A stretch of 64,000 bases of DNA, from contig NZ_AXWW01000036.1 of the NCBI RefSeq assembly GCF_000482865.1, positions 1 through 64,000 on the forward strand. Reading direction: 5' to 3'. Within the stretch, counting starts at the first letter, position 1; every line of letters starts with the position of its first letter. The DNA is from Actinokineospora inagensis DSM 44258. GTDB taxonomy: Bacteria; Actinomycetota; Actinomycetes; Mycobacteriales; Pseudonocardiaceae. This document shows, piece after piece, positions 1 through 64,000 of this stretch. The position numbers and the translations under genes are program-made. The notes beneath the pieces are model-generated. The model ran no database searches, had not been told where the DNA came from, and saw only the letters and a list, made by a program, of their open reading frames with translations.

Positions 1-95
1 TAAGGCCACGCTTTCCAGTGGCCCCGCCTTTTAGCCTTACCTGAGGCTGCCGCTAGGGGCCCCAAACAAAACAACTTCACCACAACGGGCACCCC
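1..95. mobile_element. Right half of a palindromic MITE-like element, cut by window edge
   Basis: The first 95 bases match, almost base for base, the right part of the element seen in full at 16729-16874. The 30-bp right terminal repeat (starting CCCCAAACAAAACAAC) lies at 60-89, and the internal stretch TAAGGCCACGCTTTCCAGTG starts at base 1. The left terminal repeat must lie upstream of the window. The flank to about 180 is also similar to the flanks of the copies near 17 kb (GGCGTCGCCGAAGGCGA), so the repeated unit is longer than the core. Bases 96-265 hold no gene I can support. No transposase is encoded. Confidence 0.75.
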
Positions 96-265
96 CGCTT
101 TCATCTGGCGCCCAAGCGCCGGCGTCGCCGAAGGCGACCAGGCCGACCCCCGAGGCGCAGCCGAGGCCCAGTGCCCCCTCACACCAAGATCAACCGCCAG
201 CAAAGCCCCCGAATACACAGCCTAACCACAACCACCGACAGTCCAACCCCAACAACCCCGCGTCC

Positions 266-1198
266 TCACTCAAGAATCCGAGGAACAAACCCCTCCACCC
301 GCGTCCCATTCCCCACCACCGAGTCCACCCGCACAGTCCCCCCAACCGCCATCAGCCGGGTCCGCAGGTTGACCAACCCACTCCCACCCCCACCCCCCGC
401 AAACCCCGGCCCATTGTCACAAACCGAGAAGTGCAAACCATCCGACGCGGGTCGCAACCGCACGTCGATGTTGGCCCCCACCGCGTGCTTGTGCGCGTTG
501 TTCACCGCCTCCAAGCACACGAAGTACACCGCTGTCTCCACCGGCTCCGGGTACCGCGGAACTTCCCCCAGATCGAGCCGCACATCGCTGTGCCCGCCTA
601 GTTCGGCCCCCAACGCCGCCGCCAGGCCCTCGGCCAGCGCAGCGGGCAAGATTCCACCGGCCGTCCGGGTCAGGCTCTCCTGAGCCGCGTCAAGCCGCTT
701 CCGCAGCGTGGGCACGAACGTGGGATCGTGCTCGGCGACCGCCACCGCCATCCGCAGGGCGACCAGGTGGTGCTGGGCGCCGTCGTGCAGGTCCCGCTCG
801 ATCCGGCGCCGCTCGGTGTCCATGTCGGCGGCGGCCCGCCACCGCCCGTCGGCCAGCTCGGCGGCGGCTACCTGGCGCCTCCGCCGCAGCTCGTCCACCG
901 ACCGGGTCAGCCGGACCAGCTCCACGACCGGCGCCAACACCGTGGCCAGCGCGCCCAACCGGCCCCGCGCTGGGCGCACCCGCAGCTCCGCGCCTGGGCA
1001 GATCACCGCGCGGAACCCGGCCCCGCCCGCACCCCACGAGTACCGCTCACCGTCGAGACGCAGCTCGCAGCCGTCGGCGTCGAGCGCCCACCCGACGGCC
1101 TCGGCGACCGCGGCGGGCCTCGGGTCCCGCTCCGCCACCAGCACGGCGACGGCGGCCAGCAGCGCCGCCGCATCGCCCTCCGCTGAACGCCGAACCAC
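266..1198 (-). CDS. NarL-partner type sensor histidine kinase (soluble)
   Basis: A 310-aa cytoplasmic histidine kinase of the HisKA_3 class, which normally phosphorylates a NarL/LuxR-type response regulator. The dimerisation/phosphoacceptor helix is visible as ERRRIERDLHDGAQHHLVAL, with the conserved His in the DLHDGAQ motif. The N box is CLEAVNNAHKHA, and the G boxes are DNGPGFAGG and GSGLVNLRTR. No transmembrane segment is visible, and the N-terminal ~130 residues are an Ala/Arg-rich unclassified region. It starts with GTG, 25 bp downstream of the stop of the Ser/Thr kinase gene on the same strand, so co-transcription is likely. No cognate response regulator is adjacent, so it is an orphan within this window. 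Confidence 0.85.
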   Translation of the reverse strand: MVRRSAEGDAAALLAAVAVLVAERDPRPAAVAEAVGWALDADGCELRLDGERYSWGAGGAGFRAVICPGAELRVRPARGRLGALATVLAPVVELVRLTRSVDELRRRRQVAAAELADGRWRAAADMDTERRRIERDLHDGAQHHLVALRMAVAVAEHDPTFVPTLRKRLDAAQESLTRTAGGILPAALAEGLAAALGAELGGHSDVRLDLGEVPRYPEPVETAVYFVCLEAVNNAHKHAVGANIDVRLRPASDGLHFSVCDNGPGFAGGGGGSGLVNLRTRLMAVGGTVRVDSVVGNGTRVEGFVPRILE

Positions 1199-1223
1199 CC
1201 CATCAAGTTACCCGCCCACTTGA

Positions 1224-2645
1224 TCAAACGGGACGGCTGCTCAGCACCGTCGTCTGGTCGATCTTCCACTGACCACCGGCATTCACCAGCACGTAACGGT
1301 GCACCTCGCGGATGGCCCGACCGTCCGCGAACCGGTAGTCCAGGGTCGCGTTGACCGTGTTGTCCCCGTTCGCCGTCACGTTCGACACCCGCACGCTGCG
1401 CACACCACCCCAGAACCGCTGGTACCCGTCATACCCGCCCGCCGGGCTGTGCTGGAACTTCGGCGTCAACAGGGTCCAGCCCTGTTGCAGGCCGCCGGGC
1501 ATCAACGCGTAGTAGCTCGTCACCGCCGCTACCGGATCACCCTGGTTTTGTGGTGGGGGTGGGGGCGTTGTTGTCGGCGGCACGGTAGTCGGAACGGCCG
1601 AGGTCGACGCAATCGTGGTGGGAGACGGTTGTACCGAGGGAGGTAAGGCCTCCGTAGTAGTAGTGGCCGCCGGCGCAGCCACGGGTGCCTGCGAGTCGTT
1701 GTCGACCACCGCAAGAGTCACGATCGTCCCGGCAGCCAGGACAGCCAGCGCCGCTATGAACACCAGAGCGGCCTTCTTGCGTTTCCCCGGTGGCGCTACC
1801 GGCTCCAGTTGCTCTGTCTCCGGCGCCAAGTCGACAAGCGGCACTTCCGGTTCCCCAGCGAGATGGTCGCGCACCTCGGCCATGGTCGGTCGTGCGCCAG
1901 GTACCGGATCCAACATCCGCAGCAGCAGCGGCGTCAACGACCCCGCCCGCGTCGGTGGCGTGAACACCCCAGTGGAAACCCGGTACAACAAGGCCATCGG
2001 GTTGTCGTCACGCCCGAACGGCGGCTCACCTTCGACCGCGGTGTACAGCGTGGCACCCAACGAGAACACGTCAGAGGCGAATGTGGCCACCTCGCCACGG
2101 GCGACCTCGGGAGCAAGATACGCGGGTGTACCGCGCACGGTAGCGGTAACCGTGCCAGGGGCGTCCGCGGCCAACCGGGAGATTCCGAAATCGGTGATCT
2201 TGACCCGCTCGTCCACGCCCAGCAACACGTTGCCCGGTTTGACGTCTCGGTGCACGACACCTGCCTCGTGCGCGGCGGCCAACCCGGCCGCGACAGCGCC
2301 ACCCACGCGAGTGGCTTCCTCCGGGGTAAGCGGGCCGGAGGAAGCCAACAGCTCGGACAGCGTCGTCGAAGGCAGGTACTCCATGACCAGACACGGACTG
2401 CCGTCGTCGTCGATCACGTCGTACACGGTGATGGCGTGCGGGTGCTGCAACTTGGCCGCGATGCGCCCTTCCCGCACCGCCGCCCGCGCCACCCGCTCGG
2501 CCTCAGGGCCTGCGGGTACCCGCATCCGCTTCACCGCGACGGTGCGGTGCAGTCGTTCGTCGTAGGCCTGCCAGACCTCGCCCATACCACCGCTGCCCAG
2601 GGGTGCGACCAGTCGGTAGCGGCCGGAAACCAGTCGCTCAGTCAC
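1224..2645 (-). CDS. PknB-type Ser/Thr protein kinase, membrane anchored
   Basis: A 473-aa eukaryotic-like kinase. The glycine loop is LGSGGMGEVW, the catalytic Lys lies in VAVKRM, the catalytic loop is HRDVKPGNVLL, and DFGISR is followed by an activation segment with several Thr and GTPAYLAPE. A single transmembrane helix (about residues 290-313, ALVFIAALAVLAAGTIVTLAVV region) follows the kinase domain. After it come a Thr/Pro-rich linker (TTTPPPPPP) and an extracellular ~110-residue domain (DPVAAVTSYYALMPGGLQQG onwards). That domain resembles small NTF2-like sensor folds rather than PASTA repeats. The overall plan is that of actinobacterial sensor kinases; the ligand is unknown. It is probably co-transcribed with the histidine kinase downstream. 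Confidence 0.93.
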   Translation of the reverse strand: MTERLVSGRYRLVAPLGSGGMGEVWQAYDERLHRTVAVKRMRVPAGPEAERVARAAVREGRIAAKLQHPHAITVYDVIDDDGSPCLVMEYLPSTTLSELLASSGPLTPEEATRVGGAVAAGLAAAHEAGVVHRDVKPGNVLLGVDERVKITDFGISRLAADAPGTVTATVRGTPAYLAPEVARGEVATFASDVFSLGATLYTAVEGEPPFGRDDNPMALLYRVSTGVFTPPTRAGSLTPLLLRMLDPVPGARPTMAEVRDHLAGEPEVPLVDLAPETEQLEPVAPPGKRKKAALVFIAALAVLAAGTIVTLAVVDNDSQAPVAAPAATTTTEALPPSVQPSPTTIASTSAVPTTVPPTTTPPPPPQNQGDPVAAVTSYYALMPGGLQQGWTLLTPKFQHSPAGGYDGYQRFWGGVRSVRVSNVTANGDNTVNATLDYRFADGRAIREVHRYVLVNAGGQWKIDQTTVLSSRPV

Positions 2646-2796
2646 CTGACGATGTTTACCCGACCAACGCGGTGCTGAAACGGACCCCGCCCAAGCCCGG
2701 ACCCCTACCTGCCAAGTCGGGAACGATGCCGGTCCTCACGTGCCAAGCCGGGGAACGATGCCGGGCGGGGATGAGGGGGCGGGCGGCGGGAGGAGT

Positions 2797-2937
2797 CTAG
2801 TTATGCGTCATGCCGGGGGTCGAGTTGTGGGTCATGCCGGGGTTGGTGCCTGCGGAGGCGGGGGCGGCGAGGGCGATGGCGGTGATGAGGGCGGCGGCGG
2901 TGACCAGGGCGGCGATGAGGGAACGCGTGGCGCGCAT
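2797..2937 (-). CDS. Small secreted peptide with duplicated PGMTHN motif
   Basis: A 46-aa ORF starting at ATG 2937, with a good upstream GGAG ribosome-binding site. The sequence begins MRATRSLIAALVTAAA, continues as a long hydrophobic core and ends in a canonical ASA cleavage site. The predicted mature part is only about 17 residues, GTNPGMTHNSTPGMTHN, in which PGMTHN occurs twice. I recognise no family. The signal peptide, ribosome-binding site and intact frame argue that it is real. It lies alone between the kinase operon and the divergent LuxR gene. The duplicated DNA (GTTATGCGTCATGCC-like units near 2797-2840) suggests a recent short tandem duplication. Confidence 0.5.
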   Translation of the reverse strand: MRATRSLIAALVTAAALITAIALAAPASAGTNPGMTHNSTPGMTHN

Positions 2938-3170
2938 GGGGTTCTCCGTCGGTCGGCCGTCGGGCCGGTGCGGCCCGGACGGGCTGTGCACGGTGTGGAG
3001 CGGTCCGATGGTCGCAACGGCACGCCACGGTGGCGCCACACCGCGGACAACGCCCGGTGAATGCGCGCGTAACCCCAGACGACCACGGCGCGTGACCACC
3101 GCTACGCCATTGGGTCAGTCCTGGTCAACAGCGGTTGTTCACCTTTTGTTCACATCCGTATCCTGGCCCG

Positions 3171-5924
3171 ATGTCGGCACACCCGTTCGGTCGGACGGCG
3201 CAACGCCGCCGCCTCGACGCGGCGGTCGACGCCTTGCGCGCCGGTCGCGGGCGGGTCGTGCTCGTCGAGGGTGAGCCGGGGATCGGTAAGACAACCCTTG
3301 TCCGCTCCGCGGCCGACCGTGCCACCGCGCTGGATTGTGTTGTCCGCTGGGGTTATGGCGACGAACTCGGTCAAGACCTGCCGCTCTTACCCGTGCTGGA
3401 CGCTCTGCGCGGTGACCATCCCAGGCTTGTGTCCGCAGACCGGTTGCTACGCGGTGAGACCGGCGCCGCTGATCCGGTCGCGGCCGCGTCCCGGCAACTG
3501 CTGGCGATGGTCTCGGAGCAGTGCGCCGCCGCGCCGACCGTGCTCGTCGTCGATGACCTCCAGTGGGTGGATCGAGCGACCGCCGCCCTGTGGTCCCACT
3601 TGGCGCGCCTCGCCCGTGACCTCCCGCTGCTGCTCATCGGCATGACCCGGCACGTCCCGCGCGGTGTGGAGTTGCTCGCCATCCGCCGCGCTGCGGGTCG
3701 GGCAGGCATCTTGACGCTAGATCGGCTTCCCGGGGACGCCGTTACCGAGTTGGTGGGTGATCTCGTCGGCGGTAAGCCAGGCGCGCGGCTACTGGCTCTC
3801 GCCGATGGGGCCGCCGGGAATCCGCTGTACCTCACCGAACTCGTTGACGCGTTAAGACGTGCGGGAGCGATATCGACGCAAGAGGGCGAGGTGGAGCTAA
3901 CGGCTGATCTGGCGCCGGGCTCACTCGCTGCCGCCATCGCGCACCGGTTGGATTTCCTGCCTGACCGGGTTCGCGCGGTTCTAGGCGCGGCGGCACTGCT
4001 GGGTGTCGAGTTCGATCCGGCCGATGTTGCCACCGTCCTTGGCGAGCGGGCTACCGACCTTGTCGACGCGTTTGAGGAAGCCGGTGCGGCGGGTGTATTG
4101 CGTGAGTCGGCCGACAGGCTTGCCTTCCGCCACCCACTTATCCGGTCGGCCATCCACGACGGTTTACCTGCGGCCGTTAGGGCTGTCCTGCACCGTGACG
4201 CCGCTGTTGCTCTCGCGGAGGCAGGTGCGCCCATTCGCCGAGTCGCCAAGCAGTTCCTGCGCGCGGTAGACCTGTCGGGCACGGCTCGCCTGGACACGTG
4301 GTCGACCGCGTGGCTCGCCGATGCCGCACCGGCTCTTATCGCTCAAGCGCCCGCTCTTGCGGCTCGCCTGCTGGACCGCGCGGTGCGCGATACCGGTGAC
4401 GGCGGCCCGCTCGCGGCTCGCTTGGCTGATGCTCGGTACCGCACCGGAGATCCGGCAGGCGCGGAGGAGATCGCTTCTCGGGCGCTCGCCGCGACCACCG
4501 ATCCAGACATCGTGGTCGACCTGCACTGGACGTTGGCACAGTGCCGCGCGTTGACCGGTCGATCGCGCGAGTCGCTTGCCGCGTTGGCCGAGGCAGGAGC
4601 AGACCTGCCCGAGCGACACCGCGCGCGGCTGCTCGTGTTGACCGCGCGGGCCCACCGCGACCTCGGTGAGGTTGAGCTGGCCGGGGTCGTCGCGGCCCGC
4701 GCGCTGGAAGCCGCCGAGGACGACCGGTGGACGATCGGCTGGGCTCTGCACGTGCTGACCATCGTGTCGGTCATGCGCGGCGACGTGGCGGCCGCTCTGC
4801 CCCTGTTCGACCGGGCGCTCGCGGTCACCGGTGACCCGGCGCTGCTCGACCTCCGGTTGCTGCTGCAGATCAACCAGGCTGTCGCGCTGGGCGACGTCGA
4901 CCGCTACGACGAGGCCATCGTCGCGGCCACCGCCGTCCGCACACTCGCGCAAGAGGCCGGTGGGCTTGTCCGGCTCGCGCAGGCGCACAGCGCGCTGGGG
5001 GAGTTGTTGTTCGACGTTGGCCGGTGGGATGACGCCCTGGTCGAGGTGACAGCGCTACCCGACGACGTCAAGGACCCCGGTGTCGCCTGCTGCGATCACG
5101 GCATCGCAGCGCTGATCGCGTTCCACCGAGGTGATCCGGATAGCGCTGTCGGTCACCTCGCGGCGGTAGCAGAACCTTCGGGAGGTATCGGCAACCGTGT
5201 GATCGGCTCGTTGGCGCTCGCGCGCGCGTTGGGCCACGAACTACACGGACAAACCGACCTTGCCTTGGCGGGGTTGTTGGCGTGTCTGTCGGAGACCGCG
5301 CAAGAGCTGGAGGAGATGGAAGACCTGCTGCCTGAGACTGTCCGGCTCGCGGTGCTGCTGGAAGACCACACGGCAGCGGAGTACGCGGCGGGCTTGGCTG
5401 AGAAGTCCGGTGGCACTATCGCGCACCGGTTGGCAGCGGCGGCGTTGTGCCGGGGCCTCATCAACCACGATCCTGACGCTCTTATGCGTGCCGCACACCA
5501 CTACTCGGAGGCCGGGCGGCCGTTCGCGCGCGGTAGGGCGCTTCATGCGGCGGCTGTCGCGTGGGCCGAGGCTGGTGACACCGTCGCGGCGCGTGCCGCC
5601 TTCACCGCCGCCGACAACGTCTACGACACGCTCGGCGCCGCCTGGGACGCGGCCGGTCTACGGTCTGCCTTGCACGACTACGGAATCCGCCGCGGTCCCC
5701 GTGCGCGCCACCGTGTCGACCGCACCGGATGGGGCAGCCTCACCCCGACCGAGACCCGCGTCGCCGCTCTTGTCGCGCGTGGACTGTCCAATCCGGCCAT
5801 CGCGGACCGGTTGGTGCTGTCCCCGCGCACTGTCGCGACGCACGTCTCGCACATCCTGGCGAAACTCGGCGTGGCCTCCCGGACCGAGATCGCCCGGGAG
5901 GCCACCGCGCATCAGTCGGCCTGA
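3171..5924 (+). CDS. Large ATP-binding LuxR-family (LAL) transcriptional regulator
   Basis: A 917-aa regulator with an N-terminal AAA/STAND ATPase (Walker A GEPGIGKTT near residues 34-42, Walker B TVLVVDDLQWVD), a long helical TPR-like middle, and a C-terminal LuxR HTH (LTPTETRVAALVARGLSNPA ... VATHVSHILAKLG). I chose ATG 3171 because the ATPase domain begins directly after it. LAL proteins activate catabolic or secondary-metabolite operons when bound to inducer and ATP. The gene holds at least three in-frame TTA codons (3387, 3852, 4164). These are rare in such GC-rich DNA, so translation may depend on the bldA leucyl-tRNA. Target genes are not evident from the context. Confidence 0.92.
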   Translation: MSAHPFGRTAQRRRLDAAVDALRAGRGRVVLVEGEPGIGKTTLVRSAADRATALDCVVRWGYGDELGQDLPLLPVLDALRGDHPRLVSADRLLRGETGAADPVAAASRQLLAMVSEQCAAAPTVLVVDDLQWVDRATAALWSHLARLARDLPLLLIGMTRHVPRGVELLAIRRAAGRAGILTLDRLPGDAVTELVGDLVGGKPGARLLALADGAAGNPLYLTELVDALRRAGAISTQEGEVELTADLAPGSLAAAIAHRLDFLPDRVRAVLGAAALLGVEFDPADVATVLGERATDLVDAFEEAGAAGVLRESADRLAFRHPLIRSAIHDGLPAAVRAVLHRDAAVALAEAGAPIRRVAKQFLRAVDLSGTARLDTWSTAWLADAAPALIAQAPALAARLLDRAVRDTGDGGPLAARLADARYRTGDPAGAEEIASRALAATTDPDIVVDLHWTLAQCRALTGRSRESLAALAEAGADLPERHRARLLVLTARAHRDLGEVELAGVVAARALEAAEDDRWTIGWALHVLTIVSVMRGDVAAALPLFDRALAVTGDPALLDLRLLLQINQAVALGDVDRYDEAIVAATAVRTLAQEAGGLVRLAQAHSALGELLFDVGRWDDALVEVTALPDDVKDPGVACCDHGIAALIAFHRGDPDSAVGHLAAVAEPSGGIGNRVIGSLALARALGHELHGQTDLALAGLLACLSETAQELEEMEDLLPETVRLAVLLEDHTAAEYAAGLAEKSGGTIAHRLAAAALCRGLINHDPDALMRAAHHYSEAGRPFARGRALHAAAVAWAEAGDTVAARAAFTAADNVYDTLGAAWDAAGLRSALHDYGIRRGPRARHRVDRTGWGSLTPTETRVAALVARGLSNPAIADRLVLSPRTVATHVSHILAKLGVASRTEIAREATAHQSA

Positions 5925-6388
5925 TGCCGCTTGCCCATCCGCCTGCTCGCCATCGGCGCCGCGAACCACCACACCAGGAACCAGCCCACGATCCCCGCCG
6001 ACAGCCACACCGCCTGCCGCGTGCCCAGGACCACGTCCAGGATCAGCAGCATCGACGCCCCCAGCGACAGCACCAGGAAACCCAGCCCGCACAACGTGAA
6101 CCACGCCGTCACCGCCACCAGGTGCCGCTTCAACCGGCGCCGGAACACGAGCCGGTGGAACGGCGCGGGCGCGATCAACAACGCCGTCGCCGCCGCGCCC
6201 GCCAACAACGCCACCACGTACACGGTCCGCTCGAACTCCGTGGTCTCGGCGAACCTCGGCGTGAACGCCAACGCCAACAAAAACGCCAACAAAAACTGCA
6301 CCCCGGTCTGCGCGACGCGGATCTCTTGCAGCATCTCCCCGTAGTTCCGGGTGAGCCGCTGGTGCGGGGTCTCCTGCTCGGTGTTCAT
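5912..6388 (-). CDS. Four-helix integral membrane protein, DUF6328-like
   Basis: A 158-aa protein with a polar N-terminus (MNTEQETPHQRLTRNYGEML), four hydrophobic helices (QFLLAFLLALAF; VVALLAGAAATALLIA; LVAVTAWFTLCGLGFLVL; AVWLSAGIVGWFLVWW) and a basic C-terminal tail (ASRRMGKRHQAD). The N-terminal ELRVAQTGVQ-like motif and the size match the DUF6328 family of actinobacterial membrane proteins, sometimes labelled as antiporter-like without proof. It is convergent with the LuxR gene, and the two 3' ends overlap by 13 bp. The function is unknown. Confidence 0.75.
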   Translation of the reverse strand: MNTEQETPHQRLTRNYGEMLQEIRVAQTGVQFLLAFLLALAFTPRFAETTEFERTVYVVALLAGAAATALLIAPAPFHRLVFRRRLKRHLVAVTAWFTLCGLGFLVLSLGASMLLILDVVLGTRQAVWLSAGIVGWFLVWWFAAPMASRRMGKRHQAD

Positions 6389-6495
6389 CCATGACTCCAG
6401 TCGGGGTTGTCCGAGCCACCAGCGTCGTCCTCGCCGGGGCGCGAGACATCCGTCCGGTGACGGAGTTCGGAACCGTGCCCACCCATCGGGTCACG

Positions 6496-8904
6496 TCACT
6501 GGCGCGGCAGGGCGATCTCCGCCCACACCATCTTGCCGTCGGGAGTCGCGCGGGTGCCCCACCGGGTCGCGAAGGACTTGACGATGTGCAGGCCGCGGTG
6601 TTGCTCGTCGTCGAGGGCGACCGGGACCGCGCGTGGCTGGGTCAGGTCACTGTCGCTGACGTCGATGCCGAGGTGGGAGGTGCCCGCGTGCAGGCGGAGG
6701 GTCGCCGGGCAGCCGGTGTGCTTGATCGCGTTGGTGACCAGTTCGCTGGCGATGGTCACCGCCCGGTCGAGCACGCCGGTCAGGCCCCAGTCCGCCAGGC
6801 GCGCCGCGATGAAGGCACGAGCGCGGGCGGCGGCGTCGGGTGCCGTGGTGAGGGGGAGGACGGCGGTGTGGCTGTCGCAGTCTTCGTGGGCGATGTAGAG
6901 GAAGGCGACGTCGTCGTCGTGGGCGCCGTCGGTGAGGCCGGTGATGAGGGTGTCCAGGGCTTCGTCCTCGGCGGGGAGATCGCGCAGGGACTGGGCGAGC
7001 TTCGCGATGCGGTCGTCGAGGTGGCCGTGGCGGGTCTCTACGAGGCCATCGGTGTAGAGGGCGAGCCTGGCTCCTAAGGGGAACGCGATCTGCTGTTGGG
7101 TGAAGGTAGTGCCAACGCCCAGCGGCATACCCATCGTCTCCGCGACAAGAGTCGGGGTGCCTTCCGGCGACAGGTAGATCGCGGGCAGGTGGCCGGCGCT
7201 GGAGAAGGTGAGCGTGTTGTCTGCCGGGTCGTGCACGGCATAGAGGCACGTGATGAAGTCCGCGTCCGGGGTCGCCATCGCCAACTCCGAGGTGTTGCGC
7301 AGCACTTCCGACGGAGGCAGGTCCAACAGCGCGTACGACCGCACAGCCGTCCTGATCTGCCCCATCACCGCTGCTGCTGCGACACCCCGCCCGGCGACAT
7401 CACCGATGACGAACGCGGTCCGCCCCACCGGTAGCGACACCACGTCGAACCAGTCGCCGCCGACCTCGGCGCCGGTGGCCGCGGGCAGGTAACGAGAGAT
7501 GACGCGCAAACCGGGCGTCGGTGGGATCGTCGGCAGCATGCTGCGGGCGAGTTCGGTCGCCATCGTCCGCTGCCGGGCGAACAACCGCGCGTTGTCCAAA
7601 GCGATCGCGCTATAACCGGCGATGCCTTCGGCCAACTGCTCGTGCCGCTCGGTGAACTGCCCCGGCTCGGGATGACCGAAGAAGAAGCCGCCCAGCACCT
7701 CACCCGACGACGGCGACACCACGGACACCGCAAGGTAACTACGCACCGGCAGGTGGCCGTCGGGCATACCGCGGTACGGAGGGTTGTGCCCGTACCTGGG
7801 GTCGTTGAGGATGTCGGGTGAGCGCGTCGTGCCGGTCCCGTTGAACGTGGGCGCGAAGACCTTGGTGTTGCGCGGCATCGGGAACCGCTCGAACGCCGAC
7901 CGCGGCACCCCGGACAGCGTGAACAGCGTGTACGACTCGCCGTAAGAGTCGATCAGGTTGTAGAAGAACGCGCCGAACGCCGCGCCGGTCGCCTTGGTCG
8001 CCGCGTCGGTCGCGTCCTGCACCAGGGCGTCCAGGTCCAGTTGGGCGGTCAGCCGCCGCCCGACCACCTGCAGCGAGTCGACCAGCTCGGCCTCGGCGCG
8101 CAGCCGGTCCACCGCCTGCTCCAGCGCCGTCGCCTGGTCGCGGGCGGCCTGTTCGAGCACGGCCAGGTGCGCGCGCAGCGCGTCCCGTTCGGCCGGGAGC
8201 CCGGCCCCGTGCGTGAGCAGCCCGACGCGCAGCCCGATCGCGACCGCCTTGAACTGCTCGGCCGTGCTCGCCGGGATCGGCGCCCGCGAGTACATCACCA
8301 CCGCGAACGGCGTGCCGCCCGGTAGCCCCGGTGGCCCTGATATCCCCGAAATCCCCGAAATCCCATTGCCACTCGGCAGTACCCCGCCGAAGCCGAGCAC
8401 CGACGCGATCCCGAGCTCGGCCACCAACTCCTGGTCCCGCACGTGCGGGCTACCGGCGGCGACCGGGACGTGGAACACGCCGAACCCGTCGCCCGCGAGC
8501 GATCCGGTCAGCACGTCGTCCGGGGTCAGCCCGAACTCGCGGGTCATCGCGGACAGCATCGGCATGCTGCCGAACTCCGCCGCGGGCGGCAGCGCCCGCA
8601 CCGGCGTGCACCGGCCGCCGGCCTCGGCCGCGAGCACCAGGAACCACTCCCCGACCTGCGGGCACTGCTCCGGCGGGAGCTCGTCGCGTGACCGGATCGT
8701 GAACAGCCGGACGATCGGCAGCACCGGCCCGGCACCGTCGGTGAAGCACTCGCGCAGCCGGGTCACCACGGCATCGGCCGCCGCGTCGAAACCGCTCGCC
8801 AGCTCGGCGCGCCTGCGCAGGTCAGCGGCCGTGCGGACCATGTCGGACAGGCCGAACCGGGTGATGTCGTAGGTGCGCGAGTCGGGCGTCCGGCGCGGGC
8901 TCAC
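6496..8904 (-). CDS. GAF - SpoIIE PP2C phosphatase - HATPase signalling protein
   Basis: An 802-aa partner-switching regulator. The order is an unclassified N-terminal sensor (~1-230), a coiled coil (~260-310), a GAF domain, a SpoIIE/PP2C phosphatase ([28 protein letters not shown]) and a C-terminal RsbW-like ATPase ([10 protein letters not shown]). It therefore combines phosphatase and anti-sigma kinase functions and probably controls an anti-anti-sigma factor such as the STAS protein just upstream. I chose GTG 8904 because it overlaps the STAS stop codon by 4 bp (GTGA) and the homologous sequence begins there. A short in-frame microrepeat ([10 protein letters not shown], 8340-8366) sits in the N-terminal region. 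Confidence 0.9.
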
Positions 8905-9236
8905 CGGGACCGGTCCGGCACCTCGGCCTCGATGGTGAACAGCCGGTCCAGCGCGGTGGCGCTGATCGTCGCCGCCACCTGCGGCCCCGGTCTGGCCAGC
9001 ACCAGCGACCCGCCCGCGGCCGTCGCCGCCTTGTGCAGCCGGACCAGCGCGCTCAGCCCGCTGGAGTCGCAAAAGGACAGTCGGCCGAGGTCGAGCACCA
9101 CCGGCCGCCCGGATTCGACGACCGGGGTCACCACCCCGGTCAGCCGCGGTGTCGTCCCGAAGTCCAACTGCCCGACCACGCCCACCACGACCTCGGCGGC
9201 GCGCTCGTCCACCGTGATCGCCAGGAGATCAGCCAC
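8901..9236 (-). CDS. STAS-domain anti-sigma factor antagonist
   Basis: A 111-aa single STAS domain. The phosphorylation loop is [18 protein letters not shown]; the Ser of DSSG is the usual site targeted by RsbW/SpoIIAB-type kinases. The start is GTG 9236, preceded by a GGAAGGGG-type ribosome-binding site. It is translationally coupled to the downstream SpoIIE-HATPase protein, which could both phosphorylate and dephosphorylate it. The two genes form a self-contained partner-switching module; no sigma factor is present nearby. Confidence 0.92.
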
Positions 9237-9355
9237 ACCAGGCCCCTTCCGCAGGCACGTCGCCGGTGATGGTAACTCGCCCCGGTCATCCGCACGGGGG
9301 TCCGGCGGAGCGCACGGGGAGAATCCGTGACCGAGCACCTGGACGAGGGGGACGG

Positions 9356-10228
9356 ATGACGGCGCGGCGGTTGCTGAAGGCATCGGGGGAGCGGTTCTAC
9401 GACCCGGAGGTGGACGTCGACTGGGACGCGCCGCCGGTCGAGGGGAAGGCCTGGCTGCCGGAGGGCCGGGTCTCGCTGCACGGGACGGCGATGTGGGCGG
9501 CGATGTCCGCCGAGCAGCGGGCCGAGCTGGGCAAACAGGAGATGATCACGCTGATGTCAGTGATCATCCACGCCGAGCTGAGCCTGGTGCGGTCGCTGAC
9601 CCGGTCGGTGCAGGAGGCGCGCGACCTGGGCGACTCGGCGCTGTACGCGTTGACCGAGGTCGCCGACGAGTGCAGGCACGCGACGATGTTCGCCCGCGCG
9701 ATCCAGGCCATGGGCGGGACGGTCGTACCGCAGTCGATCCTGGCCACCAGGTTGCTGAATGTCTTCACCGCGCTGGTGCCGTTCGGACCGTTCTACTGGG
9801 CGGGCGCGCTGTTCTTCGAGGAACCGGTCGACCGGGTGCAACGGCAGTGCATGGCCGACGAGTCGCTGCAGCCCCTGGTGCGGATGGTCAGCCGGATCCA
9901 CGTCGTCGAGGAGTCGAGGCACGTCGCCTACGCGCGGGAGGCGGTGCGCCGGACCCTGGCGGACGCCGGACCGGTGTCCAGGTGGGTCAACCGGGTCGGC
10001 GTGGCATTGTTGGCGCTCTCGCTGAAGCGCTCGCTGCTCCGCCCCGACACATACCGCCGCGCCGGTCTCGACCCGAAGGCCGCCCACCGCGCCGCCATGG
10101 GCAACCCGCACCACCACGAGTCGCTGCGGTGGATGACCGAACGGCTCGTCGCCTACTGCCGGGAGACGGGCCTCCTGCGCGGCAGGCTCACCATGGCGCT
10201 GTGGCGCAAGTCCGGACTGCTCGGGTGA
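9356..10228 (+). CDS. AurF-family diiron oxygenase
   Basis: A 290-aa protein of the AurF N-oxygenase family, in which the founding member oxidises an arylamine to the nitro compound. Diiron ligand motifs are visible as IHAELS (Glu74), EVADECRHATM (ExxH, Glu105/His108) and, further on, VVEESRHVAYARE (ExxH). The N-terminal motif YDPEVDVDWDAP is typical of the family. ATG 9356 is preferred over upstream starts because the family begins with the RRLLKASGERF region. It is divergent from the STAS operon and converges with a methyltransferase gene. No amine substrate or cluster is evident next to it, so substrate and reaction remain open. Confidence 0.82.
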   Translation: MTARRLLKASGERFYDPEVDVDWDAPPVEGKAWLPEGRVSLHGTAMWAAMSAEQRAELGKQEMITLMSVIIHAELSLVRSLTRSVQEARDLGDSALYALTEVADECRHATMFARAIQAMGGTVVPQSILATRLLNVFTALVPFGPFYWAGALFFEEPVDRVQRQCMADESLQPLVRMVSRIHVVEESRHVAYAREAVRRTLADAGPVSRWVNRVGVALLALSLKRSLLRPDTYRRAGLDPKAAHRAAMGNPHHHESLRWMTERLVAYCRETGLLRGRLTMALWRKSGLLG

Positions 10229-10231
10229 CGG

Positions 10232-11089
10232 TCACGGAACGCGCGCGTGCACGAACCCGCCGAACGTCCACACCGGACCCTGGACCGACCCGTCCGGCCG
10301 CCGCAGGTACCGCTCCTGCGCCGCCGCGATCTCCAACTGCTCGGCCGCCACCAGCCCGAACTCGCCCAGGAACGGCGTCACCCCGCCCTTCGGGATGCCC
10401 CACCGCCATGGCTCACCGCGCGCGGCCACGTTGCGCATCACGGTCGACGCGTCCGGACGTTCCTCGGTGCCGTCGAGGATCTCCTGCCAGCAGTAGTCGA
10501 ACACCACCGACGACCCGGGGGCCTGCTCGGCGAACCAGCGCAACGTCCGCACCACCCCGCGCCGCTCCAGGTACGGGGTCACCCCGGACCACACCACGAC
10601 CGACCGCGTCGCGGGGTCGAACCCGGCCGCAGCCATCGCGTCGGCCAGGCTGTCGGCGTTGAAGTCCGTCGTCACGTAGCGCACGTCGGCACCGAGGCGC
10701 CCGACGCGGGCCCGCTTGCGGCGGGAGATCTCCGGCTGGTCCACCTCGAACACCGCCGCCCCGGCGAGGTCGAGCCGGTGCGCCCGGGAGTCGAAACCCG
10801 CGCCCAGGATGACGACCTGGCGCGCGCCCCGATCGATCTCGGCGAGCACCACGTCGTCCATGTACCGGGTGCGCACCACCTCGTACCACAGGGCGTGCGA
10901 CCAGGTCGCGCGGATCACGCGGACCACCCGGGAACGCAGCCCGGGGACCTTGATCAGCGCGCGACCGACCGGCAGCCACGGCAACAGCCGGACGGCCAGC
11001 GTGTCCGGGCCGCGCAGGTCGGGTTCGGGCAGGAGCGCACCCGCCGCGCGCAGCAGCGCGGTCGTCTCGGCCGTGGATGTGGTCGGCAC
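10232..11089 (-). CDS. LCM/Tcmp-type SAM-dependent methyltransferase
   Basis: A 285-aa methyltransferase of the leucine carboxyl methyltransferase-like family (Ppm1/Ppm2/Tcmp), often acting as an O-methyltransferase. The SAM motif is VVILGAGFDSRAHRL, followed by the acidic residue in VFEVDQPE, and the later motif VWSGVTPYL matches the family. The start is GTG 11089. It follows the AfsR/SARP gene with a gap of only 3 bp on the same strand, so it is probably co-transcribed with it. Its 3' end is 3 bp from that of the AurF-like gene. The substrate is unknown. Confidence 0.85.
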   Translation of the reverse strand: MPTTSTAETTALLRAAGALLPEPDLRGPDTLAVRLLPWLPVGRALIKVPGLRSRVVRVIRATWSHALWYEVVRTRYMDDVVLAEIDRGARQVVILGAGFDSRAHRLDLAGAAVFEVDQPEISRRKRARVGRLGADVRYVTTDFNADSLADAMAAAGFDPATRSVVVWSGVTPYLERRGVVRTLRWFAEQAPGSSVVFDYCWQEILDGTEERPDASTVMRNVAARGEPWRWGIPKGGVTPFLGEFGLVAAEQLEIAAAQERYLRRPDGSVQGPVWTFGGFVHARVP

Positions 11090-11092
11090 GGC

Positions 11093-13951
11093 TCAGGCCC
11101 GCCCGAGCGCGGCCAACTGCTCCCGCACGCCGTGCGCCTCGGGGACAGCCAGTTCGGCGAACAGGTCCAGGGCCTGCCGCCAGTGGGCGGCGGCGGTTGT
11201 CGCGTCGCCCTGCAGGAACCGGGTCCGCGCGGCGCCGTCGTGGGCGCAGGCGACCTCGTAGAGGTGACCGGTCTCCTCGGCGATGCGCCGGGCGTCGGCG
11301 TAGCTGCCCAACGCCAGGTCGAGCCTGCCCGCGTCGCGGTGGATGTCGCCGACGGTGCGCAGCGCGCGGGTCTGCACGTTCCGGTTACCGCTCGACCGCG
11401 CGAGTTCCAACGCCCGCATGCAGTACGCCAACCCCTTGTCGTGTTCCCCGCGCCGGGCGTGGATCTCACCGAGCGCCCGCGCCGAATACCCCTCGATGGT
11501 GCCGTTTCCCGTCTCGCGCGCGATGGCCACCGCCTGTTCGTACGCGGTCACGGCGTCATCCTGTTCGCCCAGCCGAGAGTACACATCGCCCAGTCCGCGC
11601 AACGCGTATCCCTCGAGGATGCGGTCGTTCGTCGCCACCCCGATGTCCCGTGTCTCCGCCAGCGCGGCCCGCGCCCGTGGTCCGTCCCCGAGGCGGGTGT
11701 GCACGAGACCCAAGGCGTGCAACGCGCGACCCGCGACGCTCAGGTCGCCGGCCTGCTTCGCCAGCCGAACGGCCTCGTCGAGGTCTTGCCTGGCCTGCGG
11801 ATACCGGCCCAGCCACCAGTTGCTGTAGCCCCGGCTGGCCAAGGTGTCGGCCAGCGCGCGCGGGTCCGCCGCGGCGCGCGCCGCGGTCGCCCCGTTGCTG
11901 TGCAGGGCAAGCGCGTCGTGGTGGTAGCCGCTGATGTGGAAATAGCGCCACAGCGTGCCGGAAAGCCTGCTGGAATGCGAGTACCAGCCGTTCTCGGCGC
12001 TGTGTTCCGCCGCGGCGAGCAGGTTTCGGCGTTCGCCGTCGAGCCAGCTCAGGGCGTCCGCGTAGGTGGCGAAGACCCGGGTCGACCGTTCGGGCACCGG
12101 TGGTCGGTGCACCTTTTCCGTGGGGGAAACCAGGTCCATCGCCACGGCCGCCGTCGACAGGTAGTAGTTCAGCGACCGCTCCACCGCGCCGCGCCGCTCG
12201 TCGGTCGAGTCGACCTCCAGGGACAGGGAGGCGGCGTATGAGCGCAAGAGGTCGTGGAACTGGTACCGGCCGGGCTTGTGCTGCTGCAACAGGTGCGCGT
12301 CGACCAAGCCCTCCAGGGTCCGCTCCGCGTCTATGGGGGAGCCGTCGACCAAGGCCGCCGCCGCGTGCGCGTCGACGTCGACACCGGGGCCGTGCCCGAG
12401 CATCCGGAACAGGACCTTGCCCTCCTGGGGGAGCTGTTCGTAAGACAGGTTGAACGCCGTCGCCACACTGTGATCGTCGGTGTTGAGCTCGTCGATGCGA
12501 TGGCGTTGGTCGCGCAGCCGGGTCGCCAGGTAGTCCACCGACCAGGACGCGCGGTGCCGCAACCGCGACCCGGCGATGCGGATCGCCAGCGGCAGGTGCC
12601 CGCACAGGTCGAGTACCTCGGCCGTGGCCCGCGGTTCCGCCAGCGGTCGGTCGTCGCCGACCACCTTCACGAACAGGTCTCGCGCGTCCTCGAACGGCAG
12701 CACGTCGAGCACCAGGACAACGGAGTCGAGATCGATGAGCCGGTGCCTGCTGGTGACGATCGTCAGGCAACCCGGAGAACTCGGCAGCAACGGTGCGATC
12801 TGACGGCTGCTCGCGACGTTGTCCAGCACCACCAGTACCCGCCGCCGCGACAACGTCGCCCGCCACAGGCTCGCCCTCGCGTCGAGGTCGTGCGGGATGC
12901 GGTCCTGCTCGACCCCCAGCGCGCGCAGCAGCCCCTCCAACGCGGCCGTGGGGGCGAGCGGCGTCTGACCGGGGGTGTGCGCGTGCAGGTCGAGGAACAG
13001 TTGGGCGTCGGGGAAACGCTGGACGAGCCGGTGCGCGGCGTGCACGGCGAGGGCGGTTTTCCCCACGCCTGCCATGCCGTCGATCGCCGAGACCACCATC
13101 GTCGAACCCGCGCGGGTGGCTGATTCGGCGAGCCGGTCCAACTCTTGGCCGCGGCCGGTGAACGAACTCGTGTCCCTCGGCAGGTCGCACCGCGGCGCCG
13201 GTTCCCCGTCGGCCAGCAGTTCGTGGTGCAGCCTGCGCAAGTCCGGGCTCGGGTCGATGCCGAGTTCCTCGGTGAGCCGCTGGTGGAAGGCGTGGTACGC
13301 CAGTGTCGCCTCGCCGGTCGCGCCGGAGCGGTGCAGCGCCCGCATGAGCTGGCCGGTCAGCCGCTCCCGCAACGGGTACTCGCGGGTCAGCGCCGAGAGC
13401 TCACCGATCAACGAGCGGTGCTCGCCCTGGTCGAGTTGCAGGTCGACGCAGTCCTCGACGGCGGCCAGCCGCAGTTCCCGCAGCCGGGCGATTTCCGGCC
13501 CCAGTGTTGGACATTCCAGCCCCGCGAGAACGTCGCCGCGCCACAACTGCAGCGCGGCCCGGAAAACCGCGACCGCGTCCGCTGCACGGTCGTCCGCCGC
13601 CAGCGTCCGCGCGTGCGCGATCCGTTGGACGAACACGGTCGCGTCCAGGTCGTCGCCCACGTCCAGCCGGTAGCCGCCGGAGGCGAGTTCCAGCCTGGCG
13701 CCGTCCTGCGCGAGCGCGCGACGCAGGTCCGACACGGCGTTGCGCACCTGTTTCGCCGCGGTTCTCGGCGGGTCGACCTCCCAGATCGCGTCCACCAGCC
13801 GCCCGACCGGCACCACCTGCCCGGCGCTCAACAACAACGCCGCCAGCACCCGTTGCTGTTTCAGACCACCGAGCGCGACCGACGCGCCGAGCCGCACCTG
13901 CAGCGGCCCGAGCACCCCGTACCGCCCACCCCCGATGATCACCCGTGCCAC
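11093..13951 (-). CDS. AfsR/SARP-family regulator (OmpR-like DBD, BTAD, NB-ARC, TPR)
   Basis: A protein of about 952 aa. The N-terminal SARP DNA-binding wHTH (RYGVLGPLQVRLGASVALGG) is followed by a BTAD domain, an NB-ARC ATPase with Walker A GMAGVGKTALAV and VLVVLDNVASS as Walker B, and C-terminal TPR repeats (about residues 650-940). Such proteins activate antibiotic clusters after Ser/Thr kinase signalling. GTG 13951 is the most likely start because the DNA-binding domain follows at once, but GTG 13942 is possible. The biosynthetic cluster at 30-55 kb has no regulator of its own, so this gene and the LAL gene are the nearest candidates. A direct link is not shown. Confidence 0.9.
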   Translation of the reverse strand: MARVIIGGGRYGVLGPLQVRLGASVALGGLKQQRVLAALLLSAGQVVPVGRLVDAIWEVDPPRTAAKQVRNAVSDLRRALAQDGARLELASGGYRLDVGDDLDATVFVQRIAHARTLAADDRAADAVAVFRAALQLWRGDVLAGLECPTLGPEIARLRELRLAAVEDCVDLQLDQGEHRSLIGELSALTREYPLRERLTGQLMRALHRSGATGEATLAYHAFHQRLTEELGIDPSPDLRRLHHELLADGEPAPRCDLPRDTSSFTGRGQELDRLAESATRAGSTMVVSAIDGMAGVGKTALAVHAAHRLVQRFPDAQLFLDLHAHTPGQTPLAPTAALEGLLRALGVEQDRIPHDLDARASLWRATLSRRRVLVVLDNVASSRQIAPLLPSSPGCLTIVTSRHRLIDLDSVVLVLDVLPFEDARDLFVKVVGDDRPLAEPRATAEVLDLCGHLPLAIRIAGSRLRHRASWSVDYLATRLRDQRHRIDELNTDDHSVATAFNLSYEQLPQEGKVLFRMLGHGPGVDVDAHAAAALVDGSPIDAERTLEGLVDAHLLQQHKPGRYQFHDLLRSYAASLSLEVDSTDERRGAVERSLNYYLSTAAVAMDLVSPTEKVHRPPVPERSTRVFATYADALSWLDGERRNLLAAAEHSAENGWYSHSSRLSGTLWRYFHISGYHHDALALHSNGATAARAAADPRALADTLASRGYSNWWLGRYPQARQDLDEAVRLAKQAGDLSVAGRALHALGLVHTRLGDGPRARAALAETRDIGVATNDRILEGYALRGLGDVYSRLGEQDDAVTAYEQAVAIARETGNGTIEGYSARALGEIHARRGEHDKGLAYCMRALELARSSGNRNVQTRALRTVGDIHRDAGRLDLALGSYADARRIAEETGHLYEVACAHDGAARTRFLQGDATTAAAHWRQALDLFAELAVPEAHGVREQLAALGRA

Positions 13952-14012
13952 CCTACCAGCCAAGACACCGCCGAGGACGAAACGAGGACGGCATCGGCCA
14001 CCCTCACGGACG

Positions 14013-14041
14013 CGGGGGCGCCGGAGGGGAGCGCCCCCGCC
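14013..14041 (-). terminator. Hairpin downstream of the MFS gene
   Basis: Perfect 10-bp arms GCGGGGGCGC and GCGCCCCCGC around a 9-nt loop. It lies between the end of the MFS gene and the start of the AfsR/SARP gene on the minus strand. There is no clear U-tract, as is common in actinobacteria. Confidence 0.5.
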
Positions 14042-14080
14042 CGGTCCCGGCGCTTGACGGTCCACTGAGGACACCAGTGG

Positions 14081-15313
14081 TCACGCGGTGTGGCCCGCGT
14101 CCGACTGGGCCGGGGGAGCGACCGGGGTGCGGGTGGTGCGGGCGATGGTGCCGAGAGTGATCAGCAGGGCCGCGGAGATCACCAGCACCGGGAGGTTGGC
14201 GCCCTGCCAGCCGAGCAGGACGAAGACCGTGCTGGCGCCCAGCGACGCGGCGACGGCGGTGATGGCGGCGACGCCCTCGGCCGTCGCCTGGATGCGGGAA
14301 CCGCGGCCGGGCGGGTAGCAGCGGACCATGAAGGTGGTGCCCGCGAGGTACAGGAAGTTCCAGCCGATTCCGTTGAGGGTCAGTGCGAGCAGGAAGTTCG
14401 GGAACGCGGTGCCGAGGCCGCCCGCCAACGCGGCGGCCACGAACAGCGCCGCGCCGATGGCCGCGGTCCAGGTGGGGCCGACCCGGGCGAGGACGCTGCC
14501 GCTGATGATCGACGGGCCGAACATGCCGATCAGGTGCCACTGCACGATGGTGGCGCTGATCGTGTCCGAGTGGCCCGCGTGGTGGCTGCCGAGCGGACCG
14601 ATGGCCATCACCATGGTCATCATCGCGCCCGCGCCCGCCAGGGACACCAGCCCGAGCAGGTAACGGCGGTCGCCCCGAACGGCGGACAGCGGCAGCGGGG
14701 CCGCCGCGAACGCCGTCCTGGGGCGGAGGTCGCCCGCGCGCAACGACAGCAGCAGCGGGATGTTGAGCAGGGCGTAGACGCCGACCATCAGGTAGGCGCC
14801 CGCGTACTTGGCGCCCAGGAAGTCGGCGCTGGTGGTCGCGGCGAACGGGCCGATGACAGCGGCGAGCAGGCCGCCGTAGAGGATGAACGACACCGCGAGC
14901 TCCCGCTTGCCCTCCGGCGCCCGATCCGCGGCCATGTAGCGGATGTAGCCGCCGGTGGACCGGTAGGCGCCCACCAGGGCCGTCCCGCAGCACAGCAGGG
15001 CGAACGAGTGCGTCGACACCGCGAACACGGACAACGCGGCCCCCGCGGCCGCGAACAGCGCACCGGTGATCATCACCCGCACGTAGCCGAACCGCCCCGC
15101 GAGCAGGCCCGCGCCGACCGAGCAGAGCGTGCCGGTGATGGTGATCGTCGCCAACGGCAGCGTCGCCAGCTCCGGCGCGGGCGCCAACGCCAACCCGACG
15201 ACGGCGGTCAGCGTGAGGTCGATGCTGACCCCCATGAAGTAGAACGCCTGGCAGGCCACCAGAACCCAACTGCTGCGCCCGATCCCGGCATATCTGTGCC
15301 ACCCCACCGTCAC
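14081..15313 (-). CDS. MFS transporter, 12 TM, drug-efflux like
   Basis: A 410-aa major facilitator protein with about twelve hydrophobic helices. After the second or third helix comes the motif AGLLAGRFGYVRVMITG, which resembles motif A (GxLaDrxGrrxxl). The C-terminus is Pro/Ala rich. The start is GTG 15313. It probably exports a small molecule, but the substrate cannot be read from the sequence. It is on the same strand as the AfsR/SARP gene 130 bp downstream, with a hairpin between them. Confidence 0.85.
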   Translation of the reverse strand: MTVGWHRYAGIGRSSWVLVACQAFYFMGVSIDLTLTAVVGLALAPAPELATLPLATITITGTLCSVGAGLLAGRFGYVRVMITGALFAAAGAALSVFAVSTHSFALLCCGTALVGAYRSTGGYIRYMAADRAPEGKRELAVSFILYGGLLAAVIGPFAATTSADFLGAKYAGAYLMVGVYALLNIPLLLSLRAGDLRPRTAFAAAPLPLSAVRGDRRYLLGLVSLAGAGAMMTMVMAIGPLGSHHAGHSDTISATIVQWHLIGMFGPSIISGSVLARVGPTWTAAIGAALFVAAALAGGLGTAFPNFLLALTLNGIGWNFLYLAGTTFMVRCYPPGRGSRIQATAEGVAAITAVAASLGASTVFVLLGWQGANLPVLVISAALLITLGTIARTTRTPVAPPAQSDAGHTA

Positions 15314-15783
15314 TGGACGCCCGCCCGCGCCGAACCGGACGACAAGACGCTGTTCCGGGCATCACCCGTCGAGGTGGACACCCCGTCTACCTTCCTCCCA
15401 CGCGCGCCCTTTGGCACTACGCGGACCCGCGCGGAGTCCGAGTCGTCGACCGCCGGTCAGTCCACTGTGGTCTGTCAACGGGCCGCGGGGCGGGAGGTGC
15501 TGCTCAAGCCCCGTCACCGAACATTCGCCCGATCGGCCGTGTGTACAACGCGCTCCACCCGGGTATCGCGATCAGGTGACCGGCACACGCGCACGGTGCG
15601 GCGGCGCGTCACGAGTCCGGACTCGGGTTCCTCGGCGTCGGTGCGGCGACGCCGAGAACACCCGATCCCCCACCTGCCGCGCGACGCGGTGTGACCGGGC
15701 CAACACGACCAGTCAAGTTGATCAATGATCTGATGGTTCGAGCGCCCCGGCTCCCCCGGGGCCGACCCGAACGGACGCCCGAC
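15314..15783. other. Intergenic region, no gene seen
   Basis: The 470 bp between the divergent MFS and DsbA-like genes must hold both promoters. I see no RNA gene, repeat or plausible short ORF with a ribosome-binding site here. Confidence 0.5.
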
Positions 15784-16470
15784 ATGACCGAGCTGGTGAA
15801 CCCTTCCGCCAACGTCGTCACCGTGTGGTCGGACACCACCTGCCCCTGGGGCACCCTCGCGCTGCACACCCTGCGCACCCGAGCCCACGCCCAGGGCCGC
15901 GACCTGCTCGTCGACCACCGCGCGTTCCCCCTGGAACTGTTCAACAGCGGCCCCACCCCCAAACTCATCCTCGACGCCGAACTGGTCGCCATCGCCGGTA
16001 TCGCCCCCGACTACGGCTGGCGCCAATGGCGCGCCCCCGACTACACCTACCCCGTCACCACCCTCCCCGCCCTGGAAGCCGTCCAGGCAGCGAAAGCCCC
16101 CACCATCGGCGGCCTCCGCGGCAGCGACGAACTCGACACCGCCCTCCGCCACGCGTTCTACGTCGACAACCGCTGCATCAGCATCCACTCAGTCATCCTC
16201 GACCTCGCGAAATCCTGCGACCACGTCGACGAAGACGCCCTCGCCGACGCCCTGGCCCGCGGAACCGGCCGACCAGCGGTGTACGAGCAGTGGAAAGTCG
16301 CCCAAGGCCCAGAAGTCCAAGGCAGCCCCCACCTGTTCACCGCCGCGGGTTTCGCCGAACACAACCCAGGCATCACCTTCCACTGGACCACCCGCCCCCC
16401 TATCGGCTTCCCCCGGGTGGACGACCACAACCCCGACTGGGCGGACAACCTCCTCAACACCCTCCCCTAA
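15784..16470 (+). CDS. DsbA-family (FrnE/HCCA isomerase-like) protein
   Basis: A 228-aa thioredoxin-fold protein. The N-terminal motif SDTTCPWGTLALHTL matches the DsbA/2-hydroxychromene-2-carboxylate isomerase group, with the CxxC reduced to CPWG (a single Cys). The C-terminal PHLFTAAGFAEHNPG matches the cis-Pro region (GSPHLF). ATG 15784 is chosen because the fold starts shortly after. A single active-site Cys suggests isomerase, transferase or FrnE-like chemistry rather than disulfide formation. No signal peptide is seen, so it is likely cytoplasmic. Codon third positions become almost exclusively C towards the 3' end. Confidence 0.82.
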   Translation: MTELVNPSANVVTVWSDTTCPWGTLALHTLRTRAHAQGRDLLVDHRAFPLELFNSGPTPKLILDAELVAIAGIAPDYGWRQWRAPDYTYPVTTLPALEAVQAAKAPTIGGLRGSDELDTALRHAFYVDNRCISIHSVILDLAKSCDHVDEDALADALARGTGRPAVYEQWKVAQGPEVQGSPHLFTAAGFAEHNPGITFHWTTRPPIGFPRVDDHNPDWADNLLNTLP

Positions 16471-16728
16471 CCCCCTGGACTTCACCCGAAACCGCTGCCC
16501 AAAACCCACCCCTTCACCGACGAAGCCCCACCCCCGCACCGCGCACCTCGAACCAACACCCCTCACCAACGAAGCCCCACCCCCACCCCCACCCCCGCAC
16601 CGCGCACCCAAAAACCCAGCCCTGATCGACGAAGCCCCACACTTGCACCGCCCCCCAGGAAACCGTCGTGCGGTGAAGCACCACACAGAACTGGCACCGC
16701 GCGCCTCGGGACCCGCCGACACCAACCG

Positions 16729-16874
16729 CCCGTTGTGGTGAAGTTGTTTTGTTTGGGGGGAGCGGTGGCCTAAGCCGGCGGGCGGGTAAGGCCACGCTTT
16801 CCAGTGGCCCCGCCTTTTAGCCTTACCCAGGCTGCCGCTAGGGGCCCCAAACAAAACAACTTCACCACAACGGG
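16729..16874. mobile_element. Palindromic MITE-like element, copy A
   Basis: A 146-bp element bounded by 30-bp terminal inverted repeats: 16729-16758 (begins CCCGTTGTGGTGAAGTTG) and 16845-16874 (ends ACTTCACCACAACGGG). The interior has shorter self-complementary blocks (GGTAAGGC ... GCCTTACC). It encodes no protein. It is the left-arm copy within the large inverted repeat. The near-identical copy B in opposite orientation and the partial copy at base 1 show it is a dispersed family, either a MITE/REP-type element or a structured RNA or terminator-like element. Confidence 0.75.
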
Positions 16875-17203
16875 CACCACCGTTTTATCTGGCGCCTATG
16901 GCCGGCGTCGCCGAAGGCGACAAGGCCGAACCCCGAGCGCAGCGAGGCCCAGAGACCCCTCACACCATGATCAACCCGGACGAAAGCCCCCGAATACACA
17001 GCTGGCCAGGACCACCGACAACCCCGGCCAACCATGATCAACCTGACCATGAGCCCCTGAATACACAGCCTAGACGGACCCACCGACAGTCTCGGGGGCA
17101 TGAGGGCCGACACAGGGGACTCTGAGCCTCGGCTGCGCCTCGGGTTTCGGCCTTGTCGCCTGGCGGCGACGCCGGCGCTTGGGCGCCAGATAAAACGGTG
17201 GTG

Positions 17204-17349
17204 CCCGTTGTGGTGAAGTTGTTTTGTTTGGGGCCCCTAGCGGCAGCCTGGGTAAGGCTAAAAGGCGGGGCCACTGGAAAGCGTGGCCTTACCCGCCCGC
17301 CGGCTTAGGCCACCGCTCCCCCCAAACAAAACAACTCCACCACAACGGG
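17204..17349. mobile_element. Palindromic MITE-like element, copy B (inverted)
   Basis: A 146-bp copy in opposite orientation to copy A. The terminal repeats are at 17204-17233 and 17320-17349 and differ at one base (CTTCACC against CTCCACC). The interior is essentially the reverse complement of copy A. The similarity of the flanks extends well beyond the element, so the pair probably arose by an inverted segmental duplication rather than two independent insertions. Confidence 0.75.
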
Positions 17350-17550
17350 CGGTTGGTGTCGGCGGGTCCCGAGGCGCGCGGTGCCAGTTCTGTGTGGTGC
17401 TTCACCGCACGACGGTTTCCTGGGGGGCGGTGCAAGTGTGGGGCGGTGCAAGTGTGGGGCTTCGTCGATCAGGGCTGGGTTTTTGGGTGCGCGGTGCGGG
17501 TGTGGGGTGGAGCGTCTTTGCGCGGCTGCTTTGGTGTGTCGTTCTATTTC

Positions 17551-18579
17551 TTAGAAGTCTTCGGTGAGGTTTACGGTGCCGGGGATGGCGGTTTGGTAGG
17601 CGGACACTCTGCGTTCGAAGAAGTTGGAGAGTTCTTGGACGTCTTGGAGGTCCATGAAGGGGAAGGGGTTGGGGGAGTTGTAGAGGGGTGGGAGGTTGAG
17701 GCGGGCGAGGCGGCGGTCGGCGGCGTGTTCTAGGTAGGTGCGCATGTCGGTGGGGGACAAGCCTGCGACGCCTTGGTTGAGCAGGTCGTGGGCGAATTGG
17801 GTTTCGGCGTCGACGGCTTCGGCGATCATGGTGTTGATCTGGGTGTGCAGGGAGTCGTCGAAGAGGGTGGGGTCTTGGGCGCGGATGACGTCGACCACGT
17901 CGAAGGCGAAGGACATGTGCATGGATTCGTCGCGGAAGACCCAGTTGGTGCCGGAGGCGAGGCCGTTGAGGAGGCCCCGGGAGCGGAGGAAGTACACGTA
18001 GGCGAACGCGCCGTAGAAGAAGAGGCCTTCGATGCAGGCGGCGAAGCAGATGAGGTTCAGCAGGAACGAGCGGCGGTCGGCGGGGGTGTCCAGGCGGGTG
18101 AGCGACGAGATGGAGTCGATCCACTTGTAGCAGAACTCGGCTTTGGCGCGGATCGACGGGATGGTGTCGACGGCGGCGAAGGCGTCGGCGCGGTCGTTGT
18201 CGTTCGGCAGGTACGTGTCGAGCAGCGTCAGGTAGAACTGGACGTGGACGGCTTCCTCGAACAGTTGCCGGGACAGGTAGAGCCGGGCCTCGGGGGCGTT
18301 GATGTGCTGGTACAGGTTCAGCACCAGGTTGTTCGCGACGATGGTGTCGCCGGTCGCGAAGAAGGCGACCAGCCGGTTCACCAGGTGCCGTTCGGCGGGG
18401 GAGAGCTTCGCGAGGTCGGCCAGGTCGGAGTGCAGGTCGACCTCTTCGACGGTTCAGGTGTTCTTGATCGCGTCGCGGAAGCGGTCGTAGAAGTGCGGGT
18501 AGCGCATGGGGCGCAGGGTCAGGTCCATGCCCGGGTCGAGCAGGGCGTGCTTGCGGGTGGTGGATTCGAGCGCGGTCAC
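17551..18579 (-). pseudogene. nrdB: Class I ribonucleotide reductase beta subunit, interrupted by in-frame TGA at Trp42
   Basis: The full-length frame runs from GTG 18579 (overlapping the nrdA stop by 4 bp) to 17551, 342 sense positions. Codon 42 (18456-18454) is TGA where the family has Trp: the reading is AIKNT-stop-TVEEVDLHSDLADL. By alignment this is the Trp equivalent to E. coli R2 Trp48, part of the radical-transfer path. Downstream the protein is intact. The metal ligands are visible in FFATGD, FEEAVH, ACIEGLFF and RDESMH, and the radical Tyr lies four residues after the His (HVQFY). The downstream ATG 18381 could give a 276-aa fragment lacking this region. It is either a nonsense pseudogene, a sequencing error or readthrough. 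Confidence 0.85.
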
Positions 18580-20903
18580 TGGCAGGCCTCACAGGACTCG
18601 GGGTTCTCCAGGGAACAAGCCACGGCGGATACCGTGGGCACTGTCGCCTGCTGGATGCGCGTCGCCGGGCGGGAGCGCAGGTAGTACGTGGTTTTCAGGC
18701 CCGCTTTCCACGCGTACAGGTACATCGACGACAGCTTGCCGATGGTCGGCGACGCGACGAACAGGTTCAGTGACTGGCTCTGGTCGATGTACGGGCCGCG
18801 CGCGGCGGCGAGGTCGATCAGCGCGCGCTGCGGCAGTTCCCACGCGGTGCGGAACAGCGAGCGCACGTCGTCGGGCAACTCGGTGATGCCCTGCACCGAC
18901 CCTTCGTCGCGCTTGAGCCGGGCGCGGGTGTCGTCGGTCCACAGGCCGCGTGACTTCAGTTCGCGCACCAGGTACGAGTTGATCTGCAGGAACTCGCCGG
19001 ACAGGGTTTCGCGCTTGAACGCGTTGGACACCTGCGGCTCGATGCACTCGAAACACCCGGCGATGGACGCGATCGTGGCGGTCGGAGCGATGGCGACCAG
19101 CAGCGAGTTGCGCAGCCCGTGCTCGGCGATCCGTTCCCGCACCGCCGCCCACCGCGCGGTCTGCGTGGGCGTCACGCCCCACAGGTCCGGTTGCAGTTGA
19201 CCGCGCGCCGCCCGGGTCTGCGCGAACGCCGGGTGCGCGCCCGCGGACGCCGCCAACTCGGCCGACGACTCCAGCGCGGTCAGGTAGATCTCCTCGGTGA
19301 ACCGGGTCGACAGCTCGCGCGCCGCGTCGGAGTCGAAAGACAGGCCCAGCTTGAAGAACACGTCCTGCAGGCCCATCACACCGAGCCCCACCGGGCGCCA
19401 GCGCGGGTTGCTGCGCGCCGCCTGCTCGGTCGGGTAGTAGTTGATGTCGATCACCCGGTCGAGGAACACCACCGCGGTGCGGACGGTGGCCCGCAGCCGC
19501 TCCCAGTCGACCTCGCCGTCGCGGACGTGCGCGCCGAGGTTGACCGAGCCGAGGTTGCACACCGCGGTCTCGTCGTCGCTGGTGACCTCCAGGATCTCGG
19601 TGCACAGGTTGGACAGGTGCACCACGTTGCCCGGTTCGGCGGTCTGGTTGCAGGTGCGGTTCGCGGTGTCCTTGAACGTCATCCACCCGTTGCCGGTCTG
19701 CGCCAGCGTCCGCACCATCCGCCCGTACAGGTCGCGCGCCTTCACCGTGCGCACCGCCCGGCCCGCCTCCTCGGCGGCCCGGTAGGCGCGGTCGAAGTCC
19801 GCGCCCCACAGGTCGACGAGCTCGGGCACCTCGTCCGGGTCGAACAGCGACCAGTCGGCGTCGGCCTCGACCCGGCGCATGAACTCGTCGGGCACCCAGT
19901 TGGCCAGGTTCAGGTTGTGCGTGCGGCGCGCGTCCTCGCCCGTGTTGTCGCGCAGCTCCAGGAACTCCTCGACGTCCGGGTGCCAAGTCTCCAGGTACAC
20001 ACACGCGGCGCCCTTACGCCTACCGCCTTGGTTGACCGCGGCGACCGACGCGTCCAGCGTGCGCAGCCACGGCACGATCCCGTTCGAGTGGCCGTTGGTA
20101 CCGCGGATCAGCGCGCCGCGCGAGCGCACCCGGGACCACTGCACCCCGATGCCGCCCGCGAACTTCGACAGCCGGGCGATCTGCGCGTACCGCTGGTAGA
20201 TCGACTCCAGCTCGTCGCGCGGCGAGTCCAGCAGGTAGCACGACGACATCTGGGTGTGCACGGTGCCGGAGTTGAACAGCGTCGGCGAGCTCGGCAGGTA
20301 CGCCAGCGACGACATCAGCCGGTAGAGGTCGATGGCCTCGGCGGCGGTGTGCGACAGACCGCAGGCGACGCGCAGCAGCCAGTACTGCGGCACCTCGATC
20401 ACCGACCGCCGCGCCGGGTGGCGCAGCAGGTACCGGTCGTAGACGGTGCGCAGGCCGAAGTACTCGAACCGCCGGTCCGCGTCGAGGTCGACGGCGTCGT
20501 CCAGCTTGCGCGCGTTGGCGGCGACGAACGCGGCCGTGGTGTCGCCGATCAGCCCTTCGGCGTGCCCGAGCGCGGTGCTCTGGCTGAACGAGTGCACGCC
20601 CTGTCTGCGCACCTCTTTCCCGATGTACGCGGTCAGCAGGCCCGCGGCCAGCTTGGAGTACTCGGGTTCCTCGGTGACCAGCGCCGCCGCCGTCTGGATG
20701 GACAGCCGGTCCAGTTCCTCGGTGGTGGCGCCGTCGTACAGACCGCTGATGGTCTTGGTGGCGACCCGCAGCGGGTCCACATCGGTCAGTCCGTCCGCGC
20801 AGCGCTCGACCGCGCGCACGATCTTGTTCACGTCGACGGGCTCAAGCGCGCCATCGCGCTTGCGCACCCGCATGGTGGTGACGACAGAGTCGACGACCGT
20901 CAC
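18576..20903 (-). CDS. nrdA: Class I ribonucleoside-diphosphate reductase alpha subunit
   Basis: A 775-aa R1 protein that reduces ribonucleotides to deoxyribonucleotides using the radical from NrdB. An N-terminal ATP-cone (MRVRKRDGALEPVDVNKIVR) precedes the catalytic barrel. Active-site features are the disulfide Cys in MSSCYLLDSP, the NLCTEILE and CNLGSVNLG motifs, and the C-terminal redox pair CEACQ. The start GTG 20903 is preceded by GGAGAGAG. The leader contains a cobalamin riboswitch, and the gene is translationally coupled to nrdB. The same arrangement is known for the Streptomyces nrdABS operon, which is switched off by B12 when the class II enzyme NrdJ can work. Confidence 0.95.
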   Translation of the reverse strand: MTVVDSVVTTMRVRKRDGALEPVDVNKIVRAVERCADGLTDVDPLRVATKTISGLYDGATTEELDRLSIQTAAALVTEEPEYSKLAAGLLTAYIGKEVRRQGVHSFSQSTALGHAEGLIGDTTAAFVAANARKLDDAVDLDADRRFEYFGLRTVYDRYLLRHPARRSVIEVPQYWLLRVACGLSHTAAEAIDLYRLMSSLAYLPSSPTLFNSGTVHTQMSSCYLLDSPRDELESIYQRYAQIARLSKFAGGIGVQWSRVRSRGALIRGTNGHSNGIVPWLRTLDASVAAVNQGGRRKGAACVYLETWHPDVEEFLELRDNTGEDARRTHNLNLANWVPDEFMRRVEADADWSLFDPDEVPELVDLWGADFDRAYRAAEEAGRAVRTVKARDLYGRMVRTLAQTGNGWMTFKDTANRTCNQTAEPGNVVHLSNLCTEILEVTSDDETAVCNLGSVNLGAHVRDGEVDWERLRATVRTAVVFLDRVIDINYYPTEQAARSNPRWRPVGLGVMGLQDVFFKLGLSFDSDAARELSTRFTEEIYLTALESSAELAASAGAHPAFAQTRAARGQLQPDLWGVTPTQTARWAAVRERIAEHGLRNSLLVAIAPTATIASIAGCFECIEPQVSNAFKRETLSGEFLQINSYLVRELKSRGLWTDDTRARLKRDEGSVQGITELPDDVRSLFRTAWELPQRALIDLAAARGPYIDQSQSLNLFVASPTIGKLSSMYLYAWKAGLKTTYYLRSRPATRIQQATVPTVSAVACSLENPESCEACQ

Positions 20904-20998
20904 AGCTCTCTCCTCGCGAGCCGGTGCCACGAGGTCGGGGGAGTGAACGGGCGCGCGCGACCGCCACGTCCGCCCGCCCTCCCTCGGGGCTGTGGACG

Positions 20999-21020
20999 CC
21001 CGCGTGCGATCGCACGCGGG
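20999..21020 (-). terminator. 22-bp perfect palindrome between riboswitch and nrdA
   Basis: A perfect palindrome centred on GCGATCGC (arms CCCGCGTGCGA). It lies downstream of the riboswitch core and about 95 bp before nrdA on the minus strand, the right place for an expression platform or attenuator hairpin. No U-tract follows. Confidence 0.45.
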
Positions 21021-21225
21021 GCGCTGGCAGGTCTTCGGACTCACGGGCGTGCCGGGTCGTCGACCCGGCGCCTACTGGCCGTCGCTTCCCGGACGCGGGC
21101 GTCCAGTGCTCATCTGACGGCTTTCGTTCCCGTTCACCGCTGCGGGGCAGTCCCGGACTCGCACCGGGTTCCCTCTTGCGACGACCGGTCTGGCTGACCG
21201 GTCGAACCAGCTACCGGACCACAAT
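21021..21225 (-). promoter_or_regulatory. Cobalamin (B12) riboswitch in the nrdA leader
   Basis: Read on the minus strand, the leader holds the conserved cobalamin riboswitch core: GGGAACCCGGTGCGAGTCCG, then GGGACTGCCCCGCAGCGGTGA, and near its 3' end GTCCGAAGACCTGCCAGCGC. Order and spacing fit the family. B12 binding would lower nrdAB expression. An AT-rich stretch at about 21226-21236 (CACTATGTATTG on the minus strand) could hold the promoter -10 region. The boundaries are approximate. Confidence 0.92.
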
Positions 21226-21281
21226 ACATAGTGATCGCCGGGCCACCGCACACCCACATGTTGTGGGCGTGTCGCTGGGGT

Positions 21282-21782
21282 TCAGCCGCCCACGATCGTG
21301 TCGACCACGGCGGCGAGGTCCCGGTCGGCGTCCACCTCGATGGCGCCGAGGGCCAGCACCTCGTCCTGGTAGCGCGGGCGCCACCGGCGGATCCACTCGC
21401 GCTGGCCGGGGCGGCGGCCGAAGTCGTGCAGCCGGTCCTGGTCGTCCACTCTGGACAGCATGGTGGCCTCGCTGATCGCGAGCAGGTAGACCCGCTCGAA
21501 CCGTGTCCAGGCGCGGGCGATGTTGTCGGCCGCCCCGCAGACGTACATGGTGTCGGCCGACGCGATCAGGTCGTCGAGCCAGGTGAGGTCCCAGGACCAG
21601 GTGTGCTGGTCGAACCAGGTCGCGGAGGCGTCGTCGGGCATCCACACCGGACTGCCGGACCGGTCGAGCCACCGCGCGATCACGTTGTCCGCATCGATGG
21701 CGGTATAACCGCGCTCCGACAGTTCTGCCGCGACGGTGCTCTTGCCGGAGCCGGAACAGCCGGTTATCAATGCCGCGCCCAT
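21282..21782 (-). CDS. P-loop (AAA-type) nucleotide kinase-like protein
   Basis: A 166-aa protein beginning MGAALITGCSGSGKSTVAAE, a Walker A motif (GCSGSGKS), followed by a DADNVIARW segment. It resembles shikimate/gluconate/adenylate kinase-like P-loop proteins that phosphorylate small molecules. The start ATG 21782 puts the P-loop at residues 8-15. The next gene on the other strand starts about 300 bp away; that gap (21783-22085) holds the divergent promoters and nothing else I can name. The substrate is unknown. Confidence 0.75.
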   Translation of the reverse strand: MGAALITGCSGSGKSTVAAELSERGYTAIDADNVIARWLDRSGSPVWMPDDASATWFDQHTWSWDLTWLDDLIASADTMYVCGAADNIARAWTRFERVYLLAISEATMLSRVDDQDRLHDFGRRPGQREWIRRWRPRYQDEVLALGAIEVDADRDLAAVVDTIVGG

Positions 21783-22085
21783 GTCAGGATTGTTCCTGGT
21801 TCGCGCGATGGGCGACAACCGCGACGTCCTCGTCGTAGCCCGTAGAGGGACGACGGCGTCGTTGTGGAGTGTGGTCAGTTGTGGTCCATACCACAGCCGT
21901 ACCGGGTGCCGCGACTCCAGCACAATCCGGACATCTGTGCGCGACGTCTCCGGCGAACACACCGGTCGATCGGCCGTGCCCCCTTCCCCTGGTGACCAGT
22001 TGCACCTCATCATGAACCTGCGGTAACAACGATATTGCCGAGGGCGACTCGTTGGGTGACGAGTTCGTGGCGTGACGAGGGGGTT

Positions 22086-22550
22086 GTGACGGTGTCGATC
22101 GCACCGGACGCCGGTGGCGCGGGGGCACCCGCCAAGGTCCTGGCCACCGCGTCGACCGAGGGCGACCAGCTCACGGTGACCATGCCACCCCGGCTCTACC
22201 ACCTGGTGACCCTGCGCAACCACCTCCGGGCGTGGTTGGCGGACCTCGGTGTGGCCATCGAAACCGCGCGGGACATCGTTATGGCCACTGACGAAGCTGT
22301 GACCAACGCCGTCGAACACCGGTTCCGACCCGACCGGGCCACCGGCGAGGTGACCCTCATGGTCGAGGCCCGACCAGGTGCGATCGTGGTCACTGTCGCC
22401 GACACCGGCCCGTGGCAGTTACCGGCGCAGGGACACATACCCGACGGCGGATTCAACCTGCCGCTCTTGCGCGTGCTCGCCGACGAGGTGCACCTGCGCC
22501 ACCACGACGGCAGGAGTGTCCTCGTCGCACACTTCCCACACAGGGGTTGA
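22086..22550 (+). CDS. RsbW-like ATP-binding anti-sigma regulator
   Basis: A 154-aa protein with a GHKL ATPase fold: the N box DEAVTNAVEHRF and the G1 box VADTGPWQLP are visible. Such proteins are anti-sigma or anti-anti-sigma kinases in partner-switching networks, common in actinobacteria. GTG 22086, preceded by GAGGGGG, is the best start. It stands alone ahead of an aldo/keto reductase gene 38 bp downstream, and no STAS partner is adjacent. Confidence 0.82.
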   Translation: MTVSIAPDAGGAGAPAKVLATASTEGDQLTVTMPPRLYHLVTLRNHLRAWLADLGVAIETARDIVMATDEAVTNAVEHRFRPDRATGEVTLMVEARPGAIVVTVADTGPWQLPAQGHIPDGGFNLPLLRVLADEVHLRHHDGRSVLVAHFPHRG

Positions 22551-22588
22551 TCACGCGCGCATTTGCCCGACCGGGCATAGTGGGCGGT

Positions 22589-23410
22589 ATGGCAGCGACG
22601 TTGGGACAGGTCAAGCGGATCGGGTACGGGGCCATGCAGTTGGCCGGACCGGGCGTCTTCGGGCCGCCCGCCGACCCCGACGGCGCGATCGCGGTGCTGC
22701 GCCGCGCGGTCGAACTCGGCGTCGACCACATCGACACGTCCGACTACTACGGCCCGTACGTGGTCAACGAGTTGATCGCGCGGGCCCTGCGGCCTTACCC
22801 CGAGGGCCTGGTCATCGTCACGAAGATCGGTGCCCGCCGCGACGACAAGGGCAACTGGCTGCCCGCGCTCGCCCCCGACGAACTGCGGTCCGCGGTGCAC
22901 GACAACCTCACCCGGCTCGGTGTAGACCGGCTCGACGCGGTCAACCTGCGGGTGATGGACGAGTCGCCGCTGGAGGAGCACTTCGCGGTGCTCGCCGCGA
23001 TGCGCGAAGAGGGCCTGATCGCGGAGCTCGGGGTCAGCAACGTGACCTCCGAGCAGTTGGCCAAGGCCCGCGAGATCGCCCCGGTCGCCTGCGTGCAGAA
23101 CCAGTACAACATCACCGAGCGCGGCGACGACGCCCTCGTCGACGAGACCGCCCGGCTCGGCATCGCCTACGTCCCGTTCTTCCCGCTGGGCGGGTTCCAG
23201 CCGCTGCAGGCCGAGGTGCTGCACACCGTCGCCGCCCGGCACGACGCCACCGACCGGCAGATCGCGCTCGCCTGGCTGCTGGCCCGTTCGCCCAACATCC
23301 TGCTCATCCCCGGCACCAAGTCGGTCGGGCACCTCGAACAGAACCTCGCCGTCGGTGACATCACGCTCACCGAGGAGGACTTGGCCGACCTGAACGCCAT
23401 CGCCGGTTAA
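22589..23410 (+). CDS. Aldo/keto reductase family oxidoreductase
   Basis: A 273-aa TIM-barrel NADPH-dependent reductase. The catalytic Asp/Tyr region is visible as HIDTSDYYGPYVVNELI and the Lys as VIVTKIGARR. The cofactor end has LIPGTKSVGHLEQNL. In the segment where the family usually has the catalytic His (DLYQIHxxD), this protein reads DAVNLRVMD, so Arg replaces the His. That substitution suggests altered or weaker carbonyl reduction. ATG 22589 gives the usual family length. The substrate is unknown. Confidence 0.88.
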   Translation: MAATLGQVKRIGYGAMQLAGPGVFGPPADPDGAIAVLRRAVELGVDHIDTSDYYGPYVVNELIARALRPYPEGLVIVTKIGARRDDKGNWLPALAPDELRSAVHDNLTRLGVDRLDAVNLRVMDESPLEEHFAVLAAMREEGLIAELGVSNVTSEQLAKAREIAPVACVQNQYNITERGDDALVDETARLGIAYVPFFPLGGFQPLQAEVLHTVAARHDATDRQIALAWLLARSPNILLIPGTKSVGHLEQNLAVGDITLTEEDLADLNAIAG

Positions 23411-23513
23411 ACCGGACGACCCTTGAACGCAACGTGGGGAGGGTCTCCCACCGGCTGGAAAGCGGGCTGCGTCGGCATAGTGGCCCGCCGTTGAGCGCTG
23501 CTAGTCTGGCCCC

Positions 23514-24662
23514 GTGACGGTGCAGAAAGCCGATTGGGGCGCGTTCGCGCGGCGGTACCGGGCCTTCTTCCGCAAGCGGCCCGAGGTGCCTTTCCGGATT
23601 GAGCCGCCCACCGGGGACGGTCGCACGCTGGGCTCCGGCGAACCGGTGTTCACCCTCGTCGCGCACGACGAGGCGGCCATCTCGGCGCTGAACTCGCTCG
23701 ACCAGGTGCAGATCGGACTCGCCTACCTGGACGGCAGCCTCGACATCGACGGCGACATCTTCGCCGCCCTGTCGATGCGCAAGTTCTTCAGCGACATCCA
23801 CCCCGTGTCGTACGTGAACCGGTTCCTGCCCGCGATTGTGCGCGGTAAGACCGAACACGACCGCCGGTCCATCACCGCGCACTACGACCGCGACCCCGAG
23901 TTCTTCCTGTCCTTCCTGGACGATCGGCACCGCTGCTACACGCAGGGCTCGTTCAAGTCCGACGACGAGCCGATCGAAGACGCGATGACCCGCAAGATGG
24001 ACATGGCCATCGAGCAGCTCGGCGTCAAGCCCGGCGACCGGGTGCTGGAGATCGGCGGCGGCTGGGGCGCGTTCGTCGAGCACGCCGGGCGCAAGGGCAT
24101 CGAGGTCACCACGCTGACCCTGTCCGAGCCGTCCGAGCTGTTCCTCAAGGACCTCATCGCGCGCGAGAACCTGCCGTGCCAGGTGTTGCGGCAGCACTTC
24201 TACCAGTTCAAGGGCGCCAAATACGACGCGATCGTCAACATGGGCGTCACCGAGCACCTGCCCGACTACAAGACGTCGCTGCGCAAGTACGCGGAGCTGC
24301 TCAAGCCGGGCGGCCGGGTCTACCTGGACGCGTTGGCGATGCGGCACAAGCACCGCATGTCCACCTTCATGAGCAGGTACGTCTACCCCGGTGTGTCGAC
24401 GCCGCTGCTGCTGCACGACTACCTGCACCAGGTGGCGCGGTCGCCGTTCTCCCTCACCTCGGTGGACGACGAGCGGCACAACTACTACCTCACCTGCAAG
24501 ATCTGGGCGGAGAAGCTCGACCGCAACCGCGAGCACGTCGTGTCCAACTGGGGCGAGGCGCTGTACCGGCACTTCCGGCTGTTCCTCTGGGGCTCGGCGT
24601 CCGGTTTCGACAGCGGCCTGGTGCAGGCGTACCGCTGGGCGCTGGAGCTGCCCGCTCGCTGA
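23514..24662 (+). CDS. Cyclopropane-fatty-acyl-phospholipid synthase family methyltransferase
   Basis: A 382-aa SAM-dependent enzyme of the CFA synthase/mycolic acid cyclopropane synthase family, which methylenates or methylates double bonds of lipid acyl chains. The SAM site is VLEIGGGWGAFVEHAG. The VNMGVTEHLPDY region matches the SVGMFEHV family motif, followed by LLKPGGRVYLDAL. The N-terminal lipid-binding region (FTLVAHDEAAISALNSLDQV, YLDGSLDIDGD) is typical. The start is GTG 23514. It is monocistronic as far as can be seen. Confidence 0.9.
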   Translation: MTVQKADWGAFARRYRAFFRKRPEVPFRIEPPTGDGRTLGSGEPVFTLVAHDEAAISALNSLDQVQIGLAYLDGSLDIDGDIFAALSMRKFFSDIHPVSYVNRFLPAIVRGKTEHDRRSITAHYDRDPEFFLSFLDDRHRCYTQGSFKSDDEPIEDAMTRKMDMAIEQLGVKPGDRVLEIGGGWGAFVEHAGRKGIEVTTLTLSEPSELFLKDLIARENLPCQVLRQHFYQFKGAKYDAIVNMGVTEHLPDYKTSLRKYAELLKPGGRVYLDALAMRHKHRMSTFMSRYVYPGVSTPLLLHDYLHQVARSPFSLTSVDDERHNYYLTCKIWAEKLDRNREHVVSNWGEALYRHFRLFLWGSASGFDSGLVQAYRWALELPAR

Positions 24663-24736
24663 GCCAACCCCGCCGTCCGGCCTCTGTGGACCGATTGTCC
24701 GCTATCTCTATCCACAGTGGACGCTTGGCGCCTTGG

Positions 24737-25273
24737 CTAGGTAACCCAGAACACGACCGCCACGACCGGCACTGAGGCAACCGCCAAGGCGAACACACCG
24801 AAGTAACCCGCACCCAGGCATCGGAAGCCGAGACCGAACGTCCACTTGGCACCGGTCGCTGCGGCGAACCCGAGGGAACCCGCGAACGCCAGCACGCCGA
24901 CCGAGAGACCTACCATCACCTCGATGCCGAGGATCCGGTGCCACGGCCTTGGCGTGTACACGTTGTCCCGCACTTGGCGCACGGCGAGCGTGGTGTTGTC
25001 GCCGTACACCTCGTCGGCCGGGATCAGTTCGACGACGGCACCCGACGACGCGGCCGAGTTGTCCGGGTCGAACCGGCCGGTGCAGGAGATGGTGCCGCCG
25101 CCGTCCGGCAGTTCCTCCTGCACGCACCGGTTCACCTGGAACGTCCCCGGTTCACCGCGGTAGCCCGCCTCCTCCTGGATGTGGAACCACAGCGGCACCG
25201 CCACCCAGACCACAATGCCCACCAGAGCCGACGCGACCACCGCCTGGACAACCCGGAGCAGCGGCTTCACCAC
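24737..25273 (-). CDS. Membrane protein, paralogue 1 of a tandem pair
   Basis: A 178-aa protein with an N-terminal helix (LRVVQAVVASALVGIVVWVAV), an extracytoplasmic region with two conserved Cys (FQVNRCVQEE, ISCTGRF) and two C-terminal helices. It shares layout and motifs (GYRGxxGxFQVNRC, CTGxF, WTFGLGxR) with the next gene upstream, so the two arose by tandem duplication. I recognise no family. The two Cys may form a disulfide outside the membrane. Confidence 0.7.
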   Translation of the reverse strand: MVKPLLRVVQAVVASALVGIVVWVAVPLWFHIQEEAGYRGEPGTFQVNRCVQEELPDGGGTISCTGRFDPDNSAASSGAVVELIPADEVYGDNTTLAVRQVRDNVYTPRPWHRILGIEVMVGLSVGVLAFAGSLGFAAATGAKWTFGLGFRCLGAGYFGVFALAVASVPVVAVVFWVT

Positions 25274-25314
25274 GAGTCCTCCTCGGATGCGACGACCTCA
25301 CCCAGATGCCACCA

Positions 25315-25836
25315 TCACGGGATGATGGCCAGGACCACGGCCATGACCAGTGCGCCGACCAGCACCAACCCGGTCGCGCAGAGGTTCGCCACCAGCAACC
25401 ACCGGCAGCCGAGGCCGAACGTCCAGTCGTCGTCGGTCACCGCGGCGTAGCCCAGCGAGGCCGCGAACCCCAGCAGCGCCGCCCCGACAACGATCACCAA
25501 GCCCAACAGGAGGATCACGAACCACGTCTTCGGCACGAACACCTGGTCACCCACTCGGCGCACCGTGAGCCGGGTGTTGTCGGCAAAGGCTTCGTCCGCC
25601 GGGTCGAGCCGCACCGCGGCGGTGGACGTCACCACACCTTCGGGGAAGAACACGCCGGTGCACGAGTGTGTGGTGCCGTCCGGGGTCTCATCGTCCAGGC
25701 AGCGGTTCACCTGGAACGAACCGAGATCACCCCGGTAGCCGGACCTGGTCATGGCGCCGGTCCACATCAGGGTCGCCAACCACACCGTGGCACCCACCAG
25801 CACCACCGCCGCCACCGCCTGGACAACCCTGAGCAC
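25315..25836 (-). CDS. Membrane protein, paralogue 2 of a tandem pair
   Basis: A 173-aa paralogue of the protein encoded just downstream: LRVVQAVAAVVLVGATVWLA at the N-terminus, GYRGDLGSFQVNRC and HSCTGVF in the exposed part, and DDDWTFGLGCRW between C-terminal helices. It lies 41 bp upstream of its partner on the same strand and is probably co-transcribed. The function is unknown. Confidence 0.7.
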   Translation of the reverse strand: MLRVVQAVAAVVLVGATVWLATLMWTGAMTRSGYRGDLGSFQVNRCLDDETPDGTTHSCTGVFFPEGVVTSTAAVRLDPADEAFADNTRLTVRRVGDQVFVPKTWFVILLLGLVIVVGAALLGFAASLGYAAVTDDDWTFGLGCRWLLVANLCATGLVLVGALVMAVVLAIIP

Positions 25837-25910
25837 AGACCCTCCCGGTGCGCCGCGACCCGCGCCAGGGTAGCCGCAACAACTGGGCGAACGGGCCCGA
25901 ACAGGGGAAA

Positions 25911-25940
25911 AGCCCCACCCCGGGCACGTGGGGTGGGGCT
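25911..25940 (-). terminator. Intrinsic terminator of the chitinase gene
   Basis: Arms AGCCCCACCCC and GGGGTGGGGCT (11 bp, perfect) around an 8-nt loop, followed on the minus strand by TTTTCCCC. It lies 16 bp after the chitinase stop codon. Confidence 0.75.
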
Positions 25941-25955
25941 GATCCGGGTAAGTGG

Positions 25956-27758
25956 TTACGGCAACGAGGTGAGGAACGGCCGGTGCGAGTTCTGGAACTC
26001 CCAGTTGTAGTACCGGTCCCAGTTGATCGACCAGGTCATCAGCCCGCGGATCCCCGGCTGGGTGCCGCCGCGCAGGGTGTAGCCGCCGCAGCCCTGGTTG
26101 CGGGCCAGGCAGTTGACCGCGGCCTGCACGTTGGCGGGCGAGGTGTAGCCGTTGCCCGCGCTGACCGCGGCCGGGAGACCGATCGCGATCTGGTCGTCGC
26201 GCAGGCCGGGGAAGGTGAACCCGGTGTTGGCCACCGGGAACCCGGCCTTGAGCATGTCGGTCATCGCGATGTGGAAGTCCGCGCCGCCCATGGTGTGGTA
26301 CTGGCCGTCCAGACCGGTGACCGGCCCGGAGTTGTAGTCCTGCACGTGCAGCACGGTCAGCGCGTCGCGCAGCGCGTGGATCACCGGGAGGAAGGCGCCG
26401 GTGCGGTTGTCGCCCGCGCTGGTACCGCCGTAGAACTGGTAGCCGACCTGGACGAAGAACGTCTCCGGCGCCATGGTGAGCACGAACTTGGCGCCGTACT
26501 TGGCCTTCAGCGACTTCAGCGCGGAGATCAGGTTCACGATCACCGGGGTGGTCGGGTTGCGGAAGTCCTTGTCACCGGAGTTGAGGTACAGCGAGTGGCC
26601 CTCGAAGTCGACGTCGAGGCCGTCGAGGCCCCACTTGTCGATGATCGCCGACACGGAGCTGACGAACTTGTCCCGCGCCGCGGTCGTGGTCAGTTGCACC
26701 TCGCCGTTCTGGCCGCCGATCGAGATCAGCACCTTCTTGCCCTTGGCCTGCTTGGCCTTGATGGCGGCGATGAAGTCCGCGTCGCTCTCCACCGACGGGC
26801 ACTCGGTGACCGAGCAGCGGTTGAACCGGACGTCACCGGAGGTCACCGACGTCGGCTCGGCGAACGCCAGGTCGATGATGTCCCAACTGTCCGGCACGTC
26901 GGACATCTTGATGTAGCCGGACCCGTTGGCGAAGCTCGTGTGCAGGTAGCCGATCAGCGCGTGCTTGGGCAGGCCGATGTCCGGGCAGCCGGTGGTGGTG
27001 CCGGTGACCTCGGACGAACGCGCCGACTCGCCGGTCGTGTTGTACGCGGTCACCGCGAACGTGTGCGTCGAGCAGGAGTCCAGGCCGCTGATCGTGGTCG
27101 ACGTGCCGGTGACCGTCGCCTTCAGCGTGGTGCCCTCGTACACCTTGTAGCCGGTGACGGTCCCGGTCGCCGCCGCCCAGGACAGCGCGATGGAGTTCGC
27201 GTTGACCGCGCCGACCGCCGGGTTCGCCGGGGTGCTCGGCGCGTTGCCGCCCGGGTTGCCGCCACCGCCGCCGGGACCGTCGAGCACGAGGTCGTCGACC
27301 TGGAACGTGCCCGCGCCGTACCAGCCGTGCACGTACAACTCGACACTGGTCTGCGTCGCGCCGGTGGTGAAGGCCAGCGACAGTTGCGAGTAGTCGGACG
27401 CGGCGGTCCAGGTGGAGCCGCCGCCGGTGATGCCGAGGTAGACCGGGTTGCCCCGCACCCAGGCGGACACCTTGTAGGCGGTGTTGGGCAGCACGGACAC
27501 GGTCTGCGCGCACTGGCCGGTCTTCGCGCCGTTCGCGGTGGAGGCGAGCGCGTACGACCCGGAGTGCACCGGGGTGGACACGACCGCCGCCGAGTCGCAC
27601 GTCCACCCGGCGGTGGACCCGCTCTCGAAGCCCGGATTGGTCAACAGGTTGGCCGCCGCCGCGGGACCGGCGACGAGCACCCCCGCGACGACCGAGCAGG
27701 CGGCGGCCATCGCGGCCACCACCCCCCAACCACCACGGCGGCGAAGGACGAGTGTCAT
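25956..27758 (-). CDS. Secreted GH18 chitinase with CBM and fibronectin type III domains
   Basis: A 600-aa modular exoenzyme. A signal peptide (RRRGGWGVVAAMAAACSVVAG ending near AAAA) precedes a carbohydrate-binding module starting NLLTNPGFESGSTAGW (~37-165). Next come a Gly-rich linker, an FnIII domain (APSTPANPAVGAV onwards) and a GH18 catalytic barrel (~270-595). The GH18 signature is LDGLDVDFEG, with the catalytic Glu last in DxxDxDxE; the substrate motif SIGG precedes it. It hydrolyses chitin outside the cell. ATG 27758 is chosen because GGAGGT lies just upstream, inside the longer frame that starts at 27773. Expression is probably under DasR control (see operator). Confidence 0.93.
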   Translation of the reverse strand: MTLVLRRRGGWGVVAAMAAACSVVAGVLVAGPAAAANLLTNPGFESGSTAGWTCDSAAVVSTPVHSGSYALASTANGAKTGQCAQTVSVLPNTAYKVSAWVRGNPVYLGITGGGSTWTAASDYSQLSLAFTTGATQTSVELYVHGWYGAGTFQVDDLVLDGPGGGGGNPGGNAPSTPANPAVGAVNANSIALSWAAATGTVTGYKVYEGTTLKATVTGTSTTISGLDSCSTHTFAVTAYNTTGESARSSEVTGTTTGCPDIGLPKHALIGYLHTSFANGSGYIKMSDVPDSWDIIDLAFAEPTSVTSGDVRFNRCSVTECPSVESDADFIAAIKAKQAKGKKVLISIGGQNGEVQLTTTAARDKFVSSVSAIIDKWGLDGLDVDFEGHSLYLNSGDKDFRNPTTPVIVNLISALKSLKAKYGAKFVLTMAPETFFVQVGYQFYGGTSAGDNRTGAFLPVIHALRDALTVLHVQDYNSGPVTGLDGQYHTMGGADFHIAMTDMLKAGFPVANTGFTFPGLRDDQIAIGLPAAVSAGNGYTSPANVQAAVNCLARNQGCGGYTLRGGTQPGIRGLMTWSINWDRYYNWEFQNSHRPFLTSLP

Positions 27759-27804
27759 GTCGACAACCTCCATGTCACGGTGCGCAGGGGGACACCGCTC
27801 GGAT

Positions 27805-27840
27805 ATTGTCTAGACCAATTATCCGATGTTGTCCAGACCT
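27805..27840 (-). promoter_or_regulatory. DasR-type operator (dre) upstream of chitinase
   Basis: On the minus strand 27819-27805 reads ATTGGTCTAGACAAT, close to the DasR consensus core TGGTCTAGACCA. A second half-like copy, AGGTCTGGACAAC, lies at 27840-27828. The pair is 47 bp or more upstream of the chitinase start, where DasR sites sit in streptomycete chitinase and amino-sugar genes. This predicts repression relieved by GlcN-6-P. Confidence 0.7.
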
Positions 27841-27884
27841 CTCCCCGTCCTACGACCAGCCGTTCCGGGACCCGCCCTGCTGAT

Positions 27885-29360
27885 CACCCGCCCACTCCTT
27901 CGTGGGAGGCCCCTGGATCCCGAACCCGTTTCCGACCTTGGCACCCGCCCGCCGATCCACACGTCGCCCCCGCCACTCGCGCCGCCGATCCCCACTCCTG
28001 TCTTGACGCCTGCCCGCAGGTGCCCGTCCCGTCCACACCTTGACCCTGGCGCTCGCGCCGCCGGCTCCCTCCGATGCCCGCCCGCCGATCCCCGTCGTCT
28101 CTGGCCTTTGGCGTCCACCCTGTTGATCCGCGCCTCGGCTCCAGACTCGTGCCGTTGGTCTCCACCCTCGCCCGAATGCCTGCTCTGTCGATCTGGTTCG
28201 GGGTCTTTGACGTTCACCCGTCGATCCGCACCTTGGCTTTGACGCTCGCGTCGTTGGTTTCCATGCTTGCCCGGATGCCTGCTCTGTCGATCTGGTTCGG
28301 GTCTTGACGCTCACCCGTCGATCTGCATCTTGGCTCCAGCGCTCGTGCCGTTGGTCCCCACCCTCGCCCGGATACCTGCCCCGCCGATCCGGTTCTGGCT
28401 TTGACACAATGCCACCAACTTAACGTTTTCCCTGGTCGCGACCTGTGTCGAGTCCAGATTGCCCACTGCTCAACTGTCCAAATAGGACAATGCTGGCGGC
28501 GCTGGACCAGAAGGCGCTGGTCGCGTCGGCACATCCCGTCACCCACCCTGTGGCGGCAGCCTTGCCGTCGACACTGGCAAACATGCTCTGACCTGCAAAA
28601 ACAGTCGTTGAGTCAGTGGCATTGGGCCTTGACGCCCACCCGTTGATCCGCACCTCGGCTTTGGCGCTCGCGCCGTCGGTCCCGCTCCCGCCCGGATGCT
28701 CGCGCCGCTGGTCCGGTTCTGGCCTTGGCGTCCACTTCGTTGATCCGCACCTTGGTCCTGGTGCCCGCGCCCGGATGGCCGCCCCGTCGATCCCAAGCCG
28801 GTTCGGGTGTTGACGCTCACCCGCCGAGCTACGCCTCGGATCTTCGCGTCGTTGATCCCCGCTCCCACCCAGATGGCCGCCCACAGATCCCCAAATCAGC
28901 TCTAACCTTGACGCCTACGCCGCTGATCCGAGCCTTGGCCTTGGTGCTCGTGCCGCCGGTCCCTGCTCGCACCCGGATGCCCGCCGATCCCCATCGGGCT
29001 CTGGTCTTGGCGTCCGCCCCGTTGATCCGCGCCTCCGCTCTGGTGCTTGCGCCTTGGTCCCCGCTCTCGCCTGCATGGGCGCCCCGTAGATACCCAAACC
29101 GGCACTGGTCTTGGGTCTACACCCTGTCGTGTCGATCCGCGCCTCGGCCCTGGCTCGCGCCGTCGATCCCTGCTCTCGCCCGCGTGCCCGCCCCGTAGAT
29201 CTCCCTGGTGCTCGCGCCGTCGATCCCTGCTCCTGCGTAGGGGCTCGCCCGACAGTTCCCCGACCCAGCCCTGGCCTCGGCAGCCGTCCGTCGATCCATG
29301 TTCGTCCTGGCGCCTGCCCCGCAGTTCCCACGCCCAGCCTCGGCGCCCGCACTGCCGCCC
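27885..29360. repeat. Degenerate ~96-bp tandem repeat array
   Basis: A long stretch is built of diverged copies of a unit of about 96 bp. Recurring blocks are TTGATCCGCGCCTCGGCT, the CTCGCGCCGTTGGTCCC type, CTCGCCCGGATGCCTGC, the CGATCTGGTTCGGGTCTTG type and GCGTCCACC. The clearest adjacent copies are at about 28120-28400. Copies are too unequal to count exactly, roughly a dozen or more. Frames through it are open by composition only, have no ribosome-binding site, and give low-complexity Arg/Gly-rich translations, so I do not call a gene. The array is split by an insertion at 28407-28624. Confidence 0.7.
28407..28624. mobile_element. 218-bp MITE-like insertion in the repeat array
   Basis: The segment breaks the repeat periodicity and has a visibly different, less GC-rich composition. 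Its ends are 19-bp imperfect inverted repeats: 28407-28425 (CAATGCCACCAACTTAACG) and 28606-28624, whose complement is CAATGCCACTGACTCAACG (16 of 19 identical). It is flanked by GGCTTTGAC (28397-28405) and GGCCTTGAC (28625-28633), a possible 9-bp target duplication, although the flank is itself part of the repeat unit. It encodes no transposase. Confidence 0.7.
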
Positions 29361-30215
29361 CCCAGCCGTCCACCGCCGCTTTCCCGCCTGCCACCGCCCA
29401 CCCGAACTGGCCCCTGCGAACGCCCTCCGGCCAACATCCGCCACGCCCGCCCGTCAGCCCGCCCACCACCCCCTCACCTGCTGATCCTTCCCTTGCCCTC
29501 GCCGAACTTCACCCCATCCAGCGACACAAGTTATCCACAGGAGACCCCCTCCGCTCCATCGTCCAAGATCTTTTGACGGACCCCGCCAGTAGACTGGCAT
29601 CGAGGGCTGCCCCCGGGAGGGTGGGGGGCGCCCGTAGGGCGGTGGGGGTGGTGGTGTCAAGAGGGTGGGGTGGGGTTCGTTGGATCGTGTGGTGGGGGTG
29701 GGGTGGGGAAGTGTGTGGGGGTGGGGGAGTTGGGTGGGGTGGGTGATGTGGACGGACATTGTGGACTGATGGTGGTGAGGGGTGGAGTGTCCGGGGTGGA
29801 GTAGGGGGAATGGGCCGTTTGGGGGATGGGGGCGAGTGGGGCGGTGGGTGGGCTGAAGTCCTTTAAGGACAAGGGAATGTGTCCATTCGGCCTAGTGCGG
29901 GGTTAGCGCCCTTGGCGTATCGACGGGTTGAGTTGGGCGGACTTATGCTCCTGCGAAATCGCTGATGGATGGGTGGGGAGGGGGGTGGGTTGGGATGCGT
30001 AACGTTCGTGAGGCGTGAGCCCGGTGGGGTGAGTGAAGGTCAGGATGCCGGTGGGTGAGCTGCCGGGGGTGGGCGCGGCTGTCGAGCCTGGGTGGCCGCG
30101 CCCACTGCGGCGTGGGAAGGGGAGTGGCGGGGGCGACCGGGGGTGAAGCGGTGCCTGGCGGGGTTCGTGGCGTACGCGTGTGACGGCATCGGCGTCGCCA
30201 CCTGGGGGCTGGAAG
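29361..30215. other. Non-coding region with strongly G-rich tract
   Basis: No gene is supported. From about 29610 to 29860 the plus strand is dominated by runs such as GGTGGGGTGGGG and GGGGGTGGGGGAG with many possible G-quadruplex arrangements. A perfect 13-base palindrome, GTCCTTTAAGGAC, lies at 29858-29870 at the end of the tract. The rest, up to the hydroxymandelate oxidase stop, shows no feature I can name. It separates the repeat array from the biosynthetic cluster. Confidence 0.6.
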
Positions 30216-31289
30216 CTAGCCGAGGGCGGTTCGGTCCAGGGTGGCCAGGGTGGGGTGGCCGGTGAGGATCAGGGCTTCCTCGAGTTCTTCCCGCAGCAGC
30301 CGCAGGATGTGTTCGGCGCCGGGGGTGCCTGAGTGGGCCAGGCCCCAGAGGACGGGGCGGCCCACCAGGACGGCGGAGGCGCCCAGGGCGATGGCTTTGA
30401 GCACGTCACGGCCGCTGCGGATGCCGCCGTCGACGAGGACTGGGAGGCGGCCCGCGACCGCGTCGACGACCTCGGCGAGGGTGTCGGCGGTGGGGGGGAC
30501 GCCGTCGAGTTGGCGGCCGCCGTGGTTGGAGACGACGATGGCGTCGGTGCCGTGGTCGATGGCCTGGATGGCGTCGGTGCCGGTGAGGATTCCCTTCAGC
30601 ACCAGGGGGAGCCGGGTTCGGGCACGCAGCCAGGCGAGGTCTGACCAGGTGATCGTCGGGTCGAAGCGTTCGCGGGAGTGCCGTTCGATCGCGGACACGC
30701 CCACCTCGGCGACGTGGGCGGCGGCCATCAGTTCCGAGCTGAGGTTCACGGCGCGCACGTCGGGGGGCAGGGTGAAGCCGCTGCGCAGGTCGCGGGACCG
30801 GCGGGCGACCCTGGGGGCGTCCACGGTCAGCACCAAGGCGCGGTACCCGGCCTGTTCGGCGCGGGTGACCAGGTCGAGCAGCGCGTCCCGGTCGCGCAGC
30901 CAGTACAGTTGCATCCACAGTGGACCGGTCGCGGCGGCGGCGATCTCGGCCAGGTCGGTGCTGGCGAAGATGCTGGACACGAACAGGGCGCCCGCGGCAC
31001 CGGCGGCGCGGACCGTGGCCAACTCGCCCTCCGGGTGCACCAACCTGTGGTATGCCATCGGTGCGACGCCGATCGGCGCGGCCAGCGCAGAGCCGAGCAG
31101 TTCGGCGCGGGTGTCGCAGGCCGAGGCGTCGACCAGGACGCGGGGGCGCAGTCGGATCCGGTCCCAGGCGGCGGCGTTGGCGCGTAGTGTCCACTCCGCG
31201 CCGGAGCCGCCGTTGAGGTAGCCCAGCACGTCGGGTGCCAGGGTTGTCTCCGCGTTGGCCGCGTAGTCCGCGACGTCTACTGGTTTCAC
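30216..31289 (-). CDS. hmo: FMN-dependent 4-hydroxymandelate oxidase (Hmo-like)
   Basis: A 357-aa alpha-hydroxyacid oxidase of the glycolate oxidase/lactate-2-monooxygenase fold. Catalytic residues are visible: Tyr24 (VLGYLNGG), Tyr129 (QLYW), Lys232 (VLKGILTG), and His256 and Arg259 in SNHGGRQLDG. The phosphate-binding DGGIRSGRDVLKA lies near the C-terminus. The family oxidises 2-hydroxyacids to 2-oxoacids. Because hydroxymandelate synthase is encoded in the facing operon, the likely reaction is 4-hydroxymandelate to 4-hydroxybenzoylformate, as in 4-hydroxyphenylglycine pathways. It is divergent from the 31.6-40.1 kb operon and marks the left end of the cluster. Confidence 0.85.
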   Translation of the reverse strand: MKPVDVADYAANAETTLAPDVLGYLNGGSGAEWTLRANAAAWDRIRLRPRVLVDASACDTRAELLGSALAAPIGVAPMAYHRLVHPEGELATVRAAGAAGALFVSSIFASTDLAEIAAAATGPLWMQLYWLRDRDALLDLVTRAEQAGYRALVLTVDAPRVARRSRDLRSGFTLPPDVRAVNLSSELMAAAHVAEVGVSAIERHSRERFDPTITWSDLAWLRARTRLPLVLKGILTGTDAIQAIDHGTDAIVVSNHGGRQLDGVPPTADTLAEVVDAVAGRLPVLVDGGIRSGRDVLKAIALGASAVLVGRPVLWGLAHSGTPGAEHILRLLREELEEALILTGHPTLATLDRTALG

Positions 31290-31618
31290 CGTTGTCCGCC
31301 TTCACCGGTTTGGGCCGTTCGGGGCACTGGGCCGCGATATCGTGGCATCCGTTCACCGCATTTTCCACGGTTTCGGTTGTGTCGTCACCGAACGCGGTTT
31401 AGTTGACTTCTTTCGTGCGCGGCGAGTAGTCGTACGCACGGCCGGTTGCCCTGTGCGCACAGTGAGAACGCCTGGTAGTGGCCTTGCCTTAGCCGCCTCC
31501 GTTACGCCTTTCGGGCGACCTTGACTCTCGTTGAGCCGGTATGCGATTGTTTGGCGGGTCAGGGCGGGTAATGAACTCCCGATACGGCATTCGGCCTAGA
31601 CAAAATGTGAAGGAACCA
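31290..31618. promoter_or_regulatory. Divergent promoter region of the left half of the cluster
   Basis: The 329 bp between hmo (minus) and the first adenylating enzyme (plus) is locally less GC-rich than the genes. A candidate plus-strand promoter is TTGACT (31521-31526), 18 bp spacer, GATTGT (31545-31550); this is weak. No regulator gene or operator that I recognise is present. Confidence 0.35.
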
Positions 31619-33025
31619 ATGGCGGACGCAGATCTTCCGCTGGCAAATCGGCCTGCGGCAAACCCGGAATGGGTGGACCAGGTGCTGCTGGCAGGCGACG
31701 GTGCGGCCGGGTGCCTGCGCATGGATCGGCCGATCGACCGGGACGCGTTGCGCCGATCGGTGGCCGGGGCGGAGAGCCGGTTGCGCGCGGCCGGGCTCGT
31801 CGCGGGTGGGACTGTCGCATTGCGACTGCCGCCGTCGCTGACCTTCATCGCCTTCCTGTTGGCCGCGTGGCGGATCGGTGCCCAGGTCAGCCTGCTCGAC
31901 CACCGGCTCACCCAGCACGAGGTGGACGGCGCGCTGGACCGGATCGCCGCGCAGTACCTGGTCGAGGCCGCGGAGGTCAAGGGGCACAAGCTGTGCGGGT
32001 ACGCCGAGGTGGTGGCCGCGGTGTCCGCCAGGGAGGGTGGCCGCCCGGCCGACACGGCGCACGCGTTGGTGCAGTTCAGTTCCGGCTCGACCGGTGCGTC
32101 GAAGGTGATCGCTCGGACGTCCGATGACCTGATTGCCGAACTGGACCGTTACGACCGGCTGCCCGATTTCCCCCGCGCGGGGGAAAGGGTCGTCCTGCTC
32201 GCGTCCATCGTGCACGTGCTCGGCTTGGTCGGCGGCCTGCTCAACGCGTTGCACACCGGCGCCGAGCTCGTCTTCCCGCGCAGGCTCACCGCCGACGGCA
32301 TCCTCACCGCGGTCGCCGAGGCCGATTCGCCCGCGACGATCATCGGGGTTCCGTTCCACGCCGAACTGCTCGCCTCGGCCACCGATCCGCGCCCGCTTCC
32401 CCAACTGCGCCGGATGATCGTGGCCGGTGAGCTGGTCCGACCCGCCGTCCCGGTGCGGTTCCGGGAGCGCTTCGGCGTCCCGCTGGGCACCATGTACGGG
32501 ATGACCGAGGTCGGCGTGATCGCCACCGACCTCAACGGGGTGCTCTGGCCGTCGGTCGACCCCGCGCACGGGATGGACCTGCGCATCCGCGGCGGTGAGC
32601 TGTGGATCGCCCGGCCGGGGTCGCCGTACCTGGGCGAACAGGACCCGGGTCGGTTCGTCGACGGCTGGTTGTGCACCAAGGACGCCGCCGCGCTCGACCC
32701 GGGCACCGGGCTGTTGACCGTGTTGGGGCGGCTGGACTCGCAGGTGTCGATCGGCGGTCTGAAGGTCGACCTGACCGAGGTGGAGCAGGCGATCGCGGGC
32801 CTGGACTCGGTGCGCGAGGCCGTGGTGCTGCACGACGGGGGAGTGCAGGCGTACCTGAGCCTGGCCGACGGCGCGTCACTGGAGCAGGTTCGCGCCGCGA
32901 TCACCGAGACGTTGGCGCCGTTCAAGCGGCCGCGCCGGTTGGTCGTGCTGCCCGCGTTGCCCAGGACCGCCACCGGGAAGGTCGTCCGGGCCGCCGCCGT
33001 GCTCGCCGCCGCCGAGAACGGCTGA
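31619..33025 (+). CDS. AMP-dependent acyl/aryl-ACP ligase (ANL superfamily)
   Basis: A 468-aa adenylating enzyme. Motifs are A3 VQFSSGSTGASKVI, A5 GTMYGMTEVG, A7/A8 DGWLCTKDAAALD ... GRLDSQVSIGGLKVDLTEVE, and the A10 catalytic Lys in RTATGKVVRA. It is shorter than typical acyl-CoA ligases, like those that activate an aromatic or short acid and load a stand-alone carrier. ATG 31619 is preferred over upstream in-frame starts (31541) because GAAGGA precedes it. It is the first gene of the operon and is followed at once by two carrier proteins, which suggests it charges one of them. The substrate is not readable; a 4-hydroxyphenyl acid is a reasonable guess. Confidence 0.85.
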   Translation: MADADLPLANRPAANPEWVDQVLLAGDGAAGCLRMDRPIDRDALRRSVAGAESRLRAAGLVAGGTVALRLPPSLTFIAFLLAAWRIGAQVSLLDHRLTQHEVDGALDRIAAQYLVEAAEVKGHKLCGYAEVVAAVSAREGGRPADTAHALVQFSSGSTGASKVIARTSDDLIAELDRYDRLPDFPRAGERVVLLASIVHVLGLVGGLLNALHTGAELVFPRRLTADGILTAVAEADSPATIIGVPFHAELLASATDPRPLPQLRRMIVAGELVRPAVPVRFRERFGVPLGTMYGMTEVGVIATDLNGVLWPSVDPAHGMDLRIRGGELWIARPGSPYLGEQDPGRFVDGWLCTKDAAALDPGTGLLTVLGRLDSQVSIGGLKVDLTEVEQAIAGLDSVREAVVLHDGGVQAYLSLADGASLEQVRAAITETLAPFKRPRRLVVLPALPRTATGKVVRAAAVLAAAENG

Positions 33026-33075
33026 CGCCCGCGGCTTTGTTGCAGTGCAGGGAACGAGGACAGGGAGACAGGGCG

Positions 33076-33345
33076 ATGAAGGACCAGCTTCGCGAGTTCG
33101 TGCTCGACACGCTGCGCGAGATGAACTACGACGTCAGCGAGGTCACCGGGGACACCGACCTCGGCCCGGCGGGCCTCGACCTGGAGTCGCTGGCGCTGGC
33201 CGACCTCGCCGTGCAGATCGAGGACAAGTACCAGATCAAGTTCGGCGACGACGACATGGAGTCGCTGGCCCTGATGAACCTGGACGAGTTCGTCGACGCG
33301 CTGGCCGAGCGGCTGTCGACCACGTCCGGCGCCGACGCGTCCTGA
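33076..33345 (+). CDS. Acyl carrier protein
   Basis: An 89-aa four-helix carrier protein. The phosphopantetheine Ser lies in GLDLESLALADLA, where DLESL takes the place of the usual DSL. ATG 33076 is preceded by GGGAGACAGGG. It is the second gene of the operon and is followed 1 bp after its stop by a second carrier protein. It is probably activated by the PPTase at 47.1 kb. Confidence 0.92.
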   Translation: MKDQLREFVLDTLREMNYDVSEVTGDTDLGPAGLDLESLALADLAVQIEDKYQIKFGDDDMESLALMNLDEFVDALAERLSTTSGADAS

Positions 33346-33346
33346 G

Positions 33347-33595
33347 ATGGCCGCACCCGTCCCACCCGACCGCGCCGACGTGCTGGCGATGCTGTCCGGC
33401 TTCGGCGACCGCAGCACCGGCGAGGTCGGCGAGAACCTGGACTCCCTGGAGCTGACCTGGCTGATCGCCCAGGTCGAGCAGCGCTACGGGGTCGAACTGG
33501 ACCTGACCGACGAGGTGTTCGCGGGCATGGGCACGGTGACCGGCGCGGTAGACACCCTGGCGAAGGCGCTCGTCGAGGCCGAGCGCCATGACTGA
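33347..33595 (+). CDS. Acyl carrier protein, second of a pair
   Basis: An 82-aa carrier protein with the attachment Ser in ENLDSLELTWLIAQVE. It starts 1 bp after the first ACP and its 3' end overlaps the following ketosynthase by 8 bp (ATGACTGA), so it is translationally coupled. It differs strongly from the first ACP, which suggests the two carry different intermediates, for instance starter and extender units. Confidence 0.9.
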   Translation: MAAPVPPDRADVLAMLSGFGDRSTGEVGENLDSLELTWLIAQVEQRYGVELDLTDEVFAGMGTVTGAVDTLAKALVEAERHD

Positions 33596-34634
33596 GTCCG
33601 CCAGACCCGTCTACCTCTCCGGCGTCGCCGCGCGAACCGCTTTCGGCGACCACGCCGGACTGGTCGCCGGGGCCTTCGCCGGGGAACCGGCGTTCGCGCC
33701 GGTCACCCGGTTCAGCACGGTGGGCCGCCGCACCGAACACGCGGCGACCCTGCCCGGCTCACCCGACCTTGTCGATGAGTTGGTTGGCGTCATCGAGCGC
33801 GCGTGTCCGGGGCCGCGCGCGTCAGTGCCGCTGCTGCTCGCCGCGCACGCTGACGCCGGGAGCCGGGCACTGGCAAGGGAAGTGTCCGCACGGACCGGGG
33901 TCGCGGGCGTGTCGCGGGTCTACACCGGCGCGTGCGTGGCGGCGACCTCCGCGGTGGCCGACGCGGCGACGATGATCTCGACCGGTCGGGCCGACCGGGT
34001 CCTGGTCGCCGCCGGGTACCTGGTCGAGCCGTCGACCTTCGCGCTGTTCGACGCCGGGAGGGCGCTCTCGCGCGACGGTCGGCTGCGGCCGTTCAGCCTG
34101 GGCAGACAGGGGATGCTGCTCGGCGACGGTGTGGCGGCGGTGTTGTTGGAGGCACACAGCACGACACCGTTGGCGCGACTGGCCGGGTGGTCGCGGTCGG
34201 GAGACGCCTACCACGTGTGCAAGCCCAAGCCGGACGGCACCGGCCTGGCCCGAGCCATCACGGGTGCCGCTGATCGGGCCGGAGTGTCCATATCAGACAT
34301 CGACTACGTCAACGCGAACGGCACGGGAACAACGTTCAACGACGAGGCCGAGGTCGCCGCGCTGACGCTCGTCGGACTGGACCGGACGCCGGTCAGTTCG
34401 ACGAAATCGGTGCACGGCCACGCTTTGGAGGCGTCCGGGCTGGTCGAGCTGGTGACCACCGTCCTCGCCTCGGGCGAGGGTGTGCTGCCGGTCAACGCCA
34501 ACTACCTCGGTGCGGACCCGACGTGCGCGCTGGACCTGGTGGTCGAACCGCGGCGAGCGCGCATGGGGTACGCGCTCACCGTGAACGCGGCCTTCGGTGG
34601 CGCGAACACCGCCCTGCTACTGGAGGCGGCATGA
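33588..34634 (+). CDS. Short KAS II-like ketosynthase with Asn in place of the HGTGT His
   Basis: A 348-aa thiolase-fold ketosynthase, shorter than usual FabF (~410). The nucleophile is Cys116 in YTGACVAATSA. The first catalytic His position is Asn244, in YVNANGTGTTF instead of NAHGTGT. The second His is His278 in KSVHGHALEASG, and the C-terminal AAFGGANTALLLE is normal. Loss of this His usually weakens malonyl decarboxylation while acyl transfer can persist. So it may act as a non-elongating transacylase, or condense or cyclise by other chemistry. It is coupled to the ACP before it and to the Cys-less KS-like protein after it, possibly as a heterodimer. Confidence 0.88.
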   Translation: MTESARPVYLSGVAARTAFGDHAGLVAGAFAGEPAFAPVTRFSTVGRRTEHAATLPGSPDLVDELVGVIERACPGPRASVPLLLAAHADAGSRALAREVSARTGVAGVSRVYTGACVAATSAVADAATMISTGRADRVLVAAGYLVEPSTFALFDAGRALSRDGRLRPFSLGRQGMLLGDGVAAVLLEAHSTTPLARLAGWSRSGDAYHVCKPKPDGTGLARAITGAADRAGVSISDIDYVNANGTGTTFNDEAEVAALTLVGLDRTPVSSTKSVHGHALEASGLVELVTTVLASGEGVLPVNANYLGADPTCALDLVVEPRRARMGYALTVNAAFGGANTALLLEAA

Positions 34635-35254
34635 GCGCGCCATCCCTGGACAGCGGAAAAGCCTTGACCAGCAAGGTAATCCCGACGATCGAGGGTGTGA
34701 CCACAGTCGACGCGGCCGCACACCTGACACCTGCCGACGCTGTCGGAAACGTGCTAGCCTCGGCGCGGTGGCCGGAGTCCAGTGTGGACGCTGCTGGTGG
34801 TGACACCGTGGCTCCGGTTGCCGGGTTCGTCGTCTCATTGTTCAACCCGCTGGTGGCCGAGGTCGCCGAGCGGTGCCTGCGGGCCTACTACGGGCAACCC
34901 CCGGCGGCCCGCGGCGAGCGGACGGCGATCGTGCTCGCCAGCGTCAACGGTGACGTGACCAGTGCCGACGTGGTCGCCGCCGCGGTGGCCGCCGGTGTGC
35001 GGGTGCAGCCGTTGCTGTTCTTCCAGTCCAACCCGAACGCGGTACTGGGGCACGTGGCCGCGCGCTGGGGCCTGGCCGGGCCGGTGGTCTGCACCAGTCC
35101 GACCGGGGACCCGACGGCCGACGCGGCGGCGTGCGCGGAGTTGCTGTTCGCCGCGGGCGATGCCGACGCGGCCCTGCTGATAACCGCGGACATCGCGGGT
35201 GATACCGGTGACCGGGCGGAGGCCGTCCTGGTCGGAGCGAGGGAGAGGTCATGA
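34631..35254 (+). CDS. Truncated ketosynthase-like (chain-length-factor-like) protein without nucleophile
   Basis: A 207-aa protein resembling the N-terminal half of ketosynthases (Ketoacyl-synt_2 type): VLASVNGDVTSADVVAAAV, FFQSNPNAVLGHVAARWGL, GPVVCTSPTGDPTADAAACA, then DADAALLITADI. Where active KSs have the nucleophilic Cys it reads TGDP, and it lacks the whole C-terminal half with the two His. It overlaps the preceding KS by ATGA and the following ligase by ATGA. It probably forms a heterodimer with the short KS at 33.6 kb, as chain-length factors do; this is inferred from size, fold and coupling. Confidence 0.7.
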   Translation: MSAPSLDSGKALTSKVIPTIEGVTTVDAAAHLTPADAVGNVLASARWPESSVDAAGGDTVAPVAGFVVSLFNPLVAEVAERCLRAYYGQPPAARGERTAIVLASVNGDVTSADVVAAAVAAGVRVQPLLFFQSNPNAVLGHVAARWGLAGPVVCTSPTGDPTADAAACAELLFAAGDADAALLITADIAGDTGDRAEAVLVGARERS

Positions 35255-36864
35255 CCGCCACGAGCACCCGGGCCAAGCTGGCGCGTGACCCGGATCTGGG
35301 CGCGGGCAACGTGTTGACCACGTTGGTCGCGGCGAACGGCGACCTGGACCGCCGAACCTTCACCTTCGACCGCCCGGTCGACGACATCCCGGCCTGGACC
35401 GCGCTCACCGTCCGCCAGTTGGACGATCGCGTCCGGGCCAGGGCCGCCGCGTTGCACGCGCTGGGCATCGGCACGCGTGACCCGGTCGCGATCACCGCTA
35501 CCAGCGTGGCCGACAACATCCTCACCTTCCTCGCGCTGGCCCGCCTCGGCGCGATCCCGGCGCTGATCAACGCCAAGCTCGCCCCGGAGATCACCGTCCG
35601 CTACGTCGAGCGGCTGCGACCGGTCGGTGTCCTCGCCGACGCGACCCGCCGCGAAGCCCTCGCGCCGCACGGCCTGAACCTGTTGCCCCCCATCGAGTCG
35701 CTCGGCGCGGGCGATCCGGCGCAGGCGCCCGAGCCCTACCGGTTCCACCAGGACGACCCGGTCGCGATCACCCATTCGTCCGGCACGACCGGCGTGCCCA
35801 AGGCGGTGCTGCACTCGCACTCCAGCCTGTTCGCCGCCAACCGGCACCGGCTGCGGATGCCCAAGGCGCAGGGCACCGACCGGCTGCTGTCCGCGCTCCC
35901 CGCCCCGCACGCCGCCACCCTCATCGCGCTCAACCTGGCGCTGGCCAGTGAGAGCGAGCTGCTGGCGCTCTCCACGCAGACCGGTCCGTCGGTGGTGGAC
36001 GCGATCGAGCAGTGGCGTCCCGGCGGTGTGCTCGGTTTCGCGGCGACCTGGTCGGAGATGGCCAAGACCGATCTGCGCGGCCGCGACCTCGACTCGGTCG
36101 CGCTGTGGTGGAACACCGGTGACTGCGCGCACGAGGCGCACATCCGCAGGCTCATCTCCCTCGGCTACCGCGAGGTGTCCACAAAGGAGGGACGGGTCCG
36201 CAAGCCGGGGTCGGCGTTCATCGACGGGCTGGGCTCCAGCGAGATGGGCCACTCGCACTTCTTCATCACGCACACCACCGAGACCAACCGCTATGGGCGC
36301 TGCATCGGCCGCCCGCACGCCTTCGCCGAACCCGTCGTGCTCGGCCCGGACGGCAACGAGTTGCCCTACGGCGAAGTAGGCGAGTTGGGTACGAAGTCGC
36401 CCACGCTGTCCCTGGGCTACTGGAACGACTCGGTGACCACCTACCGCACCCGCGTGCGCGGCTACTTCCTCACCGGCGACCTCGTCTACCGCGACGAGGA
36501 GGGCTACTTCTACCACGTCGACCGGCTCGTGGACTCCGTCGATCTCGGCGACGGCAAGCGGTTGCACACGGCGCTGTCCGAGGAGCGCGTCCTCAACGCG
36601 TGCCCCGATGTCGCCGATTGCACTGTGGTCGCCGTGCGCACGGACGACGGTGTTGTCACCGACGTCCTGGTGCAGCTCGACGCGGCCGGTGATCCCGACG
36701 CCGATCGCACCGAGGCCATACGAACAGCTCTGGGACCGGATGTGGCGGCCACGCTCCGCGAGGTCGTCGTGGTCGACGAGGACCGGATTCCGCTGGGCCC
36801 CACCGGGAAGGTCCGCAAGGTCGCGCTGCGCGAGCAGTACCTGCAGAACCTGGGTGCGAGATGA
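35251..36864 (+). CDS. AMP-dependent synthetase/ligase (second ANL enzyme)
   Basis: A 537-aa adenylating enzyme with A3 THSSGTTGVPKAVLHSHSS, A5 DGLGSSEMGHS, A7 GYFLTGDLVYRDEEGYFYHV, and the A10 Lys in PLGPTGKVRKVAL. It overlaps its neighbours by 4 bp on both sides. It is only distantly similar to the ligase at 31.6 kb. In clusters that have CreE/CreD, an ANL protein of this kind (CreM in cremeomycin) is an ATP-dependent diazotase using nitrite, so this gene is a candidate for the nitrite-using step. An ordinary acyl-CoA/ACP ligase role is equally possible. Confidence 0.8.
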   Translation: MTATSTRAKLARDPDLGAGNVLTTLVAANGDLDRRTFTFDRPVDDIPAWTALTVRQLDDRVRARAAALHALGIGTRDPVAITATSVADNILTFLALARLGAIPALINAKLAPEITVRYVERLRPVGVLADATRREALAPHGLNLLPPIESLGAGDPAQAPEPYRFHQDDPVAITHSSGTTGVPKAVLHSHSSLFAANRHRLRMPKAQGTDRLLSALPAPHAATLIALNLALASESELLALSTQTGPSVVDAIEQWRPGGVLGFAATWSEMAKTDLRGRDLDSVALWWNTGDCAHEAHIRRLISLGYREVSTKEGRVRKPGSAFIDGLGSSEMGHSHFFITHTTETNRYGRCIGRPHAFAEPVVLGPDGNELPYGEVGELGTKSPTLSLGYWNDSVTTYRTRVRGYFLTGDLVYRDEEGYFYHVDRLVDSVDLGDGKRLHTALSEERVLNACPDVADCTVVAVRTDDGVVTDVLVQLDAAGDPDADRTEAIRTALGPDVAATLREVVVVDEDRIPLGPTGKVRKVALREQYLQNLGAR

Positions 36865-38132
36865 GACCCGCGGCGGCCATCACCGGCATCGGGCTGGTCA
36901 CCCCGGTGGGCCGCAAGCCCGCCGAGGTGTTCGACGCCTTGTGCGCCGGGCGGTCCGGGGTGATCACCCCGCCGCCGGGTCACCCGCTGGCCGGGCTGCT
37001 GGACGCGGCGGGCATCGCCCCGGACATCGACCCGACCGAGGTGATGGACATCAAGTCCGCCAAGGCCGTCGACCGGTTCGTGTTGCAGGCCATGGCCGCG
37101 GCCGACGACGCCATCGCCGACGCCCGCATCACGATCGGCACCGACGTCGATCCCGAGCGGGTCGCGGTGGTCGTCTCGACCGGTGGCGCGGGCCTGGAGA
37201 CCTACGAGCACTTCGCCGCGCAGCGCTGGGAACGTGGCCGCGCGAAGGTGAGCCCGTACCTGTTGCCCGGGATGCTGGCCAACATGGCCGCCGCCCGGAT
37301 CGCGATCAAGTACGGCATCCGCGGCCACAGCGCGTGCATCGCCACCGCCTGCGCGGCGGGCGCCCAGTCGATCGCCGAGGCGCTGCGGCTCATCCGCGGC
37401 GGCGAGGCGGACGTGGTGGTGTGCGGCGGGAGCGACACCGCGTTGCACCCGACGGTGGCGTCCGCGTTCGCCAACGCCTGGGCGCTCGCCCGGGGTTGGG
37501 GCGATGACCCGACGGCCGCGAGCAGGCCGTTCGACAAGCGCCGCAACGGTTTCGTGCTCGGCGAGGGCGCGGGCATCCTGATCGTGGAGCGGTCTGACTT
37601 CGCCGACGCGCGGGGCGCCGCGAGCTACGCCGGTCTGCTCGGCTGGGCGGTCAGCACCGACGCCCACCACCCGACCACCCCCCGACCGGACGGCGCGGGC
37701 GCCGCGTCGGCGATGCGCCGGGCGGTGGCGGACGCGGACCTCACACCGTCCGATGTGGACTACATCAACGCGCACGGTACGTCCACCCCACTCGGCGACG
37801 CCGCGGAGGCCGCCGCCGTGCGCTCGGTGTTCGGCGACGCGAGCCCGCCGGTGAGCTCGATCAAGGCGCTCACCGGGCACATGCTCGGTGGTTCCGGCGC
37901 GGTCGAGGCCGCCGTGACCGCGTTGTCGGTGGCGGGCGGTGTGCTGGCCCCCACGCACAACCTCGACGACCCGGACCCGGAATGCGCGCTCGACCACGTG
38001 CGCGCCGCGCCCCGCCGTGGTCCGGTCCGCGCCGCCCTGTCGAACTCGTTCGCCTTCGGCGGCCACAACGTCAGCCTGCTGATCGGTCAGCCAGGCACCC
38101 GTCTGACCCGCACCACCACACCAGCGGTCTGA
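36861..38132 (+). CDS. Beta-ketoacyl-ACP synthase II-type, complete active site
   Basis: A 423-aa FabF-like condensing enzyme. Cys164 (CIATACAAGAQS), His305 (YINAHGTSTPLGD), Lys335 and His340 (SIKALTGHMLGGSG) form the normal Cys-His-His set, and SNSFAFGGHNVSLLI ends the fold. It starts MRPAAAITGIGLVTPVG. It is the only ketosynthase of the cluster with a fully conventional elongating active site, so it is the best candidate for a Claisen extension from malonyl-ACP. No ketoreductase or dehydratase is encoded nearby, so a beta-keto product would stay unreduced unless enzymes from elsewhere help. Confidence 0.93.
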   Translation: MRPAAAITGIGLVTPVGRKPAEVFDALCAGRSGVITPPPGHPLAGLLDAAGIAPDIDPTEVMDIKSAKAVDRFVLQAMAAADDAIADARITIGTDVDPERVAVVVSTGGAGLETYEHFAAQRWERGRAKVSPYLLPGMLANMAAARIAIKYGIRGHSACIATACAAGAQSIAEALRLIRGGEADVVVCGGSDTALHPTVASAFANAWALARGWGDDPTAASRPFDKRRNGFVLGEGAGILIVERSDFADARGAASYAGLLGWAVSTDAHHPTTPRPDGAGAASAMRRAVADADLTPSDVDYINAHGTSTPLGDAAEAAAVRSVFGDASPPVSSIKALTGHMLGGSGAVEAAVTALSVAGGVLAPTHNLDDPDPECALDHVRAAPRRGPVRAALSNSFAFGGHNVSLLIGQPGTRLTRTTTPAV

Positions 38133-38163
38133 ACCAAGTCCACCGCCACCCGAAGGTCCAACC

Positions 38164-39177
38164 ATGCATGTGCAAGCCATAGACCATGTCGAGTTCTACG
38201 TCGGCGACGCCGACGAGGTCGCCGCCAAGCTGCGCGCCGAGTACGGGTTCCGGCTGCACGGGTGGTTGCGCCGACCGGACCAGCACTCGGTCCTGCTCCG
38301 CCAGGGCGCGATCCGGGTGCTGCTGACTTCCGCGCGCGAGGACGACCACCCGGCCGCCGCCTACGTCGCCGAGCACGGTGACGGCCTGGCCACGGTCGCG
38401 TTGTCCACCGACGACCCCGAAGCGGCCTACGCCGAGGCGGTGGCACGCGGCGCGGACGCGCACGGCGAGCGGATCACCGGCTTCGGCGACGTCAGCCACG
38501 TGTTCGTCCGACCGGACACGCTGCTCGACGCGGTGGAGCTCGCGCCGGACGAGCAGGAGTCCACTCTGGACCTGCTGGAGGCCATCGACCACGTGGCGGT
38601 CTGCGTCGCGCCGGGCGAGCTGGACCCGACGGTGGAGTACTACGAGAAGGTCCTCGGCTTCAAGCAGATCTTCGAGGAGCACATCGAGGTCGGCGGCCAG
38701 GCGATGAACTCCAAGGTGGTGCAGAGCGTGTCCAAGGAGGTCACACTGACCATCCTGGAGCCGGACACCACCGCCGAGCCCGGCCAGATCGACGACTTCC
38801 TGGCCGCCCACCACGGACCCGGTGTGCAGCACCTGGCGTTCCGCACCGACGACATCGCGCTCGCCGTGCGCACCCTCGGCGAGCGCGGGGTCGGCTTCCT
38901 GAGCACCCCGGGCGGCTACTACGACGCGCTCGCCGAGCGCTTCGAGCACGTGGCCGTCCCGGTGGAGCAGTTGCGGGAGCTCAACATCCTGGTCGACCAG
39001 GACAACGAGGGCGAGCTGTTCCAGATCTTCACCCAGACCACCCACCCCCGCCGCACCCTGTTCTTCGAGGTGATCGAACGCCTCGGCGCGTTGACCTTCG
39101 GCAGCGCCAACATCAAGGCGCTCTACCAGGCCGTGGAACGCGACCGGCGCGACCCGGCACAAGGAGCCACCCAGTGA
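38164..39177 (+). CDS. hmaS: 4-hydroxymandelate synthase
   Basis: A 337-aa Fe(II) dioxygenase of the HPPD/HmaS fold. It converts 4-hydroxyphenylpyruvate to 4-hydroxymandelate with loss of CO2. The iron ligands are His143 (AIDHVAVCV), His223 (GVQHLAFRTDD) and Glu302 (LFFEVIERLGA). The stretch AMNSKVVQSVSKEVTLTILE matches the HmaS type rather than HPPD. The C-terminal TFGSANIKALYQAVERD is also as in HmaS. The start ATG 38164 lies 31 bp after the KS gene, and the stop overlaps the next gene by 4 bp. Together with hmo it supplies 4-hydroxybenzoylformate. The aminotransferase that would make 4-hydroxyphenylglycine is absent. Confidence 0.92.
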   Translation: MHVQAIDHVEFYVGDADEVAAKLRAEYGFRLHGWLRRPDQHSVLLRQGAIRVLLTSAREDDHPAAAYVAEHGDGLATVALSTDDPEAAYAEAVARGADAHGERITGFGDVSHVFVRPDTLLDAVELAPDEQESTLDLLEAIDHVAVCVAPGELDPTVEYYEKVLGFKQIFEEHIEVGGQAMNSKVVQSVSKEVTLTILEPDTTAEPGQIDDFLAAHHGPGVQHLAFRTDDIALAVRTLGERGVGFLSTPGGYYDALAERFEHVAVPVEQLRELNILVDQDNEGELFQIFTQTTHPRRTLFFEVIERLGALTFGSANIKALYQAVERDRRDPAQGATQ

Positions 39178-40085
39178 CCGCCGAACTCACCGACCAGTTC
39201 GCCCTGACCGAGGCCGAGCGGGCGCTGCTGCCCACCGACGACGAGGTCGCCCAGTACGCGGCGCACGGGTGGTACCTGTCCCGCAAGCTGTTCACCGACA
39301 GCGAGATCGACGCCCTGGTCGAGGCCACCGAGCGGTTCTACGCCGGGCACACCGACCGCAGGCTGCCGCTGCGGCCGCCGAACCTGGCCTACTGGACCCC
39401 CGAGAAGGGCGATGTCCAGCGGCACAACGACTACATCCACTACGAGAGCGACGAGGTCGCCGCGATCCTGCGCAAACCGCTGCTCGGCGCGGTCGCCGCC
39501 CGACTGGCCCAGGCCGACGAGATCCGGGTCTGGCAGAGCACCCTGATCTTCAAGCCGCCGCGCCCGGAGGAGGCGTCCAACCAGGTCCCCTGGCACATGG
39601 ACCGGCACTACTGGCAGACCTGCGCCTCCGAGCGGATGCTGACCGCGTTCATCCCGTTCCACGACTGCGACGAGCGGATGGGCACCATCACCATGGTCGA
39701 CGGCAGCCACGCCTGGACCGAGGTCCCCGGCGACGACTCGACCCGGCACTTCGCCCAGCGCGACCGGGCCGAGCTGGAGGAGCTGCTGGCGGCCAACGCC
39801 GCGCACAACGGCGCCGAGGTGCGCAAGGTCCCGATGATCATCCCCAAGGGCCACGTCAGCTTCCACCACTGCCGCACCTACCACGGCAGCGGCGCGAACC
39901 TGGCCGACGTGCCGCGCCGGGCCGTCTCGCTGCACCTGCAGGACGGCGACAACCGGTTCCGCCCGTTCCTCAAGCCGGACGGCACGCCGGTTTTCTACAA
40001 CCACGACGTGCTGGTCCGCCGAACCGAGGACGGCCTGCCCGACTACGCCGACCAGAACTACTGCCCGACCCTGTGGCGGAAGTGA
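39174..40085 (+). CDS. PhyH-family Fe(II)/2-oxoglutarate dioxygenase
   Basis: A 303-aa double-stranded beta-helix oxygenase. The facial triad is visible as His141/Asp143 in VPWHMDRHYWQ and His237 in RTYHGSGANLA; Arg249 (PRRAVSL) would bind 2-oxoglutarate. It starts with GTG in a 4-bp overlap with hmaS and ends the operon before a strong terminator. The family hydroxylates, halogenates or desaturates small molecules or carrier-bound acyl/aminoacyl groups. The Asp in HMD means hydroxylation rather than halogenation (halogenases have Gly/Ala there). The substrate is unknown. Confidence 0.88.
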   Translation: MTAELTDQFALTEAERALLPTDDEVAQYAAHGWYLSRKLFTDSEIDALVEATERFYAGHTDRRLPLRPPNLAYWTPEKGDVQRHNDYIHYESDEVAAILRKPLLGAVAARLAQADEIRVWQSTLIFKPPRPEEASNQVPWHMDRHYWQTCASERMLTAFIPFHDCDERMGTITMVDGSHAWTEVPGDDSTRHFAQRDRAELEELLAANAAHNGAEVRKVPMIIPKGHVSFHHCRTYHGSGANLADVPRRAVSLHLQDGDNRFRPFLKPDGTPVFYNHDVLVRRTEDGLPDYADQNYCPTLWRK

Positions 40086-40120
40086 AGACGGAGGTCAGTA
40101 AATAACCTGTTCTGGATAGA

Positions 40121-40157
40121 CGGAAACAGCCCGGTTTGCCGAACCGGGCTGTTTCCG
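40121..40157 (+). terminator. Terminator of the 31.6-40.1 kb operon
   Basis: Perfect 16-bp arms (CGGAAACAGCCCGGTT and its complement) with a 5-nt loop, 36 bp after the dioxygenase stop codon. The symmetric sequence can work in both directions. Confidence 0.85.
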
Positions 40158-40193
40158 CTGCCTTAAGCGGGTGCGGTTTCGGCATAAAGAAAC

Positions 40194-40223
40194 GGGCCTC
40201 GGGAGAACATTCTCCCGAGGCCC
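40194..40223 (-). terminator. Terminator of the ACP-GT-ABC operon
   Basis: Perfect 14-bp arms GGGCCTCGGGAGAA / TTCTCCCGAGGCCC around a 2-nt centre, 17 bp beyond the permease stop codon. On the minus strand TTTCTTTATG follows, giving a partial U-tract. With the preceding hairpin it insulates the convergent operons. Confidence 0.85.
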
Positions 40224-40239
40224 GTGAATTCTCGCCCCG

Positions 40240-41004
40240 TCAGCGCACCTGGCGGGCGAACATCCGGGTGGCCCAGGTGACCGTGAGCGCGGCCAGCGCG
40301 ACCACGATCAGCATGCCGAGCCAGACCGACGTGTCGCCGGGGTTGCCGGTGAACAGCGCCCGGGTGCCGTTGGTGGTCCAGTAGATCGGGTTCCACTCGG
40401 CGATGGTGACCAGCCAGCCCGGGGCCAGCGTCAGCGGCAGCAGCACCCCGCTGAGCAGCGACAACGGCTGCGAGACGCTGTTGATCAGCGGGCCGAGCGC
40501 GGCCGGGGACGGGATCAGCATCGCCATCGCGTAGGACAGCGCGCAGGCCATCAGGGCCATCAGGGCCAGCATCACGTACGCCAGCAGCACCCAGCCGATC
40601 TCCACCGTCAGCCCGAACGGCAGCGCGACGATGGTGATCACCACCGCCTGCCCCATCAGGGTGGTGACCTCGGAGAACGCCCGGCCCAGGATCAGCGCGG
40701 TGCGGCTCACCGGGGTCACCCTGGACCGCTCGATCACCCCCGAGCGCAGCTCGCCGAGCAGTTGGAACCCGGCGAAGAAGCCGCTGAGCAGCACCAACAC
40801 CACCAGCAGGCCCGGCACGTAGATCCGGTAGGCGTCGGCGTAGGTCCGCGCGCCCGCGGAGGCCAGCGCGTTCTTCAGCAGCGGGGCGAACAGCAGCAGG
40901 TACGCGATCGGCTGCAAGAACCCGATCACCAGGCGGGCGGGTGTGCGCCACACCAGCAGCAGTTGGCGGGTGTAGACCAGCCACGTGTCGCGGAGGAACT
41001 TCAT
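40240..41004 (-). CDS. ABC-2 type transporter permease (DrrB-like)
   Basis: A 254-aa membrane protein with six hydrophobic helices and an ABC-2 signature (PGLLVVLVLLSGFFAGFQLL ... ELRSGVIERSRVTPVSR), as in the daunorubicin resistance permease DrrB. It forms the membrane part of the exporter with the ATPase encoded 11 bp upstream. It is last in a four-gene minus-strand operon (ACP, glycosyltransferase, ATPase, permease). It probably exports the cluster's product and gives self-resistance. Confidence 0.92.
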   Translation of the reverse strand: MKFLRDTWLVYTRQLLLVWRTPARLVIGFLQPIAYLLLFAPLLKNALASAGARTYADAYRIYVPGLLVVLVLLSGFFAGFQLLGELRSGVIERSRVTPVSRTALILGRAFSEVTTLMGQAVVITIVALPFGLTVEIGWVLLAYVMLALMALMACALSYAMAMLIPSPAALGPLINSVSQPLSLLSGVLLPLTLAPGWLVTIAEWNPIYWTTNGTRALFTGNPGDTSVWLGMLIVVALAALTVTWATRMFARQVR

Positions 41005-41015
41005 CGGGGGATCTC

Positions 41016-41969
41016 CTACTTGTCCCGGAGCGAGCGGCCGGTCTTGATCAGGAACACGTCGTCGAGGCTGGGCCGGTGCAGTTCGACCGTGTCGAAGTGG
41101 ATGTCGCCGCCGTCGAGCGCCCGCATGATCTGCGGCATCGCGGTGGCGCCGTCGTCGACGTAGAGGCGCAGGCCGTCGTCGCCAAGCTCCAGGTTGTGCA
41201 CGTAGTCGCGGCCGGTCAGCAGCTCCGCGGCACGCGGGCCGTCCCCGTTGAGGCCGACGGTGACCACGTCACCGGCCACCCCGTGCTTGAGCTCGGTCGG
41301 GGTGCCCAGTGCCACGATCTCGCCGTGGTCGATGATCGCGATCCGGTCGCACAGCGCGTCGGCCTCCTCCAGGTAGTGCGTGGTGAGGAAGACGGTCATG
41401 CCCGCGTCGCGCAGCCTGCGCACCTCGTCCCACAGGTGCGCCCGGGACTGCGGGTCGAGGCCGGTGGTGGGCTCGTCCAGGAACAGCACCTTCGGCCGGT
41501 GGATGATGCCCATGGCGATGTCGACCCGGCGGCGCTGACCACCGGAGTACGTGCGGCACTGCCGGTCGGCGAACTCGGTGAGCTCGAACGACGCCAGCGC
41601 CTCCTCGGTCCGCTGCACCGCCTCGGTCTTGTGCATCCCGTACATCCGCGCCTGCAGCACCAACTCCTCGCGCGCGGTGACCTCGTCGGTCGTGGTGCCG
41701 CCCTGCGGGACGTAGCCGACCTTGGTGCGTACGGCGGCCGGGTCTTTGCGCAGGTCGGCGCCCGCGATGACGGCGTGGCCGTCGTCGGGTTCGAGCAGCG
41801 TGCACAGGATGCGGGCGGTGGTCGTCTTGCCCGCGCCGTTGGGGCCGAGGAAGCCGAAGATCTCCCCCTCGGCGACCGACAGGTCGACGCCGCGGACGGC
41901 CTCGACGGTTCGGGTCTTGCGCCGTTTGCCCAGCGTGAAGGACTTGCGCAGTCCCTTGACCTCGATCAT
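41016..41969 (-). CDS. ABC transporter ATP-binding protein (DrrA-like)
   Basis: A 317-aa ATPase: Walker A GPNGAGKTTT, signature YSGGQRRRVDIAM, Walker B VLFLDEPTTGLD, H-loop LTTHYLEEAD. The C-terminal domain after ~residue 230 is typical of DrrA-type drug exporters. ATG 41969 (MIEVKGLRKSFTLG) is chosen over upstream in-frame starts because the ATPase domain begins there and it overlaps the glycosyltransferase stop by ATGA. The RBS is CAGGAG. It powers the ABC-2 permease encoded downstream. Confidence 0.93.
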   Translation of the reverse strand: MIEVKGLRKSFTLGKRRKTRTVEAVRGVDLSVAEGEIFGFLGPNGAGKTTTARILCTLLEPDDGHAVIAGADLRKDPAAVRTKVGYVPQGGTTTDEVTAREELVLQARMYGMHKTEAVQRTEEALASFELTEFADRQCRTYSGGQRRRVDIAMGIIHRPKVLFLDEPTTGLDPQSRAHLWDEVRRLRDAGMTVFLTTHYLEEADALCDRIAIIDHGEIVALGTPTELKHGVAGDVVTVGLNGDGPRAAELLTGRDYVHNLELGDDGLRLYVDDGATAMPQIMRALDGGDIHFDTVELHRPSLDDVFLIKTGRSLRDK

Positions 41970-43144
41970 GACGTGCTCCTGCTCAGGCCGGCTGCTGCCG
42001 GCAACCGGGTGGTCAGGTCCACCAGCGCCGCCGCGGCGGCGTCGGCTCCGCCCGCCTCGGCGAACGACTCGCGGACCTTGGCGGCGGCGGCCCGGTAGCC
42101 CGGGTCGCCGAGGACTTCGGTGACGGCGGCGCGCAGCAGGCCCGCGTCGGCGCGGGCGAAACCGGCCCGCACCCCCGCCCCGGCCGCGACCACGCCGTTC
42201 GCGTTGATCGGCTGGTCGTGCCGGATGGGCGCCACGACCAGCGGGACCCCGTGTGCCAGCGATTCGCACACCGTGTTGAGGCCGCCGTGCGAGACGACCA
42301 GGTCCACGTGCGGCAGCAGCGCCAGCATCGGCACCCTGGTCCGCGCGACCAGGTGCGGGGGGAGGTCGGGCAGCGTCTCCGGCGGCGCGACGAACACGCC
42401 CTGCAGCCGGTCGCCCAGCGGTGCCAACGCCGTGACCATCTCGTTGAGGAAGCGGGCGGACACGTCGTCGGCGAGCGTGCCCACGGAGACCAGCACGTGC
42501 TGTTTGCCCTGGTCGAACCAGTCGAACGGGAACTCGGGCTGGCCGTGCCTCGGCGCCAGCACCGGGCCGACCCCCAGGATGCCCACGGGTAGGGCAGGGG
42601 TGACCGCGGGTGTGGTGCAGGCGAGGACCAGGTGCGGGGAGTAGCGCAGGTCGAAGAACTCGTCGGCGGGCATCCCGGCCTTGTCCCAGAGGTGCCGCAT
42701 CCGGCCGTGCAGCCAGGCGTGCACCTTCGGCAGGTCCGCCAGCGGTTCACCCAGTTCCATGGTCGACGCCGCCAGGGTCGCCCACGGCACCCCGAGGCGG
42801 TGCGCGGCTATCGCCCCCGCGGGGGAATGTTGGTCGACGACCACGACGTCCGGCCGCCACTCGGCGACGGCCTTCTCCACGGCCGGGAGGCTGAACCGGG
42901 CGAACGGCACGATGAACCGGTCCCACACCGACCGCACCGCCGCGAGCCCGTGGTCCGACTGCGGGCGGTGCAGCCGGGTACCGGTGGGGAAGATCGTCGC
43001 GGCCGGGCCGAGCAGCGGGCGCAGGTGCAACTCCGGACCGCACCAGGCGACCTGGTCGCCGCGCCCGACCAGCGCCGCGGCCAGGCCGATGGTGGGGTTG
43101 ACGTGCCCGGCCAACGGCGGCACCACGAACAGGAACCGGCTCAT
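41966..43144 (-). CDS. GT-B (GT1, MGT-like) glycosyltransferase
   Basis: A 392-aa glycosyltransferase. The N-terminal acceptor domain begins MSRFLFVVPPLAGHVNPTIG, with the catalytic His in GHVNP. The donor-binding motif is VVSHGGLNTVCESLAHGVPL ... PIRHDQPINANGV. Such enzymes transfer activated sugars to macrolide, aromatic or phenolic products, or inactivate them. No deoxysugar genes are in the window, so the donor is probably a common NDP-sugar. It is placed between a carrier protein and an exporter, so it may make a glycosylated, protected export form. It is coupled to both neighbours by 4-bp overlaps. Confidence 0.92.
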   Translation of the reverse strand: MSRFLFVVPPLAGHVNPTIGLAAALVGRGDQVAWCGPELHLRPLLGPAATIFPTGTRLHRPQSDHGLAAVRSVWDRFIVPFARFSLPAVEKAVAEWRPDVVVVDQHSPAGAIAAHRLGVPWATLAASTMELGEPLADLPKVHAWLHGRMRHLWDKAGMPADEFFDLRYSPHLVLACTTPAVTPALPVGILGVGPVLAPRHGQPEFPFDWFDQGKQHVLVSVGTLADDVSARFLNEMVTALAPLGDRLQGVFVAPPETLPDLPPHLVARTRVPMLALLPHVDLVVSHGGLNTVCESLAHGVPLVVAPIRHDQPINANGVVAAGAGVRAGFARADAGLLRAAVTEVLGDPGYRAAAAKVRESFAEAGGADAAAAALVDLTTRLPAAAGLSRSTS

Positions 43145-43404
43145 GCCCGCTGTTCCACGTAGGCGACGACCTGGCCGACGGTGAACCCGGTGATCTCGTC
43201 CAACTCCAGTCCGCGCACGTGCCCGGCCAGGTCGACCCGGTCGCCGTAGCGGGCGGTCAGGGTCGCGCCGACCCGGGTCAGGTCGATGCTGTCGAAACGC
43301 AGGTCGCCCTCCAGCGTGGCATTCGGCGTAATTTCCGGCGGACATCCGCCGCACGGCCCGACCACCTCCCGGAGTATTCCCGCGACTTCGTCGAAAAGCG
43401 CCAT
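43141..43404 (-). CDS. Acyl carrier protein (third of the cluster)
   Basis: An 87-aa carrier protein: MALFDEVAGILREVVG ..., with the phosphopantetheine Ser in LRFDSIDLTRVG and a C-terminal helix ITGFTVGQVVAYVEQ. ATG 43404 has GGAGGT 7 bp upstream; the in-frame start at 43449 lacks this. Two Cys residues (GPCGGCPP) lie in loop 1, which is unusual. It overlaps the glycosyltransferase start by 4 bp. A carrier coupled to a glycosyltransferase and exporter suggests that carrier-bound material may be tailored, or that this ACP serves the divergent operon. Confidence 0.88.
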   Translation of the reverse strand: MALFDEVAGILREVVGPCGGCPPEITPNATLEGDLRFDSIDLTRVGATLTARYGDRVDLAGHVRGLELDEITGFTVGQVVAYVEQRA

Positions 43405-43506
43405 CGCGCGACCTCCAAACCCCGCCGGTTGCGCGCCAAGGTACCGCACCCCGGTCGGGCCGTCACGAACATTCTCGGCGGAGGGGAATGCTCGGCAACT
43501 GGAGTA

Positions 43507-43536
43507 TTGACACTTTCACCACTCGATACCAAGAAT
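43507..43536 (+). promoter_or_regulatory. Putative promoter of the 43.6-52 kb operon
   Basis: TTGACA at 43507-43512, 18-bp spacer, AAGAAT at 43531-43536, about 40 bp before the first start codon, in an intergenic gap of 171 bp that is clearly less GC-rich than its surroundings. The opposite promoter for the ACP-GT-ABC operon must lie in the same gap. Confidence 0.45.
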
Positions 43537-43575
43537 GCCTGCGCAAGCAGCTCAATGCGGCGGGGGTAAAGCGGG

Positions 43576-44943
43576 ATGACGAACGAGGTCCTCGTCGATT
43601 TCCACGGTCAGGGTGCCGGGGTCGGTGAGCTGACCTGGGGGCAGCGCACCGTGTGGCGGACGGTGGTCAAGACCGGCCACTCGGAGACCATGGGCGGGGT
43701 CACCCCGGTGCCACCGGGGACCACCGTGCAGCAGTCGGCCGGGGTGTTGCGCTACGTCATGGGTCGGCACCAGTCGCTGCGCACCCGGCTGGTGTTCGAC
43801 GGCCAGGACGGCGGCCCGCGGCAACGGGTGTACGACAGCGGCCGGATCGGCATGGCGGTCGTCGAGGCCGGGGCGGACGACCCGGGCGAGGTCGCCGAAC
43901 GGGTCCGCCGCGACTACGAGGACGCCGACTTCGACTACGAGCACGAGTGGCCGGTCCGGATGGCGGTGATCACCAAGGACGGCACGCCGACCCACTCGGT
44001 CGCGGTCTACAACCACCTGGCCATCGACGCGCACGGCCTGGACGCGCTGATCGCCGACCTGTCCACGATGGACCGCACGAACTTCGGGCCGACCGTGCCA
44101 CTGGACGCCACCCAGCCGCTGGCCCTCGCCGAGCAACAACGCAAGCCGAACGTGCTGCGCAACAGCGAGGCCGCCCTGCGCTACTGGGAGCGGGTGCTGC
44201 GCACCGTCTCGCCCAAGCGGGTCGAGGGGGAGTCCGACGACCACCGCTCGCCCCGGTTCGGCGACGTGGCGCTGACCTCGCCCGCCGCCGCGCTCGCCAC
44301 CCGGGCCATCGCGGTCCGGCTGGGCATCGACACCTCACCGGTGCTGCTCGCCGCGTACGCCTGCGCGTTGGCGCGCACTGTCGGCAACAACCCGGTGGCC
44401 GTGCAGATCGCGGTGAACAACCGGTTCCGGCAGAGCCTGCTCGGCTCGGTGTGCACGATGGCGCAGACCTGCCCGCTGATGGTGGACGTCGCCGACATCG
44501 GGTTCGCCGAGGCCGTGCACCGCGCCCGCCAGGCGACCATGGTCACCTACAAGTACGCCTACTACGACCCGGAGAAGCGCGCGGCCATGGTCGCCGCGGT
44601 CGCCGAGGACCTGGGTGGACCGGTCGAGATGGACACCTACTTCAACGACCGCCGCCCACCCGGCCGGGCCGAGCAGTCGCTCACCGCCCCCGACCCGGCG
44701 GAGATCACCGCCGCCCGCGGCCGCACCGGGCACGAGTGGGTCCGGTGGACCGACGTGGACCAGCCCTTGCTGTACATGGACATCGACGAGGCGATGGACG
44801 GGACGGAGGCGCTCGTGTTCACCCTGACCGGCGACACGCACCGGGTCGCCCCGGCGGCGCTGCTCGGGTTGCTCCAGGAGGTCGAGACCGTCCTGGTCGA
44901 CGCCGCGCTCGACCCGGGGGCCGGGACCGGGGTCAAGTCGTGA
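43576..44943 (+). CDS. Free-standing condensation-domain protein 1
   Basis: A 455-aa protein with the fold signatures of NRPS condensation/acyltransferase domains: ELTWGQRTVW near the start (C1), RHQSLRTRL (C2), and VYNHLAIDAHGLD in place of HHxxxDG (C3), with the catalytic His147 and Asp151 retained and Asn146 at the first His. It also has FNDRRPPGR. No adenylation or carrier domain is fused. It has a paralogue at 50.6 kb, so two separate amide- or ester-forming steps between carrier-bound groups are likely. The stop overlaps the next start (GTGA). It is the first gene of the right-hand operon. Confidence 0.83.
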   Translation: MTNEVLVDFHGQGAGVGELTWGQRTVWRTVVKTGHSETMGGVTPVPPGTTVQQSAGVLRYVMGRHQSLRTRLVFDGQDGGPRQRVYDSGRIGMAVVEAGADDPGEVAERVRRDYEDADFDYEHEWPVRMAVITKDGTPTHSVAVYNHLAIDAHGLDALIADLSTMDRTNFGPTVPLDATQPLALAEQQRKPNVLRNSEAALRYWERVLRTVSPKRVEGESDDHRSPRFGDVALTSPAAALATRAIAVRLGIDTSPVLLAAYACALARTVGNNPVAVQIAVNNRFRQSLLGSVCTMAQTCPLMVDVADIGFAEAVHRARQATMVTYKYAYYDPEKRAAMVAAVAEDLGGPVEMDTYFNDRRPPGRAEQSLTAPDPAEITAARGRTGHEWVRWTDVDQPLLYMDIDEAMDGTEALVFTLTGDTHRVAPAALLGLLQEVETVLVDAALDPGAGTGVKS

Positions 44944-45872
44944 CCGCGCTGCGCGAGGTCGCCGCCTACCTCCCGCCGGACCGGGTCCCGCTGGAGGACT
45001 TGGCCGAGCGGTTCGCCATGACCGACCGCCAGATCCGGCTGTTCCGCCGGTTCCACGGCCTGGACCGGATCTGCCTGGACAGCGCGGGCACCCTGCTCGA
45101 CCTGCTGGTGGCGGCCACTGATCGGCTGGAAACCTTGCGTGGCAACGAACACCGGGTCAAGTACGTGCTCTACGCGCGCGGCATGCCGGTGGCCGTCCCG
45201 TACCCGCACAACCCGCTGCGGGAACTGTGCGTCAAGCTCGGCCTCGGCCACGCGCTGACCTTCACCGTCACCCACCAGGCGTGCGCCACCGGGTTGCTGG
45301 CGCTCGACGTCGCGGGGCGGTTGCTCGCGTCCGATCCCGACCCGGAAGCGTTGGCGCTGGTGGTGTCCGGGGAGAAGACCTTCACCCCGGACGCGATGCT
45401 GGTGCCGGAGACCGCGGTGTTCGGCGAGGGCGCCGCCGCCGCGCTGGTCGGCGCGACCGGGCCGAACGACCGGATGCTGTCGTACGCCACGAGCGTGCGC
45501 GGCGACTTCGACGGCAGGCTCATCATCGACCCGGAGCTGGCGCTGCGGTTCCAGCACGAGTACCCCGAGCTGCTGGCCGGGGTGCTGCTCACCGCCGTCG
45601 AGCAGGCCGGCATCACCCTGGACGACATCGCGCTCCTGGTGCCGCACAACGTGAACTCGGTGTCCTGGCGGCGACTCGCCAAGCGCATCGGCTACCCGGT
45701 CGAGCGGGTCGTGCTCGACAACGTGCCGGTGACCGGGCACAGCTTCGCGGCGGACCCGTTCCTCAACTACCGCACCGCCCTCGACCAGGGTCGGCTGCGG
45801 CCGGGGGACCGGTACCTGGTCGGCGCCGCCGGACTCGGCGCCACCTTCTCCGCCATGGTCTTCGAGCACTAG
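44940..45872 (+). CDS. KAS III-like ketosynthase with Cys-His-His active site
   Basis: A 310-aa FabH/thiolase-fold enzyme. Cys115 lies in THQACATGLLALD and His236 in LLVPHNVNSVSW. The third position, normally Asn in GNTSAAS, is His267 in TGHSFAADPFLNY. GTG 44940 overlaps the preceding gene by 4 bp. KAS III enzymes start chains from acyl-CoA plus malonyl-ACP or act as acyltransferases. The Asn-to-His change resembles the second His of elongating KSs and may alter decarboxylation, or direct it to C-O or C-N acyl transfer. Priming with an aryl or acyl unit from the E1 enzymes is one possible role. Confidence 0.85.
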   Translation: MTALREVAAYLPPDRVPLEDLAERFAMTDRQIRLFRRFHGLDRICLDSAGTLLDLLVAATDRLETLRGNEHRVKYVLYARGMPVAVPYPHNPLRELCVKLGLGHALTFTVTHQACATGLLALDVAGRLLASDPDPEALALVVSGEKTFTPDAMLVPETAVFGEGAAAALVGATGPNDRMLSYATSVRGDFDGRLIIDPELALRFQHEYPELLAGVLLTAVEQAGITLDDIALLVPHNVNSVSWRRLAKRIGYPVERVVLDNVPVTGHSFAADPFLNYRTALDQGRLRPGDRYLVGAAGLGATFSAMVFEH

Positions 45873-45913
45873 CCGGGCCTTCGAGGTTTGGCATCACCGA
45901 TGGGAGGACCTCG

Positions 45914-46198
45914 ATGGGGTCTGTGGAGACTGTTGACGCCGACCTGCTCGGCCGCGTCCAGGCGAGCATGGGCGACCTGCTGCCGCGGGTGCTCAAGCGG
46001 GAGGTCGTCGGGCTGACCGCGGCGACGAAGCTGTTCACCGAGCTGGGGTTGAGCTCGGCCAGCACGCTGGAGCTGCTGCTGGAGCTCGAGGACGAGCTGG
46101 AGATCCAGATCGACGTCGAGGAGATCGGCCAGGACGACCTGGAGACCGTCGGCACCCTCGCGGCCTACATCGCCGCCCACACCGTCGCGGACGAGTGA
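45914..46198 (+). CDS. Acyl carrier protein (fourth of the cluster)
   Basis: A 94-aa carrier protein with the probable attachment Ser in FTELGLSSASTLELLLELED. The usual Asp before the Ser is replaced by Ser (GLSS), as in some carriers of unusual pathways. ATG 45914 is preceded by GGGAGGACC. The stop overlaps the next gene start (GTGATG). It is placed between the KAS III and the PPTase and is a natural partner for both the KAS III and the amino acid:carrier ligase. Confidence 0.88.
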   Translation: MGSVETVDADLLGRVQASMGDLLPRVLKREVVGLTAATKLFTELGLSSASTLELLLELEDELEIQIDVEEIGQDDLETVGTLAAYIAAHTVADE

Positions 46199-47058
46199 TG
46201 TTCACCGGTGGTCCGCCGACAGCCGCCGGTGGCCGGGCGCGCCTGGTGTCCGCTCGGGCCAAGGTGTTCGACGGGACCTCGCCGACCGCGCTCGACCCGG
46301 CGCTGCGCCCGTTCCTCGCCGACCTGGTCCGTCCGTACGGCAACGCGTTGCGGGAAGACCTGTTGACCGAGGGCGTCGGGCACTCGTTCGGGGAGATGGC
46401 CGAGGAGTTGCTGCCGTCGGTCGTCGGACCGGACGAGCCGGTCGACCTGTTGCTGCTCGCGTTCGCCATGCACGACCTGCGACTGGGTCGGGCGACGGCG
46501 TGCTACCTGAGCGACCGGTGCCCCGGTCGGCCGATGGCGTTCGCGGTGTGCGACCAAGGCGCGGGAGCGGCGTTCACGGCGCTGCGGCTGGCCGAGTCCT
46601 ACCTCACGACTTGTCAGCGGGCGCTGGTTTTCGTCGTCGAGCAGTCGGCACTGCACTACGAGCCGCTGGGGCCCGCGCCGATACCGGACCGGCACACCGC
46701 CGTCGCCCTGCGGCTGGAGAACCACGGCAGCCCGATCACCACGGTGCAGCACACCGGTGTGGACAGTCTGCGCCTGCCGGAACTCTTCCGTGCGGCCGTT
46801 CCGGGCTCGACCAGGGTGATCGCGTCGGCGCGGCTGGCCGGGCTGGTGCCTGGGATCGCCGACGTCGTCGCCGATCCCGGCCAGCCCTACACCGGGATCT
46901 GGTGCGAGCTGGCCAAGGGGCACGACGAACCCGTTGTGCTGGCCGACTACGAGCCGGCACACGGTCTGCTCTGCCTGTCCACTGTGGACATGTCAGCCGA
47001 TGTCCGGGTGTCCGTCGAGGAATCCGCTGTGGACACGTGGTCGGCGGCGGTGGCATGA
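46195..47058 (+). CDS. Thiolase-fold KAS-like protein lacking the nucleophilic Cys
   Basis: A 287-aa protein with weak thiolase/KAS III-like features: FAMHDLRLGRATACYLSDRC, then AFAVCDQGAGAAFTALRLAE where KAS III has the TQACATG nucleophile loop. The aligned position is Gly/Gln (CDQGAG), although a Cys lies three residues earlier. The C-terminal His and Asn motifs are not recognisable. It may be a catalytically dead partner of the KAS III, as in KAS heterodimers, or an acyltransferase with other chemistry. The start is GTG 46195 or ATG 46198. The stop overlaps the PPTase start (ATGATGA). Confidence 0.6.
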   Translation: MMFTGGPPTAAGGRARLVSARAKVFDGTSPTALDPALRPFLADLVRPYGNALREDLLTEGVGHSFGEMAEELLPSVVGPDEPVDLLLLAFAMHDLRLGRATACYLSDRCPGRPMAFAVCDQGAGAAFTALRLAESYLTTCQRALVFVVEQSALHYEPLGPAPIPDRHTAVALRLENHGSPITTVQHTGVDSLRLPELFRAAVPGSTRVIASARLAGLVPGIADVVADPGQPYTGIWCELAKGHDEPVVLADYEPAHGLLCLSTVDMSADVRVSVEESAVDTWSAAVA

Positions 47059-47735
47059 TGGACGAGGTCGCGATCTGGCTGGTTGATTCCGTTCTGCCGC
47101 AACGGGTTCTCGTCGAACTGCACGAGCACCTCGACGAGGACGAGCGGGCCAGGGTCGCGGCACTCCCGCCCGAGCGCAAGGCCGAGTTCGTGGCCGCGCA
47201 CGGGGTGGCCAGGGTGGTCGCCGGACAGGCCCTCGGGCTCGCCCCGCGCCGGGTCCGCTGGCGGTTCGGGCCGAACGGCAAACCCGAGACCGACGGCGTG
47301 CGGGTCAGCCTGTCCCGCTCCGGTGGCCTCGCCGTGGTCGCCCGCACCGCCACCCGCGCGGTCGGGGTCGACCTGCAGCGGGTCGAGCCGGAGTTGGACG
47401 CGGCGCGAATAGCGGCCAGGTTCTACCCGGCGGCGGAGGCGCGACACGTCGTCGACTGCCCACCCGGGCAGCGGGCGGCCCGGTTCACCGGGTTGTTCGC
47501 CCGCAAGGAGGCGTGCGTGAAAGCCGCGGGCGGGCGGCTTTTCCCGGGCCTGCGGCAATCGGTGAGCCCCGGCGGTTCCGGCGGGGTGGTACGGCGGGCT
47601 GACGGCCCATACCGGGTGCGGGATCTCTCCGCGCCCACCGGCTTCGCGGCCGCGGTCGCGTTGGCCGGGGAGGACGACTACCGGGTGCGCGAGCACCGTT
47701 GGCCAGAGGAGTGGCGCGATGTCGAGGCTGGGTGA
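47055..47735 (+). CDS. Sfp-type 4'-phosphopantetheinyl transferase
   Basis: A 226-aa PPTase that attaches the phosphopantetheine arm of CoA to carrier proteins. Motifs are WRFGPNGKP (P1), AVGVDLQRVEPEL (the GVD/IxxE Mg site) and FARKEACVKAAGG (WxxKEAxxK). ATG 47055 overlaps the preceding stop, and its own 3' end overlaps the next gene by 17 bp. Its presence in the operon means the cluster activates its own four carrier proteins. Confidence 0.93.
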   Translation: MMDEVAIWLVDSVLPQRVLVELHEHLDEDERARVAALPPERKAEFVAAHGVARVVAGQALGLAPRRVRWRFGPNGKPETDGVRVSLSRSGGLAVVARTATRAVGVDLQRVEPELDAARIAARFYPAAEARHVVDCPPGQRAARFTGLFARKEACVKAAGGRLFPGLRQSVSPGGSGGVVRRADGPYRVRDLSAPTGFAAAVALAGEDDYRVREHRWPEEWRDVEAG

Positions 47736-48600
47736 GGGTCTGCCGCTGGAGACCGGCGTACCGGGGGTGTTCCTGTCCCCGCCGGGGTTCGAGCGGGTCA
47801 TCGGGTTGCTGCGCACCGGGGTCGCCGCGCTGGCCGCCGACGAACCGTTCCACCGGCTGGTCATCCCGCCGGTCATCTCCCGCAAGACCATCGAGCGCGC
47901 CGGTTACGTCGCCGCGTTCCCGAACCTGCTGGGCACCGTGCACGGCTACGGTGGCACCCCCAGCGGTTGGGCGCGGTTGAAGCCACTGGTCGAGGAGGGT
48001 GGCGAGTGGTACGCGCAGCAGCAGATCGGTGACCTGGTCCTGCTGCCCGCCGCCTGCTACCCGGTGTACGCGACGCTGGCCGACAGCGCCTTGGCCGAAC
48101 CCGCGAAGGTCACCGTCGAGGCGTCCTGCTTCCGCCAGGAGGCGACCAGTGAACCCGGTCGGCTGCGGTCGTTCCGGATGTTGGAGCTGGTGACCGTCGC
48201 CACCGAGGAGCACTGCCTCAAGTGGCGGGCGGCCCGGCTGGAGCAGGTCGAGGGCTGGTTCCAAGAGTTGGGGCTGGACGTGTCGGTCGAGGTGGCCGAC
48301 GACCCGTTCTTCGGTCCCGGCCGCAAGCTCTACCAAGCGGCGCAACGGCTGCAGGAGCTCAAGTGGGAGCTGAAGGTCCCGGTGGCCGACGGCCAGGTGC
48401 AGGCGGTGGCCTCGGCCAACTACCACAAGGAGCACTTCGGCGAGACCTTCGGCATCACCGCGGGCGGCGAGCTCGCGCACACGTCGTGTGTCGCTTTCGG
48501 ACTCGAACGGCTCGCCCTCGCCCTGATCAACCGGCACGGTGCGGACTCCAGGCAGTGGCCGGAGTCGGTGCTGGCGGCTTTCGGCGGCGCAGATGCCTGA
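47719..48600 (+). CDS. Amino acid:[carrier protein] ligase (atypical SerRS homologue)
   Basis: A 293-aa class II aminoacyl-tRNA-synthetase-like catalytic domain without a tRNA-binding arm. Motif 2 is visible as EASCFRQEATSEPGRLRSF and motif 3 as SCVAFGLERLALAL; ANYHKEHFGETFGI lies between. Cys137 and Cys257 match Zn ligands of the methanogen-type SerRS and bacterial amino acid:carrier protein ligases. Those homologues adenylate Gly or Ala and load it on the phosphopantetheine of a carrier protein instead of tRNA. By analogy this enzyme loads a small amino acid onto one of the cluster's carriers, ready for a condensation protein. Confidence 0.85.
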   Translation: MSRLGEGLPLETGVPGVFLSPPGFERVIGLLRTGVAALAADEPFHRLVIPPVISRKTIERAGYVAAFPNLLGTVHGYGGTPSGWARLKPLVEEGGEWYAQQQIGDLVLLPAACYPVYATLADSALAEPAKVTVEASCFRQEATSEPGRLRSFRMLELVTVATEEHCLKWRAARLEQVEGWFQELGLDVSVEVADDPFFGPGRKLYQAAQRLQELKWELKVPVADGQVQAVASANYHKEHFGETFGITAGGELAHTSCVAFGLERLALALINRHGADSRQWPESVLAAFGGADA

Positions 48601-49561
48601 CGCCCTGGGGTTCTACCGGACCATGCGGTTCATCCGCCGGTTCGAGGAACGCGCGATCGAGCTGGTCCGCGCGGGGGAGATCTTCAGCGGCATCCACCCG
48701 TGCATCGGTCAGGAAGCCGTGGCAGCAGGGGCCTGCGGCGCGCTCGACCCCGATGACATCGTGTTGTCCAGCCACCGGGGCCACGGGCACCTGCTGGCCA
48801 AGGGCTGCGACCCGGGGCGCGTGCTGGCCGAGATGGCCGGTCGGGTCACCGGGATCGACAAGGGTCGCGGTGGCTCGTTCCACCCGTCGGACTTCAGCGC
48901 GGGCGTGTACAACTCGACCGGCACCGTCGGGCACGGCGCGGGCATCGCGGCCGGGATCGCCTGGGCGGCGGCGAAGGCGGGGGAGCCGAAGGTCGTGCTG
49001 AGCTTCTTCGGCGACGGCGCGGTCACCCAGGGCGCGCTCCTCGAAGGTTTCAACCTGGCGGGCCTCTGGCAGCTCCCGGTGGTGTACATTTGTGAGAACA
49101 ACCGTTACGCCACAACGCTTCCGGTCGAGACGGCGGTAGCCGGGACGATCACCGGCCGCGGTGAGGCGTTCGGCATCCCGTCGTCCGATGTGGACGGTCA
49201 GGACGTCGAGGTGGTGCACGCCGCGGTCGCCGAGGCGGTGGCCAGGGCGCGCTCCGGTGGCGGTCCCTCGCTGCTGGTGATGGACACGTACCGCTACCAC
49301 GGCCACCACACCTTCGAGATGCTGGTGCGGCTGCGCTACCGGGAGCAGGCCGAGATCGACGCCTGGAAGGCCCGCGACCCGCTGGACATCCAGGCCGCCC
49401 GGATCGACCCGGCCGACCGGGACCGGGTGGACGCGGCGGTCGAGGCGGAGCTGGACGAGGTCGTCCGGTTCGCCGTGGACAGTCCCCGGCCGGACCCGGC
49501 CGACGCGATGGACCACTACTACGCCGACGGTTTCCGACCGAGACCCGGCGTCTCGCTGTAG
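48593..49561 (+). CDS. TPP-dependent dehydrogenase E1 component, alpha subunit
   Basis: A 322-aa subunit of the pyruvate/acetoin/branched-chain 2-oxoacid dehydrogenase type. The TPP/Mg motif is FFGDGAVTQGALLEGFNLAG ... VYICENNRY (GDG at 140-142, ending with Asn-Asn). SSHRGHGHLLAKG and NSTGTVGHGAG are family motifs. ATG 48593 overlaps the previous stop by 8 bp. It decarboxylates a 2-oxoacid and passes the acyl or aldehyde unit on. No E2 or E3 gene is present, so the acceptor may be a carrier protein or CoA. 4-Hydroxybenzoylformate from HmaS/Hmo is a logical but unproven substrate. Confidence 0.9.
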   Translation: MPDALGFYRTMRFIRRFEERAIELVRAGEIFSGIHPCIGQEAVAAGACGALDPDDIVLSSHRGHGHLLAKGCDPGRVLAEMAGRVTGIDKGRGGSFHPSDFSAGVYNSTGTVGHGAGIAAGIAWAAAKAGEPKVVLSFFGDGAVTQGALLEGFNLAGLWQLPVVYICENNRYATTLPVETAVAGTITGRGEAFGIPSSDVDGQDVEVVHAAVAEAVARARSGGGPSLLVMDTYRYHGHHTFEMLVRLRYREQAEIDAWKARDPLDIQAARIDPADRDRVDAAVEAELDEVVRFAVDSPRPDPADAMDHYYADGFRPRPGVSL

Positions 49562-49578
49562 CAGGAGAGGAGTGAGCC

Positions 49579-50556
49579 GTGCCGAAGCTGTCCTACCTCA
49601 AGGCGCTCAACCGCGCGCTCGGTGACGAGATGACCCGCGACGAGTCCGTCTTCGTGCTCGGCGAGGACGTGAACTTCGCGCTCACCAACGTCACCGCCGG
49701 GTTCCTGAAGAAGTTCGGCCCGGACCGGGTGCTCGAGGTGCCGCTGACCGAGCAGGGCTTCACCAACTTCGCCACCGGCGCGGCGATGGCCGGGCGCAGG
49801 CCGGTGATCGAGTTCCAGATCCCGTTCCTGCTGCTGCTGGTGTTCGAGCAGATCACCAACCAGGCCAACAAGTTCCTGATGATGAGTGGTGGCCAGCGCA
49901 GCGTCCCGGTCACCTACCTGATGCCCGCCGCGGGCTGGCGGGCCGGGTGGGGCGCGCAGCACTCCGACCAGCCGTACAGCATGTTCGCGCACATGGGCGT
50001 CAAGACCGTGCTGCCCGCGACCCCCACCGACGCCTACGGCCTGCTGACCACCGCGATCCGCGATGACGACCCGGTGGTGTTCTTCGGCCCGCTCGCCGCG
50101 CTGACGGTGCGCGAGATCGTCGACTACGAGGACCTGCGGCCGATCCCGTTGGGCAGCGGTCGAATCCACCGGTCGGGCACCGACGTCACGGTTGTCGCGT
50201 TAGGACACCTGGTGCACGAGGCGCTGCAGGTCGCCGAGGACCTGGCCGAGGAGGCGTCGGTCGAGGTGTGGGACCCGCGCTCGGTGTACCCGTTCGACTG
50301 GGCCGGGTTGGCCGAGTCGGTGTCGCGCACCGGTCGACTGGTCGTGTTCGACGACTCCAACCGCTCCTGCGGGATGGGCGCGGAGATCCTGGCGACCGCC
50401 GTCGAGGAGATGCACCTGACCGCGCCGCCCAAGCGGGTCACCCGGCCCGACGGCGCGATCGTCGGCGCGGTGCCGGAACTGGACGCGGTGTTGCAACCGA
50501 CCAAGGAGCAGTTGGCGGAGGCCATCCGCACGGTGCTCAAGAGTCCGGGCTGGTGA
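49579..50556 (+). CDS. TPP-dependent dehydrogenase E1 component, beta subunit
   Basis: A 325-aa transketolase-like partner of the alpha subunit: VLGEDVNFALTNVTAGFLKK, VPLTEQGFTNFATGAAMAGRRPVIE and QHSDQPYSMFAHMGVKTVLP are conserved family blocks, and the C-terminal domain has VWDPRSVYPFDW. The start is GTG 49579 with GGAGAGGAG upstream. It contains a TTA codon (50200-50202), a possible bldA control point. Similar E1 pairs without E2 occur in secondary metabolism, for example in phenylglycine (PglB/PglC) clusters. Confidence 0.9.
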   Translation: MPKLSYLKALNRALGDEMTRDESVFVLGEDVNFALTNVTAGFLKKFGPDRVLEVPLTEQGFTNFATGAAMAGRRPVIEFQIPFLLLLVFEQITNQANKFLMMSGGQRSVPVTYLMPAAGWRAGWGAQHSDQPYSMFAHMGVKTVLPATPTDAYGLLTTAIRDDDPVVFFGPLAALTVREIVDYEDLRPIPLGSGRIHRSGTDVTVVALGHLVHEALQVAEDLAEEASVEVWDPRSVYPFDWAGLAESVSRTGRLVVFDDSNRSCGMGAEILATAVEEMHLTAPPKRVTRPDGAIVGAVPELDAVLQPTKEQLAEAIRTVLKSPGW

Positions 50557-50559
50557 CCG

Positions 50560-51960
50560 GTGGAGGTGGAGCGCGTCCCCGTTCCCTTCCGCGGCCACGG
50601 CAGTGGTGAGGCGGGGCTGACCTGGGGTCAGATCGGTATCTGGCAGGCCATCGCGCGGTCCGGCGAGTCGCGCACCATGGGCGGCGTGGTCAAACTGCCG
50701 CCCGGCGTGACCGTCGAGCAGGTGGCGGCCACGTTCAGCGTGATCATCGGCAGGCACCAGGCGCTGCGCACCCGGCTGGTGTTCACCGATGGGCGGCCGC
50801 GGCAGTCCCTGGTGGAGGCCGGTGAGATCACCCTGGAGGTGCTCGACGCGGGCGGGTCCGACCCGGCCGATGTCGCCGCCGCCGTGCAGGAGCGGTACGC
50901 GAGCGTGCCGTTCGACTACGAGCACGAGTTCCCGGTGCGGGCCGCCCTGGTCCGCGTCGGCGCGGAGATCACGCACATGGTCGCGGTCTACCTGCACCTG
51001 TCGCTGGACGCGGGCGGGCTGGAGGTGCTGATCCGCGAGCTCGGGTCCGACCCGGCGACGCTGCCGCCGGTCACCGCCGTCCAGCCGCTGGAGCAGGCCC
51101 GCAGCCAGGAGGAGCCCTCGGCGTTGCGGCAGTCGGCGAACTCGTTGCGGTACCTGGACAACGTGCTGCGCAGCGTGTCGCCGCTGCGGTTCGGCGAGCC
51201 GCGCGAACTGCGCGACCCGACGTTTCGGATGGTTCGCTACCGCTCGCCCGCCACCCGGCTGGCGGTCGACGCGATCGCCCGGCGCGGCGGGGTCAGCACC
51301 TCGTCGGTGCTGCTGGCCTGTTTCGCGGTCGCGTTGGCCCGAGCCGGGGCGAGCAACCCGGTCATGGCGATGCTGATGGTCAGCAACCGGTTCCGGCCGG
51401 GTTTCGCCGAGTCGGTCAGCACGATCGTGCAGATCAGCCCCTACCTGATCGACGTCGCCGACATCACCCTCGGTGACGCGGTCGCCAGGGCGGCGCGCAG
51501 CACGATGAACGCCTACAAGCACGCCTACTACGACCCGGACGCGCAGGACGACGTCGTCGACCAGGTGTTCGCCGATCGCGGCGAGCCCGTCGACTTCTCC
51601 TGCTTCTTCAACGACCGGCGCAAGTCCGACCGCGCGCCCGGCGCGGGACCCGAGCCGACGGCCGACTCGCTGGCCTCGGCGCTGTCCCGGTCCGAGACGC
51701 ACTGGGAGGACGAGCCCGGCATGCCGCGGCAGAAGCTCTACCTGCACGTGGACGACCCGCTCGACACGATCGAGTTCACCATGTCGGTGGACACCCGCTA
51801 CTTCACCGCGGCGGAGACCGAGGCCGTCGTGCGCGGCATCGAGTCCGTCGCGGTGCGCGCCGCCCTCGACCCGGACACGCCGACCGGCGTGCGGGCCGAG
51901 CCCAAGCTCCCGGCCACCGCCGGAGCCGGGGCGGACACTGGCGAGGGAGGTGCCCGATGA
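50560..51960 (+). CDS. Free-standing condensation-domain protein 2
   Basis: A 466-aa paralogue of the protein at 43.6 kb. Shared blocks are LTWGQIGIWQA, RHQALRTRLVF, FDYEHEFPVRAAL, VYLHLSLDAGGLE (His146 and Asp150 retained, first His position Leu145), YKHAYYDPDAQ and FFNDRRKS. It is the last full gene of the operon. It starts with GTG 3 bp after the E1 beta stop. It probably forms an amide or ester between carrier-bound acyl and aminoacyl groups. Its stop overlaps a 5-codon reading frame (MIEIK, 51957-51974), which is described as a finding. Confidence 0.83.
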   Translation: MEVERVPVPFRGHGSGEAGLTWGQIGIWQAIARSGESRTMGGVVKLPPGVTVEQVAATFSVIIGRHQALRTRLVFTDGRPRQSLVEAGEITLEVLDAGGSDPADVAAAVQERYASVPFDYEHEFPVRAALVRVGAEITHMVAVYLHLSLDAGGLEVLIRELGSDPATLPPVTAVQPLEQARSQEEPSALRQSANSLRYLDNVLRSVSPLRFGEPRELRDPTFRMVRYRSPATRLAVDAIARRGGVSTSSVLLACFAVALARAGASNPVMAMLMVSNRFRPGFAESVSTIVQISPYLIDVADITLGDAVARAARSTMNAYKHAYYDPDAQDDVVDQVFADRGEPVDFSCFFNDRRKSDRAPGAGPEPTADSLASALSRSETHWEDEPGMPRQKLYLHVDDPLDTIEFTMSVDTRYFTAAETEAVVRGIESVAVRAALDPDTPTGVRAEPKLPATAGAGADTGEGGAR

Positions 51961-51975
51961 TCGAGATCAAGTGAA

Positions 51976-51993
51976 CCCCGCGCTAGCGCGGGG
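51976..51993 (+). terminator. Hairpin right after the condensation-protein operon
   Basis: Perfect palindrome CCCCGCGC-TA-GCGCGGGG beginning 15 bp after the stop of condensation protein 2 and 1 bp after the MIEIK mini-ORF. It is followed by GGCACTCG and has no U-tract. Confidence 0.65.
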
Positions 51994-52031
51994 GCACTCG
52001 AGGCCCTTCCGCGTTCGCTGAACAACCGGAC

Positions 52032-52064
52032 GCGGGGGCGGGTCCTCCCGGGACCCGCCCCCGC
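52032..52064 (+). terminator. Second strong hairpin before the flavoprotein gene
   Basis: Perfect 14-bp arms GCGGGGGCGGGTCC / GGACCCGCCCCCGC with a 5-nt loop, ending 27 bp before the flavoprotein start. With the preceding hairpin it probably ends the operon or attenuates read-through into the creE/creD-like genes. Confidence 0.7.
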
Positions 52065-52091
52065 CTCCACACACACCCCGGGAACAAGCTC

Positions 52092-53891
52092 ATGCACAGG
52101 TTCGGCCAGGAGGTCTGCGTCGTCGGAGCGGGACCGCGCGGGCTCAGCGCGGTCGAGCGGCTGTGCGCCAACGCCACCGGTCCGCTGGTGGTGCACCTGG
52201 TGGACCCGCACGCCGGTCGCGGTGGCCGGGTGTGGTCGACCGGGCAGCCCGCGTCGCTGCTGATGAACACCATCGCCTGCCAGGTGTCGATGTTCACCGA
52301 CGCCTCGGTCGACTGTGCGGGCCCGATCCGGCCGGGGCCGTCGCTCTACGAGTGGGCGCTCTCGGCTGCCGTGCCCGCCGTGGTCGCCGCCGAGGCACGG
52401 GCGCTGACCCCGAACTCTTACCCCTCCCGGGCGTTCTATGGGCACTACCTGGACTGGTTCCTCGACGAGTTGTGCCGAACGCCCGGCGTGGAGATCCGGC
52501 TTCACCGCGTCAGTGCGGCGGATATCGCCGACGCGGACGACGGTCAACGCGTGACGCTGTCCGACGGGACTGTCTTGGCCGGGTTGTCCGCTGTCGTACT
52601 GGCGCAAGGACACGTCGACATGCCTCTTGGCGCCGTCGAGTCCCGGTTGGCCGATTACGCCGCCGAGCACGGCTTGGGCTATGTGCCGCCCACCAACCCG
52701 GCTGAGGCGGACCTCGCGACCATCATGCCCGGTGAGGTCATCGCGCTGCGTGGGCTCGGGCTGTCCTTCTTCGACTACCTGGCGCTGCTCACGTCCGACC
52801 GGGGCGGCCAGTTCAAAGAGCGCGCGGACGGGACGCTGGCGTACCTGCCGTCTGGGCAAGAGCCCGTCATCATCACCGGCTCCCGGCGCGGCATCCCGTA
52901 CCACGCGCGCGGGGAGAACGAGAAGGGCGCGTACGGCAGGCACGAGCCGGTGTTCCTCACCCTGGACGTGATCGCCGAGCTCCGGTCTCGGCCCACGGTG
53001 TCCTTCCTCGACGACATCTGGCCGCTGATCGCCCGCGAGGTCGAACTCGTCTACTACCGCACACTGCTCGGTCCACGCGGCGACGAGTTCGCGGACCGGT
53101 TCATCGCGGGTGAGCCGGGACTGCCCGCCGCCTTCGAGGTGCCGGTCTGGGACTGGGAGCGGGTGGCGCGACCCGATGGTGGCCGCACGTTCCGCTCGCC
53201 CGAGGACTTCGACGAGTGGCTGCTGGACCTGCTGCGCGCGAATGTGCCCGGTGGCAACGTGACCAACCCGGTCAAGGCCGCTCTTGACGTCCTGCGCGAC
53301 CTGCGCAACGAGGTCCGGTTGGCCGTCGACCACGGTGGGGTAACCGGCAGCTCTTACCGCGACGACCTTGACTCCTGGTACACCCCACTCAACGCTTATC
53401 TGTCCATCGGACCGCCCGCACGGCGGGTGGCGGAACTCGTCGCGCTGATCGAGGCCGAGGTGGTCAGGGTGGTCGGCCCGGGTATGCGGGTGGACCTGGC
53501 CGAGCGCGGTTACCTCGTCAGCTCACCTCGCGTGGGCGGCTCCGCGGTGCTGTGCACGACCCTGGTCGAGGCCCGACTACCGGAAGTCGACATCCGCCGC
53601 ACATCAGACCCTCTTATCGCCTCGATGCTCAGCCGCGGCGACTGTGTGCCGTATCGCATCCCTGATCCCGATGGGCCTGTCGAGACCGGTGGGCTCGCCG
53701 TGACACCTCGCCCGTACCGGCTGGTCCGCGCCGATGGCACCCCCCACCCCCGGCGATTCGGATACGGTGTTCCTACCGAGTCGGTGCACTGGGTGACCGC
53801 CGCGGGGATCCGTCCCGGCGTGAACTCGATGATCCTCGCCGACGCGGACGCCATCGCCAGGGCGGCGTTGGCGACGACCAGCACCGCGTGA
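52092..53891 (+). CDS. creE: FAD/NAD(P)-binding monooxygenase, CreE-like (nitrosuccinate synthase)
   Basis: A 599-aa flavoprotein of the NAD_binding_9 type. The Rossmann motif is VCVVGAGPRGLSAVERL, followed by VDPHAGRGGRVWSTGQPASL and LLMNTIACQVSMFTD. Family size, opening motifs and above all the adjacent fumarase-superfamily lyase match the CreE/FzmM enzymes of the aspartate-nitrosuccinate pathway. There the flavoprotein oxidises the amino group of L-aspartate to give nitrosuccinate. I cannot verify substrate residues without an alignment; other N-hydroxylating flavoproteins of this superfamily are the alternative. It has its own start after two hairpins and lies 34 bp before the lyase. Confidence 0.72.
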   Translation: MHRFGQEVCVVGAGPRGLSAVERLCANATGPLVVHLVDPHAGRGGRVWSTGQPASLLMNTIACQVSMFTDASVDCAGPIRPGPSLYEWALSAAVPAVVAAEARALTPNSYPSRAFYGHYLDWFLDELCRTPGVEIRLHRVSAADIADADDGQRVTLSDGTVLAGLSAVVLAQGHVDMPLGAVESRLADYAAEHGLGYVPPTNPAEADLATIMPGEVIALRGLGLSFFDYLALLTSDRGGQFKERADGTLAYLPSGQEPVIITGSRRGIPYHARGENEKGAYGRHEPVFLTLDVIAELRSRPTVSFLDDIWPLIAREVELVYYRTLLGPRGDEFADRFIAGEPGLPAAFEVPVWDWERVARPDGGRTFRSPEDFDEWLLDLLRANVPGGNVTNPVKAALDVLRDLRNEVRLAVDHGGVTGSSYRDDLDSWYTPLNAYLSIGPPARRVAELVALIEAEVVRVVGPGMRVDLAERGYLVSSPRVGGSAVLCTTLVEARLPEVDIRRTSDPLIASMLSRGDCVPYRIPDPDGPVETGGLAVTPRPYRLVRADGTPHPRRFGYGVPTESVHWVTAAGIRPGVNSMILADADAIARAALATTSTA

Positions 53892-53925
53892 CCCCCGGGG
53901 TCGCGCGACCGGCGTAAGGAGCCCC

Positions 53926-55254
53926 GTGACCGGTACCGACTCCGGCCTGCTCGCCCCGGTGTGGGCGGGCTCGACCGCCGCCGACCTGGTGACCGACGAG
54001 GCCTGGGTCGCCGCCATGGTCGAGGTGGAGGTCGCGCTGGCCCGCGCCCAGGCCAAGCTCGGCGTCATCCCGGAGGCCGCCGCCGCGTCCATCGCCGCGG
54101 CCGCCGTGGACATCGACGTCGTCGACCTGGCCGTCAAGTCCCGGGGCGGCGCCAACCCGATCGTGGCTTTCGTCACCGCGTTCACCGCGTGCGTGGCCGA
54201 AGACGCCCGCGAGTACGTCCACCGCGGCAGCACCAGCCAGGACATCCTGGACTCCGCCGCGATGCTGCTCACCACCCGCGTGTTCGCCGCCGTCGAAACG
54301 GACCTGCTGCGCGTCGCCGCCGCGTTGGCCCGGTTGGCCGACGAGCACCGGGGTTCGGTGATGGCCGGGCGCACACTGACCCAGCACGCCGTCCCGGTGA
54401 CGTTCGGCCTGAAGGCCGCGGGCTGGCTGACCGTCGTGCTGGACGCCGTGTCCCGGCTCCGCGCGGTCGTGTTACCGGCCCAACTCGGCGGCGCGGCGGG
54501 CACCCTCGCGTCCTATGTGGAGTATGCGGGCGACCCGGCGCACGGCCTGGTGCTGAGCGCGGAGTTCGCCCGGCAGTTGGACCTGGTGGAAGCCGTCGTC
54601 CCCTGGCACGCCCTGCGGACCCCGTACGCCGACATCGGTCACGCAGGCGTGGTGGTGACCGGCGCCCTGGGCAAGTTCGCCCTCGACGTGCAGGGCATGT
54701 CCCGCACCGAGGTCGGCGAGGTCGTCGAACCCTCCGCCGAGGGTCGCGGCGTGTCCTCGGCCATGCCGCAGAAGCGAAACCCGGTGCTGGCCACCCTCGT
54801 CATGGCCGCCGCCCGCCAGGTCCCGCTGTACGCCACCGTCCTGGCCCAGTCCATGATCGCCGAAGACGAACGCGCCCCCGGCGCCTGGCACGCCGAATGG
54901 CAACCCCTCCGCGAACTCCTCCGCACCGTCGGCGGCGCCGCCGCGACCGCCGCCGAACTCGCCGAGGGCCTGGAGGTCTTCCCCGCTCGCTTGTCGGCCA
55001 ACCTGTCCCTCACCGGCGGCACCATCGTCTCCGAACGCCTCAACGTGGCGTTGGCCCCCATCCTCGGCAAGGTCGAAGCCAAGAAGCTGCTGGCCAGACT
55101 CTCCCGCGAACCGTCCTTTTCGGACGCCCTGCGCGCCGCCCCCGAACTCGCCTCCGTTGACGTGGAAGCCCTTCTGGACCCCGCGGGCTACCTCGGCGCC
55201 ACCGACGCCCTCGTCAACCGCGCCCTGGACCGCCACCGCAGGCTCCTCCCATGA
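53926..55254 (+). CDS. creD: Fumarase/aspartase-superfamily lyase, CreD-like (nitrosuccinate lyase)
   Basis: A 442-aa lyase. The superfamily blocks are RGSTSQDILDSA, TLTQHAVPVTFGLK and the catalytic loop RGVSSAMPQKRNPVLA. The overall closest type is the adenylosuccinate lyase/3-carboxymuconate cycloisomerase branch. In the CreE/CreD pathway this enzyme eliminates nitrite from nitrosuccinate, leaving fumarate. The start is GTG 53926, with AAGGAG upstream. It has one TTA codon (54472). Read alone it could be a cycloisomerase, but no protocatechuate-pathway genes are near and the CreE-like partner is adjacent. Its stop overlaps the DUF1992 gene start (ATGA). Confidence 0.75.
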   Translation: MTGTDSGLLAPVWAGSTAADLVTDEAWVAAMVEVEVALARAQAKLGVIPEAAAASIAAAAVDIDVVDLAVKSRGGANPIVAFVTAFTACVAEDAREYVHRGSTSQDILDSAAMLLTTRVFAAVETDLLRVAAALARLADEHRGSVMAGRTLTQHAVPVTFGLKAAGWLTVVLDAVSRLRAVVLPAQLGGAAGTLASYVEYAGDPAHGLVLSAEFARQLDLVEAVVPWHALRTPYADIGHAGVVVTGALGKFALDVQGMSRTEVGEVVEPSAEGRGVSSAMPQKRNPVLATLVMAAARQVPLYATVLAQSMIAEDERAPGAWHAEWQPLRELLRTVGGAAATAAELAEGLEVFPARLSANLSLTGGTIVSERLNVALAPILGKVEAKKLLARLSREPSFSDALRAAPELASVDVEALLDPAGYLGATDALVNRALDRHRRLLP

Positions 55255-55721
55255 CCAGGCGCAAACCCCCCGGCGTCAACATGGAATCCTGGGTCGAGTC
55301 CCAAATCCGCGAAGCCGCCAACCGCGGTGAGTTCGACAACCTCCCCGGCACCGGCAAACCCCTCACCAACCTCGAAGACCCCCAAGCCTGGCTCACCACC
55401 TACCTCCGCCGCGAAGGCCTCCCCACCGAAGCCCTCCTCCCCGAACCCCTGCGCCTGCGCAAGGAAGTCGAACACCTCCCCACCCTGATCCGCGGCCTCC
55501 CACGTGAGTCCCACGTCCGCGATGTGGTGGAAGACCTGAACAACCGCATCAAAACCTGGATGCGCAACGGCCAGGACACCCACTTCACCGTCCCCCTGGT
55601 CGATCCCGACGAGATCGTCGCCCGCTGGCGCGAAACCTACGTTCCGCCTCCCACTCTGCCCGCTCCGCCATCGCTACTTGCGAAGCCCAGGTGGTGGCGT
55701 CGCGCTCGTCGACCAGGGTAG
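55251..55721 (+). CDS. DUF1992 (DnaJ-related) protein
   Basis: A 156-aa protein with the DUF1992 pattern: MESWVESQIREAANRGEFDN, LPGTGKPL, LEDPQAWLTTYLRREG, LRLRKEVEHL, VEDLNNRIKTWM. Homologues are widespread, small, conserved and of unknown function (related to DNAJC28). The C-terminus is Pro-rich and ends PRWWRRARRPG, common in actinobacterial members. It overlaps the lyase stop by 4 bp, so it is read from the same transcript, but it is probably not part of the pathway. Its last 137 bp are antisense to the 3' end of the next gene. Confidence 0.88.
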   Translation: MTRRKPPGVNMESWVESQIREAANRGEFDNLPGTGKPLTNLEDPQAWLTTYLRREGLPTEALLPEPLRLRKEVEHLPTLIRGLPRESHVRDVVEDLNNRIKTWMRNGQDTHFTVPLVDPDEIVARWRETYVPPPTLPAPPSLLAKPRWWRRARRPG

Positions 55722-56409
55722 TCAGGTAGTGGTGGTAGTCGTCGACTATCGCGGCGTCGTTTAGTTGAGGCTTCGCCAGCAGCCAGGACAGGGCGTCGAT
55801 CACTACCACGATTTCGTCCCGCGGCACCGCGGCGCCCGGCCGGTTGAACTGCGCGGCAGCCTTAAAGCCAATGCCGATCCCGCAGATTGAGCCGAGGGCG
55901 TGATTCGTCCACTCGCAGTAGCCGTTGGGAGTCGTGGCCATCGCGTGTCCGAGCAGTAATGCATCGTACGTATGCCTGTGGCCCCGCAGTAGGGCACCTG
56001 CTTCTTCGAAACTGGTATATTGATCACGATTTCTCTCAAATATGAGAAAAATGTCTTCGAATTCCCGTGTCGACAGGGTTTGCCATAGTCGGACAACGGC
56101 TTCCCAGTCGATCATCTTCCGATTGAACGGAACGAGAGACTCGATCATGAGGATGAGGTTCGCCGAATAGATTGTGAGCTGCCTCAAGGCGTCCGGCGGA
56201 GTCGGCTGGTAGCTGGCCGATATTGCCGACCGCGTTTGAGTCCGGTACTGTGTGATCAGGTTGTACAGTATCGGTTCGACGCCTGAACGTTCCCCTAAGA
56301 AGGCTCGAAGGTAAGTGAGCATATTTGCTCTGCCTGCCAGCGTCTGACGTGACAACAGTGTGAACAACCTGCTGTCGTCGGGATCGCGTCGGCTGAAACG
56401 TGCCGCCAT
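55585..56409 (-). CDS. Hypothetical partner of the NACHT protein
   Basis: A 274-aa protein with no family I recognise. It is mostly helical, with Leu-rich and aromatic segments (LYNLITQYRTQTRSAISASY, WEAVVRLWQTLSTREFEDIF) and one hydrophobic stretch around ALGSICGIGIGFKAAAQF. The Arg-rich C-terminal tail (RASGRRSRRDRPGG) falls in the part antisense to DUF1992. It starts 16 bp after the NACHT gene on the same strand, so the two are one operon. The DNA here is markedly less GC-rich than the rest of the window (for example 56020-56060), which suggests horizontal gain. It could be an effector or accessory factor of the NACHT ATPase. Confidence 0.6.
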   Translation of the reverse strand: MAARFSRRDPDDSRLFTLLSRQTLAGRANMLTYLRAFLGERSGVEPILYNLITQYRTQTRSAISASYQPTPPDALRQLTIYSANLILMIESLVPFNRKMIDWEAVVRLWQTLSTREFEDIFLIFERNRDQYTSFEEAGALLRGHRHTYDALLLGHAMATTPNGYCEWTNHALGSICGIGIGFKAAAQFNRPGAAVPRDEIVVVIDALSWLLAKPQLNDAAIVDDYHHYLTTLVDERDATTWASQVAMAERAEWEAERRFRASGRRSRRDRPGGR

Positions 56410-56425
56410 GGTGAGGCTGATGACT

Positions 56426-58417
56426 TCATCGGCGATGTAGCGCGGCTAAATACTCCCCAAAGCTCGCGTGTAGGAACTCGTAGGATATTTCTCGCTCGTG
56501 TAGTACGGCCTCTGCCGAGTGTACGAAGAAGAAGCGCCCTAGGAGCTGTCTGCCTGCGTTGGGCTCGTTGTGCAACGCCTTGATGTCATCGGATAGTTCG
56601 ACATCGCTGATATACTGGATGCCCCGGTTGAACATGCCGAGTGCGGCAATTGACAGCCGTTCGACCTGCTTCTCCACCGCGCTTTTGAGGTCGCTCGGCC
56701 GATCGCTCTTCAGGACTTCTCTTCGGGTAAAATTATCGATGAGCCGTTCGTAGAGCGTGATAGTAGAGGTATCGGCCCCGAGCTTGGGTGACTCCGGGTC
56801 GGCGGCGTAGAGGGCCAGCATCAACAGCAGAAGCGGCTGTGCGGCCAATTCGTGGAGGTCCGTGAGATCGGCCGGGTTCAACGACGGGATCGCGCGCTCG
56901 GTGATAGCCCGGTTGTTGGCGGTGTTCCGTCGGGTGACCCAGTCCCTGATCTGGGCCCGGTTGAAGTCGGTCAACTTGACCACGGTCGTGCCGTCGGGGA
57001 TGGTCACCCGGTCGGCGACGAGGGTCCGCGAGGTCACGATGATCGCCACCGGTTGTTCCTGGTTGCGTTCGCCCCGTTGGAACTCCATGGCCTCCTGGAG
57101 GTAGCCGCGCCGGTCGATATGGGAGGCTTGGAGAAGTTCATCGAGGCCGTCGAGCAGGATGACTCGGATGGTGTCGGCGCTCTGTTGGGCCATTCTGGAC
57201 CAAGACGTGCGCCGGTGGGTCGAGCGGTCGAGTGCCTGCTGAACCTGGTCGATGATCGGTGCGGTCGCCTCGACGTTGCGCAGCGGGACCCGGATGACCG
57301 TGTAGTCGGAGTCGGGGAGTCGGGCGGCGATCACCTTGGTCAGCAACGATTTTCCCGCCCCGGGGTGTCCCAACACCAACAGGGGAAGCCTGATCGCCTC
57401 GGGTGAGTTGAAATAGGCGGTCAGCATGAGGTCGAGATCGGCGTGCCGCCCCTGGTCGTCCCACCAGCGTTCGCTGGCCACGTTGGCGCTTTGCAGGAGA
57501 TATCTGGCGACCTTGTAGTGCGGCGCGATGAAGCCGCGTTCCACGGTCGGGAAAGTGACATCCACTCCGTACTTTTCCGCGTCAGCCGCGATCACCGGCT
57601 CGCTCAGGATTCCCTGGTTCGACCGGCGAAGCGCTCGGAGGTCTTGGTCTAGCTCTGTGTCGTCGTTCGACCGCAGTAGGACTTCCAGGCGGCTCAGCGC
57701 CTCTCCCTGGGCTTCCACCACTCGCCTGGTTGCGGCGTGTTCGCCCAATGAAGCCCATACGGCGAACTCCGACACGTCCGCGGCCAGCTCGAGGAATCGC
57801 GACTCGTACCGCGAGATCACCTGTGACAGCAGCTCCCGCGGTACCACCCCATTGAGCAGTCTGTCCGCCTTCTCCGACGCGATGCCCGCCCACACGCTCA
57901 CCGCGCTGAGGTTCTCCTGGAAGCTCTGGGACGATGGGGTCGGGAGCTCGGCGAGGTAAATCGCCTCGAAGGCGGCTTTCGCGTGCTCCTGCCGCATTAG
58001 GTCCTTGGTCGCTCGGGTCGCGAGCGACTCACGGAACACGTCCAGGAACGACGAGACGACCAGGGCACCGTGTGCCGCCTCAAGGAGTTCCCGCCGTTCG
58101 CGTCCTCGGGGAGACTTGAACCGGGCGGGTTTCAGCACACCCCGCAACAGTGAACACGCCTCGTTCTTCTGGTCCACCCAGCCCCAGACCAGGGCGCACA
58201 GACCCAGGGGTGCGATCGGTGTGCCCAACGAGGCCAAGCCCGCCACTGTGCCTGCGGTCAGCAGCGTAAAGCCGAGGGCCTTGTCGAGCTTGTCCACCAA
58301 GCCGGGCTCGTGGCGGTCCAAGATGCGGAGGGCGGCGGCGAAGCTGAGGTCGGGTTGTCGGCGCACCCGCCGCAGGGGACCCCGTACGGTCGCCCGTGCT
58401 GGATCGCCACACGGCAT
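56426..58417 (-). CDS. NACHT-domain NTPase (NLR-like), probable defence protein
   Basis: A 663-aa STAND NTPase. The N-terminal helical domain (~20-250) opens LSFAAALRILDRHEPGLVDK, resembling the N-terminal helical domains linked to bacterial NACHT proteins. It contains hydrophobic segments (FTLLTAGTVAGLASLG). The NACHT core has Walker A GHPGAGKS (350-357), Walker B VILLDGLDEL and sensor VTSRTL. The C-terminal part ends YEFLHASFGEYLAAL. ATG 58417 is preferred because the region upstream is antisense to the divergent methyltransferase and shows no domain. Bacterial NACHT proteins of this kind protect against phages. The gene is less GC-rich towards its 3' end. Confidence 0.82.
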   Translation of the reverse strand: MPCGDPARATVRGPLRRVRRQPDLSFAAALRILDRHEPGLVDKLDKALGFTLLTAGTVAGLASLGTPIAPLGLCALVWGWVDQKNEACSLLRGVLKPARFKSPRGRERRELLEAAHGALVVSSFLDVFRESLATRATKDLMRQEHAKAAFEAIYLAELPTPSSQSFQENLSAVSVWAGIASEKADRLLNGVVPRELLSQVISRYESRFLELAADVSEFAVWASLGEHAATRRVVEAQGEALSRLEVLLRSNDDTELDQDLRALRRSNQGILSEPVIAADAEKYGVDVTFPTVERGFIAPHYKVARYLLQSANVASERWWDDQGRHADLDLMLTAYFNSPEAIRLPLLVLGHPGAGKSLLTKVIAARLPDSDYTVIRVPLRNVEATAPIIDQVQQALDRSTHRRTSWSRMAQQSADTIRVILLDGLDELLQASHIDRRGYLQEAMEFQRGERNQEQPVAIIVTSRTLVADRVTIPDGTTVVKLTDFNRAQIRDWVTRRNTANNRAITERAIPSLNPADLTDLHELAAQPLLLLMLALYAADPESPKLGADTSTITLYERLIDNFTRREVLKSDRPSDLKSAVEKQVERLSIAALGMFNRGIQYISDVELSDDIKALHNEPNAGRQLLGRFFFVHSAEAVLHEREISYEFLHASFGEYLAALHRR

Positions 58418-58501
58418 TGATAGGCTTGATGTGACGGATGGGGGTGGCGTGATGCGTTCTTGGCCCAGGCCGTGGTTGATCGGCGGTGCCGCTGTCCGAT
58501 C

Positions 58502-59296
58502 ATGACAGAGCGCGACGTGTGGGCGGCGGGCGCCGCGTACGAGGCGTACGTCGGTCGGTGGAGCCGCGACGTCGCCGCCCGGTTCGTCCGCTGGTTGGCC
58601 GCCCCACCCGGCCTGCGCTGGTTGGACGTGGGATGCGGCACCGGCGCCCTGACCGCGCACGTGCTGTCCGCCGCCGAACCCGCACACGTCGTCGGCGTCG
58701 ACCCGTCGATGGGCTTCCTCTCGTCCGCCCGCGCCGCCGCCCCGAGGGCGTCATTCCTGCGTGCGGGCGCCGAGTCGCTGCCGCTGTTGGCGCGGAGCGT
58801 GCACGTCGTGGTGAGCGGCCTGGCGCTCAACTTCGTCCCAGATCCCGCTCGTGCCTTGGCCGAGTTCACCCGCGTCACGCCCCCCGGTGGGGTGATCGCC
58901 GCCTACGTCTGGGACTACGGCGACGGCATGGCCATGATCCGCACCTTCTGGGACACCGCCACCGCCCTCGACCCCACGGCCGCCACCCACCACGAGGGCC
59001 ACCGCTTCCCCCTGTGCCGCCCCGACCCCCTCACCCACCTGTGGACCGCCGCCGGCCTCGACCAGGTCACCGTCCACCCCATCGAAATCCCCACCACATT
59101 CACCGACTTCGACGACTACTGGACCCCGTTCCTGGGCGGCCAAGGCCCAGCCCCCACCTACATCCAGTCCCTGCCAGCCGACCACCGCCACACCCTCCGC
59201 GAAACCCTGCGCGCTAACCTCCCCACAACAGCGGACGGTCGCATCCACCTCACCGCGAGAGCCTGGGCAATCCGCGGCGTACGCGCTGAGGCATAA
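58502..59296 (+). CDS. Class I SAM-dependent methyltransferase
   Basis: A 264-aa methyltransferase of the Methyltransf_11/25 type. The SAM motif is LRWLDVGCGTGALTAHVL, then VVGVDPSMGFL and a post-II loop VSGLALNFVPDPARALAE. ATG 58502 (MTERDVWAAGAAYEAYVGRW) fits the common YERYMGRWSR start of the family. It is divergent from the NACHT operon (84 bp apart) and is followed after 14 bp by a small secreted protein gene. The substrate is unknown. Confidence 0.85.
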   Translation: MTERDVWAAGAAYEAYVGRWSRDVAARFVRWLAAPPGLRWLDVGCGTGALTAHVLSAAEPAHVVGVDPSMGFLSSARAAAPRASFLRAGAESLPLLARSVHVVVSGLALNFVPDPARALAEFTRVTPPGGVIAAYVWDYGDGMAMIRTFWDTATALDPTAATHHEGHRFPLCRPDPLTHLWTAAGLDQVTVHPIEIPTTFTDFDDYWTPFLGGQGPAPTYIQSLPADHRHTLRETLRANLPTTADGRIHLTARAWAIRGVRAEA

Positions 59297-59310
59297 GAGA
59301 ACGTTGGCTG

Positions 59311-59790
59311 GTGTGGCGGAGCGGCTTCGCGATGCGCGTCTGGTCCGGTTCGTGGTTGGTCGGCGGTGCGGTAGTCGTGCTGGTGGTCGGGGGAATCCTC
59401 GCGGTCGACACGTTGTCGCCCACCGGGTGTCCGGCGCCGAGCGGCCCCCTGCCCGCGGTCACCGAGATCGACGGAACGGGGCCGCTGGTGCCGGCCGCCA
59501 CGCCGGTCTCGGTGCAGTTGTGCCCTGGCACTGATGACGCTCCCGCGCACTGGTCCGATCCGGCTGAGTGGAACACAGCGCGGGTGGTGACCGCGATCAA
59601 CTCGTTGCGCGCGGCCAACCCGCGATCCGCGTGCCCGGCGATCCGTGGCCCGCGGTTCGACCTCGTCCTCAACTACGCCGACCAGCGCGTCGTTCTGCAG
59701 GTCAACACCAGCGGTTGTGGGACGGTCCACCGCGACGGCCACTTCCGGCACGGCGGGCGTCAGTTGGTCGACTTGGTCAAGGACCTCTGA
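59311..59790 (+). CDS. Hypothetical exported or membrane-anchored protein
   Basis: A 159-aa protein with one N-terminal hydrophobic segment (WLVGGAVVVLVVGGILAV) that could be a signal anchor. The exported part has several Cys (SPTGCPAP, VQLCPGT, SACPAIRG, TSGCGTV), perhaps two disulfides. I recognise no family. The start could also be ATG 59332 (MRVWSGSW). It is convergent with the TAXI gene, 2 bp between stops. Confidence 0.6.
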   Translation: MWRSGFAMRVWSGSWLVGGAVVVLVVGGILAVDTLSPTGCPAPSGPLPAVTEIDGTGPLVPAATPVSVQLCPGTDDAPAHWSDPAEWNTARVVTAINSLRAANPRSACPAIRGPRFDLVLNYADQRVVLQVNTSGCGTVHRDGHFRHGGRQLVDLVKDL

Positions 59791-59792
59791 CC

Positions 59793-60716
59793 TCAACCGT
59801 GCAGGGCGCGGTAGCGGGCGGCGGCTGCGGGGTGGAGGGGGACCGGGGCGGTGTCGATGAGGGAGCGGACGTCGAGGTATTGGGTGCCTAGGGCTTGTTG
59901 GGGGACGAGGTGGGTGGCTCGGGTGACCAGGAGGTTGACGATCAGGTCGATGGTGGGGGCCGGGAGGGTGGGCGAGGGGACGAGGAGGTTGGGGACGCCG
60001 ATGGTGGTGATCGGGGTTGGGTCGCGGTAGGTGCCCGCAGGGATGGTGACCTGGTCGTAGACGGGGCCGTAGTGGGCGCGTAGTGCCGGGGTGTAGGCGG
60101 CGAGGTCGAGTAGGCGGATGCCGGTGGCGGTGTCGAGGTCGGCGAGGGCGGGGGTGGGGAGGCCGCCGGACCAGAGGAGGGCGTCGACGCGGCCGGTGTG
60201 GAGGGCGGTGGTGGCGTCGAGGAGGGGGTTGTGGTCGATGGTGACCGAGAGGGCGGCGGTGGTGAGGAGGCGGTCGCCGAAGAGGGCGGCGCCGGAGCCG
60301 GGGGCGCCGAGCGACACGGGGCGGCCTGCCAGGTCGGGCAGGGTGTGGATGGGGCTGTCGGCGCGGACGACGAGTTGCATGTAGTTCTCGTAGACGCGGC
60401 CGAGGGCGGTGAGGTCGAGTCGCGCGGTGAACGGGGGTGTGCCCGCGCGGGCGGCGGCGAGGGCGTCGGCCAAGGCGAGGCCGAGGTCGGCGGCGCCGGT
60501 GGTGAGGCGGTCGATGTTCATGACGCTGCCGAGGGTTTCGACGACCTCGGCCCGTGGCCCGATCGAGTTGATCTCGCCTGCCAGCAGGCGGGCGAACTCG
60601 ACGTAGAAGCCGCCGGGCTCGCCTGCGGCGATGCGGATGCGGTCGTTGGGGGCCGCGTAGGAGCAACCGGCCACAGTGAGTGCCCCGAGCAGGAAAGCCC
60701 GTCGTGACAAGGTCAT
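59793..60716 (-). CDS. TAXI-family TRAP solute-binding lipoprotein
   Basis: A 307-aa receptor of the TRAP-TAXI family: RIRIAAGEPGGFYVEFARLL near the start, then NIDRLTTGAADLGLALADA, VRADSPIHTLPDLAGRPVSL and TIGVPNLLVP. A signal sequence with two Arg (SRRAFLLGALTVAGCS) ends in a lipobox, AGC, so it is a membrane-anchored lipoprotein. TAXI receptors bind carboxylates such as glutamate or 2-oxoglutarate. No TRAP permease (DctQM) is present. It is the last gene of an operon with a two-component system and a transporter, overlapping the histidine kinase stop by 4 bp, so it may deliver ligand to the sensor or be part of ligand sensing. Confidence 0.85.
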   Translation of the reverse strand: MTLSRRAFLLGALTVAGCSYAAPNDRIRIAAGEPGGFYVEFARLLAGEINSIGPRAEVVETLGSVMNIDRLTTGAADLGLALADALAAARAGTPPFTARLDLTALGRVYENYMQLVVRADSPIHTLPDLAGRPVSLGAPGSGAALFGDRLLTTAALSVTIDHNPLLDATTALHTGRVDALLWSGGLPTPALADLDTATGIRLLDLAAYTPALRAHYGPVYDQVTIPAGTYRDPTPITTIGVPNLLVPSPTLPAPTIDLIVNLLVTRATHLVPQQALGTQYLDVRSLIDTAPVPLHPAAAARYRALHG

Positions 60717-62047
60717 GGCAGCACCACCGTGACCGTCAGCCCGTGCGGTTCCGCGTGCGTGATCCGGAGTTGACCGTCGTAGGCGGTCACCAACCGGTCC
60801 GCGATGGCAAGGCCCAGGCCGGACCCGGACACGTCGCGGGACGCCCGCCAGAACCGCGACGTCAGCTTGGGTAGGTCCTCTTCGGACACACCTGGCCCGT
60901 TGTCGGTGACGGTGATCGCGCCCGGTGCGACCGACACGTGCACGGTGCCACCGGGCGCGTACTTGATGGCGTTGTCCAGCAACACATCCAGCACCTGACC
61001 CAGGTCCGAGTCCGGGCAGCCGACCACCGCGGGCGCCACTGATTCCACGATCGTGACCTTGGCGTCATCCGCGGCAGGCAGCCACGAATCCACCCTGTCC
61101 GCCACGACGACGGCCGCGTCGCAGGTCACGGTCGGGCGGCGGGCGGCGAGCTCGGTGGCCGCGGTGTCGGCCGAAGCCAAGGTCAGCATCGAGTCGAGCA
61201 GTGTTTCCAACCGGTCCAGCTCCGCGACCATGGACGAGTACGCGGGTACCGCCGCCGGAGCGACCCGCCCGGCCAGCGAGTCCATCCGCAACCGCAGTGC
61301 CGCCAACGGGTTCCGCAGTTGGTGCGACGTGTCGGCGACCAGGGCCCGTTGCCGCACAGCCGACTCGGCCACCGCGTCCGACATCCGGTTGAACGACCCC
61401 GCCAACCCCCGCAGCTCCGGCGGCCCCATGACCGGCGACACGTGCGCGCCCGGCGAGCCCGCGCCCACCGCCCGCACCCCCCGCTCCAACTCGGCGCCCG
61501 GCCGCAACACCCACCGCGCCAACAGGAACGCCAACGCCACGAACGCCAACGCCGCGCCGAGGACCCCGGCCAGCACCACGGCCCAGCTCGTGCCGACATC
61601 GGCCGCCGCGATGTCCACAGTGGACCGAAGGGCGACCGCGCCGGTGACCCGGGTGCCGCTGCCGACCGGGCGGGCGAACAGCACCGGGCCGGATGACCAC
61701 GGCCGGACATCCGGCGGCACCTCGGCCGGTTGGTTGCGCAACGCGGCGTCCAACGCCGCTCGAACCGCCGGTTCTTCGGCCCGCATGCCCAACTGCAGGA
61801 CGGGCATGCGGCGAGCGTCGACCACCACAACCGCGTCGCCGTAGAGGTCGACGTGCGCTTGGACCTCGCCGCGCAGCCGGTCGCCGCCGATGGCGGCCAG
61901 TTCGGCGAAGCGGTCCAGGTCGGCGGTGCGGCTGAGCACGAACCGCTGCGTGCGCTCGGCGGAGGTGCTGTGCAGCAACGGGAACGCGAACCCGGCGAGC
62001 GCGGCCAGGGACAGCGCGAGCAGGACCAGCAGCAGGCGGCGCCGCAC
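60713..62047 (-). CDS. Membrane sensor histidine kinase
   Basis: A 444-aa orthodox sensor kinase. Two transmembrane helices (about 5-25 and 155-185) flank a periplasmic sensor domain. Then come a HAMP domain (VRAVGAGSPGAHVSPVMGPP region), the HisKA motif DTSHQLRNPLAALRLRM, N box LLDNAIKYAPGG, G1 DNGPGVSEEDL, F box SRFWR and G2 GSGLGLAIA. The start is GTG 62047, 1 bp after the response regulator stop. Its operon partners are a transporter, a response regulator and a TAXI receptor, a set like carboxylate-uptake control systems (TctD/TctE). Confidence 0.93.
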   Translation of the reverse strand: MRRRLLLVLLALSLAALAGFAFPLLHSTSAERTQRFVLSRTADLDRFAELAAIGGDRLRGEVQAHVDLYGDAVVVVDARRMPVLQLGMRAEEPAVRAALDAALRNQPAEVPPDVRPWSSGPVLFARPVGSGTRVTGAVALRSTVDIAAADVGTSWAVVLAGVLGAALAFVALAFLLARWVLRPGAELERGVRAVGAGSPGAHVSPVMGPPELRGLAGSFNRMSDAVAESAVRQRALVADTSHQLRNPLAALRLRMDSLAGRVAPAAVPAYSSMVAELDRLETLLDSMLTLASADTAATELAARRPTVTCDAAVVVADRVDSWLPAADDAKVTIVESVAPAVVGCPDSDLGQVLDVLLDNAIKYAPGGTVHVSVAPGAITVTDNGPGVSEEDLPKLTSRFWRASRDVSGSGLGLAIADRLVTAYDGQLRITHAEPHGLTVTVVLP

Positions 62048-62048
62048 G

Positions 62049-62708
62049 TCAGTCGCCCAGGCGGAAGCCGAAACCGCGGATGGTGGTGACCAGCCCGGGG
62101 CGACCCAGCTTCGCCCGCAGTTGTGCCAGGTGCACGTCCAGCGACCGGGACACCGCCAGGTAGGCGTCGCCCCACACCTCGTCGAGCAGTTGCTGCCTGC
62201 TCACCGCGCTCCCCGCGTGTCGGACCAGGACGGCCAGGATCTCGAACTCCAGGTTGGTCAGCCCGACCGGCTCACCGGCCACCGACACCCGCCGCGCGTC
62301 CAGGTCGACGGCCACGTCCTCGACCTGGACGAGACCGGGGCGGGTCACCTCCGCCGCCAACGCCCGCCGGGTCACCGCCTCGATCCGGGCCAGCAGTTCG
62401 ATCAGCCGGACCGGTTTGACCAGGTAGTCGTCCGCGCCGAGGCGCAGGCCGCGCACCACGGTCCGCTCGTCGCCGTGCGCGGTCATGACGACCACCGGGG
62501 TCGACGCCAGCCGCCGCAGCTTGCGCAGTACGTCGAGGCCGTCGATATCGGGCAGGCCGAGGTCGAGCAGCACTACGTCCGCGTCGCGGTGGCGGATAAG
62601 GGCGTCCGCGCCGCGGGTGACCCGCTCCACGGGGTGGCCGTGCGCGGTAAGAACGTCGTTGACCGCCGCGGCCACTCCGTCGTCGTCCTCGACCAGCAGC
62701 ACGCGCAT
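62049..62708 (-). CDS. OmpR/PhoB-family response regulator
   Basis: A 219-aa regulator. The receiver domain has the acidic pair VEDDD, phospho-Asp in VVLLDLGLPDIDG, Thr in VVMTAHG and Lys in DDYLVKPVRL. The C-terminal winged helix has VGLTNLEFEILAVLVRHAG and SLDVHLAQLRAKLG. It sits between the transporter (2 bp) and histidine kinase (1 bp) genes in one operon and most probably controls that operon in response to an extracellular carboxylate. Confidence 0.95.
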   Translation of the reverse strand: MRVLLVEDDDGVAAAVNDVLTAHGHPVERVTRGADALIRHRDADVVLLDLGLPDIDGLDVLRKLRRLASTPVVVMTAHGDERTVVRGLRLGADDYLVKPVRLIELLARIEAVTRRALAAEVTRPGLVQVEDVAVDLDARRVSVAGEPVGLTNLEFEILAVLVRHAGSAVSRQQLLDEVWGDAYLAVSRSLDVHLAQLRAKLGRPGLVTTIRGFGFRLGD

Positions 62709-62710
62709 CG

Positions 62711-63997
62711 TCAGTCCCCGTCCTCGAGGGGCGAGTCGGTGGAGGTCTCACCCATCAGCCCGTAGACCACTAGGGAGACCAGCACGCACCCCGCCACATA
62801 GTAGAAGAACACCGACTCGTGTCCGGCTTGTTTGAGCCACAACGCGACGTACTCGGCCGTGCCGCCGAAGATGGCGACCGTGAGCGCGTACGGGAGCCCG
62901 ACGCCGAGGGCGCGCACCTTGGTGGGAAACAGTTCCGCCTTCACGATGGCGTTGATGGAGGTGTAGCCCGTCACGATAACGAGAGCGCCGAGCATCAACA
63001 AGAACGCTAGAACCGGGTCCTGTGTACCCGCCAACGCGCTCAGCAACGGGACCGTGGCCAGCGTGCCGAGGACACCGAACCCCAACAGCAACGGCCGCCT
63101 GCCGATGACGTCGGACAGCTTGCCCGCCAGCGGCTGCAGGATCACGAACACCAGTAACGCGAGGAAGTTGATCCAGGTGACGGTGTCCTTGGCGATGTGA
63201 CTGGTGTTCACCATGAACTTCTGCAGGTACGTGGTGTAGGTGTAGAAGGCGACCGTGCCCCCGAGCGTCAGACCGACCACGAGCAGGCACGCGCGCGGGT
63301 ACCGCAACAGCGCTTTAACCGTGCCACGTGACTCACTCGACTCGGCTTCGAAGCTGGGCGACTCGTCCATCGTGCGCCGCAGGTACATCGCCACAAGAGC
63401 GCCGAGAGCACCCACGACGAACGCGATCCGCCAGCCCCACGACTCCATCTGCTGCGCGGACAACACGTGCTGCAACACGATCTGCAGCCCCAGAGCCACC
63501 AGTTGCCCAGCGGTAAGAGTGACGTACTGGAAACTGGAGTAGAACCCGCGCTTGCCGCGCGCGGCTACCTCGGACAGATAGGTCGCGGAAGTCGCGTACT
63601 CGCCGCCGACCGACAGGCCCTGCAACAGCCGCGCCACTACGAGCAACACCGGGGCGGCCACCCCGATGGTGTCGTAGCCCGGAGTCAACGCGACGACGAG
63701 CGACCCGAACGCCATTAACGTCACCGACAGCGTCAACGCCGTCCGGCGCCCGAACCGGTCCGCGAACCGCCCGAGCAGCCACCCGCCGATCGGCCGCATC
63801 AAAAACCCGACCGCGAACACCGCGGCCGTGTTCAACCACTGCGCGGTCTGGTCTCCCTTGGGGAAGAACGTCGCCGCGAAGTAGATGGAGAACGCCGTAT
63901 AGGCGTACCAGTCGTACCACTCGATGAGGTTGCCGATGGACCCCTTGGCGACGTTCGCCGCCATCCGCCGGTCCCCGGCCCGCTCCCGCACCGCCAT
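62711..63997 (-). CDS. MHS-type MFS transporter (ProP/KgtP/CitA-like)
   Basis: A 428-aa proton symporter of the metabolite:H+ symporter family. GSIGNLIEWYDWYAYTAFSI at the N-terminus is the family signature. Motif A-like GWLLGRFADRFGRRTAL and LLQGLSVGGEYATSATYLSE follow. Substrates of the family are dicarboxylates, 2-oxoglutarate, citrate, proline or betaine. ATG 63997 is visible, but the coding frame might start further upstream beyond the window end. It is the first gene of the operon with the response regulator, kinase and TAXI receptor, which fits carboxylate uptake. Confidence 0.9.
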   Translation of the reverse strand: MAVRERAGDRRMAANVAKGSIGNLIEWYDWYAYTAFSIYFAATFFPKGDQTAQWLNTAAVFAVGFLMRPIGGWLLGRFADRFGRRTALTLSVTLMAFGSLVVALTPGYDTIGVAAPVLLVVARLLQGLSVGGEYATSATYLSEVAARGKRGFYSSFQYVTLTAGQLVALGLQIVLQHVLSAQQMESWGWRIAFVVGALGALVAMYLRRTMDESPSFEAESSESRGTVKALLRYPRACLLVVGLTLGGTVAFYTYTTYLQKFMVNTSHIAKDTVTWINFLALLVFVILQPLAGKLSDVIGRRPLLLGFGVLGTLATVPLLSALAGTQDPVLAFLLMLGALVIVTGYTSINAIVKAELFPTKVRALGVGLPYALTVAIFGGTAEYVALWLKQAGHESVFFYYVAGCVLVSLVVYGLMGETSTDSPLEDGD

Positions 63998-64000
63998 GAC

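What the first reader, a model, noticed from the sequence alone, without database searches (positions are those of the whole stretch)
30216..55254. Uncharacterised biosynthetic cluster built from free-standing KS, condensation, carrier and amino acid:carrier ligase proteins
The cluster mixes parts rarely seen together: HmaS/Hmo precursor enzymes, two ANL ligases, four discrete carriers, KS proteins with altered active sites, two stand-alone condensation proteins, a SerRS-like amino acid:carrier ligase, an E1 alpha/beta pair without E2, a PPTase, a PhyH oxygenase, a GT, an ABC-2 exporter and a CreE/CreD-like pair. There is no modular PKS or NRPS and no KR or DH. I know of no described cluster with this set. 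A testable model is an aryl-acyl unit plus an aminoacyl unit joined on carriers, with nitrite-derived N-N or diazo chemistry.
Basis: partly seen in the sequence, partly recalled or inferred. Interest (0 to 1): 0.88.

Follow-up and report, generated by a model that had tools for sequence, protein, structure and literature searches.

The report
Probable nitrite-using natural product cluster
A 25-gene bacterial pathway, kept nearly intact in nine related species, appears to build an unknown small molecule from a hydroxyphenyl amino acid, a second amino acid and self-made nitrite, which may mean a new way of making reactive nitrogen-nitrogen groups.

Summary
In detail: 25 genes lie exactly at 30216-55254. 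Nine of 16 Actinokineospora genomes carry the cluster with one gene order and the same strands; eight have all 25 genes, one lacks CreE/CreD. Three findings change the reading. (1) One "ANL ligase" (35251-36864) belongs to the nitrite-activating diazotase family (AvaA6/Tri17), and ANL1-CP-CP-KS-CLF-diazotase copies the avaA1-A6/cmaA1-A6 order; but AvaH-type PF01959 is absent from this genome, and HmaS/Hmo stand in. (2) An aminotransferase missing from the window sits beside Hmo in four orthologous clusters, and in the other five genomes, this one included, in a second related cluster: 9 of 9 bearers, 0 of 7 non-bearers. This points to 4-hydroxyphenylglycine. (3) The halves are separable modules but usually linked: PhyH lies within 15 kb of the KSIII in 27 of 32 family genomes with PhyH. 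Best model: a 4-hydroxyphenylglycine unit joined on carriers to a second amino acid, and nitrosated. Product unknown; no matching cluster found in the open-access papers searched. New variant of a known kind.

The parts
30216..31289 (-). Hmo, 4-hydroxymandelate oxidase-like FMN enzyme; left border
   Evidence: FMN_dh E 5e-131; 4-hydroxymandelate oxidase 5zzp E 1e-91, behind two L-lactate oxidase sequences (7f22, 7f20), which score higher
31541..33025 (+). ANL1, acyl-carrier-protein ligase in the avaA1/cmaA1 position (start may be 31673)
   Evidence: AMP-binding 1e-35; weak to oxalyl-CoA and benzoate-CoA ligases; position; alternative start
33076..33345 (+). CPa, discrete carrier (GLDLESL)
   Evidence: PP-binding 23.7 bits, over cut-off; in place in 8 of 8 Actinokineospora relatives
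33347..33595 (+). CP1, discrete carrier (NLDSL)
   Evidence: PP-binding E 0.0027, 18.4 bits, under cut-off 20.8; in place in 8 of 8 relatives
33588..34634 (+). KSa, type II ketosynthase of FabF/AmcF type, NGTGT instead of HGTGT
34631..35254 (+). KSlike, half-size CLF / cyclisation-factor-like partner
   Evidence: NCBIfam AmcG E 3e-8, 33 bits against cut-off 80; Pfam KS matches below cut-off
35251..36864 (+). ANL2, nitrite-activating diazotase family (AvaA6/Tri17)
   Evidence: NF058622 AvaA6 E 4e-141 but 471 bits against cut-off 975; Tri17 8tf7/9bq0 E 1.5e-93; tree
36861..38132 (+). KSb, intact FabF-like ketosynthase
   Evidence: NF005589 428 bits, over cut-off 387; fabF 443, under 494; Cys and both His kept
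38164..39177 (+). HmaS, 4-hydroxymandelate synthase
   Evidence: best PDB match 2r5v (PCZA361.1; that this is HmaS is recalled) E 1e-97, ahead of the listed HPPDs
39174..40085 (+). PhyH-type Fe(II)/2-oxoglutarate oxygenase
   Evidence: PhyH 7e-23; travels with HmaS/Hmo/AT
40240..41004 (-). ABC-2 permease
   Evidence: ABC2_membrane 1e-29
41016..41969 (-). DrrA-type ABC ATPase
   Evidence: TIGR01188 344 bits, above cut-off 312
41966..43144 (-). MGT-family glycosyltransferase
   Evidence: EryCIII-like_C 71 bits, UDPGT 55.6, both over cut-off; TIGR01426 155 bits, under cut-off 260
43141..43404 (-). CPc, discrete carrier (LRFDSI)
   Evidence: PP-binding 20.2 bits, just under 20.8; in place in 8 of 8 relatives
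43576..44943 (+). C1, stand-alone condensation protein (HxxxDA)
   Evidence: Condensation 2e-15; motif 9 of 9
44940..45872 (+). KSIII, Cys-His-His
   Evidence: ACP_syn_III_C 4e-16; residues 11 of 11
45914..46198 (+). CP2, discrete carrier (LGLSSA)
   Evidence: PP-binding 38.1 bits
46195..47058 (+). KSIIIdead, KSIII-fold protein lacking catalytic residues
47037..47735 (+). Sfp-type phosphopantetheinyl transferase (start may be 47052)
   Evidence: ACPS 9e-12
47719..48600 (+). aaCP, amino acid:[carrier protein] ligase
   Evidence: 4h2w/3mey E 6e-56 and 2e-55; NF005479 283 bits under cut-off 357
48593..49561 (+). E1 alpha, ThDP dehydrogenase subunit
   Evidence: E1_dh 4e-64
49579..50556 (+). E1 beta
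   Evidence: Transketolase_C 5e-30, Transket_pyr 8e-26
50560..51960 (+). C2, stand-alone condensation protein (HLxxDAGG)
   Evidence: Condensation 7e-22
52092..53891 (+). CreE, L-aspartate N-hydroxylase
   Evidence: 8cp2 E 9e-177, 592 bits; identity of 8CP2 from PMC10404684
53926..55254 (+). CreD, nitrosuccinate lyase; right border
   Evidence: NF052556 E 4e-163, 543 bits under cut-off 650

Best explanation
A composite biosynthetic cluster. Precursor module: HmaS and Hmo turn 4-hydroxyphenylpyruvate into 4-hydroxybenzoylformate, and an aminotransferase (in this strain encoded in a second cluster on contig C1) turns that into 4-hydroxyphenylglycine; PhyH oxidises one of these, and E1 alpha/beta decarboxylates the 2-oxo acid for another use. 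Loading and extension module of ava/cma type: ANL1 loads the aryl (amino) acid onto CPa/CP1, and KSa-KSlike, with KSb, add at most a short unreduced unit, since no KR is encoded. Joining module: the amino acid:carrier ligase loads a second amino acid on CP2, and KSIII with its inactive partner, plus C1 and C2, join the two units. Nitrogen module: CreE/CreD make nitrite from aspartate and ANL2 activates it with ATP to nitrosate an amine of the carrier-bound or released intermediate. A sugar is added by the GT and the product leaves by the DrrAB-type exporter. Shown: gene content, order, conservation, family membership by homology, the aminotransferase association. Inferred: every reaction, the order of steps, which amine is nitrosated, and whether the N-N bond survives in the product or is lost as N2.
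For: Gene order ANL1-CPa-CP1-KSa-KSlike-ANL2 equals avaA1-A6/cmaA1-A6. ANL2 scores 298-380 bits to the four top PDB sequences (Tri17 among them) against 100 for the best ordinary fatty-acyl ligase. CreE and CreD match characterised enzymes. HmaS has PCZA361.1 as best PDB match. AT orthologue of 61-100% in 9 of 9 bearers; the 7 non-bearers of the genus have only 34-36% homologues; in four bearers it lies next to Hmo (Hmo positions). Minimal four-gene cassette HmaS-Hmo-PhyH-AT in G252. PF01959 (that AvaH belongs to it is recalled) absent in 5 of 9 bearers, this genome included. aaCP aligns with Bll0957 over residues 12-285.
Against: No CreD orthologue in the genomes of two bearers, A. spheciospongiae G018 and K. 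mediocidica G390, and no CreE or CreD in the fetched stretches of 7 of 7 clusters of other family genera. ANL2, CreD, aaCP and GT score below the curated NCBIfam cut-offs. The ANL diazotases described in the passages read act on aromatic amines, hydrazines or hydrazones (Tri17 also on cyclic secondary amines), and no aromatic-amine gene is seen here. KSa-KSlike are absent from 4 of the 7 other-genus clusters, so the extension step is not obligatory. aaCP is absent from the stretches fetched for 7 of 7 of those, for K. mediocidica and for NEAU-GS5. None of the AT's listed NCBIfam matches is an HpgT model (25 of 52 shown). Substrates of ANL1, ANL2 and aaCP are unknown.
Confidence: 0.55

Rival explanations
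1. ANL2 is not a diazotase here: it is an acyl- or aminoacyl-adenylating enzyme recruited from the diazotase family, and CreE/CreD serve another locus (the genome has a second CreE at C1). The product is then an ordinary aryl-aminoacyl conjugate without N-N chemistry.
For: CreE/CreD missing from 1 of 9 Actinokineospora clusters and from the stretches fetched of other-genus clusters; ANL2 forms its own clade apart from 9 other homologues, several AHBA-linked (split support 0.992).
Against: ANL2 is present in 21 of 21 examined loci that have ANL1. The segment GRCIGRP is shared with 8ztz and Tri17 but not with FadD13, and NTGDCAHEAHIR with 8ztz and in part Tri17; FadD13 does not align there. 72 of 134 ava-type clusters also lack the CreE/CreD pair.
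Confidence: 0.25
2. Two unrelated clusters side by side: an ava-like aryl cluster (left) and a C/KSIII/aaCP cluster (right), each with its own product.
For: Left module without the right at G000:C1:137504-150714 and in K. mediocidica C4 near 272-286 kb; right module without the left in the 21 kb held of Solihabitans.
Against: Interleaved: E1 alpha/beta lies in the right half here and in Solihabitans but beside PhyH in both Kitasatospora copies; same order in 9 of 9 bearers; PhyH-KSIII linkage within 15 kb in 27 of 32 genomes, including rearranged clusters.
Confidence: 0.1
3. A variant of the best model, not exclusive of it: 4-hydroxybenzoylformate itself, not 4-hydroxyphenylglycine, is loaded by ANL1 (as AmcH loads 2-oxoglutarate) and extended by KSa-KSlike to an aryl dioxo acid; the AT acts later and nitrite nitrosates an activated carbon or a later amine.
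For: KSlike is closest to AmcG, and the AmcF-AmcG pair works on a 2-oxoacyl carrier made by AmcH; weak likeness of ANL1 to oxalyl-CoA synthetase.
Against: The KSlike-AmcG match is below cut-off; KSa-KSlike is missing in 4 of 7 other-genus clusters, of which 3 keep ANL1, AT and ANL2 and the fourth (G062) ANL1 and ANL2.
Confidence: 0.3

Closest known systems
ava (avenalumic acid) and cma (p-coumaric acid) clusters
   Same: Run of acyl-ACP ligase, two ACPs, KS, CLF, diazotase in the same order; CreE/CreD nitrite pair (PMC10777205 Table 1)
   Different: No AvaH-type gene (PF01959 absent from this genome) and no ketoreductase (cma also lacks one); HmaS/Hmo/PhyH/E1, KSb, KSIII pair, C proteins, aaCP ligase, GT and ABC exporter added; ANL2 forms a separate clade
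4-hydroxyphenylglycine pathway (HmaS-Hmo-HpgT) of glycopeptide antibiotics (pathway recalled)
   Same: HmaS has its structure as best match and Hmo matches 4-hydroxymandelate oxidase strongly; an aminotransferase is linked in relatives
   Different: No NRPS; AT missing from the window and not matched to an HpgT model; PhyH stands beside the other genes
Cispentacin AmcF-AmcG type II PKS-like pair
   Same: KS plus half-size partner; AmcF-AmcG does a single C2 elongation (PMC10698177, abstract and passages)
   Different: Only 33 bits to AmcG; partner genes differ
Tri17 / CreM / AvaA6 nitrite-activating ANL enzymes
   Same: Full-length homology of ANL2
   Different: No aromatic amine or hydrazone precursor genes seen; far below the AvaA6 cut-off
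Amino acid:[carrier protein] ligases (Bll0957)
   Same: Homology over the core
   Different: Lies inside a biosynthetic cluster; substrate unknown
PqsBC (KSIII with an inactive KSIII partner; recalled)
   Same: KSIII fold of the inactive partner, PqsBC entries among structural matches
   Different: Pairing untested; top matches are AbyA1 and ChlB3

Membership tests
ava/cma-type diazotase type II PKS cluster | acyl-ACP ligase, ACP, ACP, KS, CLF, diazotase run | tested here: met
   31541-36864, same order as Table 1 of PMC10777205; KSlike and CP1 are below Pfam cut-offs
ava/cma-type diazotase type II PKS cluster | 3,4-AHBA synthase genes (AvaH/AvaI) | tested here: not met
   none among the 25 genes; PF01959 absent from own genome and from 5 of 9 bearers; the AvaI-type gene was not searched genome-wide
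ava/cma-type diazotase type II PKS cluster | A7 denitrification enzyme | tested here: inconclusive
   no unassigned NAD(P) reductase among the 25 genes, but no A7 sequence was at hand to search with
ANS nitrite pathway | CreE and CreD side by side | tested here: met
   8cp2 592 bits; nitrosuccinate lyase 543 bits, under the 650 cut-off
ANL nitrite-dependent diazotase | homology above ordinary acyl ligases | tested here: met
   298-380 bits against 100
ANL nitrite-dependent diazotase (AvaA6 equivalog) | curated NCBIfam cut-off of 975 bits | tested here: not met
   471 bits: not AvaA6 itself
ANL nitrite-dependent diazotase | nitrite- and ATP-dependent N-N bond formation | not testable with these tools
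   needs enzyme assay
4-hydroxyphenylglycine pathway | HmaS and Hmo | tested here: met
4-hydroxyphenylglycine pathway | aminotransferase in the same cluster | tested here: inconclusive
   absent from the window; beside Hmo in 4 of 9 orthologous clusters, and elsewhere in the other 5 genomes, near a second PhyH and ANL2
amino acid:[carrier protein] ligase | truncated class II aaRS core homologous to Bll0957 | tested here: met
   E 6e-56 over 12-285; curated cut-off not reached (283 of 357)
PqsBC-like KSIII heterodimer | active KSIII with a KSIII-fold partner lacking the catalytic residues | tested here: inconclusive
   fold and residues fit (the NEAU-GS5 partner has Cys at the site); association not testable
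known cluster with known product | same gene set in print | tested here: inconclusive
   none in paper searches (open-access only, some listings capped); MIBiG and antiSMASH were not available

The most novel reading that the evidence does not exclude
ANL2 represents an ATP-dependent diazotase acting on an amino-acid-derived (4-hydroxyphenylglycine) alpha-amine held on a carrier protein or as its extended ketone, so that an alpha-diazo carbonyl is made from nitrite and an amino acid on an assembly line; the same cluster family would be a widespread source of unseen diazo or diazo-derived metabolites in this actinobacterial family.
Probability: 0.25. Interest if true: 0.9.

Novelty: new variant of a known kind. 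Interest (0 to 1): 0.72.

Why it matters
It links three enzyme systems not seen together in the papers searched: the HmaS-Hmo precursor pathway, a nitrite-activating ANL enzyme with an ava-type KS-CLF run, and an amino acid:carrier ligase with free-standing condensation and KSIII proteins. The published mining for ava-type clusters required 3,4-AHBA genes, so this family would probably have been passed over.

Tried and rejected
Rejected: 3,4-AHBA as starter (PF01959 absent in 5 of 9 bearers). Rejected: chance neighbourhood (order and strands in 9 genomes). Rejected: DUF1992 as a member. Rejected as uninformative: family-wide CreD count at E 1e-60 (316 of 390), which probably also picks up 3-carboxymuconate cycloisomerases, since CreD matches that model too. 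Led nowhere: paper searches for a matching product. PDB sequence search of KSIIIdead found nothing; AlphaFold and Foldseek gave the fold. That model has mean pLDDT 76.6 and TM-scores near 0.55 (0.41-0.57 among the 50 listed), so only the fold class is claimed. In one search several of my patterns (CP1, CPc, ANL1, HmaS, KSIII) were too narrow and missed members; those counts are not used, and KSIII was redone by alignment. In one search the support printed for the rerooted clade (0.445) comes from rerooting; 0.992 is read from the unrooted tree.

Limits: the genome search scored only the best few first-look candidates per genome (5-6; 4), so counts are lower bounds. Left untested: whether Solihabitans carries the left module elsewhere (its genome was not held). 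The MAG row joins four separate contigs, so linkage there is not shown.
Full report
OBSERVATION. The window lies on contig C31 (88,304 bases) of a 7.28-Mb genome. The genus Actinokineospora is inferred: seven of the unnamed same-genus genomes have contigs whose lengths equal those of named Actinokineospora records. Frame analysis and Pfam confirm the listed enzymes. Pfam's PP-binding model is over its cut-off for CPa and just under it for CPc.

CONSERVATION. The amino acid:carrier ligase was sought in 390 genomes of the family. Close orthologues (71-100% identity) occur in 9 of 16 genomes of the genus, this one included. In 7 of the 8 relatives all 25 genes keep order and strand; in the eighth, A. 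spheciospongiae EG49 (G018), 23 do and CreE and CreD are missing. KSIII and PhyH are found in the same nine genus genomes and, at the thresholds used, in none of the other seven. The right border is CreD: DUF1992 stands about 1.2 kb away in G016 and has no hit near the cluster in G011, G007 and G018.

OUTSIDE THE GENUS. One scan of named genomes with the KSIII alignment gave 11 loci: seven Actinokineospora, Kitasatospora mediocidica, a Corynebacteriales MAG, Streptosporangiaceae NEAU-GS5 and Solihabitans fulvus. In the family, KSIII (E <= 1e-50) is in 80 of 390 genomes and PhyH (E <= 1e-80) in 32 of 390; in 27 of these 32 both lie on one contig at most 15 kb apart, nine of them the Actinokineospora ones. 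Seven of the other 18 were fetched, 40 kb each. In those stretches ANL1, CP1, ANL2, PhyH, E1 alpha/beta, KSIII, KSIIIdead and an alpha/beta-hydrolase are in 7 of 7; HmaS, AT and KSb in 6 of 7; GT in 5; Hmo in 4; KSa and KSlike in 3; aaCP, PPTase, CreE and CreD in 0 of 7. The five PhyH genomes without a linked KSIII are G252 (see below) and G056, G224, G368 and G371; the last four have PhyH at 55-61%, and in the three of these fetched (G056, G224, G371) no HmaS, Hmo or ANL2 was called beside it.

ANL2 IS DIAZOTASE-LIKE. NCBIfam places it with AvaA6 (E 4e-141, 471 bits, far below the 975 cut-off). Its best PDB matches are 8ztz/9ijf (not identified by any paper I saw), Tri17 (8tf7, 9bq0; identified in PMC11705231, passages read) and 9xb8, at 298-380 bits, against 100 bits for FadD13. 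The order ligase-ACP-ACP-KS-CLF-diazotase equals that of the ava and cma clusters (PMC10777205, part 1 of 4 read: abstract, introduction, Table 1). Nine other homologues (34-39% identity) from these genomes were fetched: five stand near a DHQS gene (L131-L135) and four near a CreE (L131, L132, L133, L139), together 6 of 9; the other three (L136-L138) show neither in 12-14 kb. In a tree of 20 ANL2 proteins from HmaS-type clusters, these 9 and an outgroup, the 20 form one side of a split with support 0.992.

AMINOTRANSFERASE. A related cluster on contig C1 of the same genome (137504-150714) holds Hmo, ANL1, CPa, CP1, KSa, KSlike, ANL2, KSb, HmaS, PhyH and a CreE, with an aminotransferase at 133818-135125 (Aminotran_1_2). 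Orthologues of this AT (61-100%) are in 9 of 9 cluster bearers of the genus, and only homologues of 34-36% in the 7 non-bearers. In G007, G011 and G016 the AT match ends 66, 87 and 47 bases from Hmo, and in G018 it overlaps Hmo by 8 (positions). In the other five genomes it lies away from the main cluster, within about 10 kb of a second PhyH and a second ANL2. So the window lacks one step that a second locus probably supplies. G007 and K. mediocidica have further AT homologues of 49-53% elsewhere. In return the C1 locus shows CreE without CreD, and the only CreD match better than 1e-60 in this genome is the one in the window. A four-gene cassette HmaS-Hmo-PhyH-AT stands alone in G252. With HmaS (best PDB match 2r5v) and Hmo this argues for 4-hydroxyphenylglycine; none of the AT's listed NCBIfam matches is an HpgT model.

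JOINING MODULE. aaCP aligns with Bll0957 over its core. KSIII keeps Cys and His and has His in place of the usual Asn in 11 of 11 sequences (the usual triad is recalled). In KSIIIdead the Cys site is Ala in this genome, Ser in 9 and Cys in 1 (NEAU-GS5) of 11, and the His is lost in 11 of 11. It has no PDB sequence match and a predicted structure of KSIII fold (best Foldseek E 3.6e-9, AbyA1; ChlB3 and PqsBC among the hits). C1 and C2 keep HxxxDA in 9 of 9 each. Pairing of KSIII with KSIIIdead is inference.

AGAINST. G018 and K. mediocidica have no CreD orthologue in their whole genomes (best matches 28-32%). That weakens an obligatory nitrite step from aspartate, though 72 of 134 ava-type clusters also lack the pair. 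KSa, KSlike and aaCP are not universal. The halves can separate. No enzyme activity can be tested here, and the product stays unknown.

LITERATURE. No listed paper held both hydroxyphenylglycine and diazotase (6 papers, all listed), nor a combination that fits (listings of 14, 34 and 72 were capped). AmcF-AmcG is from PMC10698177 (abstract and passages); 8CP2 from PMC10404684 (passages). PMC13061610 and PMC10445470 were seen in listings only. The library holds open-access papers only, so a subscription paper could exist.

Noticed in passing
G000:C1:133818-150714 (L093, L094): A second, paralogous cluster in the same genome with all ten left-module genes, CreE, an aminotransferase, an alpha/beta-hydrolase, a FabI-like SDR and a hotdog-like protein (last two named by eye); CreD and E1 were not found in the 35 kb fetched, so the two loci may complement each other.
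   Followed up: partly
C31:69809-71530 (L001), right of the window: A third stand-alone condensation protein (Condensation 75.9 bits) beside a LuxR-family regulator (GerE 58.8 bits). C2-like proteins (29-36%) also lie to the right of the cluster in G007, G008, G010, G013, G018 and G019.
   Followed up: partly
window 9266-11089: AurF-type N-oxygenase next to a leucine carboxyl methyltransferase-like gene. AurF homologues (25-29%) also sit beside distant amino acid:carrier ligases in L016, L021 and L032.
   Followed up: no
L051-L052 (G221): A different cluster with 42% aaCP, 39-40% KSIII, 40% CP2, about 31% KSIIIdead and a C protein but no HmaS or ANL2 in 40 kb: the joining module in another setting.
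   Followed up: partly
L131-L133 (G019, G008, G013): AHBA-type loci with CreE and a diazotase homologue but no CreD called in the 14-19 kb fetched; each of these genomes has only one CreD match better than 1e-60, in the cluster studied here.
   Followed up: partly
L139 (G007:C13:158000-172000): CreE (53%) and a diazotase homologue (34%) beside genes that look, by eye, like aminodeoxychorismate synthase and chorismate mutase, and an aminotransferase: perhaps another orphan diazo-type locus.
   Followed up: no
window 27774-30215: About 2.4 kb without a called gene between a GH18 protein and Hmo, on the side where several relatives carry the aminotransferase or the hydrolase; tblastn found no trace of either in the window.
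   Followed up: partly
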